This document shows positions 1 to 42,730 of a stretch of DNA of 42,730 nt, one piece after another. Every line of letters begins with the position of its first letter. Position 1 is the stretch's first letter. Position numbers and translations under genes: made by a program. The notes below the pieces were generated by a model that searched no databases, was not told the DNA's origin, and saw only the letters and a program-made list of their open reading frames with translations. Origin of the DNA: Bacteroidota bacterium (lineage in GTDB: Bacteria > Bacteroidota > Ignavibacteria > UBA10030 > UBA8401); contig WBUG01000027.1 in assembly GCA_008933835.1 (NCBI GenBank), positions 1-42,730 on the forward strand, written 5' to 3'.

Positions 1-2
1 CG

Positions 3-494
3 CCCGACCGGCCGGGACTCGGCTGGGATGCGGCATGCAACCGGACGGTGACGTACGGACGGATGAAGGACCGGAGCGACGGGAAGGTCTTCCACTATTA
101 TAATACGCACCTGGACCATGTGGGAACGACCGCCCGGGCGGAGAGCGCAAAGCTCATCCGCCGTCTCGCCGCGGCCGTTCCCGCATCGGAACCGGTGCTG
201 GTGACGGGGGATTTCAACGCGACGCCCGATTCGGAGCCGTACCGCATCATGACTCAGAAAGAGGGCGGGAGGGAACTGAAGGACGCCCGCGCGCTGAGCG
301 CGGCGAAACCGTACGGCCCCTCCGGCACATTCACCGGGTTCGACCTCACGGCGGCGCCGAAGCAGCCGATCGACTTCATCTTCGTCTCGGACGGGGTGAC
401 GGTGGAGCGCTTTGCGGTCCATTCCGAAACGACGGACGGGCGTCTGCCGTCGGACCATTACCCGGTCTCGGCGTCGGTGCGGTGGGGGAAGTGA
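3..494 (+). CDS. Endonuclease/exonuclease/phosphatase family protein, 3' part
   Basis: The reading frame is open from the first complete codon at position 3, so the gene begins upstream of the window and about 163 C-terminal residues are visible. A GTG at 48 is not the true start, because the residues before it (a WDAACNR stretch) already fit the family. Motifs of the metal-dependent EEP phosphodiesterase fold appear in order: NTHLDH, GDFNATP, and a terminal SDHYPV carrying the catalytic His. Members hydrolyse phosphodiester or phosphomonoester bonds, and many are secreted. The substrate cannot be told from this fragment. It converges on the response regulator gene, with only 12 bases between the two stop codons. 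Confidence 0.88.
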   Translation, partial: PDRPGLGWDAACNRTVTYGRMKDRSDGKVFHYYNTHLDHVGTTARAESAKLIRRLAAAVPASEPVLVTGDFNATPDSEPYRIMTQKEGGRELKDARALSAAKPYGPSGTFTGFDLTAAPKQPIDFIFVSDGVTVERFAVHSETTDGRLPSDHYPVSASVRWGK

Positions 495-510
495 GCCGCG
501 GCCGGCTCAC
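491..510. terminator. Hairpin spanning both stop codons of convergent genes
   Basis: A perfect 7-bp inverted repeat (GTGAGCC / GGCTCAC) with a 6-base GC-rich loop contains the stop codons of the upstream phosphatase gene and of the minus-strand response regulator. It has no T-tract on either side, so termination is inferred from position and stem strength only. Confidence 0.4.
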
Positions 511-1886
511 TTCTGGTCGGAGCGGATGTTGTACAGTTTGATCTTCTCGAACAGCAGGCGCCGGCTCATCCGGAGGAGTTCGGCGGCGCGGCTCTGATTT
601 CCGGCGGTGCGGCGGAGGGCGACGGCGATGACGCTCCGTTCGAAGTCGCGCACCTGGTCGCGGAACGAGCGCTCGTCCGCCGGAGCGGCGGCGGAGGCGA
701 GGGGCGGCGCGGCCGAGACGGTGATGGGGAGGTAATCGGTGGTGATGACGTTCCCCTGCGCCATGACGATCATCCGCTGGATGATGTTCTCCAGTTCGCG
801 CACGTTCCCGGGCCAGTGGTAGGCGGAGAGCTTGGCGACGACCTCCGGCGAGACGACGATCTTGCCGTCGGGACTGTACTTCTTGCAGAAGTGGGTGATG
901 AGGGGCGGGATGTCCTCCGCCCGTTCGCGCAATGCCGGCACGCGGATGTGGATGACGTTGAGGCGGTAGAAGAGGTCTTCGCGGATGCGTCCGCTCCGAA
1001 CGTCCTGTTCGATGTCGCTGTTGGTGGCGGCGATGATGCGGACGTCGGTGGTGAGGGTCTCGTTCCCGCCCACCCGTTCGTACGTCCGCTGCTGCAGCAC
1101 GCGCAGCAGTTTCATCTGCAGGGACATCGGCATGTTGTTGATCTCGTCGAGGAACACCGTCCCGCCGTTCGCCACTTCGAACCGTCCTTCGCGCCGCGCC
1201 ACCGCACCGGTGAACGCCCCCTTCTCATGGCCGAACAGTTCGCTCTCCAGCAGCGTTTCGGTGAGTCCGCCGCAGTTCACGATGATGAACGGCCGGTCCT
1301 TGCGCAGCGAGTGACGCTGGATGGCCTGGGCGATGAGCTCCTTGCCGGTGCCGCTCTCCCCCTGGATGAGCACGGTGGTGTCGGTGGGGGCGGCGCGTCC
1401 GATCTGTTTGAAGACCTCCTGCATCCTCGGTCCGGCGCCGATGATGGAATCGGTGACGGCGAGGGGAGGGTCCTGCGAGACCCGGGAGCGGAGCTGGCGC
1501 ACTTCGCGCAGCAGGTCGCCGTAGCCGACGGCGCGCTTCACGGTGAGAAGGAACTCGTCCAGGTCGAACGGTTTGTCCAGGTAGTCGTACGCGCCGGCCT
1601 TCATCGCCATGATGGCGCGTTCGCTGGTGCCGTAGGCGGTGAAGACGATGACCGGGACGTCCGCATTGAGCCGTTTCATCTCGCCGAGCACGCTGATGCC
1701 GTCCATCTTCGGCAGATTGATGTCCAGCAGCACGAGCGCCGGCGTCAGTTCGCGGAACGCGCGGAGCCCTTCGGCGCCGTCGCCCGCCTCCGCCACGCGG
1801 TACCCTTCACGGCCGAGCAGGTCGTTGATGTTCTTGCGCATCGCGGCTTCGTCGTCCACGACGAGCACCGTCCGTTTGTCCTTCAT
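507..1886 (-). CDS. NtrC-family sigma-54-dependent response regulator
   Basis: This is a 459-residue transcription activator with the standard three-domain layout. An N-terminal receiver (about 1-120) has acidic D11/D12, phospho-acceptor D55 in LLDINLP, and K105. The AAA+ sigma-54 interaction domain (about 148-375) has Walker A GESGTGKE at 176-183, the GAFTGA loop at 223-228 that contacts sigma-54, and Walker B at about 241-249. A C-terminal Fis-type helix-turn-helix (about 420-459) follows. The start at 1886 was chosen because MKDKRTVLVVDDE is the normal receiver start and its ATG overlaps the kinase stop by 4 bases; the same frame stays open further upstream but reads antisense-like inside the kinase. 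It probably activates the sigma-54-like promoter at 3597-3612. Confidence 0.95.
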   Translation of the reverse strand: MKDKRTVLVVDDEAAMRKNINDLLGREGYRVAEAGDGAEGLRAFRELTPALVLLDINLPKMDGISVLGEMKRLNADVPVIVFTAYGTSERAIMAMKAGAYDYLDKPFDLDEFLLTVKRAVGYGDLLREVRQLRSRVSQDPPLAVTDSIIGAGPRMQEVFKQIGRAAPTDTTVLIQGESGTGKELIAQAIQRHSLRKDRPFIIVNCGGLTETLLESELFGHEKGAFTGAVARREGRFEVANGGTVFLDEINNMPMSLQMKLLRVLQQRTYERVGGNETLTTDVRIIAATNSDIEQDVRSGRIREDLFYRLNVIHIRVPALRERAEDIPPLITHFCKKYSPDGKIVVSPEVVAKLSAYHWPGNVRELENIIQRMIVMAQGNVITTDYLPITVSAAPPLASAAAPADERSFRDQVRDFERSVIAVALRRTAGNQSRAAELLRMSRRLLFEKIKLYNIRSDQK

Positions 1887-3463
1887 GCGGTCCGTTCCTT
1901 CCTTCCGAGCGGCAGGGTGATGGTGCAGCGGGTGCCGGAGCCCTCCGGCGGCGTTCCGAAGACGATGGAGCCCTGGTGCGACCGGACGATCTCGTAGGCG
2001 ATGGAGAGTCCGAGCCCGACGCCGTGCTCCTTGGTGGTGAAGAAGGGGTCGAAGATGCGTTCCCGGATGCCGGTGTCGATCCCCTTGCCGTCGTCGTCGA
2101 AATGGATGATGATGGCCCCTTCGGCGGCGCCGGCCGTGATGCGGAGGCGTCCGCCGTCGGGCATCGCTTCGACGGCGTTCATGCAGAGGTTGAGGAAGAC
2201 CTGCTCCAGGGAGGGAGCGTCGACGGCGATGTCCGGCAGCGGGCCGGCCATGACGATGTCCACCGTGACCGGCCGTCCCTGCGTCTCGTCGAGGACCAGC
2301 ATGCGGACCCGTTCGAGCAGGACGGCGATGCTGCTCACCTGCATCTTCGCCGCAGCGGGTTTGGAGAAGAGGAGGAGCCGCTTGACGAGACGGGAGAGTC
2401 GGTTGATCTCGTCCACCACCAGCTGCAGCGAGTCCGGCTGCACCGGACGCTGGCGGTCGGCGTCGTCCGCGCTCTGCCGGAGGTCGCGCTGCCACATCTG
2501 CACGCGAGTCTTGATGACGGCGAGCGGCGTCTTCACCTCGTGCGCGACGCCGGCGATGAGCTTGCCGAGGGTCGCCATCTTGTCCTGCTGGTGCAGGTCC
2601 CGCTCGAGCTGCTCGCGGCGCCGCTGTTCCTCCATGAGCGCGTCGACCATCCGGTTGATGGAGGAGTTGATGACGCCGTAGACACCGGCGCGTTCGGGCA
2701 GACGGTACGTGGGATCGTTGCGGAGCGTCTCGAGGCCGTGACGGATGGCGTTCACCTGGTAGCGGCGGATCCAGAAGAGGATGAGGACGGCGCCGAAGGC
2801 GCCGAACGCGACGATGGCGGCGATGTTGAGGACGCGCGCGAGCTGGTTGCGCGGCAGTTCCTTCTCGACGTGGATGCGTGCCCAGACGCCGCCGACGTTC
2901 CGGCCGCCGTCGCGGAGCGGCATCGTGGCGAGGGGGAAGATGGCGAAGTCGAACGAATGGAACTCCGTCAGCGCCGTATCGCGCGCGATGGAGGCGAGGA
3001 CCTGTTCCTTGATGATGGGATAGGAGCGGGGTGCCGGTCCGTACGCGGGTTTCGGTGCCGGCGATGTGGGCCAGGAATATCCCGTCATTTCGTCCGCGGC
3101 GAGAAGATAGAATCCCCCTTCCATGCCCGGGATGCCGACGACCTGAGCGGCGGTGACCGATGCGAGCCGTTCGTTCACCGTTCTCAGTTCATGCCGCGTC
3201 AGTTCGGACTTGAAGAAGAAACCGGCGTCACCCAGACTGTCCAACAGCGGAGCGGCGGCGGCGGCGATGCGCCGCACCGACTCTTCCGTCCGCCGGGTGT
3301 TCTCGCGGACGATATCGTCCGTCCACCGGTCGATGAACGCCCGTGCCGCGAGCACGGCGAGCGTCAGGACGGCGAGGAACGCGACCGTGAAGGCCGCCGA
3401 CCGGGGTGTAAGACCGAGCGTTCTCATGCGTGAAGGACTTTGTTGCGAATGTCGTGCCATCAT
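1883..3463 (-). CDS. Membrane-bound sensor histidine kinase (NtrB-like partner)
   Basis: This 526-residue kinase has TM1 at about 23-41, an extracytoplasmic sensor region of about 170 residues, TM2 at about 211-232, a HAMP-like linker and coiled coil (about 233-295), the dimerisation/phosphoacceptor box GVAHEVKTPL with His308, and a C-terminal HATPase domain with N-box (NAVEA), G1 box (DDDGKGID) and G2 box (GVGLGL). It phosphorylates the regulator encoded immediately downstream, to which it is translationally coupled. The sensor domain is not one I recognise with certainty; a Cache-like fold is possible. Starts at 3463, 3460 or 3427 are all possible; 3463 or 3460 is preferred because a purine-rich TAAGG lies just upstream. 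Its position facing the polyamide locus suggests it senses a polymer breakdown product, which is inference. Confidence 0.93.
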   Translation of the reverse strand: MMARHSQQSPSRMRTLGLTPRSAAFTVAFLAVLTLAVLAARAFIDRWTDDIVRENTRRTEESVRRIAAAAAPLLDSLGDAGFFFKSELTRHELRTVNERLASVTAAQVVGIPGMEGGFYLLAADEMTGYSWPTSPAPKPAYGPAPRSYPIIKEQVLASIARDTALTEFHSFDFAIFPLATMPLRDGGRNVGGVWARIHVEKELPRNQLARVLNIAAIVAFGAFGAVLILFWIRRYQVNAIRHGLETLRNDPTYRLPERAGVYGVINSSINRMVDALMEEQRRREQLERDLHQQDKMATLGKLIAGVAHEVKTPLAVIKTRVQMWQRDLRQSADDADRQRPVQPDSLQLVVDEINRLSRLVKRLLLFSKPAAAKMQVSSIAVLLERVRMLVLDETQGRPVTVDIVMAGPLPDIAVDAPSLEQVFLNLCMNAVEAMPDGGRLRITAGAAEGAIIIHFDDDGKGIDTGIRERIFDPFFTTKEHGVGLGLSIAYEIVRSHQGSIVFGTPPEGSGTRCTITLPLGRKERTA

Positions 3464-3510
3464 CCTTACTATAGAGAGTGAGGCGATTTGACCGTTCAGA
3501 GGTCAGACTA

Positions 3511-3547
3511 GTGCTAATTTAGCACAACGAGTGCGAAAAAACAGCAC
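3511..3547. promoter_or_regulatory. Candidate activator-binding sites: alternating GTGC/GCAC half sites
   Basis: The 15-base sequence GTGCTAATTTAGCAC (3511-3525) is a perfect inverted repeat with 7-base arms around one base. A second GTGC-N9-GCAC pair follows at 3531-3547, and the inner halves form GCAC-N5-GTGC. The block sits 50-86 bases upstream of the sigma-54-like promoter, in the gap between the NtrBC-type pair and the large operon, where an enhancer-type activator would bind. NtrC itself uses GCAC...GTGC dyads; binding here by the neighbouring regulator is inference. Confidence 0.55.
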
Positions 3548-3596
3548 AATAAAATTATTGAATCCACGTAAAACAGAAAAAATTCGCCGTTTCCAG

Positions 3597-3612
3597 TGGC
3601 ATAATAATTGAA
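3597..3612 (+). promoter_or_regulatory. Candidate sigma-54 promoter of the large plus-strand operon
   Basis: TGGCATAATAATTGAA matches the -24/-12 layout (TGGCAC-N5-TTGCA): the -24 GG is followed by exactly 10 bases and then GA where GC is expected. Transcription would begin near 3623, leaving a leader of about 33 bases to the ATG at 3656. The only deviation in the key dinucleotides is the -12 C to A change. The adjacent gene for a sigma-54 activator supports the call. Confidence 0.55.
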
Positions 3613-3655
3613 CGTTCAACGGACAATTCTTTACCCCTACCGATACGGAGGAGAT

Positions 3656-5941
3656 ATGACACGCCACCACCGCATCCCGATGACCGTCCTCTTTCTGCTG
3701 GCACTTGCGTCCGTACTGCCGGCGCAGCGGTTCGCCGTGGCGACCGGTGACTGGAACGGACCGATCTGGGCCGCCGCGTCCGACGGTGCCGCCGGCAGCG
3801 CTGCCGTACCGACGATGACGGACAGCATCACCGTGAATGCCGGGGTCATCGTGACGGTGCGGCAGACCGATGCGCAGTGTCATTCCGTCGCCTTCGGCGA
3901 TGCGGCGGCAAAACTGGCGCTCGATACCGGAAGCGTGCTGACGGTGTACGGGAACTTCACGCTCGCGACCACCGCGCACAATGCCATCGCCTCCTGGGCT
4001 CCGCAGGCGCGTCTCGTGCTCGCCGGCGGCGGCGTGCAGCTCATGAAAGGGTGGAGCACCTCCGGTTTCTCGACGTCGTTCAACTACCTGCGCGTGGACA
4101 AGACGGCGGGGAAGGTGGTGACCGACGGAACGAACATGCGCTTCGGCATCGGCGACACGCTGGAGATCGTGCGGGGGACCTTCGAGCTGGCGTCGACCGA
4201 CGACATCGAGTCGCGCAGCTCCTCCGGTTCCGCGACCTCGTTCGTGCTGCTGGTGCAGCCCGAAGGGAGCTTCACGATGACCGGCAGCACGTCGCACATC
4301 CGCCGGGCGAGCAACACGTCGCTGGAAGCGAAGCGCGTGGGCCGTGCGGTGGTGTACGGATCGGCGACGCTCCGTTCCACCTCGACCAACGGGCTCAACT
4401 TCGCCGGCATCGACGTGAACGACGGCGGCGAACTGGTGGCGGCGAGCTTCAGCAACAGCGCCGTCGGGAACCTGAACGCGGGAGCGGTCACGGTGAAGTC
4501 CGGCGGCGAACTGCGCATCATCAGCACCGCTCCGTTCTGGGACACCACCTCCGCCTCGGTGACGCTGCAGGCCGGCGGCGTGTACCGCATCAACGGCGAC
4601 CCCGGCAACGCGTTCCCCCGCACCTTCGTCAACGGCGGCACCGTGCGGTACGGCGCGACGGGGGACCAGACGGTGAAGGACATGCCGTACCACCGGCTGG
4701 AGATCAGCTTCGCCGGAACGAAGACATGGACGGTGGACACGAACCGCGTCATCGCCGAAAGCCTGGAAGTGAACAACTCCGCCGTGCTCCGCTTCGCGGC
4801 CTCGTCGCCGAAGACGGTGACGCTCAACGGAACGCTCCGCCTCACCAGCGGTTCCGTCAACAATCACGATTCGAACCAGGTGACGCTGGCGCTCTCCGAC
4901 ACCGCGGACATCTCGCGCGCCACCGGCACGCTCGCCGCGGCGCCGCAGTTCGGGGCGTCGGTGAACCTGCGGTACACCAGCTCGGTGCAGACGGTGACGC
5001 CCGGACCGGAGCTGCCGTCATCCGCATCGGTGCTCGGTACGCTCGCGCTCAACGCGCCGATGGGCCTCTCCCTCAGCGCTCCGGTGACGGTGAACAAAGA
5101 GCTGAACCTCACCGAAGGACTGCTGTACCTGAACGACCATCGTCTGACCCTCGGACCGGCCGCCGCGGTCACCGGCACTCCCGCCGACAGCGCCATGGTG
5201 GTGCCGAGCGGCACCGGCACGATGCGGAAGACCTTCGCCTCCGCATCATCCTTCACGTTCCCGCTCGGCGACACGCTCGCCGGCCGGCGATACACTCCCG
5301 CCGCCTTGACGTTCACCTCCGGTACGTTCGCGCCGGCGCAGGTGGACCTCTCGGTGACACCGCAGAAGCATCCCGGCAACACCAGCACCGGTTCGTACCT
5401 TGCGCGGTACTGGACGGTCGCCGCCACGGGACTCTCCGCCTTTTCGGCGGCCGTTTCGTTCGACTACGATACGTCCGACATCGCCGGAACCGAGAGCGCC
5501 CTGGTGCTGGGTCAATGGACCGGCAGCGGATGGGCCTCCGCGCAGGGAGCCGCCGACACGAACCTGCACCGTCTCAGCGGTACGGTGACCTCGTTCTCCG
5601 ACTTCACCGGCGGGGAGCTGAAGGGTGTGACGGGTGTGACCACTCCGCCCTCCGTTCCGACCGTCTTCGCGCTCCGGCAGAACTACCCCAATCCGTTCAA
5701 TCCTTCGACCGTGATCGCGTACGACCTGCCGGCGGCGAGCACCGTGTCGCTCGCGGTCTACGACATCCTCGGCAAGGAGGTGGCCGTGCTGGTCAACGGC
5801 GAACAGCCGGCGGGGCGGTACAGCGTCTCACTGTCGTCCGCCCGGTACGGCATGGCGTCCGGTCTCTACTTCTACCGCATCGCCGCCGCGGGGGGCGGAC
5901 GGCGCTTCGTACAGGTGAACAAGATGATGCTGGTGAAATAA
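3656..5941 (+). CDS. T9SS-secreted beta-structure surface protein (paralogue 1)
   Basis: The protein has 761 residues. The ATG at 3656 was chosen over an in-frame one at 3608 because GGAGGAG lies at 3647-3653 and the protein then opens with a clean signal peptide (ends near SVLPAQ). The body is a long series of beta-strand-rich, Thr/Ser/Gly repeats resembling right-handed beta-helix or G8-like proteins, starting with a GDWNGPIW module. The C-terminus is a T9SS type A sorting domain (QNYPNPFNPST, VYDILGKEV, final MMLVK), which directs export across the outer membrane and usually anchoring. I see no catalytic motif; it may bind polymer or form surface structure. It is the first gene after the sigma-54-like promoter and is paralogous to the gene at 11905 and to the C-terminal two thirds of the product of 14370. 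Confidence 0.9.
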   Translation: MTRHHRIPMTVLFLLALASVLPAQRFAVATGDWNGPIWAAASDGAAGSAAVPTMTDSITVNAGVIVTVRQTDAQCHSVAFGDAAAKLALDTGSVLTVYGNFTLATTAHNAIASWAPQARLVLAGGGVQLMKGWSTSGFSTSFNYLRVDKTAGKVVTDGTNMRFGIGDTLEIVRGTFELASTDDIESRSSSGSATSFVLLVQPEGSFTMTGSTSHIRRASNTSLEAKRVGRAVVYGSATLRSTSTNGLNFAGIDVNDGGELVAASFSNSAVGNLNAGAVTVKSGGELRIISTAPFWDTTSASVTLQAGGVYRINGDPGNAFPRTFVNGGTVRYGATGDQTVKDMPYHRLEISFAGTKTWTVDTNRVIAESLEVNNSAVLRFAASSPKTVTLNGTLRLTSGSVNNHDSNQVTLALSDTADISRATGTLAAAPQFGASVNLRYTSSVQTVTPGPELPSSASVLGTLALNAPMGLSLSAPVTVNKELNLTEGLLYLNDHRLTLGPAAAVTGTPADSAMVVPSGTGTMRKTFASASSFTFPLGDTLAGRRYTPAALTFTSGTFAPAQVDLSVTPQKHPGNTSTGSYLARYWTVAATGLSAFSAAVSFDYDTSDIAGTESALVLGQWTGSGWASAQGAADTNLHRLSGTVTSFSDFTGGELKGVTGVTTPPSVPTVFALRQNYPNPFNPSTVIAYDLPAASTVSLAVYDILGKEVAVLVNGEQPAGRYSVSLSSARYGMASGLYFYRIAAAGGGRRFVQVNKMMLVK

Positions 5942-6931
5942 ATGCGGAGCTTCGCCGCCGTCATGCTCTTCCTTGCTTCATTCGCGCCCCCCTCCGGCGC
6001 CTCCGATCCGCGCGCCGCGCTGGACAGGGACGAGGTGACCATCCTTGTCACCGATTCGGGGCTGGGGGGACTGTCGGTGGCCGCGGACATTGAGCGTCAG
6101 ATCCGACACACGCCGATGTTCCGGCGCGCCGACGTGGTCTTCTGCAGCGCGCTTCCCCCCGGCGGCCGCGGCTACAACGACATGTCCGGAACGGACGAAA
6201 AGGCGGCGGTCTTCTCCTCCGCGCTGGACGGTATGATGCGGCGGTACGCCCCCGACGTCATCCTCATCGCCTGCAACACGCTGTCGGTCATCTACGACCG
6301 GACCGAGTTCTCGAAGCGGAGCACGGTGCCGGTGGTCGGCATCGTGGAGATCGCCGCCGACGAACTCGCTGCACGCTGGAAGCGCTCACCTTCCGCCGCG
6401 GTCCTGCTGTTCGGCACCGAGACCACCGTCGCCTCCGGCGCGCACCGGGCAGCGCTCGTCGCCCGCGGCGTGCCGGAGAGTCTCATCATCGCGCAGGCTT
6501 GTCCGAAGCTCGAGAGCGAGATCCAGACCGATCCGGCCGGCGACATGACACGCACATACATCGAATGGTACACCGACGAGGCAGGCGCGGCGCTGCCGAC
6601 GCCGGCCCGTTCGGTCATCGCCGGACTCTGCTGCACGCACTACGGGTACAGCGCCGGGATCTTCGCCCGCGAACTCTCCCGGCTGCGTCCCGTACCGCCG
6701 GAGGTGATCGACCCGAATCCGGGGATGTCGCAGCGGGTGCTTCCTCGGCGGACGCAGCGGTTCCCCGGCATCGTTCCCTCCGTTCTCGTCGTCTCCCCGG
6801 TGAAGCTCTCCGCCGAGGAGACCGAGGCGGTCGGCCGGATGCTCCGGCCCGTCTCGCCCGCCACGGCGGACGCCCTGACGGCGTACCGGTTCGAACCGCA
6901 CCTGTTCCCGGTACCGGAGGTGCGCCGGTGA
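5942..6931 (+). CDS. Exported glutamate/aspartate racemase-family protein
   Basis: The 329-residue product begins with a signal peptide (hydrophobic 4-15, cleavage near SGAS) and continues as a MurI-type racemase: DSGLGGLSV at 38-46, the first catalytic cysteine in ACNT (C111) and the second in CCTH (C231). Cofactor-independent racemases use these two cysteines to interconvert L- and D-glutamate. Housekeeping MurI is cytoplasmic, so the exported form is unusual and may act on D-glutamate released from a D/L polymer. The ATG follows the preceding stop directly (TAAATG), with no separate promoter, and the gene overlaps the next by 4 bases. The N-terminal Tyr-Asn (GYND) region differs from the usual PYG motif, so a related racemase substrate is possible. 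Confidence 0.85.
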   Translation: MRSFAAVMLFLASFAPPSGASDPRAALDRDEVTILVTDSGLGGLSVAADIERQIRHTPMFRRADVVFCSALPPGGRGYNDMSGTDEKAAVFSSALDGMMRRYAPDVILIACNTLSVIYDRTEFSKRSTVPVVGIVEIAADELAARWKRSPSAAVLLFGTETTVASGAHRAALVARGVPESLIIAQACPKLESEIQTDPAGDMTRTYIEWYTDEAGAALPTPARSVIAGLCCTHYGYSAGIFARELSRLRPVPPEVIDPNPGMSQRVLPRRTQRFPGIVPSVLVVSPVKLSAEETEAVGRMLRPVSPATADALTAYRFEPHLFPVPEVRR

Positions 6932-8742
6932 ACCGGTTCGGTATCCTCCTCGCAGCGCTCCCGCTTCTCGCCGTCTCCCTGGCCGCCCAGCCGTTCGTTC
7001 CGGGTCAATCCACCTTCGGCCGCAACAACTACATCGAGTACATCGCGGGGAACTCGCCGTTCATCCTCTCCGCGCCGCACGGCGGGTCGCTCGAGCCGGC
7101 GGAGATCCCGGACCGCACGTTCGGCACCACGACGAAGGATGCGAACACCGAAGAGACGGCGCGGGAGATTCAGGCGGCGTACCATGCCCTCACGGGAGCG
7201 TATCCCCATGTCATCATCTGCCGGCTCCACCGGAGGAAGATCGACGCGAACCGCGAGGTCGTCGAGGGGGCACAGGGGAACGAGTTCGCGGTGCAGGCGT
7301 GGAACGAGTTCCACGCGTTCATCGATTCCGCGAAAGCGGCGGCGGTCCGTTCGCACGGAGCGGCGTTCTACATCGACCTTCACGGCCACGGCCACACCGT
7401 CCAGCGGCTGGAACTCGGATATCTCCTTTCCGCGTCGCAGCTGGACCTCCCGGACAACACGCTCAATTCCGCCCCCGGATACCGGAACATCAGCAGCATC
7501 CGCACGATGGCCGCGGCGGCGGGGGTCCCGTTCGCGGAAGTGCTGCGAGGCGAATCGAGCTTCGGCGGGTTCATGGAGTACCTCGGGTATCCCTCCGTTC
7601 CCGGCGTGCTGCAGCCGACGCCCGGGAACGATCCGTACTTCAACGGCGGATACAACACCGAACGCCACGGTTCGCAGAACGGCGGCACGGTGAGCGGTCT
7701 GCAGATCGAATCGAACTACACCGGCGTGCGCGACACCGACGCGAACCGGAAGGCGTACGCGCGCGCCATCGCGGACGCGGTGGCGCGGTTCAGCCGGCTG
7801 CATCTCTTCCACGACGTGACGCTCCTCCGGCCGGCTGTGCGCATCAATGAAGTGCTCTTCGATGTGCCGGCCGACGACGCCGGAACGCCCGCACTGGAGG
7901 GCGATATCAACGGCGACGGCGTCCGCAGCGCGCGGGGGGACGAGTTCATCGAGATCGTGAACGCGGGGAGCGACACGGCGTCCATCGGAGGGTACCGCCT
8001 TGCGGACCGCGATATGACATCGTTCTTCACCTTCCCGGAGGGGACACGGCTCGCACCGAACGGCGTCGCGGTCGTGTTCGGCGGGATGGGCCCGGGCGGT
8101 TCGGGACCGGCCGTGCCGGCGGGAACGCTCGTCTTTGCCGCCCGTCCGGGCGCCGCCGATTCCGGTTTCACCGTCTCCGCCTCCAAGACCAATCTTCTCT
8201 CCGCCGGCGACGGTGTGGTGCTGTTCGATCCCTCGGTCAATTACGCCGCGGACGAAGTGTGCTGGGGGAGCGCCGCGGTACGGACGAAGAACGGACGGAA
8301 GCTCATCGCACCGAACACCGCATCGGGCGACAGCATCGCCGGCGCCATCCAGCAGTCGGTCACCCGCACGGTGCCCGGCACCGGCGCCTGGACGAAGCAC
8401 CGGTCCGTCTCCTCCTCGGCATGCTCACCCGGGGCCGCCGCCGTGATGAGCGTCGGCGCCGCCTCCGGAACCGTGCCGGTCACTCCGCTGCTCGTGCGGA
8501 ACTATCCGAACCCGTTCAATCCGTCGACCGAGATCCGGTTCCAGCTCGCCTCCGCGGGACGCGTGACCGTGACGGTGTTCGACCTGCTCGGCCGCCGCGT
8601 CGCGACGCTGCTCGACGAACATCGTCCGGCGGGAACCGGTGCGGTCCGGTTCAGCGGGGAGGGACGACCCTCCGGCGTGTACCTCTGTTCGGTCTCCTCC
8701 GGCGGCCGGACGGTCACCGTACCGATGACCTTGTTGAAATGA
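6928..8742 (+). CDS. T9SS-secreted N-formylglutamate-amidohydrolase-like enzyme with lamin-tail domain
   Basis: The protein has 604 residues. A GTG start at 6928 (GTGA overlap with the racemase stop) gives a signal peptide ending near SLAAQ. The catalytic region (about 30-300) carries the marks of the N-formylglutamate amidohydrolase / M14-like zinc fold: SAPHGG (H51), KIDANR (D106, N108, R109), DLHGHGH (D150, H152) and QIESN (E261). Such enzymes cut amide bonds of glutamate derivatives. A lamin-tail (LTD) beta-sandwich follows (about 305-400, DEFIEIVNAG) and then a T9SS sorting domain (RNYPNPFNPST). I infer a secreted amidase for a glutamate-type polymer. The exact substrate is unknown. Confidence 0.82.
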   Translation: MNRFGILLAALPLLAVSLAAQPFVPGQSTFGRNNYIEYIAGNSPFILSAPHGGSLEPAEIPDRTFGTTTKDANTEETAREIQAAYHALTGAYPHVIICRLHRRKIDANREVVEGAQGNEFAVQAWNEFHAFIDSAKAAAVRSHGAAFYIDLHGHGHTVQRLELGYLLSASQLDLPDNTLNSAPGYRNISSIRTMAAAAGVPFAEVLRGESSFGGFMEYLGYPSVPGVLQPTPGNDPYFNGGYNTERHGSQNGGTVSGLQIESNYTGVRDTDANRKAYARAIADAVARFSRLHLFHDVTLLRPAVRINEVLFDVPADDAGTPALEGDINGDGVRSARGDEFIEIVNAGSDTASIGGYRLADRDMTSFFTFPEGTRLAPNGVAVVFGGMGPGGSGPAVPAGTLVFAARPGAADSGFTVSASKTNLLSAGDGVVLFDPSVNYAADEVCWGSAAVRTKNGRKLIAPNTASGDSIAGAIQQSVTRTVPGTGAWTKHRSVSSSACSPGAAAVMSVGAASGTVPVTPLLVRNYPNPFNPSTEIRFQLASAGRVTVTVFDLLGRRVATLLDEHRPAGTGAVRFSGEGRPSGVYLCSVSSGGRTVTVPMTLLK

Positions 8743-8774
8743 AACGAACCGCATCATTCCATCAGCATACCATC

Positions 8775-10595
8775 ATGAAGAACATCCTTCTCCTCTTCGC
8801 CGTTGCCGTCCTCCTCGGCGGTTGCAGCCTGCTCGAGAACGACGGCGCGGACGACGCTGCCATCTCGCAGAACGGCGGGTACTTCTACCTGCTGGACCGC
8901 ACCACCGTCTCGCTCGTGATGCTCGACGCGCAGCTGCATGAACTGCAGCGGTGGAACCTGTATCCCGTCACCAACGACACGAGCCTGCAGGGGATCGCGT
9001 TCGACGGCAAACGGCTCTGGATCACCACCTCCGGCAGCGCGCTGAAGGTGATCCAGCTCGACATCGACGGAGCGAACGTCAGCGCCCTGAAGACGTTCGA
9101 CGCGCCCCCTCAGCGCCGCGGCACCGTACGCGGCATCGCGTGGGACGGCGGCTCGCTCTGGGTCGCCAACAGCGGCTCCCGGACGTACACCATTCCGGCG
9201 ATGCTCTATAAAATGGACCCGCTCACGGGGAAGAGCCTCGACTCATTGACGCTGCCGTTCGCTGAACCGCGCGCGGTGGGGTACGTGCCGTCGTTCCTCA
9301 ACGTGTACGGCGTCGGCACGAGCGACCCGATGCTCTACATGAGCGACGTGAACACGAACAAGATCTACCGGTACAATCTGGCCAAGCCCGCGTTCGATAC
9401 GGCGTTCTCGGCGCCGGTGCCGCCGCGCGGCGTGTCGTACGTGAATCCGGTCGGCATCTCGGGGGACGGGCAGGCCATCTGGCTGGTGAACAGCAGCGCC
9501 TCCAGCGCGGCGGACCATCTGTACCGCATCACCTACGCCGGCGCCGTGGAAGTGCGGTACGATCTGCCGTACAGCGAACCGGGACCGATGGTCTGGTCTT
9601 CGGCGGACGTCCGGAACGCGGCGGCCGCACCTCTTTCGGTGCTCTCCGTCTCGCCGAACAGCGCGCGCATCGATACCTCCATGACCGTGGACATCTTCGG
9701 CACGGGATTCCGTTCCGGCACGGGACTGACGGCGTCGTTCGGCGCCGGCATCACCACCGATTCGGTCCGCTTCATCTCCTCCACGCAGCTCAAGGCGGGC
9801 ATCACCGTCTCGGCCTCCGCCGCGGTGGGGAAACGGTCCGTGACCGTGACGAATCCGGGCGGCGTGACGGCGACGGGAGATTCGGTCTTTTCGGTGACCG
9901 CGGTCGCGCAGGGTCCCGGTCATCTCTGGCTGGCGGACCAGGCTTCGCTGATGCTCTATAAGATCCGCATCAGCGACACGACGGTCGTCGCGCAGTACAG
10001 CACCGCTGGACTCTCCTCCGCCGGTCCGCAGGGGGTCGCGTACGACGGAACGAACCTGTGGCTCTGTCTCTCCGGCACCACGCGGCGGCTCTATAAAGTG
10101 GACACCACCGGCGGAAGTCTCAACGAGCTCTCCTCCTTCGCGGCCCCCGCCTCGGGCGGAACGCTGCGGGGCATCGCGTTCAACGGCGGGTTTCTCTGGA
10201 TGTCCGTCAGCACCACCGCGCGCATCTACAAGATCGATCCGGCGTCCGGACTCGCCGTCGACTCGCTCTCCTCACCCGGAGCCGAACCGCGCGGCATCGC
10301 CTTCTCCGGCGGCGAGCTGTACTGCAACGACACCACCATCGATTCGGTCTTCACCTACTCGGCGGCGCAGTCCCGGTGGAGCTCCCGTTTCGCGACGCCG
10401 ACGCCCACCGGCGGCACGGCCTCGAACCGGTTCGCGACGGGCCTGACGTGGGACGGCAGCAATTTCTGGATCGCGAATTCGACCAACAATTTCGACCACG
10501 TGTACAAGCTCGGTCCGTCCGGCGACGTGCTGCTGAGCGTCGCGGCGCCCGGCATCGGAGCAGCGCAGCTGACCGGTCTGGCCCATACACCATAG
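8775..10595 (+). CDS. Exported lipoprotein with beta-propeller-like repeats and an IPT/TIG domain
   Basis: The protein has 606 residues from ATG 8775. An in-frame ATG at 8739 overlapping the preceding stop would add 12 residues. A lipobox (LLGGC) ends the signal peptide, so the mature protein is lipid-anchored. Two sets of propeller-like repeats (GIAFDGKRLWI, GIAWDGGSLWVAN, GVAYDGTNLWL, GIAFNGGFLWM) flank a central IPT/TIG immunoglobulin-like domain (about 285-375: SVSPNSARIDT, VTNPGG). No enzyme motif is evident. A substrate-binding or scaffold role on the outer membrane, in the manner of SusD/E-type lipoproteins next to an outer-membrane channel, is plausible but inferred from context only. 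Confidence 0.85.
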   Translation: MKNILLLFAVAVLLGGCSLLENDGADDAAISQNGGYFYLLDRTTVSLVMLDAQLHELQRWNLYPVTNDTSLQGIAFDGKRLWITTSGSALKVIQLDIDGANVSALKTFDAPPQRRGTVRGIAWDGGSLWVANSGSRTYTIPAMLYKMDPLTGKSLDSLTLPFAEPRAVGYVPSFLNVYGVGTSDPMLYMSDVNTNKIYRYNLAKPAFDTAFSAPVPPRGVSYVNPVGISGDGQAIWLVNSSASSAADHLYRITYAGAVEVRYDLPYSEPGPMVWSSADVRNAAAAPLSVLSVSPNSARIDTSMTVDIFGTGFRSGTGLTASFGAGITTDSVRFISSTQLKAGITVSASAAVGKRSVTVTNPGGVTATGDSVFSVTAVAQGPGHLWLADQASLMLYKIRISDTTVVAQYSTAGLSSAGPQGVAYDGTNLWLCLSGTTRRLYKVDTTGGSLNELSSFAAPASGGTLRGIAFNGGFLWMSVSTTARIYKIDPASGLAVDSLSSPGAEPRGIAFSGGELYCNDTTIDSVFTYSAAQSRWSSRFATPTPTGGTASNRFATGLTWDGSNFWIANSTNNFDHVYKLGPSGDVLLSVAAPGIGAAQLTGLAHTP

Positions 10596-10609
10596 TGAGA
10601 ACACCGACC

Positions 10610-11869
10610 ATGATGAACCGAACCATCATTCTCCTCTTGTTCGCGGTCCTTCCCGCCGCGGCGCAGTTCACCGTCACCGGCGACTTCCGCGTCCGGTGGT
10701 ACTCGGACAGTTACGACGACGCTCTGGACTCGCGCGGCAAGGAGAACTACATGCGCTACCTGGGCCGGCTGCGGGGCGTGACGAGCCTCGGCGAGAACAC
10801 CCTCTTCCGGACGGAGCTCATCACCCTCATCGACAATCCGAACGCACCGGTCCGCAACATCGCCGGCACCGGCGCGATGCGGTACGGCATCACGCAGATC
10901 TACGCGGAGATGACCTATCCGGACCTGCTCGTGTTCGACGTGGTGCGGTTCCGGCTCGGCCGGCAGCAGTTCCCGATCGGGAACGGTCTCTCGATGGGCG
11001 ATTCGTACTACTTCCTCGACAAGTTCGACGGTGCGCGCATCGACCTGATGGTCGCGCCGTTCACCCTCTCGCTCTTCGGCGCCATCACGGGGCAGAACCT
11101 GAGCGGCACCGGACTCTATCCCGATCCGGGCAGCGACCAGCTGTACGTGGCGAGGCTCGGCACGACGGTGTGGAAACAGAGCGTGATGGCGTACCTCATC
11201 AACCAAAAACTGCGCGGCTCGTTCAACGACACGTACGTGGCGGGGGCGGGGGCGACGGGCGAGATCGTGTACAAAGACCTTGAATATAATATCGAAGGGG
11301 CGTACCAGTCGTACCACACCGTGCCGGGACTCCCCGGGAAGCACGGACTGGGATACATGGGGGGCGTTTCGTACCGGTGGGGAATGGGACCGTTCCGTTC
11401 CATCAAGGTCGAATCGCGTTACGCCGCGTACGAGGGGGACGATGCGTCCACCAGGGAGATCGAGATGTTCAGTCCGCCGTACCCCAGTTTCTGGTGGGGA
11501 AGCCGCGCCGGATATGTGGACGGCGACGTCGGGGGCGATTTCCCGCGCAACGGCCGCAACCTCGAGGGGAGCCGTATCTGGTATTCGCGCGTCTATGTGA
11601 TCCCGTCCGCCCTTCCGAAGCTCCGGGTGCAGGCGCAGTACATCCATGTGGGCGAGTACGTGGACAATGACGACTACAACACCATGGACGACGAGCTCTC
11701 CGTACGCGCGTACTACACGCTCTCGGCGCAGTCGGCGCTGCAGGTCCGGTACGCCCGGGCGTTCCCCAACGACGGCGACCGCGACCTGAACGGCGACGGA
11801 CGCATCTCCAGCACCGAAGACCGGTACAGCGTCAGCAGCATCATGCTCGAATGGCAGGTACAGTTCTGA
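10610..11869 (+). CDS. Outer-membrane beta-barrel protein (porin-like)
   Basis: This 419-residue protein starts with MMNRT and a signal peptide ending near PAAAQ. It is made of alternating amphipathic strands rich in Tyr/Trp/Arg (FRVRWYSDSYD, RFRLGRQQFPIGNG) and ends in the typical C-terminal strand with terminal Phe (EWQVQF) recognised by the BAM complex. The layout resembles alginate-export-type porins of 16-18 strands. There is no plug domain, so it is not TonB-dependent. Sitting in the middle of a secreted-hydrolase operon, it is a good candidate for uptake of oligomers across the outer membrane. The nearest gene starts 14 bases after the preceding stop. Confidence 0.85.
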   Translation: MMNRTIILLLFAVLPAAAQFTVTGDFRVRWYSDSYDDALDSRGKENYMRYLGRLRGVTSLGENTLFRTELITLIDNPNAPVRNIAGTGAMRYGITQIYAEMTYPDLLVFDVVRFRLGRQQFPIGNGLSMGDSYYFLDKFDGARIDLMVAPFTLSLFGAITGQNLSGTGLYPDPGSDQLYVARLGTTVWKQSVMAYLINQKLRGSFNDTYVAGAGATGEIVYKDLEYNIEGAYQSYHTVPGLPGKHGLGYMGGVSYRWGMGPFRSIKVESRYAAYEGDDASTREIEMFSPPYPSFWWGSRAGYVDGDVGGDFPRNGRNLEGSRIWYSRVYVIPSALPKLRVQAQYIHVGEYVDNDDYNTMDDELSVRAYYTLSAQSALQVRYARAFPNDGDRDLNGDGRISSTEDRYSVSSIMLEWQVQF

Positions 11870-11904
11870 ACCATCATCACATCTTACATCACAGGGAGGG
11901 AAGA

Positions 11905-14373
11905 ATGAGAACACTGGTACGCATCGCATTGCTCGCGCTGCTCGCGGGAGGGACCACGGAGACCGTCGCACAGATCACCTCCGCCGCCAGCGGCGACTGG
12001 AGCCAGACGTCCACTTGGACGGGCGGCGTGCTGCCGACCTCGTCCGACAACGTCATCATCGCGTCCGGACATACGGTGGCGGTGGACGACGCCAACGCGG
12101 TCTGCAACAGCATCAGCTTCGGCGACGCGACGGCGAAGCTGAACATGAACACAAGTGGATCAGTGCTGAGCCTCCATGGCAACTTCGCGAACTTTTCGAC
12201 GACGCATGTTGCGTTCGCTGCTTGGACGGCCGGTGCAAAAATCCGGTTCACCGGATCTGCCGTGCAGACGATCTCCGGACTCAATACGAGCACATCGGCC
12301 GCTCAAACGACCTTCATGGAGATCGTGGTCGATAAAACTGGAGGTAAGATCACCACCCCCGGTGCAGATGTGAAGCTCAATCTCGGGACATCCCTTGAGG
12401 TCGTCAACGGCACGTTCGAACTCGGTTCAACCGACGATATTCAAGGACGCATCATCGATGGTACGAGTGCGACATCACCAAGCATCACGGTGCAGAGCGG
12501 TGGTCTCTTCACGATGGTCGGCGGAGGATCCCATATTCGGAGGGCCAATAACACCGGGGACGATACGAAGCGTATCGGCCGTGTGACGCTCTATGGACAG
12601 ATGCAATTGACGACCACCTCCAGTAATGCCTTGAACTTCGACGCTATCGATATCGAAGCGGGCGGAGAGCTCACCGTCAACACCATTTCGGCCGGCTATT
12701 TAAATCCAGACACGGTGAACGTGAAGCTGGGCGGGACGTTGGTGATGAGCACCACGAACAACGTATGGAATACCACCGATACGTGCGCAGTGAATCTGCA
12801 CACCGGCGGAGTTTATAAAGTGGAAACATCGACGACGAACTTCCCGTCGACGTTCATCAATAATGGGACCGTCCGATACCAGCGGTCTGCAACCGATGGT
12901 GCTCAGACGATCGTGGACATGAACTATCATCGTCTGGAGGTCAGTTTTGCCGGAACCGGCACCGGAAACAAGACCTGGACCATGGCGGCCGACCGGACCG
13001 TCGCCGATTCGCTCGAAGTGAACAACAGCGCGCGGTTCGTCGTCAAGGCGGCGTCGGCGCAGAACCTCACCGTCGGCGGGACCCTCCGGCTGACGAGCGG
13101 CACCTTCTTCAATAAGCCGGATTCGAACGTCACCGTGAAGCTCGCGGACGGCGCGACGGTCTCCCGAGCCACCGGAACGCTCACCGACGCGCTGACTCTG
13201 CTCGGGAACAATACGGCCCGGTACACGAGCACCACGAGCGGCGTCACGACCGGACCGGAGCTCCCCGCCAGCATCGCGAACCTGACCGTCACATCGACGC
13301 AGACCGTGACGCTCGGCGGCAATACCGCGGTGACGGGAACGCTCACGCTGAGCGCAGGAACGCTCGCGCTGAACGGCACGACCTCCACCTTCGCTGCCAT
13401 CGTCGGCACCGGCGGCGCTCTGGCGGAGACGCAGTCGCTGAACGCCCCTTCGTCGGCGGACGTCGGCGGACTCGGCGCGCTCATCTCGTCGTCGGCCGAT
13501 CTCGGGAGCACCACCGTGAAACGCGGCTACAACGTGCAGAGCGGCAACGGCAACCAGAGCATCGCGCGGTGGTACGACATCGCTCCGGCGACCAACACCG
13601 GACTGAACGCGACGCTCGTCTTCCCGTACAGCGAAGGGAGCGAGCTCAACGGCATCGCCGAGGCGGACCTTGCCCTCTTCCGCTCCACCGACAACGGCAC
13701 CACCTGGACCCTGGCCGGTGGAACGGTGGACCAGGGGGCGAACACCGTCACGCTGACCGGCATCGACGGTTTCTCGCGGTGGACGCTCGGAAGCGCCGTA
13801 GCGCCTCTGCCGGTGGAACTCTCGTCCTTCACCGCTTCGGCGGTCAACGGCCGGACGATGCTCCGATGGACCACGGCAACGGAGACCGACAACCGCGGCT
13901 TCACGGTGGAACGCCGCACCGCCGGCGAGGCGGCATGGACCGCTCTCGGCTTCGTGGAGGGAGCGGGCACCTCCAACGCTCCGAACGAGTACACGTACAT
14001 CGACGCCGGTGCGCAGGGACGGGTCTCGTACCGTCTGCGGCAGCAGGACCGGGACGGCGGAGTCCGGTACAGTCATACCGTCGAAGCGGACGCCGGTGTT
14101 CCCGCGCGCTCGTTCGAACTGCTCCAGAACTATCCCAATCCGTTCAATCCGGCGACCGTCATCCGATATACCGTACCGGCGGACGGACATGCCACGCTCA
14201 CCGTGTACGATGTGATGGGCCGCGAAGCGGCCGTGCTGGTGAACGGGTACGTCAGCGGCGGCACGCTGCACGAGACGACGCTCGACGCGACCGCGCTCTC
14301 CGCCGGCGTCTATTACTATACGCTGCGGAGCGGGGGCCGGCAGGTAGTCCGGAAGATGCTGCTGGTGAAATGA
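11905..14373 (+). CDS. T9SS-secreted beta-structure surface protein (paralogue 2)
   Basis: The protein has 822 residues. ATG 11905 is preceded by a strong GGGAGGGAAG Shine-Dalgarno; the frame extends upstream but without a signal peptide. After the signal peptide comes a G8-like module (SGDWSQTSTWTGG, IASGHTV), repeats closely matching the protein at 3656 (TSHIRR/GSHIRR, FELxSTDDI, TLRLTSG), a fibronectin-like segment (LPVELSSFTASA) common in T9SS cargo, and a sorting domain (QNYPNPFNPAT, MLLVK). No catalytic residues are recognised. The stretch 12140-12955 has clearly lower GC than its flanks (see separate entry). It is translationally coupled to the next gene by ATGA. Confidence 0.9.
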   Translation: MRTLVRIALLALLAGGTTETVAQITSAASGDWSQTSTWTGGVLPTSSDNVIIASGHTVAVDDANAVCNSISFGDATAKLNMNTSGSVLSLHGNFANFSTTHVAFAAWTAGAKIRFTGSAVQTISGLNTSTSAAQTTFMEIVVDKTGGKITTPGADVKLNLGTSLEVVNGTFELGSTDDIQGRIIDGTSATSPSITVQSGGLFTMVGGGSHIRRANNTGDDTKRIGRVTLYGQMQLTTTSSNALNFDAIDIEAGGELTVNTISAGYLNPDTVNVKLGGTLVMSTTNNVWNTTDTCAVNLHTGGVYKVETSTTNFPSTFINNGTVRYQRSATDGAQTIVDMNYHRLEVSFAGTGTGNKTWTMAADRTVADSLEVNNSARFVVKAASAQNLTVGGTLRLTSGTFFNKPDSNVTVKLADGATVSRATGTLTDALTLLGNNTARYTSTTSGVTTGPELPASIANLTVTSTQTVTLGGNTAVTGTLTLSAGTLALNGTTSTFAAIVGTGGALAETQSLNAPSSADVGGLGALISSSADLGSTTVKRGYNVQSGNGNQSIARWYDIAPATNTGLNATLVFPYSEGSELNGIAEADLALFRSTDNGTTWTLAGGTVDQGANTVTLTGIDGFSRWTLGSAVAPLPVELSSFTASAVNGRTMLRWTTATETDNRGFTVERRTAGEAAWTALGFVEGAGTSNAPNEYTYIDAGAQGRVSYRLRQQDRDGGVRYSHTVEADAGVPARSFELLQNYPNPFNPATVIRYTVPADGHATLTVYDVMGREAAVLVNGYVSGGTLHETTLDATALSAGVYYYTLRSGGRQVVRKMLLVK
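12140..12955. other. Lower-GC mosaic segment inside paralogue 2
   Basis: Hand counts of 60-base lines give about 48-60% GC here (for example 31/60 at 12301, 33/60 at 12361, 29/60 at 12601), against 39/60 at 12001 and 42/60 at 13021. The reading frame is intact and still encodes the family repeats, so only codon choice changes. This fits replacement of an internal exon-like block by recombination with a diverged paralogue or transferred allele. The boundaries are approximate. Confidence 0.55.
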
Positions 14374-17300
14374 CGCTCCGGCGAACCATACGGACGTATC
14401 CGCTCAGGCTTGCGGCCGCGGCGCTCGCCGGTATCATGCTCCTGATGCCGGCGAAGGCGCAGGTCCCGATGTCCGGCTCCGTCGTCGCCCATGTGGACAG
14501 TCTGGTGGGCGCCATGCCGGGTGAAGCGGCCGCCGATACCGGCAAGTACAAGATCCCCTCATCGCTGCAGATCGCGGCATGGGGGAACACGGTGCGGGCG
14601 CTGCTCGACGGACGGTACGCCGATGCGGAGGACAGCGCGGCGTCGATCGACTACCGCATCGTCCGGTTCACCGAGACCACGCTCGCTCCGTCGCCGGTCT
14701 ATTACATCCTCGAGAAGAGCGCCGCCGGACAGAACTACTGGGGCGTGTTCATCCTCAACCCGTCTCCCGTGCGGCGCCGGCTCTTCATCCAGTCGCCGCA
14801 TCCGAAGTACGACACGAACACCGGCCAGCAGGGAGCGCAGATCTTCGTCACCGCCGGCGCGCGGGCGTTGTACGTGAGCGGAACGCACCGGTGCAACACC
14901 GGCATACCGACCACCTGCAGCGGCACAACGTCGGTCTGCGGCGGCGCGTACCGGATGTCCGACCAGGCGCACGTCGTGAACGGTCCGCTGTACCGGGCGA
15001 CGGTGGAGGTGAACACGGTGGACCCGCAGACCATCGTCGTGCAGAACCACGGGTTCGGGAAAGGGGACGGGGATCCGGACGTCATCATGGGGAACGGGAG
15101 GACGACCGCGCCCACGGGGACCGACTGGCTCGTCGCCGTGCGGGACGGACTGGCGGACATCGACAACACCCTGACGTTCAAAGTGGCGCATGTGGACCTC
15201 GACTGGACCGAGCTCATCGGCACCACCAACACTCAGGGACGGTACATCAACGGAAGCGGGAACCCGTGCAACAGTTCACCGGCGAGCGCCAACGGCCGGT
15301 TCCTCCATATCGAACAGGCCAAGCCGAAGCTGCGCGAGACCCAATCGGACCGGCAGAAACTGGCCGATGCCGTCGCCGCCGTCTTCCCGGCGGACACGCT
15401 GGTCGTCTCCGCTGCATCCGGAGATTGGTCGTCGGCCTCGACGTGGACGGACGGCGTCGTTCCCGATTCATCGCTTCACGTCCAGATCGCCTCCGGCCAC
15501 ACGGTCACCGTCACCGATGCAGCGGCGCAGTGCCGTACCCTTTTCTACGCCGATACGACCGGTCACATCGTGCTCGCGCCGTCGTCCACACTGAGCGTGT
15601 TCGGCGATTACACACCGAACTCCACGGCGCACCGCAGCGTGCTCGGGTGGGGGAGCGGCGCCGTGCTCCGGTTCGCCGGTTCTGCGGCGGTCCAGACCAT
15701 CAACAACATCCGCAACAACAATTCCGAAACGAACATGTCGTTCTTCCGGCACATCGTCGTCGATAAGTCCGCCGGACAATTGACGTTCGCCGGTTCAGGT
15801 GATTCGAAACTGAACATCACCGACACGCTCGAGGTGCGCAACGGCACGTTCTTCGTCCCGACGGACTTCGACATCAACGGGCGCGCGTTCTATTCCGCGT
15901 CTGATGCTTCTCCGGTCATCATCGTCGGAACCGGGGGGAACTTCACGATGGCGGGAGGATTGTCGCAGGTGATGTCGCGTCCGTCGCTCGGCCCCGTCGG
16001 TACGATGACCGTCGCGGGAGAAGCGACCCTCACGACCACTTCCAGCAATAAGATCAACATCGACGACATCGAGGTGACCTCCGGCGGAACACTGGTTCTC
16101 GAGACGATCAGTCCGGCATACCTCAATGCCGACACCATCACGGTCCGTCCGGGCGGCATCATGACGATGTCCACCACCAACAATATCTGGGCCGCCGGTT
16201 CCGCTGTCGTGCTGGAACCGGGGGCCGAGCTTCGCATCGAGACCTCAACGGCGCATTTCGCTCCGGTGTTCGAGAACGCCGGCACGGTGGCCTATAATAG
16301 AGTCGCCGCCGACGGCGCGCAGACCGTGAACGATGTGCCGTACGCCTCGCTTCGCATCGCTTCTGCCGGCGTGAAGACGTGGACGCCGGCGTCGGACCGC
16401 ACCGTTTCCGACACGCTCGAGATCGCCGCCGGTACGTTGTCGCTCGGTTCCGCCGGCCGTACCATTGCAGCGGCCGGTCTTCTGAAACTGTCCGCCGACA
16501 CGCTCATCACCGGTCCGAACACCCTCTCGGTCGGCTCTTCCGCCGCCGTCACCGGCTCCCTTCTCACAGGGAGCGGGAGGATCATCGGAACGTTGAAGCG
16601 CTGGTTCGCCGCCGCCGTTTCGGATTCCGCCGTGTTTCCCGTCGGAACCGCCTCGAAGCATCGTCCGGTCTCGTTGCGTTTCACCACCGCTCCTTCGTCC
16701 GGCGGTTCCGTGACGGCATCGTTCCACGACAGCCTTCCCAGTCTCAACGGTCTGCCGCTGAACGACGGGGGGACCAGCATCGTGAAGACATCGCCGGATG
16801 GGTTCTGGCGTCTCACTGCCGGAGACGGACTGACGGGCGGGACCTACAGCATCACGGCATCGTCAAAGGACCAATCGGGCATCTCGGACGTCTCCACCCT
16901 GCGTCTGCTGAAACGGACCGAAGGGGGAGCGTGGACGCTCGACGGTGCGCATCAGAGCGGTCTCGGCACCGAGAGCGATCCGGTCGCACGGCGGAGCGGT
17001 CTGACCGGCTTTTCGGATTTCGCTCACGGCGCCGCGTCGGACAATCCGATGCCGGCGGTGCTCACTTCGTTCACCGCCGTTGCCGACGGGCCGGCGGTCA
17101 TCGTACGATGGCGTACCGCATCGGAGGAGGGGGTGATGCGGTTCGATATTGAACGGGGCGTGAATGGAACATGGGACATGGCCGGTTCCGTGGAAGGGAA
17201 CGGGAGTTCCGCACGTCCCGCCGGGTATGAATTCGTGGACCGCCTCCGCGTGCCGGGGGAGTATCGGTACCGTCTTGTTCAGGTGGACCGGAACGGCGGA

Positions 17301-17612
17301 CGGAGCGCCGGAGAGAGCGTGCGTGTGACCGTCGCCGGCATTCCGCACCGGCTGAGCCTTTCGCCGAACTTCCCCAACCCGTTCAATCCGGAGACCACCG
17401 TCGAATTCACCGTTCCGAAGGACGGTCCGGCGGACCTTCGCGTCTATTCGTCCGTCGGCCAGGAAGTGCGGACGGTCTTTCACGGATGGGCTGCCGCCGG
17501 AACGCAGCATCGCGTACGGCTCGACGGCCGCGGGCTTTCTTCCGGCGTCTATCTGCTCCGTCTCACCGCCGGGGGCGCCACGGCGTCCACGCGCATCATC
17601 CTCATGAAGTGA
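14370..17612 (+). CDS. Large T9SS-secreted protein: His-rich putative hydrolase domain fused to G8-like/beta module
   Basis: The protein has 1080 residues. The signal peptide ends near MPAKAQ. Residues about 40-340 form a globular domain with conserved-looking metal-ligand candidates: H144 in QSPHPKYD, H173 in GTHRCN, H201 in SDQAH, H227 in QNHGFG, and H313/E315 in FLHIEQAKPKLRE. Four cysteines around 175-190 could form disulfides. I read it as a metal-dependent hydrolase, possibly of the amidohydrolase/M14-like class, without a secure family. From about 345 on it repeats the module of the proteins at 3656 and 11905 (SGDWSSASTWTDG), then a fibronectin-like segment and a T9SS tail with a variant motif (PNFPNPFNPET). 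The gene overlaps its predecessor by 4 bases, and the permease gene starts 4 bases after it. Confidence 0.8.
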   Translation: MTLRRTIRTYPLRLAAAALAGIMLLMPAKAQVPMSGSVVAHVDSLVGAMPGEAAADTGKYKIPSSLQIAAWGNTVRALLDGRYADAEDSAASIDYRIVRFTETTLAPSPVYYILEKSAAGQNYWGVFILNPSPVRRRLFIQSPHPKYDTNTGQQGAQIFVTAGARALYVSGTHRCNTGIPTTCSGTTSVCGGAYRMSDQAHVVNGPLYRATVEVNTVDPQTIVVQNHGFGKGDGDPDVIMGNGRTTAPTGTDWLVAVRDGLADIDNTLTFKVAHVDLDWTELIGTTNTQGRYINGSGNPCNSSPASANGRFLHIEQAKPKLRETQSDRQKLADAVAAVFPADTLVVSAASGDWSSASTWTDGVVPDSSLHVQIASGHTVTVTDAAAQCRTLFYADTTGHIVLAPSSTLSVFGDYTPNSTAHRSVLGWGSGAVLRFAGSAAVQTINNIRNNNSETNMSFFRHIVVDKSAGQLTFAGSGDSKLNITDTLEVRNGTFFVPTDFDINGRAFYSASDASPVIIVGTGGNFTMAGGLSQVMSRPSLGPVGTMTVAGEATLTTTSSNKINIDDIEVTSGGTLVLETISPAYLNADTITVRPGGIMTMSTTNNIWAAGSAVVLEPGAELRIETSTAHFAPVFENAGTVAYNRVAADGAQTVNDVPYASLRIASAGVKTWTPASDRTVSDTLEIAAGTLSLGSAGRTIAAAGLLKLSADTLITGPNTLSVGSSAAVTGSLLTGSGRIIGTLKRWFAAAVSDSAVFPVGTASKHRPVSLRFTTAPSSGGSVTASFHDSLPSLNGLPLNDGGTSIVKTSPDGFWRLTAGDGLTGGTYSITASSKDQSGISDVSTLRLLKRTEGGAWTLDGAHQSGLGTESDPVARRSGLTGFSDFAHGAASDNPMPAVLTSFTAVADGPAVIVRWRTASEEGVMRFDIERGVNGTWDMAGSVEGNGSSARPAGYEFVDRLRVPGEYRYRLVQVDRNGGRSAGESVRVTVAGIPHRLSLSPNFPNPFNPETTVEFTVPKDGPADLRVYSSVGQEVRTVFHGWAAAGTQHRVRLDGRGLSSGVYLLRLTAGGATASTRIILMK

Positions 17613-17616
17613 ACCG

Positions 17617-18885
17617 ATGCCCATGGAACTCATCATCCTCGTCGTGATGCTGGCGGTCTTCGCCGCCGGCGTCTTCTGGTGGAAACTCCCCTCCGGCGTC
17701 GCCATGGGGGCGGCGGCGGTGGCCGGTGCGCTCACGGGCGGTCACGGCGTTCCGGTGCGGCATCTCGTGGAGGGGACGTTCGGGTATTTCGACGCGATGC
17801 TCATCATCGCTTCGGCGATGGTCTTCATGAAAGTGGTCGAGGCCACCGGCGCGCTCGGCACCATCAGCGCCGGCATGGTGCGTTCGCTGCACCGCTTCCC
17901 GACGCTGCTCATGGTGGTGATGGCGTTCTTCGTGATGTTCCCCGGCATGCTCACCGGACTCTCGTCCGCCTGCATCCTCACCACCGGCGCCCTCGTCGCT
18001 CCGGCGCTGACGGCGATGGGCATCCCGGCGGTGACCGCCGGCGCTTTCATCGCGATGATGGCGGTGTTCGGCATGATCGCTCCCCCCATCAACATCCCGG
18101 TGATGATCATCGGCGGCGGCGTGGACATGCCGTACGTCGGGTTCGAGGGACCGCTGATGCTGCTCACCTTCCCGCTGGCGGTCTTCACCGCCGTCTACAT
18201 CCGTCTCCGGTACGTCCGTTCCATCGACCGCGACCAGGTGCTTTCGAAGCTCGCGCCTTCTCTGTACCACCGGCACGGCGCGCTGCTCTTCCTGCCGCTG
18301 GCGCTCGTCATCGGCGCGATGGCGGGCGTGCGGCTCTTCCCGGAACTCGTGCCGGACGTCGGCATTCCGCTCGTCTTCATGGCGGGCGCTGCGGCGGGGC
18401 TCGGCACCGGCGAACGCGTGCATGTGCCGACCGTCCTCCGGACCGCCGTGCGCGATTCGATGCCGGTGCTCGGCATCCTGGCGGGGGTCGGCATGTTCGT
18501 GCAGGTGATGACGCTGACGGGTGTCCGCGGATATCTGGCGGTCTCGGCGCTGCAGCTGCCCCCTGAAGTGCTCTATCCCGGCATCGCGCTCATCATGCCG
18601 GCGATGGGTTCGGCGTACGCCGCCTCCTCCGTCGTGGGGGTGCCGCTGGTCTTCGTCTTCCTCGGCCGGAACGAGGTCGTGGTCACGTCGGCGCTGTCGC
18701 TCATCGCCGGCATCGGCGACCTGATGCCGCCGCCGTCGCTCCTCTGCGTCTTCGCGTCGCAACTGCTGGGCATCGACAATCACTTCAAAGTGCTGCGGGC
18801 CGCGGCGGTCCCCATCGCCGTGTCGCTCCTCGCCGGCGTGCTCATGATCGTCTTCGCGGCGGACATCGGTCAACTCTTCAACTGA
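17617..18885 (+). CDS. TRAP/DctM-type large permease
   Basis: This 422-residue (or 420 from the second ATG at 17623) polytopic membrane protein has about 11-12 hydrophobic segments. It shows features of the DctM/ion-transporter superfamily: FPGMLTGLSSACILTTGALV, MIAPPINIPVMIIGGG, and a C-terminal SLIAGIGDLMPPPSLL hairpin region. TRAP systems use a sodium gradient to import carboxylates such as C4-dicarboxylates, glutamate or N-acyl acids. I see no DctP binding protein or normal four-TM DctQ in the window; a 48-residue two-TM protein follows instead. In this setting it probably imports glutamate-type monomers or short oligomers. Confidence 0.85.
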   Translation: MPMELIILVVMLAVFAAGVFWWKLPSGVAMGAAAVAGALTGGHGVPVRHLVEGTFGYFDAMLIIASAMVFMKVVEATGALGTISAGMVRSLHRFPTLLMVVMAFFVMFPGMLTGLSSACILTTGALVAPALTAMGIPAVTAGAFIAMMAVFGMIAPPINIPVMIIGGGVDMPYVGFEGPLMLLTFPLAVFTAVYIRLRYVRSIDRDQVLSKLAPSLYHRHGALLFLPLALVIGAMAGVRLFPELVPDVGIPLVFMAGAAAGLGTGERVHVPTVLRTAVRDSMPVLGILAGVGMFVQVMTLTGVRGYLAVSALQLPPEVLYPGIALIMPAMGSAYAASSVVGVPLVFVFLGRNEVVVTSALSLIAGIGDLMPPPSLLCVFASQLLGIDNHFKVLRAAAVPIAVSLLAGVLMIVFAADIGQLFN

Positions 18886-18895
18886 GAGGGAAGGA

Positions 18896-19042
18896 ATGCT
18901 GTTCTGGTCGTACATCCTCATCACGGCGCTCTTCGCCGTCATCGTCACACAGGAGCTCTTCCGGGAGCGGAACTGGCGGCAGCAGCTCGCCATGGTGCTC
19001 GTCCTGGTCCCGCTGGTGCTCCGCGTCCTGCTGATCAAATGA
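18896..19042 (+). CDS. 48-residue two-TM membrane protein following the permease
   Basis: A short ORF starts at ATG 18896 behind a GAGAGGGAAGG Shine-Dalgarno and ends in ATGA overlap with the next gene. The sequence runs MLFWSYILITALFA (TM1, about 4-19), a charged QELFRERNWR loop, and MVLVLVPLVLRVLLIK (TM2, about 32-46). The ribosome site, the coupling on its 3' side and the 10-base gap to the permease argue that it is a real gene. It may be a minimal small subunit replacing DctQ, but that is inference. It matches no family I recognise. Confidence 0.75.
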   Translation: MLFWSYILITALFAVIVTQELFRERNWRQQLAMVLVLVPLVLRVLLIK

Positions 19043-20163
19043 CGTTCCGACCGCATCACCGTACGGCGGCGTTCTTCGTGCTGGCCGCCGCGGCCGCCGC
19101 GGCCGCCGCATCGTTCGAATTCCTCTCGATGCGACGGTCCGACGCCGTCCATCCGTCCGGGGCGCTCACCCGCTCCGCGATGCTGAGCGACTACGCTCCG
19201 TCGCTGCGTGACACCCCGGGCGATACGCCCGTGTACATCTTCGACAGCGGCGTGCCGGGCGGGACCGCGCTCGTTCTGGGAGGCACGCATCCGAACGAAT
19301 CGGCGGGCTTCATCGCCGCCGTGCTCCTTGCCGAGAACGTCCGGCCGACCCGCGGCCGCGTCATCATCGTGCCGCAGGCGTGCGCGAGCGGGTTCACCGC
19401 CACCGATCCGCTCGAAGCGTGTCCGACGCACTTCACCATCGAGACCGCCGGAGGTCCCCGCCGTTTCCGGTTCGGCGCCCGCGGCGGCAACCCGCTGCAT
19501 CAATGGCCCGACCCGCTCGTGTACCGGCATTTCCCGTCCGGACAGCAGCTCTCCGGCATGGAGAGCCGGAACCTCAACCGTTCGTATCCCGGACGCGAGG
19601 AGGGGACGTTCATGGAGCGGGTGGGACACGCGTTCCTTTCGTTGATCCGGACCGAGAACGTCTCCGTGGCGTTCGACCTGCACGAGGCCGCGCCGGAGGT
19701 CATGATCATCAACGCCATCATCACGCACGAGAAGGGGACCGACATCGCGGCGGGGGCCGTGCTGAACCTGGAGTTCGAAGACCTGAAGTACTCCCTCGAG
19801 ATATCACCGAAACGGTTCCACGGCCTGTCGCACCGCGAATGGGGCGACTCGACCGGCGCGGTGCCGTTCCTGATGGAGACGAGCAATCCGGTGCAGGGAC
19901 GCCTGCGCGGCGTGACGGACGAAGCGCTGGTGCTCGAGGGGAACGATCCCTTCTACCGTACCGCCGCCGCGCTGGGGACCGTGCGCATCACGTACCGGCC
20001 GGAAGGGGAGCCGCTCTCGCTGCGCGTGGCCCGGCATGTGCAGGGATTCCGCCGTCTCATGGAATCGTTCAACGAAACGTATCCGGACGCCGCCTGCACC
20101 TTCGAAGCGGTGCCGGATTACACCGAGATCCTGGAGGCCGGCGTCGGGCGTTACCTCCGGTGA
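19039..20163 (+). CDS. Exported succinylglutamate desuccinylase/aspartoacylase-family amidase
   Basis: The 374-residue product has an N-terminal hydrophobic Ala-rich segment (about 10-25) acting as signal anchor or signal peptide. The M14-like zinc site is visible: GGTHPNESAG gives the H84-x2-E87 ligand pair, NLNRSYPG the substrate-binding Asn-Arg, and FDLHEA the third zinc ligand His; MET in PFLMETSN precedes the late Glu region. Family members hydrolyse N-acyl amino acid amide bonds (N-acetylaspartate, N-succinylglutamate). Extracytoplasmic placement beside a permease and PGA genes suggests it trims glutamyl amides in the periplasm. The substrate is not determined. Confidence 0.85.
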   Translation: MTFRPHHRTAAFFVLAAAAAAAAASFEFLSMRRSDAVHPSGALTRSAMLSDYAPSLRDTPGDTPVYIFDSGVPGGTALVLGGTHPNESAGFIAAVLLAENVRPTRGRVIIVPQACASGFTATDPLEACPTHFTIETAGGPRRFRFGARGGNPLHQWPDPLVYRHFPSGQQLSGMESRNLNRSYPGREEGTFMERVGHAFLSLIRTENVSVAFDLHEAAPEVMIINAIITHEKGTDIAAGAVLNLEFEDLKYSLEISPKRFHGLSHREWGDSTGAVPFLMETSNPVQGRLRGVTDEALVLEGNDPFYRTAAALGTVRITYRPEGEPLSLRVARHVQGFRRLMESFNETYPDAACTFEAVPDYTEILEAGVGRYLR

Positions 20164-20206
20164 CGCCGCCGGTCCGATCATTCATCACATCAACCATGGA
20201 GCACCA

Positions 20207-20755
20207 ATGACACCATTTCGTTCGCTGTTGACACTCTCGTTCCTTCTGATGCTGTCGGCATCGGTCACGGCCCAGACCGATCGGTTCTCGGCGCCGGTCC
20301 TCATCACCTCCGCCGGACAGAGCGCCGACGTCACCATGGCCGGGATGCTCTGCAAGAAGGCGGGCATCGGCGCGACCGTGAACGCGAAGGCGGCCGCGGG
20401 CGATCTGGGGGATGCGAAGACCCTCATCATCGTTCCGGGATTCAGTTCCAAAGGTCTCGGCGCGGCCGGCATCAGCCGCGAGCAGGAGATGGAACGGGTG
20501 ACGGAGCTGCTCGCCGCCGCGAAGGCGAAGAAGGTGAAGGTGATGATGCTGCATCTCGGCGGCAAGCCGCGGCGCGGCGCGCAGTCCGACGACTTCAACA
20601 AGGCGTCCGCCGAAGCGTCGGCGGCGATGATCGTCGTGAAACAGGGGGACGAGGACGGATTCTTCTCGACGCTGGCCGCGTCGAAGAAGATCCCCATCGA
20701 ACTCGTCGAGAAGATCGCCGAAGCGGTGAAACCGCTCGGCGCGAAGTTCCAGTGA
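20207..20755 (+). CDS. Small exported protein, DUF6305-like
   Basis: This 182-residue protein has a signal peptide ending near VTAQT. The mature part is a compact alpha/beta domain: APVLITSAGQSADV, a TLIIVPGFSSKGLG strand-loop, then a KKVKVMMLHLGG strand. From memory it resembles the DUF6305 family that recurs next to TRAP-permease and poly-gamma-glutamate genes; I cannot confirm that here. It may be a periplasmic binding or accessory component for the permease, which has no DctP in the window. The start at 20207 has a GGAG six bases upstream. The next gene lies 40 bases on. Confidence 0.75.
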   Translation: MTPFRSLLTLSFLLMLSASVTAQTDRFSAPVLITSAGQSADVTMAGMLCKKAGIGATVNAKAAAGDLGDAKTLIIVPGFSSKGLGAAGISREQEMERVTELLAAAKAKKVKVMMLHLGGKPRRGAQSDDFNKASAEASAAMIVVKQGDEDGFFSTLAASKKIPIELVEKIAEAVKPLGAKFQ

Positions 20756-20795
20756 CGCCGTCACCGTTCCACCGTCCCGCATTCAGGAGCATGGT

Positions 20796-22751
20796 ATGAT
20801 GAACAGATCCTTCCTCCGCATCGCCGCCGCGGCGTTCCTCGCCTTCCGTCTCGTCACGGCCCAGTCCCTCAGCGTCGGCATGGGAGGCACGACGGCCGCC
20901 GGCACATCGGCGATGGCGGCAACGGCCCATCCGCTCGCGTCGCAGGCGGCCATCGAAATGCTCCAGCGCGGCGGTAATGCGGTGGACGCCGCCGTGGCCG
21001 CGGCGTTCGCCATCGGTGTGGTGGAACCGGACGGTTCCGGCATCGGCGGAGGCGGAGGGATGCTGGTGTACCTCGCCAAGGAGCGCCGGTCGGTCTTCAT
21101 CGACTACTATCAGCGTTCGTCCGAAGACATCGTCTCGGTGAACTACAATCCCAAGACCGACAACCGTTCCGCCAAAGCGGTGCTGGTGCCGGGCACGGTG
21201 GACGGCCTGCTGCTGGCGCTCGAGCGCTGGGGAACGCTTCCGCGCACCGCGGTGCTGGCCCCCGCCATCCGTTACGCGGAGGAGGGGTTCGCCGTGGACC
21301 AGACGCTGGCGAAGATCTTCCTCGACAACAGCGACCTCCTGCAGAAGTACGACGGGACGGCCGCCGTGTTCCTGAACGACGGATTCCCGTATGCGGAAGG
21401 GGATACGCTGAAACAGAAGGAGCTCGCCCGCACGCTGCGGCTCATCGCGGAGAAAGGGCGGGAGGGGTTCTATGCCGGTCCGGTGGCGGAATCGCTGGTC
21501 CGGACGGTGTCGGACCTCGGCGGCGCCCTGACGATGAACGACCTGAAGAACTACCGCTCCGACGTCGTCGAACCGCTCCGCGGTTCCTACCGCGGATATG
21601 ATGTGGTGTCGGCGAACGCGCCGCAGTCCGGCGCGTCGGTCATCGAAGCGCTGCAGATCCTGGAGAACGAGAACATCCGTTCGCTCGGTCATCCCTCCCG
21701 TTCGGCCGAATCGCTCCACCTGATGGCCGAAACGATGCGTCGCGTCTATGCGGACCGGACCGCCTACATCGAAGATCCGAACTTCACCCCGGTCCCGAAC
21801 CGCGGTCTCACCTCCAAGGCGTTCGCCCGCGCCCGCTACCACGACATCAACCGGGCGATGGCCGAACCGCCGAGCTACCGCAGTACGAAGGCGGGGAATC
21901 CGCACAATTATTCGGCCGGCGCGGATGAGGAACCGGGCGATGAACGTCCGTCGCCGGCATCGGACCGGGCGCGCACTCCTTCGGACGAGGACGATGAAGG
22001 GGTCTCGTCGTACAAGAAATACGGTGACGACCTGTTCGACGCCTGGGGTTCCGGCGCGAAGAAGACGTCGCCGAAGAAGAAGAGCGATGCCCCGCCCGCC
22101 GAACCGAAGGAGACGGATGACGACGATGCCATCCCGCAGGAAGCGGACGCCGGCGGGTTGACGGACGGCGCCGCTCGGTTCGCCGCCGCAGGGGAAGGGG
22201 GACACACCACGCATCTGTGCGTCGTCGACAAGGAGGGGAACGCCGTTTCGGTCACGCAGACGCTCGGTACGTTCTTCGGTTCTGGACTCACGGTGGAAGG
22301 GGTCCTGCTCAACACCTCCATGTCCAACTTCTCCGCCACCGCGGCCGTGAACTCCATCCAGCCCAACAAGCGTCCCCGCAGCTCCATCGCGCCGACCATC
22401 CTCCTTCGCGGCGGCCGTCCCGCCATGGTCGTCGGTTCTCCCGGAGCGGCGCGCATCATCGCCACCGTCGTGCAGGTCATCAGCAACGTGGTGGACCACG
22501 GCATGGACGCCGGCGCAGCGAACACCGCACCGCGGTTCTTCTGCCAGAAGTTCGACGATTTCCTCTATGTCGAATCGCGCGTGACGGACGAGGCGCAGCA
22601 GGGGGTGAAGCGCAAAGGGCATCCGCTGAGGGTGCTGGGGGATTTCGACCTCTTCTTCGGCGGCGTCCAGCTCATCCTCATCGATCCCGCGACGGGACGC
22701 CTCACCGGTTCGGCGGACCCGCGGCGCGGCGGTGCGGCCGTCGGTTATTGA
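20796..22751 (+). CDS. ggt: Exported gamma-glutamyltransferase-family protein with long charged linker
   Basis: The protein has 651 residues, with a signal peptide ending near LVTAQ and CAGGAG 6 bases before ATG 20796. It follows the GGT/CapD Ntn-hydrolase fold: SQAAIEMLQRGGNAVDAA and GSGIGGGGGMLVY in the large half, and the self-cleavage site before T471 in GHTTHLCVVDKEGNAVSVT. About 100 residues just ahead of T471 (368-470) are an Asp/Glu/Lys/Pro-rich, probably disordered insertion. Several E. coli GGT substrate residues differ here: TLNT is TLGT (N411), NNQMDD is NTSMSN (Q430, D433), and FR is YY near R114. It therefore may not use free gamma-glutamyl compounds; polymer cleavage in the manner of CapD/PgsD is a reasonable alternative. 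Confidence 0.88.
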   Translation: MMNRSFLRIAAAAFLAFRLVTAQSLSVGMGGTTAAGTSAMAATAHPLASQAAIEMLQRGGNAVDAAVAAAFAIGVVEPDGSGIGGGGGMLVYLAKERRSVFIDYYQRSSEDIVSVNYNPKTDNRSAKAVLVPGTVDGLLLALERWGTLPRTAVLAPAIRYAEEGFAVDQTLAKIFLDNSDLLQKYDGTAAVFLNDGFPYAEGDTLKQKELARTLRLIAEKGREGFYAGPVAESLVRTVSDLGGALTMNDLKNYRSDVVEPLRGSYRGYDVVSANAPQSGASVIEALQILENENIRSLGHPSRSAESLHLMAETMRRVYADRTAYIEDPNFTPVPNRGLTSKAFARARYHDINRAMAEPPSYRSTKAGNPHNYSAGADEEPGDERPSPASDRARTPSDEDDEGVSSYKKYGDDLFDAWGSGAKKTSPKKKSDAPPAEPKETDDDDAIPQEADAGGLTDGAARFAAAGEGGHTTHLCVVDKEGNAVSVTQTLGTFFGSGLTVEGVLLNTSMSNFSATAAVNSIQPNKRPRSSIAPTILLRGGRPAMVVGSPGAARIIATVVQVISNVVDHGMDAGAANTAPRFFCQKFDDFLYVESRVTDEAQQGVKRKGHPLRVLGDFDLFFGGVQLILIDPATGRLTGSADPRRGGAAVGY

Positions 22752-22800
22752 ATCTCACGGCGTTTGTTCGTACCCTGACCTCATCGACGACCGGACGACC

Positions 22801-23940
22801 GTGACCACTCTACTTCCATTCCTTCTCCTTGCTGCCGCCGCGGGAGCGCTCTTCGTCGAAGCGGCGCTGCTGCGGCGGCGGGTCTCTTCCCTCCCCGTCC
22901 GCATCCATGTCAACGGTACACGAGGCAAGTCGAGCGTCGTACGGTACATCACGGCGGGACTCCGTTCCGCCGGCATCCGTACGGTCTCCAAGGTGACCGG
23001 TGTCGTCCCGACGTACAGTTCCCTGACCGGTGAGGATTCCGTCATCCGCCGGTTCGGTCCCGCTCGCGTCCAGGAACAGTTCATGGCGCTCCGCCGCGCG
23101 GCCGCAGAGGGTGCCGGAGCCGCGGTCATCGAATGCATGTCCCTCCAGCCGGAATATCAGGAACTCGAAGCGCGGTGGCTGCGCCCGACCGTCAGCGTCC
23201 TCACCAACGTGCGGGACGACCATCGCGAGGTGATGGGGGAGACCGAACAAGAACGCATCCGCTCGCTGACATCCGCGGTCCAGCCGGGGGTCACCGTCGT
23301 GACCGGCGAAGAACGGCTGCTCGATGCGCTCCACGCCGCCGTTCGGGTGCGCGGCGCGCGGCTGGTATCGGCCCCGCTGCACAACGGTGCGGGAACGGAT
23401 ACCGCCGCACAGCGCAACATCGGCATCGCCGTCGCGGCCTGCAGCGCAGCAGGATTTCCCGCAGAAAAGGTCCTCCCCGGTATCCTGCAGGAAGCGGAAC
23501 GGGACCGTCTCCGTCGTCTGCATCGGGCAACGGGAGGATCGACGTCGCTGTTCATCGATGTGTTCGAAGCGAACGATGTCGAATCGACGGCGGAACGGTT
23601 CGCCGCGGAACGGCGCTCGGCGCCGTATCGCTCCGTCACCATCATCCTCAATACCCGGCACGACCGGCCGGTCCGGACGGCGGATTTCGTCCGCTGGATC
23701 CTCACGCTGGGAACAGAGGTACGTTCGGTCGTGCTCAGCGGAACGCATTCCGCCGCAGCAGAACGGATGCTCCGCTCCGGCCGCTGCCGAGCCTTCGTCG
23801 TACGGTGCGAGCCGGACGAGTGGAGCGAGGTCCGCGGAGAAGCGGTACCGGTCGGAGGTGAACGTATGATCGTCGGCGTCGGCAACATCGCCGGTGCCGG
23901 ACACCGGTGGCGTTCCGTGTTCAGCGGAGGACCGGCATGA
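22801..23940 (+). CDS. pgsB: Poly-gamma-glutamate synthase subunit PgsB/CapB
   Basis: The protein has 379 residues from a GTG start at 22801, preceded by 49 bases after ggt. An N-terminal membrane segment (about 3-20) is followed by the Mur-ligase-type ATP-binding loop HVNGTRGKSSV, then IECMSLQPEYQ and TNVRDDHREVMG, all typical of PgsB/CapB amide ligases. PgsB activates the gamma-carboxylate with ATP and joins it to glutamate, working with PgsC in the membrane. It is coupled to pgsC by an ATGA overlap. PgsA/CapA, the usual transport partner, is not in the window. Confidence 0.93.
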   Translation: MTTLLPFLLLAAAAGALFVEAALLRRRVSSLPVRIHVNGTRGKSSVVRYITAGLRSAGIRTVSKVTGVVPTYSSLTGEDSVIRRFGPARVQEQFMALRRAAAEGAGAAVIECMSLQPEYQELEARWLRPTVSVLTNVRDDHREVMGETEQERIRSLTSAVQPGVTVVTGEERLLDALHAAVRVRGARLVSAPLHNGAGTDTAAQRNIGIAVAACSAAGFPAEKVLPGILQEAERDRLRRLHRATGGSTSLFIDVFEANDVESTAERFAAERRSAPYRSVTIILNTRHDRPVRTADFVRWILTLGTEVRSVVLSGTHSAAAERMLRSGRCRAFVVRCEPDEWSEVRGEAVPVGGERMIVGVGNIAGAGHRWRSVFSGGPA

Positions 23941-24365
23941 CCATCGAGATCATGGTGCTCGGGGTCTTCGTTGGTTTCCTGTTCTATGAGCTGACCGGTC
24001 TTTCGCCGGGAGGGATCATCACGCCCGGATACCTCGCCATCGCGCTGTACGACCCTGTGAAAGTGGGCATCACCGTGCTCCTCGGCGTGCTCGTCTTCGC
24101 CGCGGTGGACCGGCTCTCCCGGCGCACCATCCTCTACGGACGGCGGAAGTTCTTCCTGGCGCTCCTCATCGGCGTCTGCCTCAAGCTCGCGGTGGACCGG
24201 TGGATCCAGCCGTCGCTCATCCTTCCCTTCGAACTCTCGTCCATCGGATTCATCATTCCCGGTCTCATCGGTCACGAAATGACACGGCAGCGGTTGCTGC
24301 CCACGCTCGCCTCCATCGTCATCGTCACGTCGCTGCTCGCGCTGCTCCTTCTGGTGCTGCGATGA
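23937..24365 (+). CDS. pgsC: Poly-gamma-glutamate synthase membrane subunit PgsC/CapC
   Basis: This 142-residue integral membrane protein has about four hydrophobic segments. It begins MTIEIMVLGVFVGFLFYELTG and contains SPGGIITPGYLAIAL and LPFELSSIGFIIPGLIGHE, stretches highly typical of PgsC/CapC. The family forms the membrane part of the polymerase with PgsB. The usual length is about 149 residues. It overlaps both neighbours by 4 bases, so pgsB, pgsC and pgsW are likely translated together. Confidence 0.93.
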   Translation: MTIEIMVLGVFVGFLFYELTGLSPGGIITPGYLAIALYDPVKVGITVLLGVLVFAAVDRLSRRTILYGRRKFFLALLIGVCLKLAVDRWIQPSLILPFELSSIGFIIPGLIGHEMTRQRLLPTLASIVIVTSLLALLLLVLR

Positions 24366-25474
24366 ACGTCGTGCCGCGCGTATCCCGCCGTACGCTGCTC
24401 CTCTCCACGGTCACGGCCGTCACCGTCCTCGCCGCGGTCTTCATCGCCGCCCGGCGGACCGAACCGCATCCATCGTCCGCCCGCATGCGGACGGCGGCGG
24501 AACATACCGTGCGGTGTTTCGAGGCGGTGCAGGTGGAGAAGGAAAGGAGAGGAGTGACGTATGATGAGGACGCTGCACACCGGCGGCATCCTTTGCTGGG
24601 GACCGAACTCTCGTTCCTCACCACCACGCTCGGTTCGTTCGAAGCGAAGGTCGCCTCCACGAATCCGGAGTTCGCCGCGCTCGCAGTCCGGCTGCTCGGC
24701 GAAGCGGGAGTGGATTCCGGCGACGCCGTCGGCGTCACCCTCTCCGGTTCCTTCCCGGCGCTCGGTATCTCGCTCCTGTGCGCTGTGGAACAGATCGGTG
24801 CCCGGCCGGTCATCATCAGTTCTCTCGGTGCGTCGACGTTCGGCGCCAACGAAGAGGCGATGACCTGGGCAGACATGGAAGGAACACTGAATCGCAATAA
24901 CCTGCTGCACGTCCGGTCGCGCCTGATGACTCCGGGAGCGGAGGCGGACACCGGCGGGGGATTGCCGGAGGAGGGGATGGAAGCAATACGGAAGGCGGTT
25001 CGACGGACCGGTTCCGTTCTCATCGTGCCTCCGGACCTGCCTGCCGCGATCGCACTCCGTGAATCGCTCTTTCTCCGCGAAAAGATATCGGCCTATGTGA
25101 ACGTCGGGGGGAGCCAGGCGGTGCTCGGGACGTGTCCGCATGCGCCGTCGTACGGGAACGGTATCCTTACGCCTGCCGCCGGCTGCCGGGACGAAGGACG
25201 GGGGGTGATCGCGGCGATGCTGGACCGCGGAGTTCCGGTCATCCATTTCCTCAATATCCGGGACCTGGCCCGCCGGTATGACATCGATGAAGACGGAAGC
25301 AACGAACGCCCGCCGTCTCGGCTCTACGAGCAGCAGACGGTGGACCCCGTCTGGCCTCTCGCCGGCGCCCTGTTGATCGCAGCTCCGCTGCTGTGGGATC
25401 GTCTGCGTGCACGGAAGGATCCACACAGTCCCCATTTGCCAACCGACAAGAGAATGGGTACATTCTCGATATGA
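24362..25474 (+). CDS. pgsW: Poly-gamma-glutamate system protein PgsW
   Basis: The protein has 370 residues: an N-terminal TM (about 10-32), a large extracytoplasmic domain, and a C-terminal TM (about 338-355) with a short basic tail. The signature of the poly-gamma-glutamate system family is present: TNPEFAALAVRLL, DAVGVTLSGSFPAL, SSLGASTFGAN, ITP-like ILTPAAG, and NVGGSQAVLG. The family is recognised by its constant place after pgsB-pgsC; its biochemical role is not established. It overlaps pgsC and the following cyanophycinase-like gene by 4 bases each, tying synthesis-type and hydrolysis-type genes together. Confidence 0.88.
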   Translation: MNVVPRVSRRTLLLSTVTAVTVLAAVFIAARRTEPHPSSARMRTAAEHTVRCFEAVQVEKERRGVTYDEDAAHRRHPLLGTELSFLTTTLGSFEAKVASTNPEFAALAVRLLGEAGVDSGDAVGVTLSGSFPALGISLLCAVEQIGARPVIISSLGASTFGANEEAMTWADMEGTLNRNNLLHVRSRLMTPGAEADTGGGLPEEGMEAIRKAVRRTGSVLIVPPDLPAAIALRESLFLREKISAYVNVGGSQAVLGTCPHAPSYGNGILTPAAGCRDEGRGVIAAMLDRGVPVIHFLNIRDLARRYDIDEDGSNERPPSRLYEQQTVDPVWPLAGALLIAAPLLWDRLRARKDPHSPHLPTDKRMGTFSI

Positions 25475-27492
25475 TTCACTGCCGAATCCTCCTCATCCTC
25501 ACTCTGATCATCGTCACCCAACCGACCGTCTCCTCCCAGGGCTCCGTCTTCTTCGTCGGGGGCGGGAGCGAGGATCACGGCGACTGGTCGGACGTGCCGT
25601 ACGGCTGGCTCGTGCAGCGCGCGCCGAACAAGAAGGTGCTCGTGATGCACTACTCCACGAACTCCTCCTTCATGCCGGGGTACTTCACGTCGCTCGGCGC
25701 CCTCTCGTCCACGAACCTCGTCATCTCCTCCGCGGCGATGGCGAACGATTCGGCGAACTACCGGACCATCCTGGAGTACGACGGCATCTTCCTCCGCGGC
25801 GGTGACCAGTGGCAGTACATCTCCAAGTGGAAGGGAACGCTCGTCGAGCAGGCCATCATGGAGGTCTTCCAGCGCGGCGGCGTGGTGGGAGGGACGAGCG
25901 CGGGGGAAGCGGTGCTCAGCGGCGTCATCTTCGACGCGCGTACGGCGTCGGTCAGTCCCCGCACCGCACTGCAGAACCCGCTCGGCGCCGGCATCACGCT
26001 CACCACCGATTTCCTCGGGTTCGTGCCGGGGGTGCTGGCGGACAATCACTTCTATGAGCGCGGACGCATCGCGCGTCTGATGGCGATGCTCGCGTTCCAT
26101 AAGACACAGAGCGGCACCGAAGCGGCCGGCATCGGCGTGGACGCCAACACCGCCTTCGGCATCGCTCCGGACGGCGTCGGCACCGTGATGGGTTCCGGCA
26201 CCGTGACGGTGCTCCGCTTCGCGCCGTCGACGGTCTATACGCTCCAGACCTCCGCACCCTTCTCGCTCCGTAACATGCGGCTGGACCAGCTCACGGCCGG
26301 TTTCACGTACGACACGAAGACAGGGAACATCACCGCACCATCCGCGGCGTTCCCGTACACTCCCGTCCCGTTTGCGCAGCACTCCCCCCGCATCATGATG
26401 GACGGCGGCGGACGGATCTCCGAGTGGGCTTCGGCATCGGGCGGATTGAAACGCTTGCAGTCGCTCCTCTCCGGCAGCTCCGGTCCGGTCGGTATCATCG
26501 GCTCGTCGTCGACACCGTCCGCGTCCGCGAGCGTCGATTCGTGCCTCGCTGTGTGGAACGTGCCGCGGCTCCTTCTTCCGGCGGACGAATCGTCACGCAC
26601 CTCGCAATCGTATGCGGATGCTGTGAACGGATGCTCCGCCTACATCTTCGCCGGTCTGAACCCCGACAGCGCCGCACGGCTCTTCGATGCGTCGCTCCCC
26701 GCCGGTCAGGCGCTGCGCAGCGCACTTGCCGCCGGCCGTCCCGCGCTCTTCCTTGCGAACGACCTCCTCGCGGCGGGGGACACCGGCGTCGCGAAGATCG
26801 AGTCGCACATCTACGCCGCGTACTACGGATACATGACGCTCGTGAAGGGGCTCGGCATCGTGAACGGAATGACCGTCGTGCCCCGGCTGTTCGAGAACTC
26901 CGACTACACCGACAACCGTGCGAGCGCGCTCTTCTGGGGGATGGCGAGCGGACGCAGTTCGTACGGCGTGATGCTGGACGCCGGTTCGTCCGCGGACATC
27001 CGCGGCGGGAACCTGTACGCGTTCGGCGCAACGCCGGCGGTGGTCGTCGACGCACGTAACGCTCACACCGCGGCGTACCCTTCCTGGATCGATCCCGGCA
27101 AATCGAAGCCGCGTCAGAACGCCGCGCTCATCGGCGCGTTCATCCATGCCGTACGTCCGGGCGATTCGTTGTCATTGCTCTCCGTGTCGGGCGTCCGGAA
27201 GCGCGATGAGGGACGGTCGGCCGTTCCGGAACGCTTCCGGCTGCATCAGAACGTTCCGAACCCGTTCAATCCTTCCACCACCATCGGCTATCAGCTCTCC
27301 GTCACCACGCCGGTGCGGCTGAGGGTGTTCGATTCGCTCGGCCGCGAGGTGGCGGAACTCGTCAACGGTGTCCAGCGCGAAGGCCGTTACGACGTCCGCT
27401 TCTCCGCCCCGCACCTTTCCTCCGGACCGTACGTGTACATGCTCTCCGCCGCCGGCGCGGTGCAGTCCCGCGTGATGCACCTTGTGAAATGA
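25471..27492 (+). CDS. T9SS-secreted cyanophycinase-like serine peptidase (S51)
   Basis: The protein has 673 residues, with a signal peptide ending near TVSSQ. The S51/class I amidotransferase-like core shows FVGGGSED, FLRGGDQWQ (G110-Q113), the nucleophile elbow GGTSAGE with S143, and DNHFYERGRIARL with H193. The third triad residue of cyanophycinase (Glu in the GIDEDTA motif) reads GVDANTA here, so Glu is replaced by A225. A second Rossmann-like half (about 330-560) and a T9SS tail (QNVPNPFNPST) follow. Cyanophycinases cleave beta-Asp-Arg dipeptides from cyanophycin; related peptidases cut isoaspartyl or isoglutamyl bonds. The gene is coupled to pgsW by ATGA and closes the 24-kb run. Confidence 0.88.
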   Translation: MIHCRILLILTLIIVTQPTVSSQGSVFFVGGGSEDHGDWSDVPYGWLVQRAPNKKVLVMHYSTNSSFMPGYFTSLGALSSTNLVISSAAMANDSANYRTILEYDGIFLRGGDQWQYISKWKGTLVEQAIMEVFQRGGVVGGTSAGEAVLSGVIFDARTASVSPRTALQNPLGAGITLTTDFLGFVPGVLADNHFYERGRIARLMAMLAFHKTQSGTEAAGIGVDANTAFGIAPDGVGTVMGSGTVTVLRFAPSTVYTLQTSAPFSLRNMRLDQLTAGFTYDTKTGNITAPSAAFPYTPVPFAQHSPRIMMDGGGRISEWASASGGLKRLQSLLSGSSGPVGIIGSSSTPSASASVDSCLAVWNVPRLLLPADESSRTSQSYADAVNGCSAYIFAGLNPDSAARLFDASLPAGQALRSALAAGRPALFLANDLLAAGDTGVAKIESHIYAAYYGYMTLVKGLGIVNGMTVVPRLFENSDYTDNRASALFWGMASGRSSYGVMLDAGSSADIRGGNLYAFGATPAVVVDARNAHTAAYPSWIDPGKSKPRQNAALIGAFIHAVRPGDSLSLLSVSGVRKRDEGRSAVPERFRLHQNVPNPFNPSTTIGYQLSVTTPVRLRVFDSLGREVAELVNGVQREGRYDVRFSAPHLSSGPYVYMLSAAGAVQSRVMHLVK

Positions 27493-27641
27493 CACCCTCC
27501 TATCGCTGAAAAACGCCGTGTTTCCCGTTGAATCGGGACTTATTGGTGCGGATTGCGCCGGATTTTCATGGAAGTTGGTGCAATCTCCTCGTACATTTCC
27601 GTCACGATTTCGTCCTCCACACCGCACCGAAGGAGCCCGCA

Positions 27642-28568
27642 ATGAAAGCGACCGATTTCCTCACCGTCCGCGACCTCAGCACCAAAGAGATTCTCGAAAC
27701 GTTCACCATCGCCCGCGCGATGAAGAAGAACCGCGCCAAGTACGCGACCGCGCTCAAAGGCAAGACCCTCGCCCTCATCTTCGAAAAGCCCTCGCTCCGC
27801 ACCCGCACTACGTTCGACGTCGGCATCCAGCAGCTCGGCGGCTACTCGCTCTACCTGTCGCCGGCGGAGATCAGCCTCGGCAAACGCGAATCGGTCTACG
27901 ACGTCGCGAAGAACCTCGAGCGCATGGTGCAGGGGATCATGATCCGCACCTTCGCGCATCAGATCGTGGTGGACATGGCGGAGTACGCCTCCATCCCGGT
28001 CATCAACGGACTCACCGACTACTCGCATCCGTGTCAGGCGATGGCCGATTACCTGACCATCCTCGAACACAAGAAGACGTTGAAGGGTCTCAAGCTCTGC
28101 TACGTCGGAGACGGGAACAACGTCGCCCACTCGCTGATGTTCGCCGGAGCCCGGCTCGGCGTGAACGTCACCATCGCCTGTCCGAAAGGGTACGAACCGG
28201 ATGCCGTCGCCACCCAGCAGGCGCTGGACGACGCGAAGAAGACCGGCGCGGTCATCGACGTGGTCGAATCGCCGCAGGAAGGGGTGAAGAACGCCGACGT
28301 CGTGTACACCGACGTGTGGGCGTCCATGGGCCAGGAGGCCGAAGCGGCGGAGCGTAAAAGCATCTTCCAGCCGTACCAGGTGAACGCCGAACTGATGAAG
28401 CGCGCGAAGAAGGACGCCATCTTCATGCACTGCCTGCCGGCGCACCGCGGCGACGAGGTCACGGCGGACGTCATCGATTCGAAGCAGTCCGTGGTGTTCG
28501 ACGAAGCGGAGAACCGGCTGCACGCGCAGAAGGCCGTCATGTATCAGCTGATGAAACGGGTGAAGTGA
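27642..28568 (+). CDS. argF: Ornithine carbamoyltransferase
   Basis: The 308-residue enzyme interconverts ornithine + carbamoyl phosphate and citrulline + phosphate in the cytoplasm. It carries the carbamoyl-phosphate loop EKPSLRTRTTF, the second CP site HPCQAMADYLT, the ornithine loop VWASMGQE, and HCLPAHRGDE near the C-terminus. ATG 27642 follows AGGAG at 27631-27635. The 149-base gap upstream holds a weak 5-bp hairpin (27523-27538) but no promoter I can defend. Carbamate kinase follows directly (TGATG), which favours the catabolic direction (arcB role): citrulline to ornithine plus carbamoyl phosphate. No arginine deiminase gene is present in the window. Confidence 0.95.
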   Translation: MKATDFLTVRDLSTKEILETFTIARAMKKNRAKYATALKGKTLALIFEKPSLRTRTTFDVGIQQLGGYSLYLSPAEISLGKRESVYDVAKNLERMVQGIMIRTFAHQIVVDMAEYASIPVINGLTDYSHPCQAMADYLTILEHKKTLKGLKLCYVGDGNNVAHSLMFAGARLGVNVTIACPKGYEPDAVATQQALDDAKKTGAVIDVVESPQEGVKNADVVYTDVWASMGQEAEAAERKSIFQPYQVNAELMKRAKKDAIFMHCLPAHRGDEVTADVIDSKQSVVFDEAENRLHAQKAVMYQLMKRVK

Positions 28569-29509
28569 TGCCGAAGACCGCCCTCATCGCGATCGGCGGC
28601 AATTCCCTCATCCGTGCCGGTCAGCGGGGCACCATCGACGAACAGCTCGCCAACGCCCACGCCACCGCCAAGTGCATCGTGCGGATGGTGGCGGACGGCT
28701 GGCGCATCGTCATCACGCACGGGAACGGACCGCAGGTCGGCGCGGCGCTGCTCCGTTCGGAACGCGCCGCCGCGGAAGCGTACACGCATCCGCTGGACGT
28801 CTGCGTGGCCGCCACGCAGAGCGAGATCGGCTACATCATCCAGCGGGCGATGGAGTTCCAGCTGCGCGAGATCGGCCTCACCACGCCGGTGATGACGGTG
28901 CTGACGCAGGTGAAAGTGGACGAGAACGACCCGGCGTTCGCGAACCCGACGAAACCCATCGGACCGTTCTATTCTAAAGCGGAGGCGGAGGAGAAACAGC
29001 GGTCGCTCGGCTGGCACATCGTGGAGGACGCCGCCCGGGGGTACCGGCGGGTCGTCCCGTCGCCGGAACCGGTCGAGGTGTTCGAGCAGGACATCATCCG
29101 GAAGATCCTCGACCTGAACATGATCGTCATCGCGGTGGGGGGCGGCGGCATTCCCGTCATCGAGCGGCCGCCGTACCTCGTCCTCGGCCGGGAGGCGGTC
29201 ATCGACAAGGACCGCGCCTCCGCGCTGCTCGCCTCGGGACTCGGAGCGGACCTCTTCATCATCAGCACCGACGCGGACAAGGTGTACCTCGACTACCGGA
29301 GGCCGACGCAGCGCGGCGTGGACCGGGCGACGGCGGACGAAATGCAGCGGTGGTACGACGAGAAGCAGTTCCCCGCCGGCAGCATGGGACCCAAGGTCCA
29401 GTCCGCCGTCCGGTACCTCCGCGCCGGAGGGAAGGAGGTCATCATCACCTCCTACGAGCACCTGATGGCGGCGCTGGAGGGACGGGAAGGGACACGCATC
29501 GTTCCATGA
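28568..29509 (+). CDS. arcC: Carbamate kinase
   Basis: The 313-residue enzyme transfers the phosphate of carbamoyl phosphate to ADP, giving ATP, CO2 and ammonia. Amino-acid-kinase motifs are clear: ALIAIGGNSLI at the N-terminus, ITHGNGPQVG, KPIGPFYS, IAVGGGGIPVI, and DKDRASALLA. The length is normal for the family. A GTG at 28565 is an alternative start; the ATG at 28568 shares one base with the argF stop. Together with the upstream carbamoyltransferase it forms the energy-yielding end of the arginine deiminase or citrulline pathway. Confidence 0.96.
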   Translation: MPKTALIAIGGNSLIRAGQRGTIDEQLANAHATAKCIVRMVADGWRIVITHGNGPQVGAALLRSERAAAEAYTHPLDVCVAATQSEIGYIIQRAMEFQLREIGLTTPVMTVLTQVKVDENDPAFANPTKPIGPFYSKAEAEEKQRSLGWHIVEDAARGYRRVVPSPEPVEVFEQDIIRKILDLNMIVIAVGGGGIPVIERPPYLVLGREAVIDKDRASALLASGLGADLFIISTDADKVYLDYRRPTQRGVDRATADEMQRWYDEKQFPAGSMGPKVQSAVRYLRAGGKEVIITSYEHLMAALEGREGTRIVP

Positions 29510-29531
29510 CCACAACAGGAACGCCACGACC

Positions 29532-30449
29532 ATGAACCTACGACACGTCATCGAATCGCAGCAGTTCACCGTTCCGCTCCTGCTGGAGCTGTTCGACCGC
29601 ACCCGGCGGATGGAAGCGGTGGTCGCCCGCGGCGGCACGAAGGACTACGAGCGCCGCATCATGGCGACCCTCTTCTACCGTTCCTCAACCCGCACCCGCT
29701 TCTCGTTCGAAGCGGCGATGCACCGGCTGGGCGGGCAGGTCCTCTCCACCGAGAACGGGAACGAGTTCTCCTCCGCGGTGAAGGGGGAATCGCTCGAGGA
29801 CACCATCCGCATCCTCGGCAACTACGCGGACGTCATCGTCTTGCGGCACACGGAGGAGGGGGGCGCGCACCGAGCGTCGCTCGTCTCCCCGGTGCCGGTC
29901 ATCAACGCCGGCGAAGGAGAGGGGGGACAGCATCCGACGCAGGCGCTGCTGGACCTGTACACCATCCACCGCGAGTGCAAGACGCTCAACGGACTCTCCG
30001 TGGCGCTCATCGGCGCGCTCGACGTCGGCCGCACCGCCCGTTCCCTCGCGTACCTTCTGAGCAAGTTCGAACGGGTGAAGTTCTGGTTCATCGCTCCGCC
30101 GGAGATGCAGGTGAAGCCGGACATCCTCGCGTACCTGGACAAGTACCGCGTGCAGTATGAGCTCCTCTCGGACCCGGCGAAAGTCCTGCCGACGGTGGAT
30201 GTGGTCTACCAGACGCGCATCGACCGCGAACGTCTGCAGCGGCGGGACATCGACCTTTCGGTCTATAACATCGATGCGAACGTCCTCCGCGCGTTGAAAC
30301 CGAACGCGGTCATCATGCATCCGCTGCCGCGGTCGGTCGAGATCGATCCGGCGGTGGACGCCGATCCCCGCGCGGTCTACTTCCGCCAGGCGCGCAACGG
30401 TCTCTTCGTCCGCATGGCGCTCCTCTCCATCCTCTTCGACCGGGAATGA
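29532..30449 (+). CDS. Aspartate-carbamoyltransferase-like enzyme with altered substrate loop
   Basis: This 305-residue carbamoyltransferase aligns without gaps in numbering to the E. coli PyrB catalytic chain over its key sites: S52-T53-R54-T55, K84 (SAVKGESL), R105-H106, H134-P-T-Q137, R167 and R229 are present. The aspartate-side residues differ: D162 is Ala, K164 is Asp, Y165 is Val, H170 is Arg and Q231 is Asp. Carbamoyl phosphate binding is therefore secure, but the amino substrate is not. It sits between carbamate kinase and ornithine aminotransferase with no pyrI or other pyrimidine gene nearby, so a catabolic or non-pyrimidine carbamoyltransferase is possible. The reading as a diverged PyrB remains open. 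Confidence 0.85.
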   Translation: MNLRHVIESQQFTVPLLLELFDRTRRMEAVVARGGTKDYERRIMATLFYRSSTRTRFSFEAAMHRLGGQVLSTENGNEFSSAVKGESLEDTIRILGNYADVIVLRHTEEGGAHRASLVSPVPVINAGEGEGGQHPTQALLDLYTIHRECKTLNGLSVALIGALDVGRTARSLAYLLSKFERVKFWFIAPPEMQVKPDILAYLDKYRVQYELLSDPAKVLPTVDVVYQTRIDRERLQRRDIDLSVYNIDANVLRALKPNAVIMHPLPRSVEIDPAVDADPRAVYFRQARNGLFVRMALLSILFDRE

Positions 30450-30552
30450 CCATGGCGCTTCTTGTCTATTTTCTGAATATGACGTAGCGGTCCGCCCGTA
30501 CACGGGAACGACCGTCATACATCATATTCATTCAATCAGACAGGATGTGAAC

Positions 30553-31749
30553 ATGAACACGAACGAGTACATCGCCCTCGAAGAGCGGTACGGCGCTCAT
30601 AACTACCATCCCCTCGATGTGGTCATCCGCGAAGCCCGCGGCGTCTGGGTCACGGACGTCGACGGGAACCGCTACCTCGACTGCCTCGCCGCCTATTCCG
30701 CCGTGAACCAGGGACACTGCCATCCCGCCATCCGCAAGGCATTCATGGCTCAGGCGGACCGCGTGACGCTCACCAGCCGCGCATTCCGCAACGACCAGCT
30801 TCCGCTCCTTTATAAGATGCTCCACGACCTCACCGGCTTCGAGATGTCGCTGCCGATGAACTCCGGCGCCGAAGCGGTGGAGACCGCCGTCAAGGCGGCC
30901 CGGAAATGGGGCTACAAGGTCAAGGGGATCCCGGAAGGGAAAGCGGAGATCATCTGCGCCAGCGATAATTTCCACGGACGCACCACGACCATCGTCAGTT
31001 TCTCCACCGACGCGCAGTACCGCGACGGGTTCGGTCCGTTCACGCCGGGCTTCCCCATCGTGAAGTACGGCGACATCGCGGCACTGAAGGCCGCCATCAC
31101 GACGAACACGGCGGCGTTCCTCGTCGAACCCATCCAGGGGGAAGCGGGCATCGTCGTACCGCCGGAAGGGTACCTCGCGGAGGCGGCCCGCATCTGCAAA
31201 GAGAACAACGTGCTCCTCATCTGCGACGAGATCCAGTCCGGCCTCGGCCGCAGCGGGAAGATGTTCGCGTTCGAGTACGACGGCATCCGCCCGGACATGG
31301 TCATCATCGGTAAGGCGCTCAGCGGCGGGTTCTATCCCGTCTCGGCCGTCCTCGCCTCCAAAGAGGTCCTCGGCGTCTTCCGTCCCGGAGACCACGGCTC
31401 CACCTTCGGCGGCAATCCGCTCGCCGCGGCGGTCGCCTGCGCGGCGCTCACCGTGCTGAAGGAGGAGAAGCTCGTCGAACGCTCGTTCGAACTCGGCGGA
31501 TACTTCATGGAACGGCTCCGCTCCATCGAAAGCCCGCACATCGTCCAGGTGCGCGGACGCGGCCTCTGGATCGGCTTCGTGCTGGACACGAAGGCGCGTC
31601 CGTACTGCGAACTCCTGATGAAGGAGGGGATCCTCTGCAAGGAGACGCACGAGAACGTCATCCGGTTCGCTCCGCCGCTCGTCATCACGAAGGAGGAGAT
31701 CGACTGGGCGTTTGAACGCATCCGGAAGGTCGTCCTCTCGCTCGATTGA
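30553..31749 (+). CDS. rocD: Ornithine aminotransferase
   Basis: The 398-residue class III PLP aminotransferase converts ornithine and 2-oxoglutarate to glutamate semialdehyde and glutamate. Typical ornithine aminotransferase signatures are YGAHNYHPLDVV, CLAAYSAVNQGHCHP, MNSGAEAVETA, and ICDEIQSGLGRSGK, with the PLP lysine in IGKALSGGFYPVSA. ATG 30553 is preferred to GTG 30547 because AGG lies 8 bases before it. The 103-base gap upstream is more AT-rich than its surroundings and could hold an internal promoter, though I see no clear consensus. It completes a route from citrulline via ornithine to glutamate. Confidence 0.93.
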   Translation: MNTNEYIALEERYGAHNYHPLDVVIREARGVWVTDVDGNRYLDCLAAYSAVNQGHCHPAIRKAFMAQADRVTLTSRAFRNDQLPLLYKMLHDLTGFEMSLPMNSGAEAVETAVKAARKWGYKVKGIPEGKAEIICASDNFHGRTTTIVSFSTDAQYRDGFGPFTPGFPIVKYGDIAALKAAITTNTAAFLVEPIQGEAGIVVPPEGYLAEAARICKENNVLLICDEIQSGLGRSGKMFAFEYDGIRPDMVIIGKALSGGFYPVSAVLASKEVLGVFRPGDHGSTFGGNPLAAAVACAALTVLKEEKLVERSFELGGYFMERLRSIESPHIVQVRGRGLWIGFVLDTKARPYCELLMKEGILCKETHENVIRFAPPLVITKEEIDWAFERIRKVVLSLD

Positions 31750-31756
31750 ACTCCGT

Positions 31757-31779
31757 CCCCGCACCGCAGCGGTGCGGGG
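31757..31779 (+). promoter_or_regulatory. Strong intercistronic hairpin between rocD and the P-loop gene
   Basis: A perfect 10-bp stem (CCCCGCACCG / CGGTGCGGGG) with a 3-base CAG loop lies 8 bases after the rocD stop and about 30 bases before the next start. No T-tract follows, so it is more likely an mRNA stability or attenuation element than a full terminator. The core GCACC-N5-GGTGC also matches the shape of an NtrC-type dyad, probably by chance. Confidence 0.5.
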
Positions 31780-31808
31780 ATCCACCACAGACTATGAAGG
31801 AACACCGT

Positions 31809-33140
31809 ATGTCCACCGCACCCATCCGAACCGTCATCGTCGGCGCCGCCGGACGAGATTTCCATAACTTCAACATGCTCTACCGCGACAATGCCGCGTA
31901 CACGGTCGTCGTGTTCACCGCGGCGCAGATCCCGGACATCGCCGGCCGCAAGTATCCCGCCGCGCTCGCGGGAAAGCTCTATCCGAACGGCATCCCCATC
32001 GTGGAGGAGAAGGACCTCGAAGCCCTCATCGCGAAGCACCGCGTGGAGGAGGTGGTCTTCTCCTACAGCGACGTCACCTACCGTCACGTCATGAGCATCG
32101 GCTCCCGCGTCACCGCGGCCGGAGCGCACTTCAAAATGCTCAGCGCGCCGGGCACGATGCTCAAGAGCAAGAAGCCGGTCATCTCCGTCTGCGCCGTGCG
32201 CACCGGCAGCGGCAAGAGCCAGACCACCCGCCGCGTCTCCAAGCTGCTGCAGGGGATGGGACTGAAGGTCGCCGCCGTCCGCCATCCGATGCCGTACGGC
32301 GACCTGGAGAAGCAGAAGGTGCAGCGCTTCGCCGCCGTTGCGGACCTGAAGAAGCACCGCTGCACCATCGAGGAGATGGAGGAGTACGAACCGCACATCG
32401 CCTCCGGCACCATCATCTACGCCGGCGTCGACTACGCCGCCATCCTCGCGCAGGCGGAGAAGGAGGCGGACATCATCCTCTGGGACGGCGGGAACAACGA
32501 TCTTCCGTTCTTCGCGCCGGACCTCCACATCGTGGTGGCGGACCCGCTGCGGGTCGGGAACGAACTGAACTACTTCCCGAGCGAAGCGAACCTGCGCCTG
32601 GCGGACGTCGTCATCATCAACAAGATCGACTCCGCGGCGCCGGAGGCGGTCACCGCGCTGCGCGAGAACGTCCGCTCCGTCAACCCCCGCGCCCTCATCG
32701 TGGACGCCGCCTCCCCCATCGCCATCGAACACAGCGAACGCATCGCGGGGAAGAGGGTGCTCGTCATCGAGGACGGACCGACGCTGACGCACGGCGAGAT
32801 GAAGTTCGGCGCCGGCACCGTGGCCGCCCAGAAGTACGGCGCGGCGGCGCTCGTGGACCCGCGCCCCTACGTCACCGGCGAGATGAAGAAAACGTACGAG
32901 ACCTATCCGAAGATCGGCGTGCTGCTCCCCGCAATGGGCTACAGCGACCGGCAGGTGAAGGACCTCGAGGCGACCATCAACCGCGTTCCGTGCGATGCGG
33001 TCGTCATCGGCACCCCCATCGACCTGAACCGGGTGGTGAAGATCAAGAAGCCGACGGTGCGGGTGACGTACGATCTGCAGGAGATCGGCGAGCCGGGGCT
33101 GCAAAGCATCCTCGCAAGCTTCGTGAAGACGATGAAGTGA
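31809..33140 (+). CDS. Cyclic-2,3-diphosphoglycerate-synthetase-like P-loop protein
   Basis: This 443-residue cytoplasmic protein has an N-terminal Rossmann-like part (RTVIVGAAGRDFHNF), a Walker A loop at about 131-139 (RTGSGKSQTT), an acidic ILWDGGNND segment and a GTPase-like VVIINKIDS at about 270. This is the family annotated as cyclic 2,3-diphosphoglycerate synthetase from the methanogen enzyme; bacterial members have no settled role. ATG 31809 is preceded by GAAGGAA. Its place at the end of the ornithine/carbamoyl-phosphate operon suggests a function tied to carbamoyl phosphate, ATP or nucleotide-dependent metabolism there. Cyclic diphosphoglycerate synthesis in this organism would be surprising. 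Confidence 0.8.
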   Translation: MSTAPIRTVIVGAAGRDFHNFNMLYRDNAAYTVVVFTAAQIPDIAGRKYPAALAGKLYPNGIPIVEEKDLEALIAKHRVEEVVFSYSDVTYRHVMSIGSRVTAAGAHFKMLSAPGTMLKSKKPVISVCAVRTGSGKSQTTRRVSKLLQGMGLKVAAVRHPMPYGDLEKQKVQRFAAVADLKKHRCTIEEMEEYEPHIASGTIIYAGVDYAAILAQAEKEADIILWDGGNNDLPFFAPDLHIVVADPLRVGNELNYFPSEANLRLADVVIINKIDSAAPEAVTALRENVRSVNPRALIVDAASPIAIEHSERIAGKRVLVIEDGPTLTHGEMKFGAGTVAAQKYGAAALVDPRPYVTGEMKKTYETYPKIGVLLPAMGYSDRQVKDLEATINRVPCDAVVIGTPIDLNRVVKIKKPTVRVTYDLQEIGEPGLQSILASFVKTMK

Positions 33141-33153
33141 CACCCTTCCCAAC

Positions 33154-33201
33154 GGGCCGGCGACGGGACCTCACCAGGGGTTCCGCGCCGGCCCTTCGTT
33201 T
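33154..33201 (+). terminator. Terminator-like hairpin after the arginine/ornithine block
   Basis: Inverted arms GGGCCGGCG (33154-33162) and CGCCGGCCC (33186-33194) enclose a smaller imperfect stem (GGGACC with GGTTCC), and TTCGTTT follows. It lies 14 bases after the stop of the P-loop gene, so it probably ends transcription of 27642-33140. Confidence 0.6.
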
Positions 33202-33220
33202 CGCACCAATGACCACTGCC

Positions 33221-34438
33221 ATGAGAACATTCCTCCGCCTCTCCCTCGCCGCCGTCACCGTGGTGACGCTGCTCCATCCCTGCACCACCGCCGTCGTCTC
33301 CGGCAAAGCGACGGCGGACGGCCGTCCGCTTCTGCTCAAGAACCGCGACGCGGACGAACTGCAGAACCGGCTCGTATCGATACAGGGACTCCGGTTCCGG
33401 TTCGTCGGTCTCGTCAACTCCGCCGATTCGCTCAACGAACAGGTCTGGAGCGGCTACAACGAAACGGGATTCGCCATCATGAACTCCGCGGCGTACAACC
33501 TGAAGCGGAACGACACGACGGCGCTGGCGGACCGCGAAGGGTACATCATGCGGCACGCGCTGGAAGTGTGCCGCACGCTTGCGGACTTCGAATCGCTCCT
33601 CACCGCGTTGCCGAAGCCGCTCGGCGTGGAGGCGAACTTCGGCGTCATCGACGCAAACGGCGGCGCCGCATACTTCGAGACGGACAACTTCCGCTTCACG
33701 CGGTACGACGCCACGGACCCCGCCATCGCCCCGAACGGCTACCTCATCCGCACCAACTACTCGTGCGCCGGGGAAGAGAACAAGGGGATGGGGTACATCC
33801 GCTTCTCCACCGCGGAGAAGATGTTCCGCGACGAGTTTCGTGCGAGGCGGCTCTCCGCCCGCTTCCTTGTCGGGGAGGTGCCCCGCAGTCTCTTCCACGC
33901 CTTCACCGGCACGGACCTCTCGCGGAACCTCCCGAAGGACGAGAAGGACACGACGTTCGCCTTCTTCCGCGATTTCATCCCGCGCTACTACACCAGCGCC
34001 GCCACCGTCGTGCAGGGAGTGAAGCCCGGCGAAACGCCGGCGCTCACCACCATGTGGACCGCGCTCGGTTTCCCCCTCACCTCGGTCGTCGTTCCGGTCT
34101 GGCTGCTGCCGGACGGTTCGCTTCCCGCCATCCTCACCGCCGATGTCTCCGGCAACGCACCGCTCAGCACGTTCGCGCTCGAGCTCAAGAAACGCCTCTT
34201 CCCGGTGCAGAACGACGCGAAGGAGAACTACATCAATGTCGCTCTCCTCATGAACCGGAAGAAGACCGGCCTGCGCCAGAAGATCTCCCCCGTCGAGGCG
34301 AAGCTCACCGCCGAAGCGGAGCGGCTTCTTGCGTCGTGGCGTTCCGGCGGAATTTCCGTCGCGGCTCAACGGACATTCTACTCCGGTATGGATGAAGGGC
34401 TGATCCCACGCATCCGGACCGCGGTCGCCCGCCCCTGA
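33221..34438 (+). CDS. Exported C45/choloylglycine-hydrolase-like Ntn hydrolase
   Basis: The protein has 405 residues from ATG 33221; ATG 33209 would add four. A hydrophobic signal segment (5-18) ends directly before C21 in HPCTTAVVSG, the N-terminal nucleophile expected after processing. NRDAD (the family N-R-D element), WSGYNETGFAIMNS and ANFGVIDANGGAAYFETD are characteristic of C45 acyltransferases and linear-amide C-N hydrolases. Such enzymes cleave amide bonds of N-acyl amino acids, penicillins or bile salts. Here it may be another periplasmic amidase serving the polyamide pathway, but it follows a terminator and may be independent. No clear ribosome-binding site separates the two starts. 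Confidence 0.85.
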   Translation: MRTFLRLSLAAVTVVTLLHPCTTAVVSGKATADGRPLLLKNRDADELQNRLVSIQGLRFRFVGLVNSADSLNEQVWSGYNETGFAIMNSAAYNLKRNDTTALADREGYIMRHALEVCRTLADFESLLTALPKPLGVEANFGVIDANGGAAYFETDNFRFTRYDATDPAIAPNGYLIRTNYSCAGEENKGMGYIRFSTAEKMFRDEFRARRLSARFLVGEVPRSLFHAFTGTDLSRNLPKDEKDTTFAFFRDFIPRYYTSAATVVQGVKPGETPALTTMWTALGFPLTSVVVPVWLLPDGSLPAILTADVSGNAPLSTFALELKKRLFPVQNDAKENYINVALLMNRKKTGLRQKISPVEAKLTAEAERLLASWRSGGISVAAQRTFYSGMDEGLIPRIRTAVARP

Positions 34439-34535
34439 CCGGAATCACGTAACAATCGGCGCCGATTCCCGTTTAGAGGTGAATTGTGTATGTTCCAATA
34501 GCGCCCTCACCACTCCCCATATTTCAGGAGATTCC
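34439..34535 (+). promoter_or_regulatory. Gap upstream of sppA with a 14-base palindrome
   Basis: AATCGGCGCCGATT (34454-34467) is a perfect palindrome. It is followed by an AT-richer stretch with TATGTTCC, a weak match to the Bacteroidetes-type -7 element, then CAGGAG (34525-34530) before the sppA start. A promoter with an operator-like dyad is possible. The match is too loose to be sure. Confidence 0.3.
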
Positions 34536-36962
34536 ATGAATCGCATCTTTTCGATGGCGGTCGGCATGCTGTGCCTCACCGCCTTCCTCACCGCGCAGCC
34601 CCTGGTGCCGGACTATCATTCACAGTCCGGTTTCCTGCCGGCGTCCGGCGGTGTGTACGGCAACGGACTCTACGGCGTCGACAATCCCGCCTGGCTCACT
34701 ACCGTCCGCATGCCCGAAGTGGGCATTCTGTTCCAGAAGCCGACGGGCGGGAATGAGGACCATGGTACATACGGCGTCTTCATGTCGGGACAAGGACTCG
34801 GACTCACGTACCTTCATACCAATACTCCGGCCGGTGTCGTGAACGATTACTCCTTCGCGTTGGCGGGGGGGAACCGGACATTCGGTGCCGGATTTGGCTA
34901 TCAATGGTCCTCGGGTGACCGCGCCGCATACAACCGTATGGACATGTTCTCCGCCGGTTTCTTCCTCCGGCCGAACGAATACCTCTCCTTCGGACTTTCG
35001 GGCCGCCGCACGACGCACGGAGACGCGGAACAGGGAGCGGTGGATGTCGGCGTCCGTCCGTTCGGCACGCCGCTGCTCGCGCTCTTCGGCGATTTCTCGA
35101 TGGACAACCGGCAGACCATCGCGAACGGACACTGGAGCACAGGACTGCTCGCGGAGCCGTTCGACGGCATCCGGGTGTCGGTACGGTACTTCGATTCCAA
35201 AGCGGTGTCGGTCGGCGTGGGGGTGAGCCTCGGCCTCGTCGGGGTCAGCGTCGCTCCGACCATCGACCGGAACTCGAACCACTCCGCCACCAACGTCATC
35301 ATCCGCAGCGGCGGGTACGACCGGACCCTCTTCCGCGGTACGTTCGAACCGAAGGAACAGTTCGTGAAGTACGACGGATTGAAACGGGTCGCGCACACGA
35401 AGGGGACCTTCTTCAACCAGACCGAACCGCTGTTGGCCCTGCTGCAGGAGATCGAACACGCCAAGAACGATCCGGCGGTCCAGGGCATCCTCATCAACAT
35501 GAACTCGGTGTACGGCGGACGTACGCTGCTGTGGGAGGTGCGCGAGAAGCTGAAGGAGTTCCGCGCGTCGGGCAAGAAGGTGGTCATCTACATCGAACGG
35601 GGAGGCATCGACACGTACCACTTCGCTTCGGTGGCGGACCGCATCGTGATGGAACCGCTCGGCCAGCTCTCGCTCGGCGGGTACATCATGGGGCGGTCGT
35701 TCCTGAAAGGGACGCTGGAGAAGGTCGGCCTCGCGTACGACGAATGGCGTTTCTTCAAGTACAAGTCCGCTGCGGAGACCTTCTCGCGGGACAAGATGTC
35801 CGACGCCGACCGCGAACAGCGGCAGGCGCTGGTGGACGACATGTACGCCGTCGCACGGAAGGACATGGCCGAACGCCCGGGATTCGATCCTGAAAAGATC
35901 GATGCGCTCATCGACGGTGCCCTCATCTATACGGCACAGCAGGCGTTGCAGGCGGGCATGGTCGACACGCTCGCGCGGTGGACCGAGATCGACAGCGTGC
36001 TCATCAAGTTCACCGGCTCGGCGCATCCGTACGCCGTCCGCGGCATGCTCGAGGGACAGATGCTGCCGTACGCCACCTGGAGCGAACCGCCGAAGATCGC
36101 CGTCATCTACGCGCTCGGCGCCTGCTCCATGGACGACGGTATCCGTGCGCGTGAGCTGGAGCGGAAGGTGACCGACGCGGTGGAGGACCGGAACGTGAAG
36201 GCGATCGTACTGCGGGTCGATTCGCCCGGCGGCGACGCGCTCGCATCGGACTACGTCTCCGAAGTGCTGAAGCGCGCGAAGGGGAAGAAACCCATCGTGG
36301 TGTCGCAGGCGGACGTCGCGGCATCGGGCGGCTACTGGCTCTCCATGCACAGCGATGCCATCGTCGCGGCGCCGAACACCATCACCGGCTCCATCGGCGT
36401 CATCGGAGGATGGATCTATGACAAGGGCTTCAAGGCGAGCATCGGCGGCTCGACCGATTTCGTGAAGGCGGGGAAGTATGCGGACCTCGGATACGGCTTC
36501 ACCGTGCCGCTCATCGGTCTTTCGTTCCCTGACCGGCCGATGAACGCCGACGAACGGAGCCAGGTCGAGATGATGATCCGGTCGTTCTACAAGGACTTCG
36601 TCACGCGCGTGGCGGAAGGCCGCGGGAAACCGTACGATGACATCGAGAAGGTGGCGCAGGGACGCGTCTGGTCCGGACTGGACGGCAAGGAGAACGGTCT
36701 GGTGGACCACATCGGCGGCATCGAGTTCTCCATCGCCCTGGCGAAGGAGAAGGCGGGACTGGCGAAGGATGCGGAAGTGACGGTGAAAGAGTATAGCGTG
36801 CAGCCGTACTTCAACATCGGCGACCTTCTGTCCATGGTGAAAGGGGTGAAGGAGACGGTGGAAGAGGACCCGATGGTGAAGCAGCTGAAGTTCCGTCTTG
36901 AGCATAACGGACGCCCCATCCCGATGCTTCCGCTGGACGAGATGGAGGTCATCGCACGCTGA
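34536..36962 (+). CDS. sppA: SppA-type signal peptide peptidase fused to a barrel-like N-terminal domain
   Basis: The protein has 808 residues, longer than the usual 330 or 618. The signal peptide ends near FLTAQ. Residues about 25-270 are strand-rich with alternating patterns (ENPAW-like VDNPAWLTTVRMPEVG, FSAGFFLRPNEYLSFGLSG), resembling PorV/UPF0164 outer-membrane barrels. Residues about 290-800 are a 67K-type SppA with tandem domains: catalytic K410 in KYKSAAETFSRDKMS and S597 in DVAASGGYW, plus DSPGGDAL. SppA degrades cleaved signal peptides and membrane-embedded fragments. CAGGAG precedes ATG 34536, and a strong terminator follows. The fusion would place the protease at or in the outer membrane, which is inference. 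Confidence 0.88.
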   Translation: MNRIFSMAVGMLCLTAFLTAQPLVPDYHSQSGFLPASGGVYGNGLYGVDNPAWLTTVRMPEVGILFQKPTGGNEDHGTYGVFMSGQGLGLTYLHTNTPAGVVNDYSFALAGGNRTFGAGFGYQWSSGDRAAYNRMDMFSAGFFLRPNEYLSFGLSGRRTTHGDAEQGAVDVGVRPFGTPLLALFGDFSMDNRQTIANGHWSTGLLAEPFDGIRVSVRYFDSKAVSVGVGVSLGLVGVSVAPTIDRNSNHSATNVIIRSGGYDRTLFRGTFEPKEQFVKYDGLKRVAHTKGTFFNQTEPLLALLQEIEHAKNDPAVQGILINMNSVYGGRTLLWEVREKLKEFRASGKKVVIYIERGGIDTYHFASVADRIVMEPLGQLSLGGYIMGRSFLKGTLEKVGLAYDEWRFFKYKSAAETFSRDKMSDADREQRQALVDDMYAVARKDMAERPGFDPEKIDALIDGALIYTAQQALQAGMVDTLARWTEIDSVLIKFTGSAHPYAVRGMLEGQMLPYATWSEPPKIAVIYALGACSMDDGIRARELERKVTDAVEDRNVKAIVLRVDSPGGDALASDYVSEVLKRAKGKKPIVVSQADVAASGGYWLSMHSDAIVAAPNTITGSIGVIGGWIYDKGFKASIGGSTDFVKAGKYADLGYGFTVPLIGLSFPDRPMNADERSQVEMMIRSFYKDFVTRVAEGRGKPYDDIEKVAQGRVWSGLDGKENGLVDHIGGIEFSIALAKEKAGLAKDAEVTVKEYSVQPYFNIGDLLSMVKGVKETVEEDPMVKQLKFRLEHNGRPIPMLPLDEMEVIAR

Positions 36963-36989
36963 ACGCCCTCCGGTGATTTCCGGAACGAT

Positions 36990-37026
36990 GAAGGCCTGTC
37001 CGCTCCCGGACAGGCCTTCGTGTTTT
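36990..37026 (+). terminator. Rho-independent terminator after sppA
   Basis: The 13-bp perfect arms GAAGGCCTGTCCG and CGGACAGGCCTTC with a 4-base loop are followed by GTGTTTTC. It lies 27 bases after the sppA stop and between two convergent genes, so it may serve the minus-strand operon as well. Confidence 0.85.
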
Positions 37027-37049
37027 CATCCCTTCGGTCCGATGCCGAT

Positions 37050-38138
37050 CTACCGCACTCCCGCCGTGCGGGCGACCTCCAGCGCCGTTTCCAGAATGTT
37101 CCGCCCGCGATCCATGTTCGTCAGCAGCATCACGGAGGAACGGGTCGACGGAAAGAGGAGCAGCACACAGGTCGCTCCCTGCTGTCCTCCCCGGTGAGCG
37201 ATGTATCCCTCCTTCGCGTATGCCCCCACATCCCATCCGAGTCCGTACACCGTTGCCGTTCCGTCGTCCAGCCGCTGCGGTGTCGACATGGCGGCGAACG
37301 TCTCCGGCCGGACGAGCCGACCCGTCATCATGGCGTCGCCGAACCGCACCAGGTCCTCCGCGGTGGAGAGAAAGCCTCCGCCCGGGACTTTGTAACCGGG
37401 ATCGATGACGTCCGCATTGCGGACCGTGCCGCCGGAATCGGGGCTGTACGGACGTGTACGGAATGGAATGATGGTGTTCGGCCGGTCGGGCACCGTGTTC
37501 GGCATCGCCGCCAAATCGAAAATGTTCTTCCGCACGTACTCGGTGAACGGCATGCCGGTGACCCGCTCCACCGCCACGCCGAGAACGTTGTACCCGAACG
37601 TCGTGTATGTGTATCCGGCGCCGGGGAGGTGCATCAGCGTGTCGTGCATGAACAGGGAGAGCGCCTCGGTGAGGTCGCGGTACGAACGCCCGCCGATGCG
37701 CAGTTCCTCGTCCACGTTGCGGTAATGCCGGATGCCGCTGCGGTGCCCGAGCAGCTGGCGCATGGTGACCGCGCGCTGCTTCACGGGGAACTCCGGGATG
37801 TACCGCTGCACCGGCGCGTCCAGGTCGATGCGTCCCCGCTCGGCGAGCTGCATCACCGCCGCGGCGGTGATCGGCTTCGAGACGGAGGCGATGCGGAATT
37901 TCGTCCGGGCCTCCGCCGGCACGCGGTTCTCCAGGTCGCTGAACCCGTACCCGCGGGAGTGAAGCAGCGTTCCGTTCCGCATCACCGCCATCGAGGCGCC
38001 GGGAATGTTCTGTCCCGCGAGGTACGCCGTGACGATGGAGTCGACGCGCGCCCACGGCGTCTGGGAACGCAGCGGGATCAGGATGAACAGGATCAGGATG
38101 AAGGGGCGGAGATGCGTAATTCTGCTCATGGTCCTCAT
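37050..38138 (-). CDS. Exported serine hydrolase (beta-lactamase/LACTB family)
   Basis: The 362-residue protein has a signal peptide ending near PLRSQ. Penicillin-binding-type motifs are present: SVSK (nucleophile Ser and general-base Lys, about residue 85), YNV in FGYNVLG, and HRGG in place of KTG near the C-terminus. Class C/LACTB relatives act as esterases, D-aminopeptidases or peptidases, rarely as true beta-lactamases. The ATG overlaps the stop of the reductase gene by 4 bases. It is the last gene of the five-gene minus-strand run. Confidence 0.9.
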   Translation of the reverse strand: MRTMSRITHLRPFILILFILIPLRSQTPWARVDSIVTAYLAGQNIPGASMAVMRNGTLLHSRGYGFSDLENRVPAEARTKFRIASVSKPITAAAVMQLAERGRIDLDAPVQRYIPEFPVKQRAVTMRQLLGHRSGIRHYRNVDEELRIGGRSYRDLTEALSLFMHDTLMHLPGAGYTYTTFGYNVLGVAVERVTGMPFTEYVRKNIFDLAAMPNTVPDRPNTIIPFRTRPYSPDSGGTVRNADVIDPGYKVPGGGFLSTAEDLVRFGDAMMTGRLVRPETFAAMSTPQRLDDGTATVYGLGWDVGAYAKEGYIAHRGGQQGATCVLLLFPSTRSSVMLLTNMDRGRNILETALEVARTAGVR

Positions 38139-38671
38139 GCCGTTCGGTTCCGCCGGAAATGGTTCTTCACCAGTCCGTTCGGGTAGGTGATGGTCGAGAT
38201 GTGCGACAGTCGCAGCAGCGCGCCGGTCTCGCCGAAGAGAGGCCGTCCGCGTCCGAGCAGCACCGGCACGGTGGTGACGATGATCTCGTCGATGAGGTCC
38301 TCTTTCAGGAAGCGCCGGATGGTCTCGCCGCCGTCGATGTACAGACTATGATATCCGTGTCCCGCGAGGTACGTCAGCACCTCGCGCGGCGGTTTTGAGA
38401 GGAGTTCCGCCTTCCCGGCAAGGTGCGCCGGCAGGGTCGCCATGCCGTTGCTCAGCACGAACACCTTCTTCGTGTACGGCCAGGCGGGAAAGGTGAGCAC
38501 CGTCTCGAACGTGCCGCGTCCCATCACGAGGCCGTCGATGCCCTTCATGAACTCGGCGTACCCGTAATCGTCGTTCGAGGGATTGTCCAGACCCGTCAGC
38601 CAGTCGATGGAACCGTCCTCCGCGGCGATGTAGCCGTCGAGGCTCGCTGCGATGTAGACCCACGTTGTCAT
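38135..38671 (-). CDS. Dihydrofolate-reductase-family (RibD C-terminal) reductase
   Basis: This 178-residue protein starts MTTWVYIAASLDGYIA, the usual opening of the RibD_C/YyaP-type DHFR-fold family. It continues IDWL, a FMKGIDGLVMGRGTFE segment (NADPH-binding MGRxTFE) and YIDGGETIRRFL. The family contains NADPH-dependent reductases of pteridine or riboflavin-like substrates, most of them uncharacterised. The ATG at 38671 was chosen over an upstream ATG at 38737 that would run into the preceding gene. It lies 22 bases after the HEAT-hydrolase gene and overlaps the next one. Confidence 0.92.
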   Translation of the reverse strand: MTTWVYIAASLDGYIAAEDGSIDWLTGLDNPSNDDYGYAEFMKGIDGLVMGRGTFETVLTFPAWPYTKKVFVLSNGMATLPAHLAGKAELLSKPPREVLTYLAGHGYHSLYIDGGETIRRFLKEDLIDEIIVTTVPVLLGRGRPLFGETGALLRLSHISTITYPNGLVKNHFRRNRTA

Positions 38672-38693
38672 GGTCGTCGTGTCCTCTATGGTG

Positions 38694-40280
38694 TCAGAAA
38701 TTGCCGATACGGCTGATGAGCCTCGTCCACAGCTCACCGCCCCCGGCGCCGTTCGTCATCACGACGACCGCGTTACCGGTCGCGTCGTCGAACTGACTGT
38801 AGCAGCGGAACCCGGAACGGTTCGCGCCGCTGTGATGGTGGATCGGACCCCGCCCGGTGGCGGTGACGCACCAGCCGAGTCCCCACGATACGCTCGTCCC
38901 CCGCGCCGTTCCGGGACGCTCCACCGGTTCCCGGACGTCCGCCGTCCGCTGCGGTGAAAGCATCTCCTTCCGTAATGCCGGTGGGAGGGGGATCGTCTGC
39001 TCGTTCCCCATCACCGCGATGAGGAACCGCGCATAGTCCGATGCGGAGGTGTAGAGGGAGTACGCGGCGTTGGGACGGATGTAGCGGCTCTTCATCCTGT
39101 ACGCTCCCCGCTCGTCATGACCGGCGGCGATGAACGTGTCGAGGGACGGGGTCCAGACGAACGACGTGTGACGGAGCCCGAGCGGTCGGAATAACGTCCG
39201 CTCCGCGTACGCATCGAGTCCTTCACCGGTCTTCGCCTCGACCGCTTTCTGTAATGCGTACATCCCCTCGCCGGAATAGCCGAATTTCGTGCCGGGAGAA
39301 AAGAGAAGCGGTACGGGACCGTTCCGTTCTTCGTCCCCCGGCCGCCAGTTGGGAAGTCCGGTGGAATGGGAGAGCACCATCCGTGCCGTGATGCGTTCCG
39401 CACCCGGTTCCGCGGTCAGTACGGGAAGCGGGAGCGAGCGGGAGAGCGGCTGGTCGAGGTCGAGCCTCCCGCCGGCGGCGAGGGAGAGTGCGATGATGCC
39501 GAACACGGGCTTGGACATGGAACACGCTTCGAACATCGTTTCGCCGGTCACCGGCGCTCCCGTCCGCACGTCGGCCGTGCCGTACTGCGCGCTCCAGACG
39601 ATCTCTCGTTCGCGGACGAGGACGATGGAGAGTCCGGGCACGTTGTGCTCCTTCATCAAGACCGGCAGGAGCGAATCGGCGATAGTGCGGACGTTCTTCC
39701 AGTCGCGTCTCGTCTCGACCGCGCCGGGCTGGATGCGGTCCAGAGCGGATGCGGCGGCCCGTCGGACGTCGGCATCGGCGTCGCTGAGCAGACCGAGCAG
39801 CAACGGCACCGATGCGCGCGCGGCGGGACCGGTCGAACCGAGGGCTTGCAGAGCGGTCCATCGGACGACCGGAACGCTGTCAAACGCAGATCTCATCAGG
39901 GACGGTACGGCGGGAGCGGCGGCGGCTCCCATATGGTAGAGCGCGATGAGCGCGCTCCGCCGGACCTCGGGGGAAGCATCGTTCACCGTGCGAAGAAGCG
40001 CCGGCAGCGCCGGATTCCCGATGCGGGCGAGCGCGGCGGATGCAGCGCCGGCGACGAACGGATCGTCGTCGGCGAACCGGGCGATGAGCGGTTCCACCGC
40101 TTCGGCAGACCGAAGGATGCCGAGCTGTTCGGCCGCACGCTCGCGCACAAGCGGATCGGCGTTCGTGAGTCGGTGAATGTGGAGGCGGACCGGTTCCGCG
40201 TTCTGAGCGAACGCCGCTGAGAGGAGGAACGGTAGTATGAATGCCGCGAAGCGCATGACCGGGGGGCGGTGTCGGATCAT
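38694..40280 (-). CDS. HEAT-repeat protein fused to a beta-lactamase-type serine hydrolase
   Basis: The protein has 528 residues. A signal peptide (start at 40280, or MRFAAF at 40256) ends near SAAFAQ. Residues about 30-195 are HEAT/PBS-lyase-type repeats (DPLVRERAAEQLG, SPEVRRSALIALY, DADVRRAAASALD). Residues about 200-528 form a serine hydrolase with SMSK, YSGEG and HHSGANRSG motifs. The fold pair suggests an exported enzyme with a protein-binding arm. The HSG in place of KTG and the long loops argue against a classical beta-lactamase. The start overlaps the desulfhydrase stop (ATGA). Confidence 0.9.
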   Translation of the reverse strand: MIRHRPPVMRFAAFILPFLLSAAFAQNAEPVRLHIHRLTNADPLVRERAAEQLGILRSAEAVEPLIARFADDDPFVAGAASAALARIGNPALPALLRTVNDASPEVRRSALIALYHMGAAAAPAVPSLMRSAFDSVPVVRWTALQALGSTGPAARASVPLLLGLLSDADADVRRAAASALDRIQPGAVETRRDWKNVRTIADSLLPVLMKEHNVPGLSIVLVREREIVWSAQYGTADVRTGAPVTGETMFEACSMSKPVFGIIALSLAAGGRLDLDQPLSRSLPLPVLTAEPGAERITARMVLSHSTGLPNWRPGDEERNGPVPLLFSPGTKFGYSGEGMYALQKAVEAKTGEGLDAYAERTLFRPLGLRHTSFVWTPSLDTFIAAGHDERGAYRMKSRYIRPNAAYSLYTSASDYARFLIAVMGNEQTIPLPPALRKEMLSPQRTADVREPVERPGTARGTSVSWGLGWCVTATGRGPIHHHSGANRSGFRCYSQFDDATGNAVVVMTNGAGGGELWTRLISRIGNF

Positions 40281-41284
40281 CGGTACGTGATCTGCGCGAG
40301 AGGCCGCAGCTCTTCTTCGTATGCGAACAGAATGGGAAGGCCTCCGGTATGGAGGAAGATGACCGGAACATCACGGCGGAGGACGCCGAGACGGACGAGG
40401 TCCAGCAGTCCCGCCATCGCTTTTCCGGTGTAGACCGGATCGAGCAGGAGCCCTTCGAGCCGCGCGGCGGTCACGATGGCCTCCCGTCCCGCCCGAGTGA
40501 TCGCTCCGTACTCTTCGAAGTATCCGTCGTACACTTCAACGGACTCTTCGTCCGGTGCGTCGGTCTGCCCGAGCAGCCCGGCGCATTCCCGCATCAACTC
40601 CGCCGTACGGCTCCGGACGGCGGATGTACTGCGCGAAACGCTGATGCCGACGATGCGCGCACCGGGCATGTACCGCGCCGCGCCGACGATACATCCTGCC
40701 AGCGTTCCGCACGAGCCGACCGTGACCACCACCTGCGCCGCTCCGCCGCCGAACTGCTGCGCGAGTTCGCGCATCCCCCGCACGTACCCGAGCGCGCCGC
40801 GTCCCGTGCTGCCGCCGAGCGGAACGGTGAACGGACGCTTCCCCGCGCTCTGCAGTTCCTCCTCCCACCGCCGCATTTCGGACATCATCGCATCGTTATC
40901 ATCGTTCTCCTTCAGGAACCGTATCTCCGCACCGAACAGCGCGTCGAGCAGCATGTTCCCCTGCACCGCTTCCGTGACCGGTCCTCCGAGCACGAGTTTC
41001 ACATCCAATCCCAGTATCCTCGCCGCGGCGGCGGTCATCCGGGCGTGGTTGGACTGCCGCCCGCCGACGGTCATCAGCGTGTCGTACGCTCCCGATGCGG
41101 CGGGATGGAGGTCGTACTCGAGCTTCCGCGCTTTGTTCCCTCCCCCGGCCAGTCCCGTCATATCGTCCCGCTTGATGAGCAGCCGTTGAAGAGCGCAATG
41201 CTGGGCGAGCCGCGGCGCTTCGTGCAGCGGCGTCGGCAGGTCGGCGAGAGTGAGACGGGGAATCGTGTCGAGGATGTCGGTCAT
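40277..41284 (-). CDS. D-cysteine desulfhydrase / ACC deaminase family PLP enzyme
   Basis: The 335-residue fold-type II PLP enzyme has LPTPLHEAPRL, the lysine loop GGGNKARKLEY, GGRQSNHARMTAAAA, SCGTLAG (phosphate-binding) and LDPVYTGKAMAGL. This matches D-cysteine desulfhydrase / 1-aminocyclopropane-1-carboxylate deaminase. D-cysteine desulfhydrase (D-cysteine to pyruvate, sulfide and ammonia) is the commoner bacterial activity, and the two cannot be separated on motifs alone. It follows the small lipoprotein by 4 bases and overlaps the HEAT-hydrolase gene. Confidence 0.92.
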   Translation of the reverse strand: MTDILDTIPRLTLADLPTPLHEAPRLAQHCALQRLLIKRDDMTGLAGGGNKARKLEYDLHPAASGAYDTLMTVGGRQSNHARMTAAAARILGLDVKLVLGGPVTEAVQGNMLLDALFGAEIRFLKENDDNDAMMSEMRRWEEELQSAGKRPFTVPLGGSTGRGALGYVRGMRELAQQFGGGAAQVVVTVGSCGTLAGCIVGAARYMPGARIVGISVSRSTSAVRSRTAELMRECAGLLGQTDAPDEESVEVYDGYFEEYGAITRAGREAIVTAARLEGLLLDPVYTGKAMAGLLDLVRLGVLRRDVPVIFLHTGGLPILFAYEEELRPLAQITYR

Positions 41285-41288
41285 ACCG

Positions 41289-41588
41289 TCACGGCTCGCG
41301 GCGTACTTTCATGCTCTTCCGGGAGAGGGCGAAACCGCCGAATCCGCCGATGATGGCGATGTAGAATCCGAGGTCGTACCACCAGCCGGTGTTGTAGTGG
41401 TCGTAGATACGGACGGAGTCATTGAAGAATCCGACCACGAGGGAGACCGGCGCGATCCAGCCGTGCCACACTCCCATCAGGAATCCCGAAGGATGTTCGT
41501 CCGGTGTCGGTACCGTGTGCGGGAAACAGCCGGCCAGCATCACGAGCGCGGCAGGGAGGAGAAGAGCGATGAGCGAGGTGCGTTTCAT
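41289..41588 (-). CDS. Small lipoprotein with membrane segment
   Basis: The protein has 99 residues from ATG 41588; an upstream ATG at 41633 lacks a proper signal. The lipobox is LAGC, followed by FLMGVWHGWIAPVSLVVGFF and YDLGFYIAIIGGFGGFAL, two hydrophobic stretches, and a basic C-terminus. The HGW-APVS and GWWYDLGF patterns recur in small conserved proteins of unknown function in many bacteria. It is the first gene of the minus-strand operon, behind a Bacteroidetes-like -7 element. Confidence 0.82.
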   Translation of the reverse strand: MKRTSLIALLLPAALVMLAGCFPHTVPTPDEHPSGFLMGVWHGWIAPVSLVVGFFNDSVRIYDHYNTGWWYDLGFYIAIIGGFGGFALSRKSMKVRREP

Positions 41589-41630
41589 AGGGCGTGCGGT
41601 TCGGGTGTGGACGTAGAATGGCTTGTCCAG

Positions 41631-41638
41631 CAAATATA
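41631..41638 (-). promoter_or_regulatory. Bacteroidetes-type -7 promoter element for the minus-strand operon
   Basis: Read on the minus strand the sequence is TATATTTG, an exact match to the TAnnTTTG element of primary-sigma promoters in Bacteroidetes. It would give a leader of about 35 bases to the ATG at 41588. I see no good TTTG -33 element at the usual 19-base distance, so confidence is moderate. Confidence 0.45.
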
Positions 41639-41674
41639 GCGGTTTTCCGGAGAAACAGCGAGAGGTTGCGGTGT

Positions 41675-42730
41675 TCAGCGCCGGTTCGTCCGGGTGAGTA
41701 TGGAAAGCTCGGTCGGAACGGTCGGTGTCATCAATCCCTGCCGGATGGCCGGCTCCAGTTCCGCGGCGGTCCAGAAGCGTCCTTCGCTCGCCTCGGACGG
41801 GTCGAGCGTGAACGGTCCCTCATGCCGGGCGACGAAGAGGAAGACCATCTCCGATTCCCTGTCGTTCCTGACGATGAACCGCCCCACCGGCACCGCTCCG
41901 GGAAGGTCCACGCCGAGCTCCTCCCGCGTCTCCCTCCGCAGCGCCGCCTCCACCGTTTCGTTCACCGCGACATGCCCGCCCACGGCGGAATCCCATTTCC
42001 CCGGCTGCGCCGCTTTGGTGAGGGACCGCTTCTGGAGAAAGACCTCGTTGCGGCCGTTGAGTACATGCAGGTGTACGACGGGATGGAGCATCTCGTTGTT
42101 CCCGTGCACGACGGAGCGGGGCGCCTGACCGGTCACCTTTCCCTCTTCGTCTACCAGCGGCAGCCATTCTTCGTTCCGGAGCCGCCGGCGCCGGAACCAG
42201 TTCGCGGCGAGCTCGACGGCAAGGTAGAGGCCGAACATCATGTAGAAGACGGCGGTGCTGATGAACGCCCACGCTTCAGTGGAAAGGAAGAGGGCCGCGT
42301 AGAGGACGAGCGCGGTGTGGAGCGAGAAGAGCACGAACATCGTCCGGAGTCCGGACCGCATCCGTTCCGTCTGCTCGGCGGAGAACGCGGCATCCCCCAT
42401 GTACCGTTTCGTCATCATCGCCACCAGGTTCGTGCGGGAGAAGGCGGAGATGCCGAGCAGCGCGCAGAGGATGACGCCGACGAGCACCGGTTTCAGTTTG
42501 AAGAAGAGGTCGTTCTCCAGAAGGAGCGAGGCCCCTCCCAGTGCGATGATGAGCAGTGTGTCGTAGAGCGTGAAGCGGTCGACGGTCCGGTGCAGGATGT
42601 ACATGTACGCGAGCTGGAGCAGGCCGAACGACACGGCGACGGCGAGTCCCGCTTCGGTGCCGTACAGTTCGTCCGCGACGATGAACACCAGGAGGGGGAG
42701 GAGCCCCGGAAGAAGACGTTTCAGCAGGAG
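41675..42730 (-). CDS. YciB/IspZ-like membrane domain fused to a NUDIX hydrolase, 5'-truncated
   Basis: The frame is open to the window edge (residues LLKRLLPGLLPLL precede a GTG at 42688), so the N-terminus is missing. About 350 residues are visible. The first about 190 form five or so membrane segments like the septation protein A/YciB family (LLPLLVFIVADELYGTEAGL, FKLKPVLVG). The C-terminal about 160 residues are a NUDIX domain: VVHLHVLN, GKWDSAVGGHV, then the NUDIX box G-x5-E-x7-REx2EExG (ALRRETREELGV). NUDIX enzymes hydrolyse nucleoside-diphosphate derivatives; this subtype resembles IDI-like/YfcD hydrolases. The role of the fusion is not known to me. Confidence 0.88.
   Translation of the reverse strand, partial: LLLKRLLPGLLPLLVFIVADELYGTEAGLAVAVSFGLLQLAYMYILHRTVDRFTLYDTLLIIALGGASLLLENDLFFKLKPVLVGVILCALLGISAFSRTNLVAMMTKRYMGDAAFSAEQTERMRSGLRTMFVLFSLHTALVLYAALFLSTEAWAFISTAVFYMMFGLYLAVELAANWFRRRRLRNEEWLPLVDEEGKVTGQAPRSVVHGNNEMLHPVVHLHVLNGRNEVFLQKRSLTKAAQPGKWDSAVGGHVAVNETVEAALRRETREELGVDLPGAVPVGRFIVRNDRESEMVFLFVARHEGPFTLDPSEASEGRFWTAAELEPAIRQGLMTPTVPTELSILTRTNRR

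Follow-up and report, generated by a model that had tools for sequence, protein, structure and literature searches.

The locus described here raises the question of whether a long array of surface, periplasmic and membrane proteins serves to consume a polyamide, to make one, or to do both. It lies in a 42,730-nucleotide stretch of a Bacteroidota genome (contig WBUG01000027.1, class Ignavibacteria), hereafter called the window, and had been predicted from its letters to be a polyamide-utilisation-like locus under one NtrBC-type pair. Operon genes were scanned, and family matches were judged against the Pfam or NCBIfam cut-offs. The open reading frame coordinates and family matches agreed with the gene identities, positions and overlaps first proposed. 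Sixteen colinear, tightly packed genes occupy positions 3656 to 27492 on the forward strand, with 4-base overlaps or short gaps at their junctions, and the genes of a kinase (1883-3427) and a sigma-54 activator (507-1886) diverge upstream on the reverse strand, as predicted. The count of sixteen is correct if a 48-aa ORF (18896-19042) is included, and is fifteen without it. The right-hand boundary at 27492 also stands, since the genes from 27642 onward form a separate cluster. The arginine/ornithine genes at 27642-33140 were considered as part of the system and rejected: their OAT/cDPGS-like pair lies on other contigs in genomes G003, G005 and G006, and also occurs in G004 and G012, both without a PgsW match. 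An Rfam scan of the whole window gave no match.

The activator is a response regulator of the NtrC type (Pfam Response_reg 6e-31), with a sigma-54 activation domain (Sigma54_activat 5e-71) and a Fis-type helix-turn-helix (HTH_8 7e-11). Its orthologues at the locus in G003, G006 and G040 are 61-64% identical, and those in Bacteroidales loci 52-53%. The membrane sensor histidine kinase (HisKA; HATPase_c 5e-23) has a periplasmic sensor region and probably starts at an internal Met at 3427 instead of the ORF start at 3463, to judge from orthologue starts, which align to residue 13. As a genome search found RpoN in the host, the kinase, the sigma-54 activator and the sigma factor of an NtrBC-type control system are all present. 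The best match to a sigma-54-like promoter in the whole window, TGGCACGACATTCGCA (3444-3459, reverse strand), lies just upstream of the kinase gene and is found at the same position in G006 and G003. A second, TGGCATAATAATTGAA (3597-3612, forward strand), faces the operon, the pattern TGGCAY-N5-TTGRA being shared by the window, G006 and G003; TGGCATGGCTTTTGRN is located 42-43 bp ahead of the first gene in six Bacteroidales loci. Because Markov-sampled sequence also yields sites like the kinase-side motif (0-4 per 42.7 kb), the weight of such a motif lies in its conservation. Sigma-54-like motifs are kept at nine operon starts (window, G006, G003 and the six Bacteroidales loci), six of the nine coming from close relatives, and we consider them candidate operon promoters. 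Between the divergent promoters lies a palindrome, GTGCTAATTTAGCAC (3511-3525), a candidate activator site which is not kept letter for letter in relatives.

Several operon products are predicted to reach the cell surface or the outer membrane. The first gene encodes a secreted repeat protein with a type IX sorting tail (T9a; 3656-5941; TIGR04183 34.7 bits, cut-off 23). An exported N-formylglutamate-amidohydrolase-like (FGase-like) enzyme (6928-8742) carries a lamin-tail domain (LTD 3e-11) and a type IX sorting tail (TIGR04183 32.1 bits); its FGase match (2e-5) is below the cut-off, and orthologues align with it. There follow a lipoprotein with beta-propeller/TIG-like repeats (8739-10595; lipobox in the translation; Vgb_lyase 2e-7) and, at 10610-11869, a protein without Pfam match that appears from its sequence to be an outer-membrane beta-barrel. 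Barrel orthologues, 50-66% identical, stand beside those of the lipoprotein in relatives. Two further type IX proteins are T9b (11905-14373), a secreted G8-repeat protein (G8 2e-7; Por_Secre_tail 7e-8), and T9c (14370-17612), whose sorting tail scores just under the Pfam cut-off. Residues 1-340 of T9c are zinc amidase/carboxypeptidase-like by domain conservation and fold match. This domain is kept at 44-59% identity in L037, L051, L036, L050 and L053, is distantly present in L029, L055 and L057, and was not found in Bacteroidales genomes. Its model (pLDDT 76.8) gave VIA Z scores of 12.1 to the FGase-family structure 2odf and 10.7 to the phage PGA hydrolase 3a9l; this fold search told more than profile comparison with the FGase family, in which merely 29 columns aligned. 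The domain is thus predicted to be hydrolase-like, at the level of the fold and on a moderate model, and is the only one among the type IX-tailed proteins to have gained a hydrolase-like predicted fold. The host genome encodes the type IX protein SprA (genome search); that the tailed proteins provide surface attachment is a guess. The Pfam scan detected neither a SusC/SusD pair nor a TonB receptor in the window, and no glycosidase family reached its cut-off in the operon, the Vgb_lyase and G8 matches being of repeat type.

The operon also encodes an exported glutamate/aspartate racemase (5942-6931; PF01177, Asp_Glu_race, 7e-11; TIGR00067 5e-15). It bears a signal peptide and the two catalytic cysteine motifs, ACNT and CTHY/F, which are present in the window, L050, L055 and L057. 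Its orthologues carry signal-like N-termini, which is easier to reconcile with a D-Glu polymer outside the cell than with supply of precursor in the cytoplasm. A TRAP DctM-like inner-membrane permease is encoded at 17617-18885 (Pfam DctM 26.5 bits, cut-off 23.8, over ~120 residues), with 53-78% identity across loci and 31% in L035. Its profile match to a DctMQ structure is weak (E 0.025), as is, on present sequence comparisons, its assignment to the TRAP family, and no scanned operon gene matched the families of DctP-type binding proteins or the DctQ small subunit. By position only, the next gene product and a DUF6305 protein are candidates for these partners. The former is the 48-aa membrane protein, found by locus comparison, with two hydrophobic stretches and the ending LRVLLIK. 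Every one of the 17 loci checked has it after the permease, and it is in none of the annotations; divergence by codon position is 0.40/0.20/0.63, and its stop codon overlaps the start codon of an AstE/AspA (M14-like) hydrolase (19039-20163; PF24827 2e-7, 31 bits, cut-off 25; TIGR02994 9e-9, below cut-off), which is membrane-anchored or exported. The DUF6305 protein (20207-20755; PF19823 5e-50) is exported and single-copy in the host genome; its short local matches in the PDB, to dihydropteroate synthase only, were taken as chance.

An exported gamma-glutamyltransferase (GGT; 20796-22751; PF01019 1e-141) was found by alignment to 2e0w and 4y23 to lack the lid loop. The window enzyme has an acidic insertion before the catalytic Thr471. 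In all 18 locus GGTs, only 1-2 residues stand where the lid loop would follow the catalytic Thr. Absence of the lid loop accompanies hydrolysis of poly-gamma-glutamate, as in Bacillus GGTs (PMC8062742, PMC9073855). Next come PgsB (PgsB/CapB-type poly-gamma-glutamate synthetase; 22810-23940, start uncertain; TIGR04012 227.5 bits, cut-off 222.7), with the ATP-binding P-loop GTRGKS (the ATP loop is kept in every copy checked), and the membrane subunit PgsC/CapC (23937-24365; TIGR04011 109.4 bits, cut-off 96.45; PF14102). Both pass the curated cut-offs for poly-gamma-glutamate synthesis proteins. The poly-gamma-glutamate system protein PgsW (24362-25474; TIGR04332 2e-82, 276.7 bits, cut-off 100) was modelled with a pLDDT of 87 and a long helix near either end; neither Foldseek nor VIA matched it to a known fold with confidence (best Z 7.5), and nothing in the PDB was picked up by a sequence-profile search. 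Identity between the window and G003 is 76% for the permease and 71% for AstE, against 39% for both PgsB and PgsW; since PgsB and PgsC diverge more than the rest of the locus, their role may be altered.

The proposal that these parts belong together, which would have been refuted by parts that do not travel together, was borne out in related genomes, the core order being kept in the compared DUF6305 loci. In relatives and Bacteroidales alike the series runs from permease through small protein, AstE-like hydrolase, DUF6305 and GGT to PgsBCW, and with it come the kinase/activator pair, the exported racemase and the exported FGase-like enzyme. The Bacteroidales copies extend the array colinearly with SusC, SusD, racemase, kinase, activator and FGase-like genes (in L020, PF07715/PF13715 and PF12771 1e-64 for the SusC/SusD pair); these six loci resemble one another closely and do not count as six independent witnesses. 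Sequence comparison supports one conserved unit across classes; for its wider spread, the one contig scan, made with a single protein, is a limited sample. The last gene (25471-27492; PF03575 5e-9) is the exception to this co-occurrence: the S51/cyanophycinase-like protein, with a weak, sub-threshold type IX tail and 101.7 bits to the cyanophycinase equivalog TIGR02069 (cut-off 126.6), was absent from all other loci compared, which leaves cyanophycin unsupported as a common substrate. In one sample of 395 genomes, DUF6305 was found in 8, PgsW in 13 and both in 7; PgsW occurred without DUF6305 in six. One genome, G208, carries permease, small protein, AstE, DUF6305, GGT, racemase, lipoprotein and barrel with neither PgsW nor PgsB, so that the salvage part can stand alone. 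Conversely, other genomes carry PgsBCW without the salvage module. Their loci L027-L034 share the PgsB-PgsC-PgsW order and, in the compared DNA, lack homologues of the permease, AstE, DUF6305 and the racemase. In trees, PgsB and PgsW from module loci branch apart from those of the PgsBCW-only loci (99/97 and 93/94 support), on long branches, and the GGTs near two such loci, L030 and L031, keep a 12-residue lid loop.

A SusC/SusD pair is the hallmark of polysaccharide utilisation loci (PULs). The available accounts of SusCD/RagAB outer-membrane importers and Bacteroidetes PULs (PMC7782687, PMC11817032) resemble the Bacteroidales copies, which combine SusC-type receptor, SusD lipoprotein, exported hydrolases and two-component regulator in one array. 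Compared with PULs as set out there, the hydrolases here come from families that cleave amides, control falls to a sigma-54 pair of the NtrC type, polymer synthesis genes lie within the array, and the window copy lacks SusCD; from its gene content the locus would work like a PUL, the window copy not being a SusCD PUL. With Bacillus pgs/cap systems that include a GGT it shares PgsB, PgsC and the lid-loop-less GGT, but PgsW (TIGR04332) replaces PgsA/CapA, and racemase, permease, DUF6305, outer-membrane importer and sigma-54 control are added. A Candidatus Cloacimonadota operon likewise places poly-gamma-glutamate synthesis genes in a Gram-negative phylum; the available text describes it as a CapB-CapC-CapA synthesis operon and describes no salvage module (PMC13082233). 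PghP-type hydrolases of non-producers, proposed to allow feeding on others' polymer, are single genes, not a locus, rarely found with pgsB outside Bacillales (PMC4497714). No earlier description of such a locus was found in the literature searched, nor any work on PgsW with poly-gamma-glutamate, on DUF6305 or on SusD with poly-gamma-glutamate.

The utilisation reading of the original prediction holds in part. The conserved unit, SusC/SusD in Bacteroidales copies and the sigma-54-like motifs facing the operon favour it, but as pure utilisation it overlooks PgsB and PgsC. Because these are recognisable synthesis proteins, a make-and-salvage locus fits better: under sigma-54 control, a gamma-glutamyl polymer, most likely poly-gamma-glutamate, would be depolymerised outside the inner membrane and its products imported, with PgsBCW synthesis in most copies. 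We give this reading about an even chance. Type IX-secreted amidase-like proteins would cut the polymer at the cell surface, and fragments would cross the outer membrane through barrel and lipoprotein here, SusC/SusD in Bacteroidales or a TonB receptor in other relatives. In the periplasm, the lid-loop-less GGT and the AstE-like and FGase-like enzymes would release glutamate, the racemase would turn D-Glu into L-Glu, and the DctM-like permease with the 48-aa protein, and perhaps DUF6305, would import it. PgsB, PgsC and PgsW would make polymer from glutamate and ATP, and the kinase/activator pair would switch on the sigma-54 promoters on sensing a periplasmic signal. Substrate, order of steps and direction of flux are inferred. 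For the make-and-salvage reading speak the core order with its extension in Bacteroidales, the joint occurrence of DUF6305 and PgsW in the 395-genome sample, G208, the GGTs, the exported racemase, the motifs with RpoN and the T9c fold; against it speak PgsB and PgsC, which point to synthesis and are diverged here, weak TRAP membership, a T9c match at fold level, a window devoid of SusCD or TonB receptor and the closeness of the six Bacteroidales loci.

Feeding on foreign poly-gamma-glutamate, with PgsBCW repurposed (for glutamylating imported material or transport, for example) and secreted polymer no longer made, would account for SusC/SusD with an import permease, for the separate, long-branched PgsB and PgsW, and for G208. 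We consider it unlikely, in view of the ATP loop in every PgsB checked, the window PgsB score above the equivalog cut-off, and PgsB-PgsC-PgsW standing together in order in all module loci other than G208. Cap/pgs operons are known to place a GGT-family enzyme next to CapB/CapC-type genes. PgsBCW might instead build a polyglutamate coat that is trimmed, released or anchored by the GGT, the amidases and the type IX proteins, in the way that the GGT-family protein CapD, cited in PMC8062742, works on Bacillus capsules. The SusC/SusD importer, the permease and the exported racemase are left unexplained by a coat, as is G208, which has permease, racemase and hydrolases but neither PgsB nor PgsW, and we regard this as quite improbable. 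The lowest probability went to a locus that scavenges gamma-D-glutamyl compounds of another kind, for instance peptides from peptidoglycan or gamma-glutamyl peptides. The racemase would also suit D-Glu from peptidoglycan, and the amidase_3 and carboxypeptidase folds that the T9c domain resembles include murein amidases, but the locus holds no muropeptide permease and no sugar enzymes, and its lid-loop-less GGT and PgsBCW linkage favour a polymer.

Carried further, the make-and-salvage reading suggests, as a tentative and rather doubtful possibility, a cycle in which one regulon builds extracellular poly-gamma-glutamate and then eats it as a carbon/nitrogen reserve, through SusCD-like import, surface amidases, a periplasmic racemase and a new permease type composed of DctM-like protein, 48-aa subunit and DUF6305. 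The PUL idea of a surface-to-cytoplasm nutrient locus would then extend from sugars to a polyamide, and DUF6305, PgsW and the 48-aa membrane protein, families that had no functional context, would acquire one. The locus also predicts how Gram-negative bacteria may degrade poly-gamma-glutamate: Bacteroidales whose copy includes SusCD would be expected to grow on this polymer or be induced by it.

The window is one entire contig of 42,730 bases with 65% GC, from a genome of 3.57 Mb in 163 contigs, and its genes were called from reading-frame composition and family searches. As the original prediction had it, sixteen colinear genes (3656-27492, +) lie behind a divergent response regulator and kinase pair (507-3427). 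Their order is T9a (secreted with a type IX sorting tail, like T9b and T9c), racemase, N-formylglutamate-amidohydrolase (FGase)-like, lipoprotein, barrel, T9b, T9c, a permease that family and profile matches place weakly as DctM-like, a 48-aa membrane protein, AstE-like, DUF6305, gamma-glutamyltransferase (GGT), PgsB, PgsC, PgsW and a cyanophycinase homologue (S51). Most junctions are short gaps or four-base overlaps, and the widest apparent gap, from permease to AstE, is occupied by the 48-aa ORF (18896-19042, +). This conserved short ORF encodes two hydrophobic stretches, is intact 3' of the permease in 17 of 17 loci examined, among them L050 (from G208) and the divergent L035, and has its substitutions concentrated at third codon positions (0.40/0.20/0.63 by position). 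Elsewhere on the contig, HEAT repeats are fused to a beta-lactamase/esterase-type domain (38694-40280, -); another domain of this type and a D-cysteine-desulfhydrase-like gene lie close by.

Every window protein served as a query against Bacteroidales contigs and against the PgsW and DUF6305 neighbourhoods of related genomes. Parts that do not travel together had been named beforehand as the refuting outcome, and the scan did not show this: permease-AstE-DUF6305-GGT-PgsB-PgsC-PgsW is colinear across the DUF6305 loci with two exceptions. In genome G208 additional genes are interspersed among core members, and a search of the whole genome gave no PgsB or PgsW match. In L035 (genome G050) a rearranged divergent module (permease 31%, DUF6305 36%, AstE 40%), with its own small protein, sits after PgsBCW, not before. 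G003, G006 and G040 have the kinase/activator pair upstream, in divergent orientation. Beyond PgsW, the Bacteroidales array continues with a SusC-type receptor, SusD lipoprotein, racemase, kinase, activator and FGase-like gene, in that order (L072-L075, L077); unrelated genes follow SusD in L025/L076. In other relatives the surroundings of the permease include genes for a TonB receptor, a PorV-like protein and a ~950-aa protein that matches no Pfam family, and some of these relatives have the barrel/lipoprotein pair as well. The TonB, ~950-aa and PorV-like trio recurs in 6-8 loci, the ~950-aa gene lying between the other two, ahead of the permease, at L041:14117-17095 and L051:3459-6335. A single sample of 395 evenly drawn genomes had DUF6305 above cut-off in 8, PgsW in 13 and both in 7.

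Since S51 occurs in no other locus compared, the cyanophycinase homologue, originally counted among the parts, is not a conserved one, and cyanophycin is not supported as a common theme. The following OTC, carbamate kinase, ATC, ornithine aminotransferase (OAT) and cDPGS-like genes (27642-33140, +) look like a separate cluster, because the OAT and cDPGS-like pair is found again, at 77-91% identity and outside the module locus, in roughly half of the genomes of the family. The cDPGS-like protein, which gave no family match, presumably resembles cyclic 2,3-diphosphoglycerate synthetase.

The window's best sigma-54 consensus match lies directly ahead of the kinase start (3459-3444), with counterparts at the same place in G006 and G003. 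Markov-sampled sequence contains 0-4 such matches, so that a single one is not rare and the kinase-side motif is argued from conservation. Comparison of operon starts covered the window, G006, G003 and six Bacteroidales loci; TGGCAY-N5-TTGRA motifs were found in the first three, and each of the six Bacteroidales loci, which are close relatives, has a TGGCATGGCTTTTGRN motif 42-43 bp upstream of the permease start. The host genome encodes RpoN, and the activator may bind at a palindrome at 3511.

Several independent features point to a gamma-glutamyl polymer as the probable substrate. The GGT retains the catalytic threonine and lacks the lid loop (1-2 residues instead of 12 in 18/18 locus GGTs), whereas both GGTs near PgsBCW-only loci have the full 12 residues. 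Gram-negative GGTs are described as lid-loop positive in a review (PMC8062742), and absence of the loop has been linked to acceptance of poly-gamma-glutamate (PMC8062742, PMC9073855). Separately from this argument, about 100 residues of charged, low-complexity sequence are inserted in the window GGT (20796-22751, +) immediately before catalytic Thr471. Both catalytic cysteine motifs are present in the four racemases checked, and the orthologues have signal-like N-termini; an exported racemase would be suited to converting D-Glu that is set free outside the inner membrane. Conserved beside other locus copies as well, the N-terminal domain of T9c has a predicted zinc amidase/carboxypeptidase fold, its structure model matching amidase_3 (VIA Z 12.4, 151 residues, 3.2 A), the FGase-family 2odf (Z 12.1, 179 residues, 3.4 A) and the phage poly-gamma-glutamate hydrolase 3a9l (Z 10.7, 171 residues, 4.0 A); the aligned sequences share invariant His, Asp and Glu residues that may form a metal site. 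PgsB and PgsC exceed curated cut-offs, and the PgsB motif GTRGKS is retained in all copies checked.

SusCD, the permease, the exported hydrolases and the racemase argue for uptake, and PgsBC for synthesis. Each module also occurs alone, the uptake module in G208 without PgsB or PgsW, and PgsW without DUF6305 in six genomes of the sample. In PgsB and PgsW trees, module-linked copies split from PgsBCW-only copies (support 99/97 and 93/94), with long branches and an unsure inner order; module-linked PgsB/PgsW are less conserved than the permease/AstE of the same loci (39% vs 71-76% identity, window against G003). Together these observations favour a locus that may both make and salvage a gamma-glutamyl polymer, a reading we give about an even chance. 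Pure utilisation, with PgsBCW repurposed, would be unlikely; capsule processing appears more doubtful still, and scavenging of other gamma-D-glutamyl compounds, if anything, slightly more so.

No earlier description of such a locus was found in the literature searched, most subscription papers and all preprints lying outside that coverage. Related work concerns PghP-type hydrolases in non-producers (PMC4497714), a poly-gamma-glutamate synthesis operon in Cloacimonadota (PMC13082233) and RagAB/SusCD importers (PMC11817032, PMC7782687). The nearest kind of system is the polysaccharide utilisation locus; the present locus is a variant of it, which differs in its probable polyamide substrate, in its NtrC-type control and in the polymer synthase attached to it.
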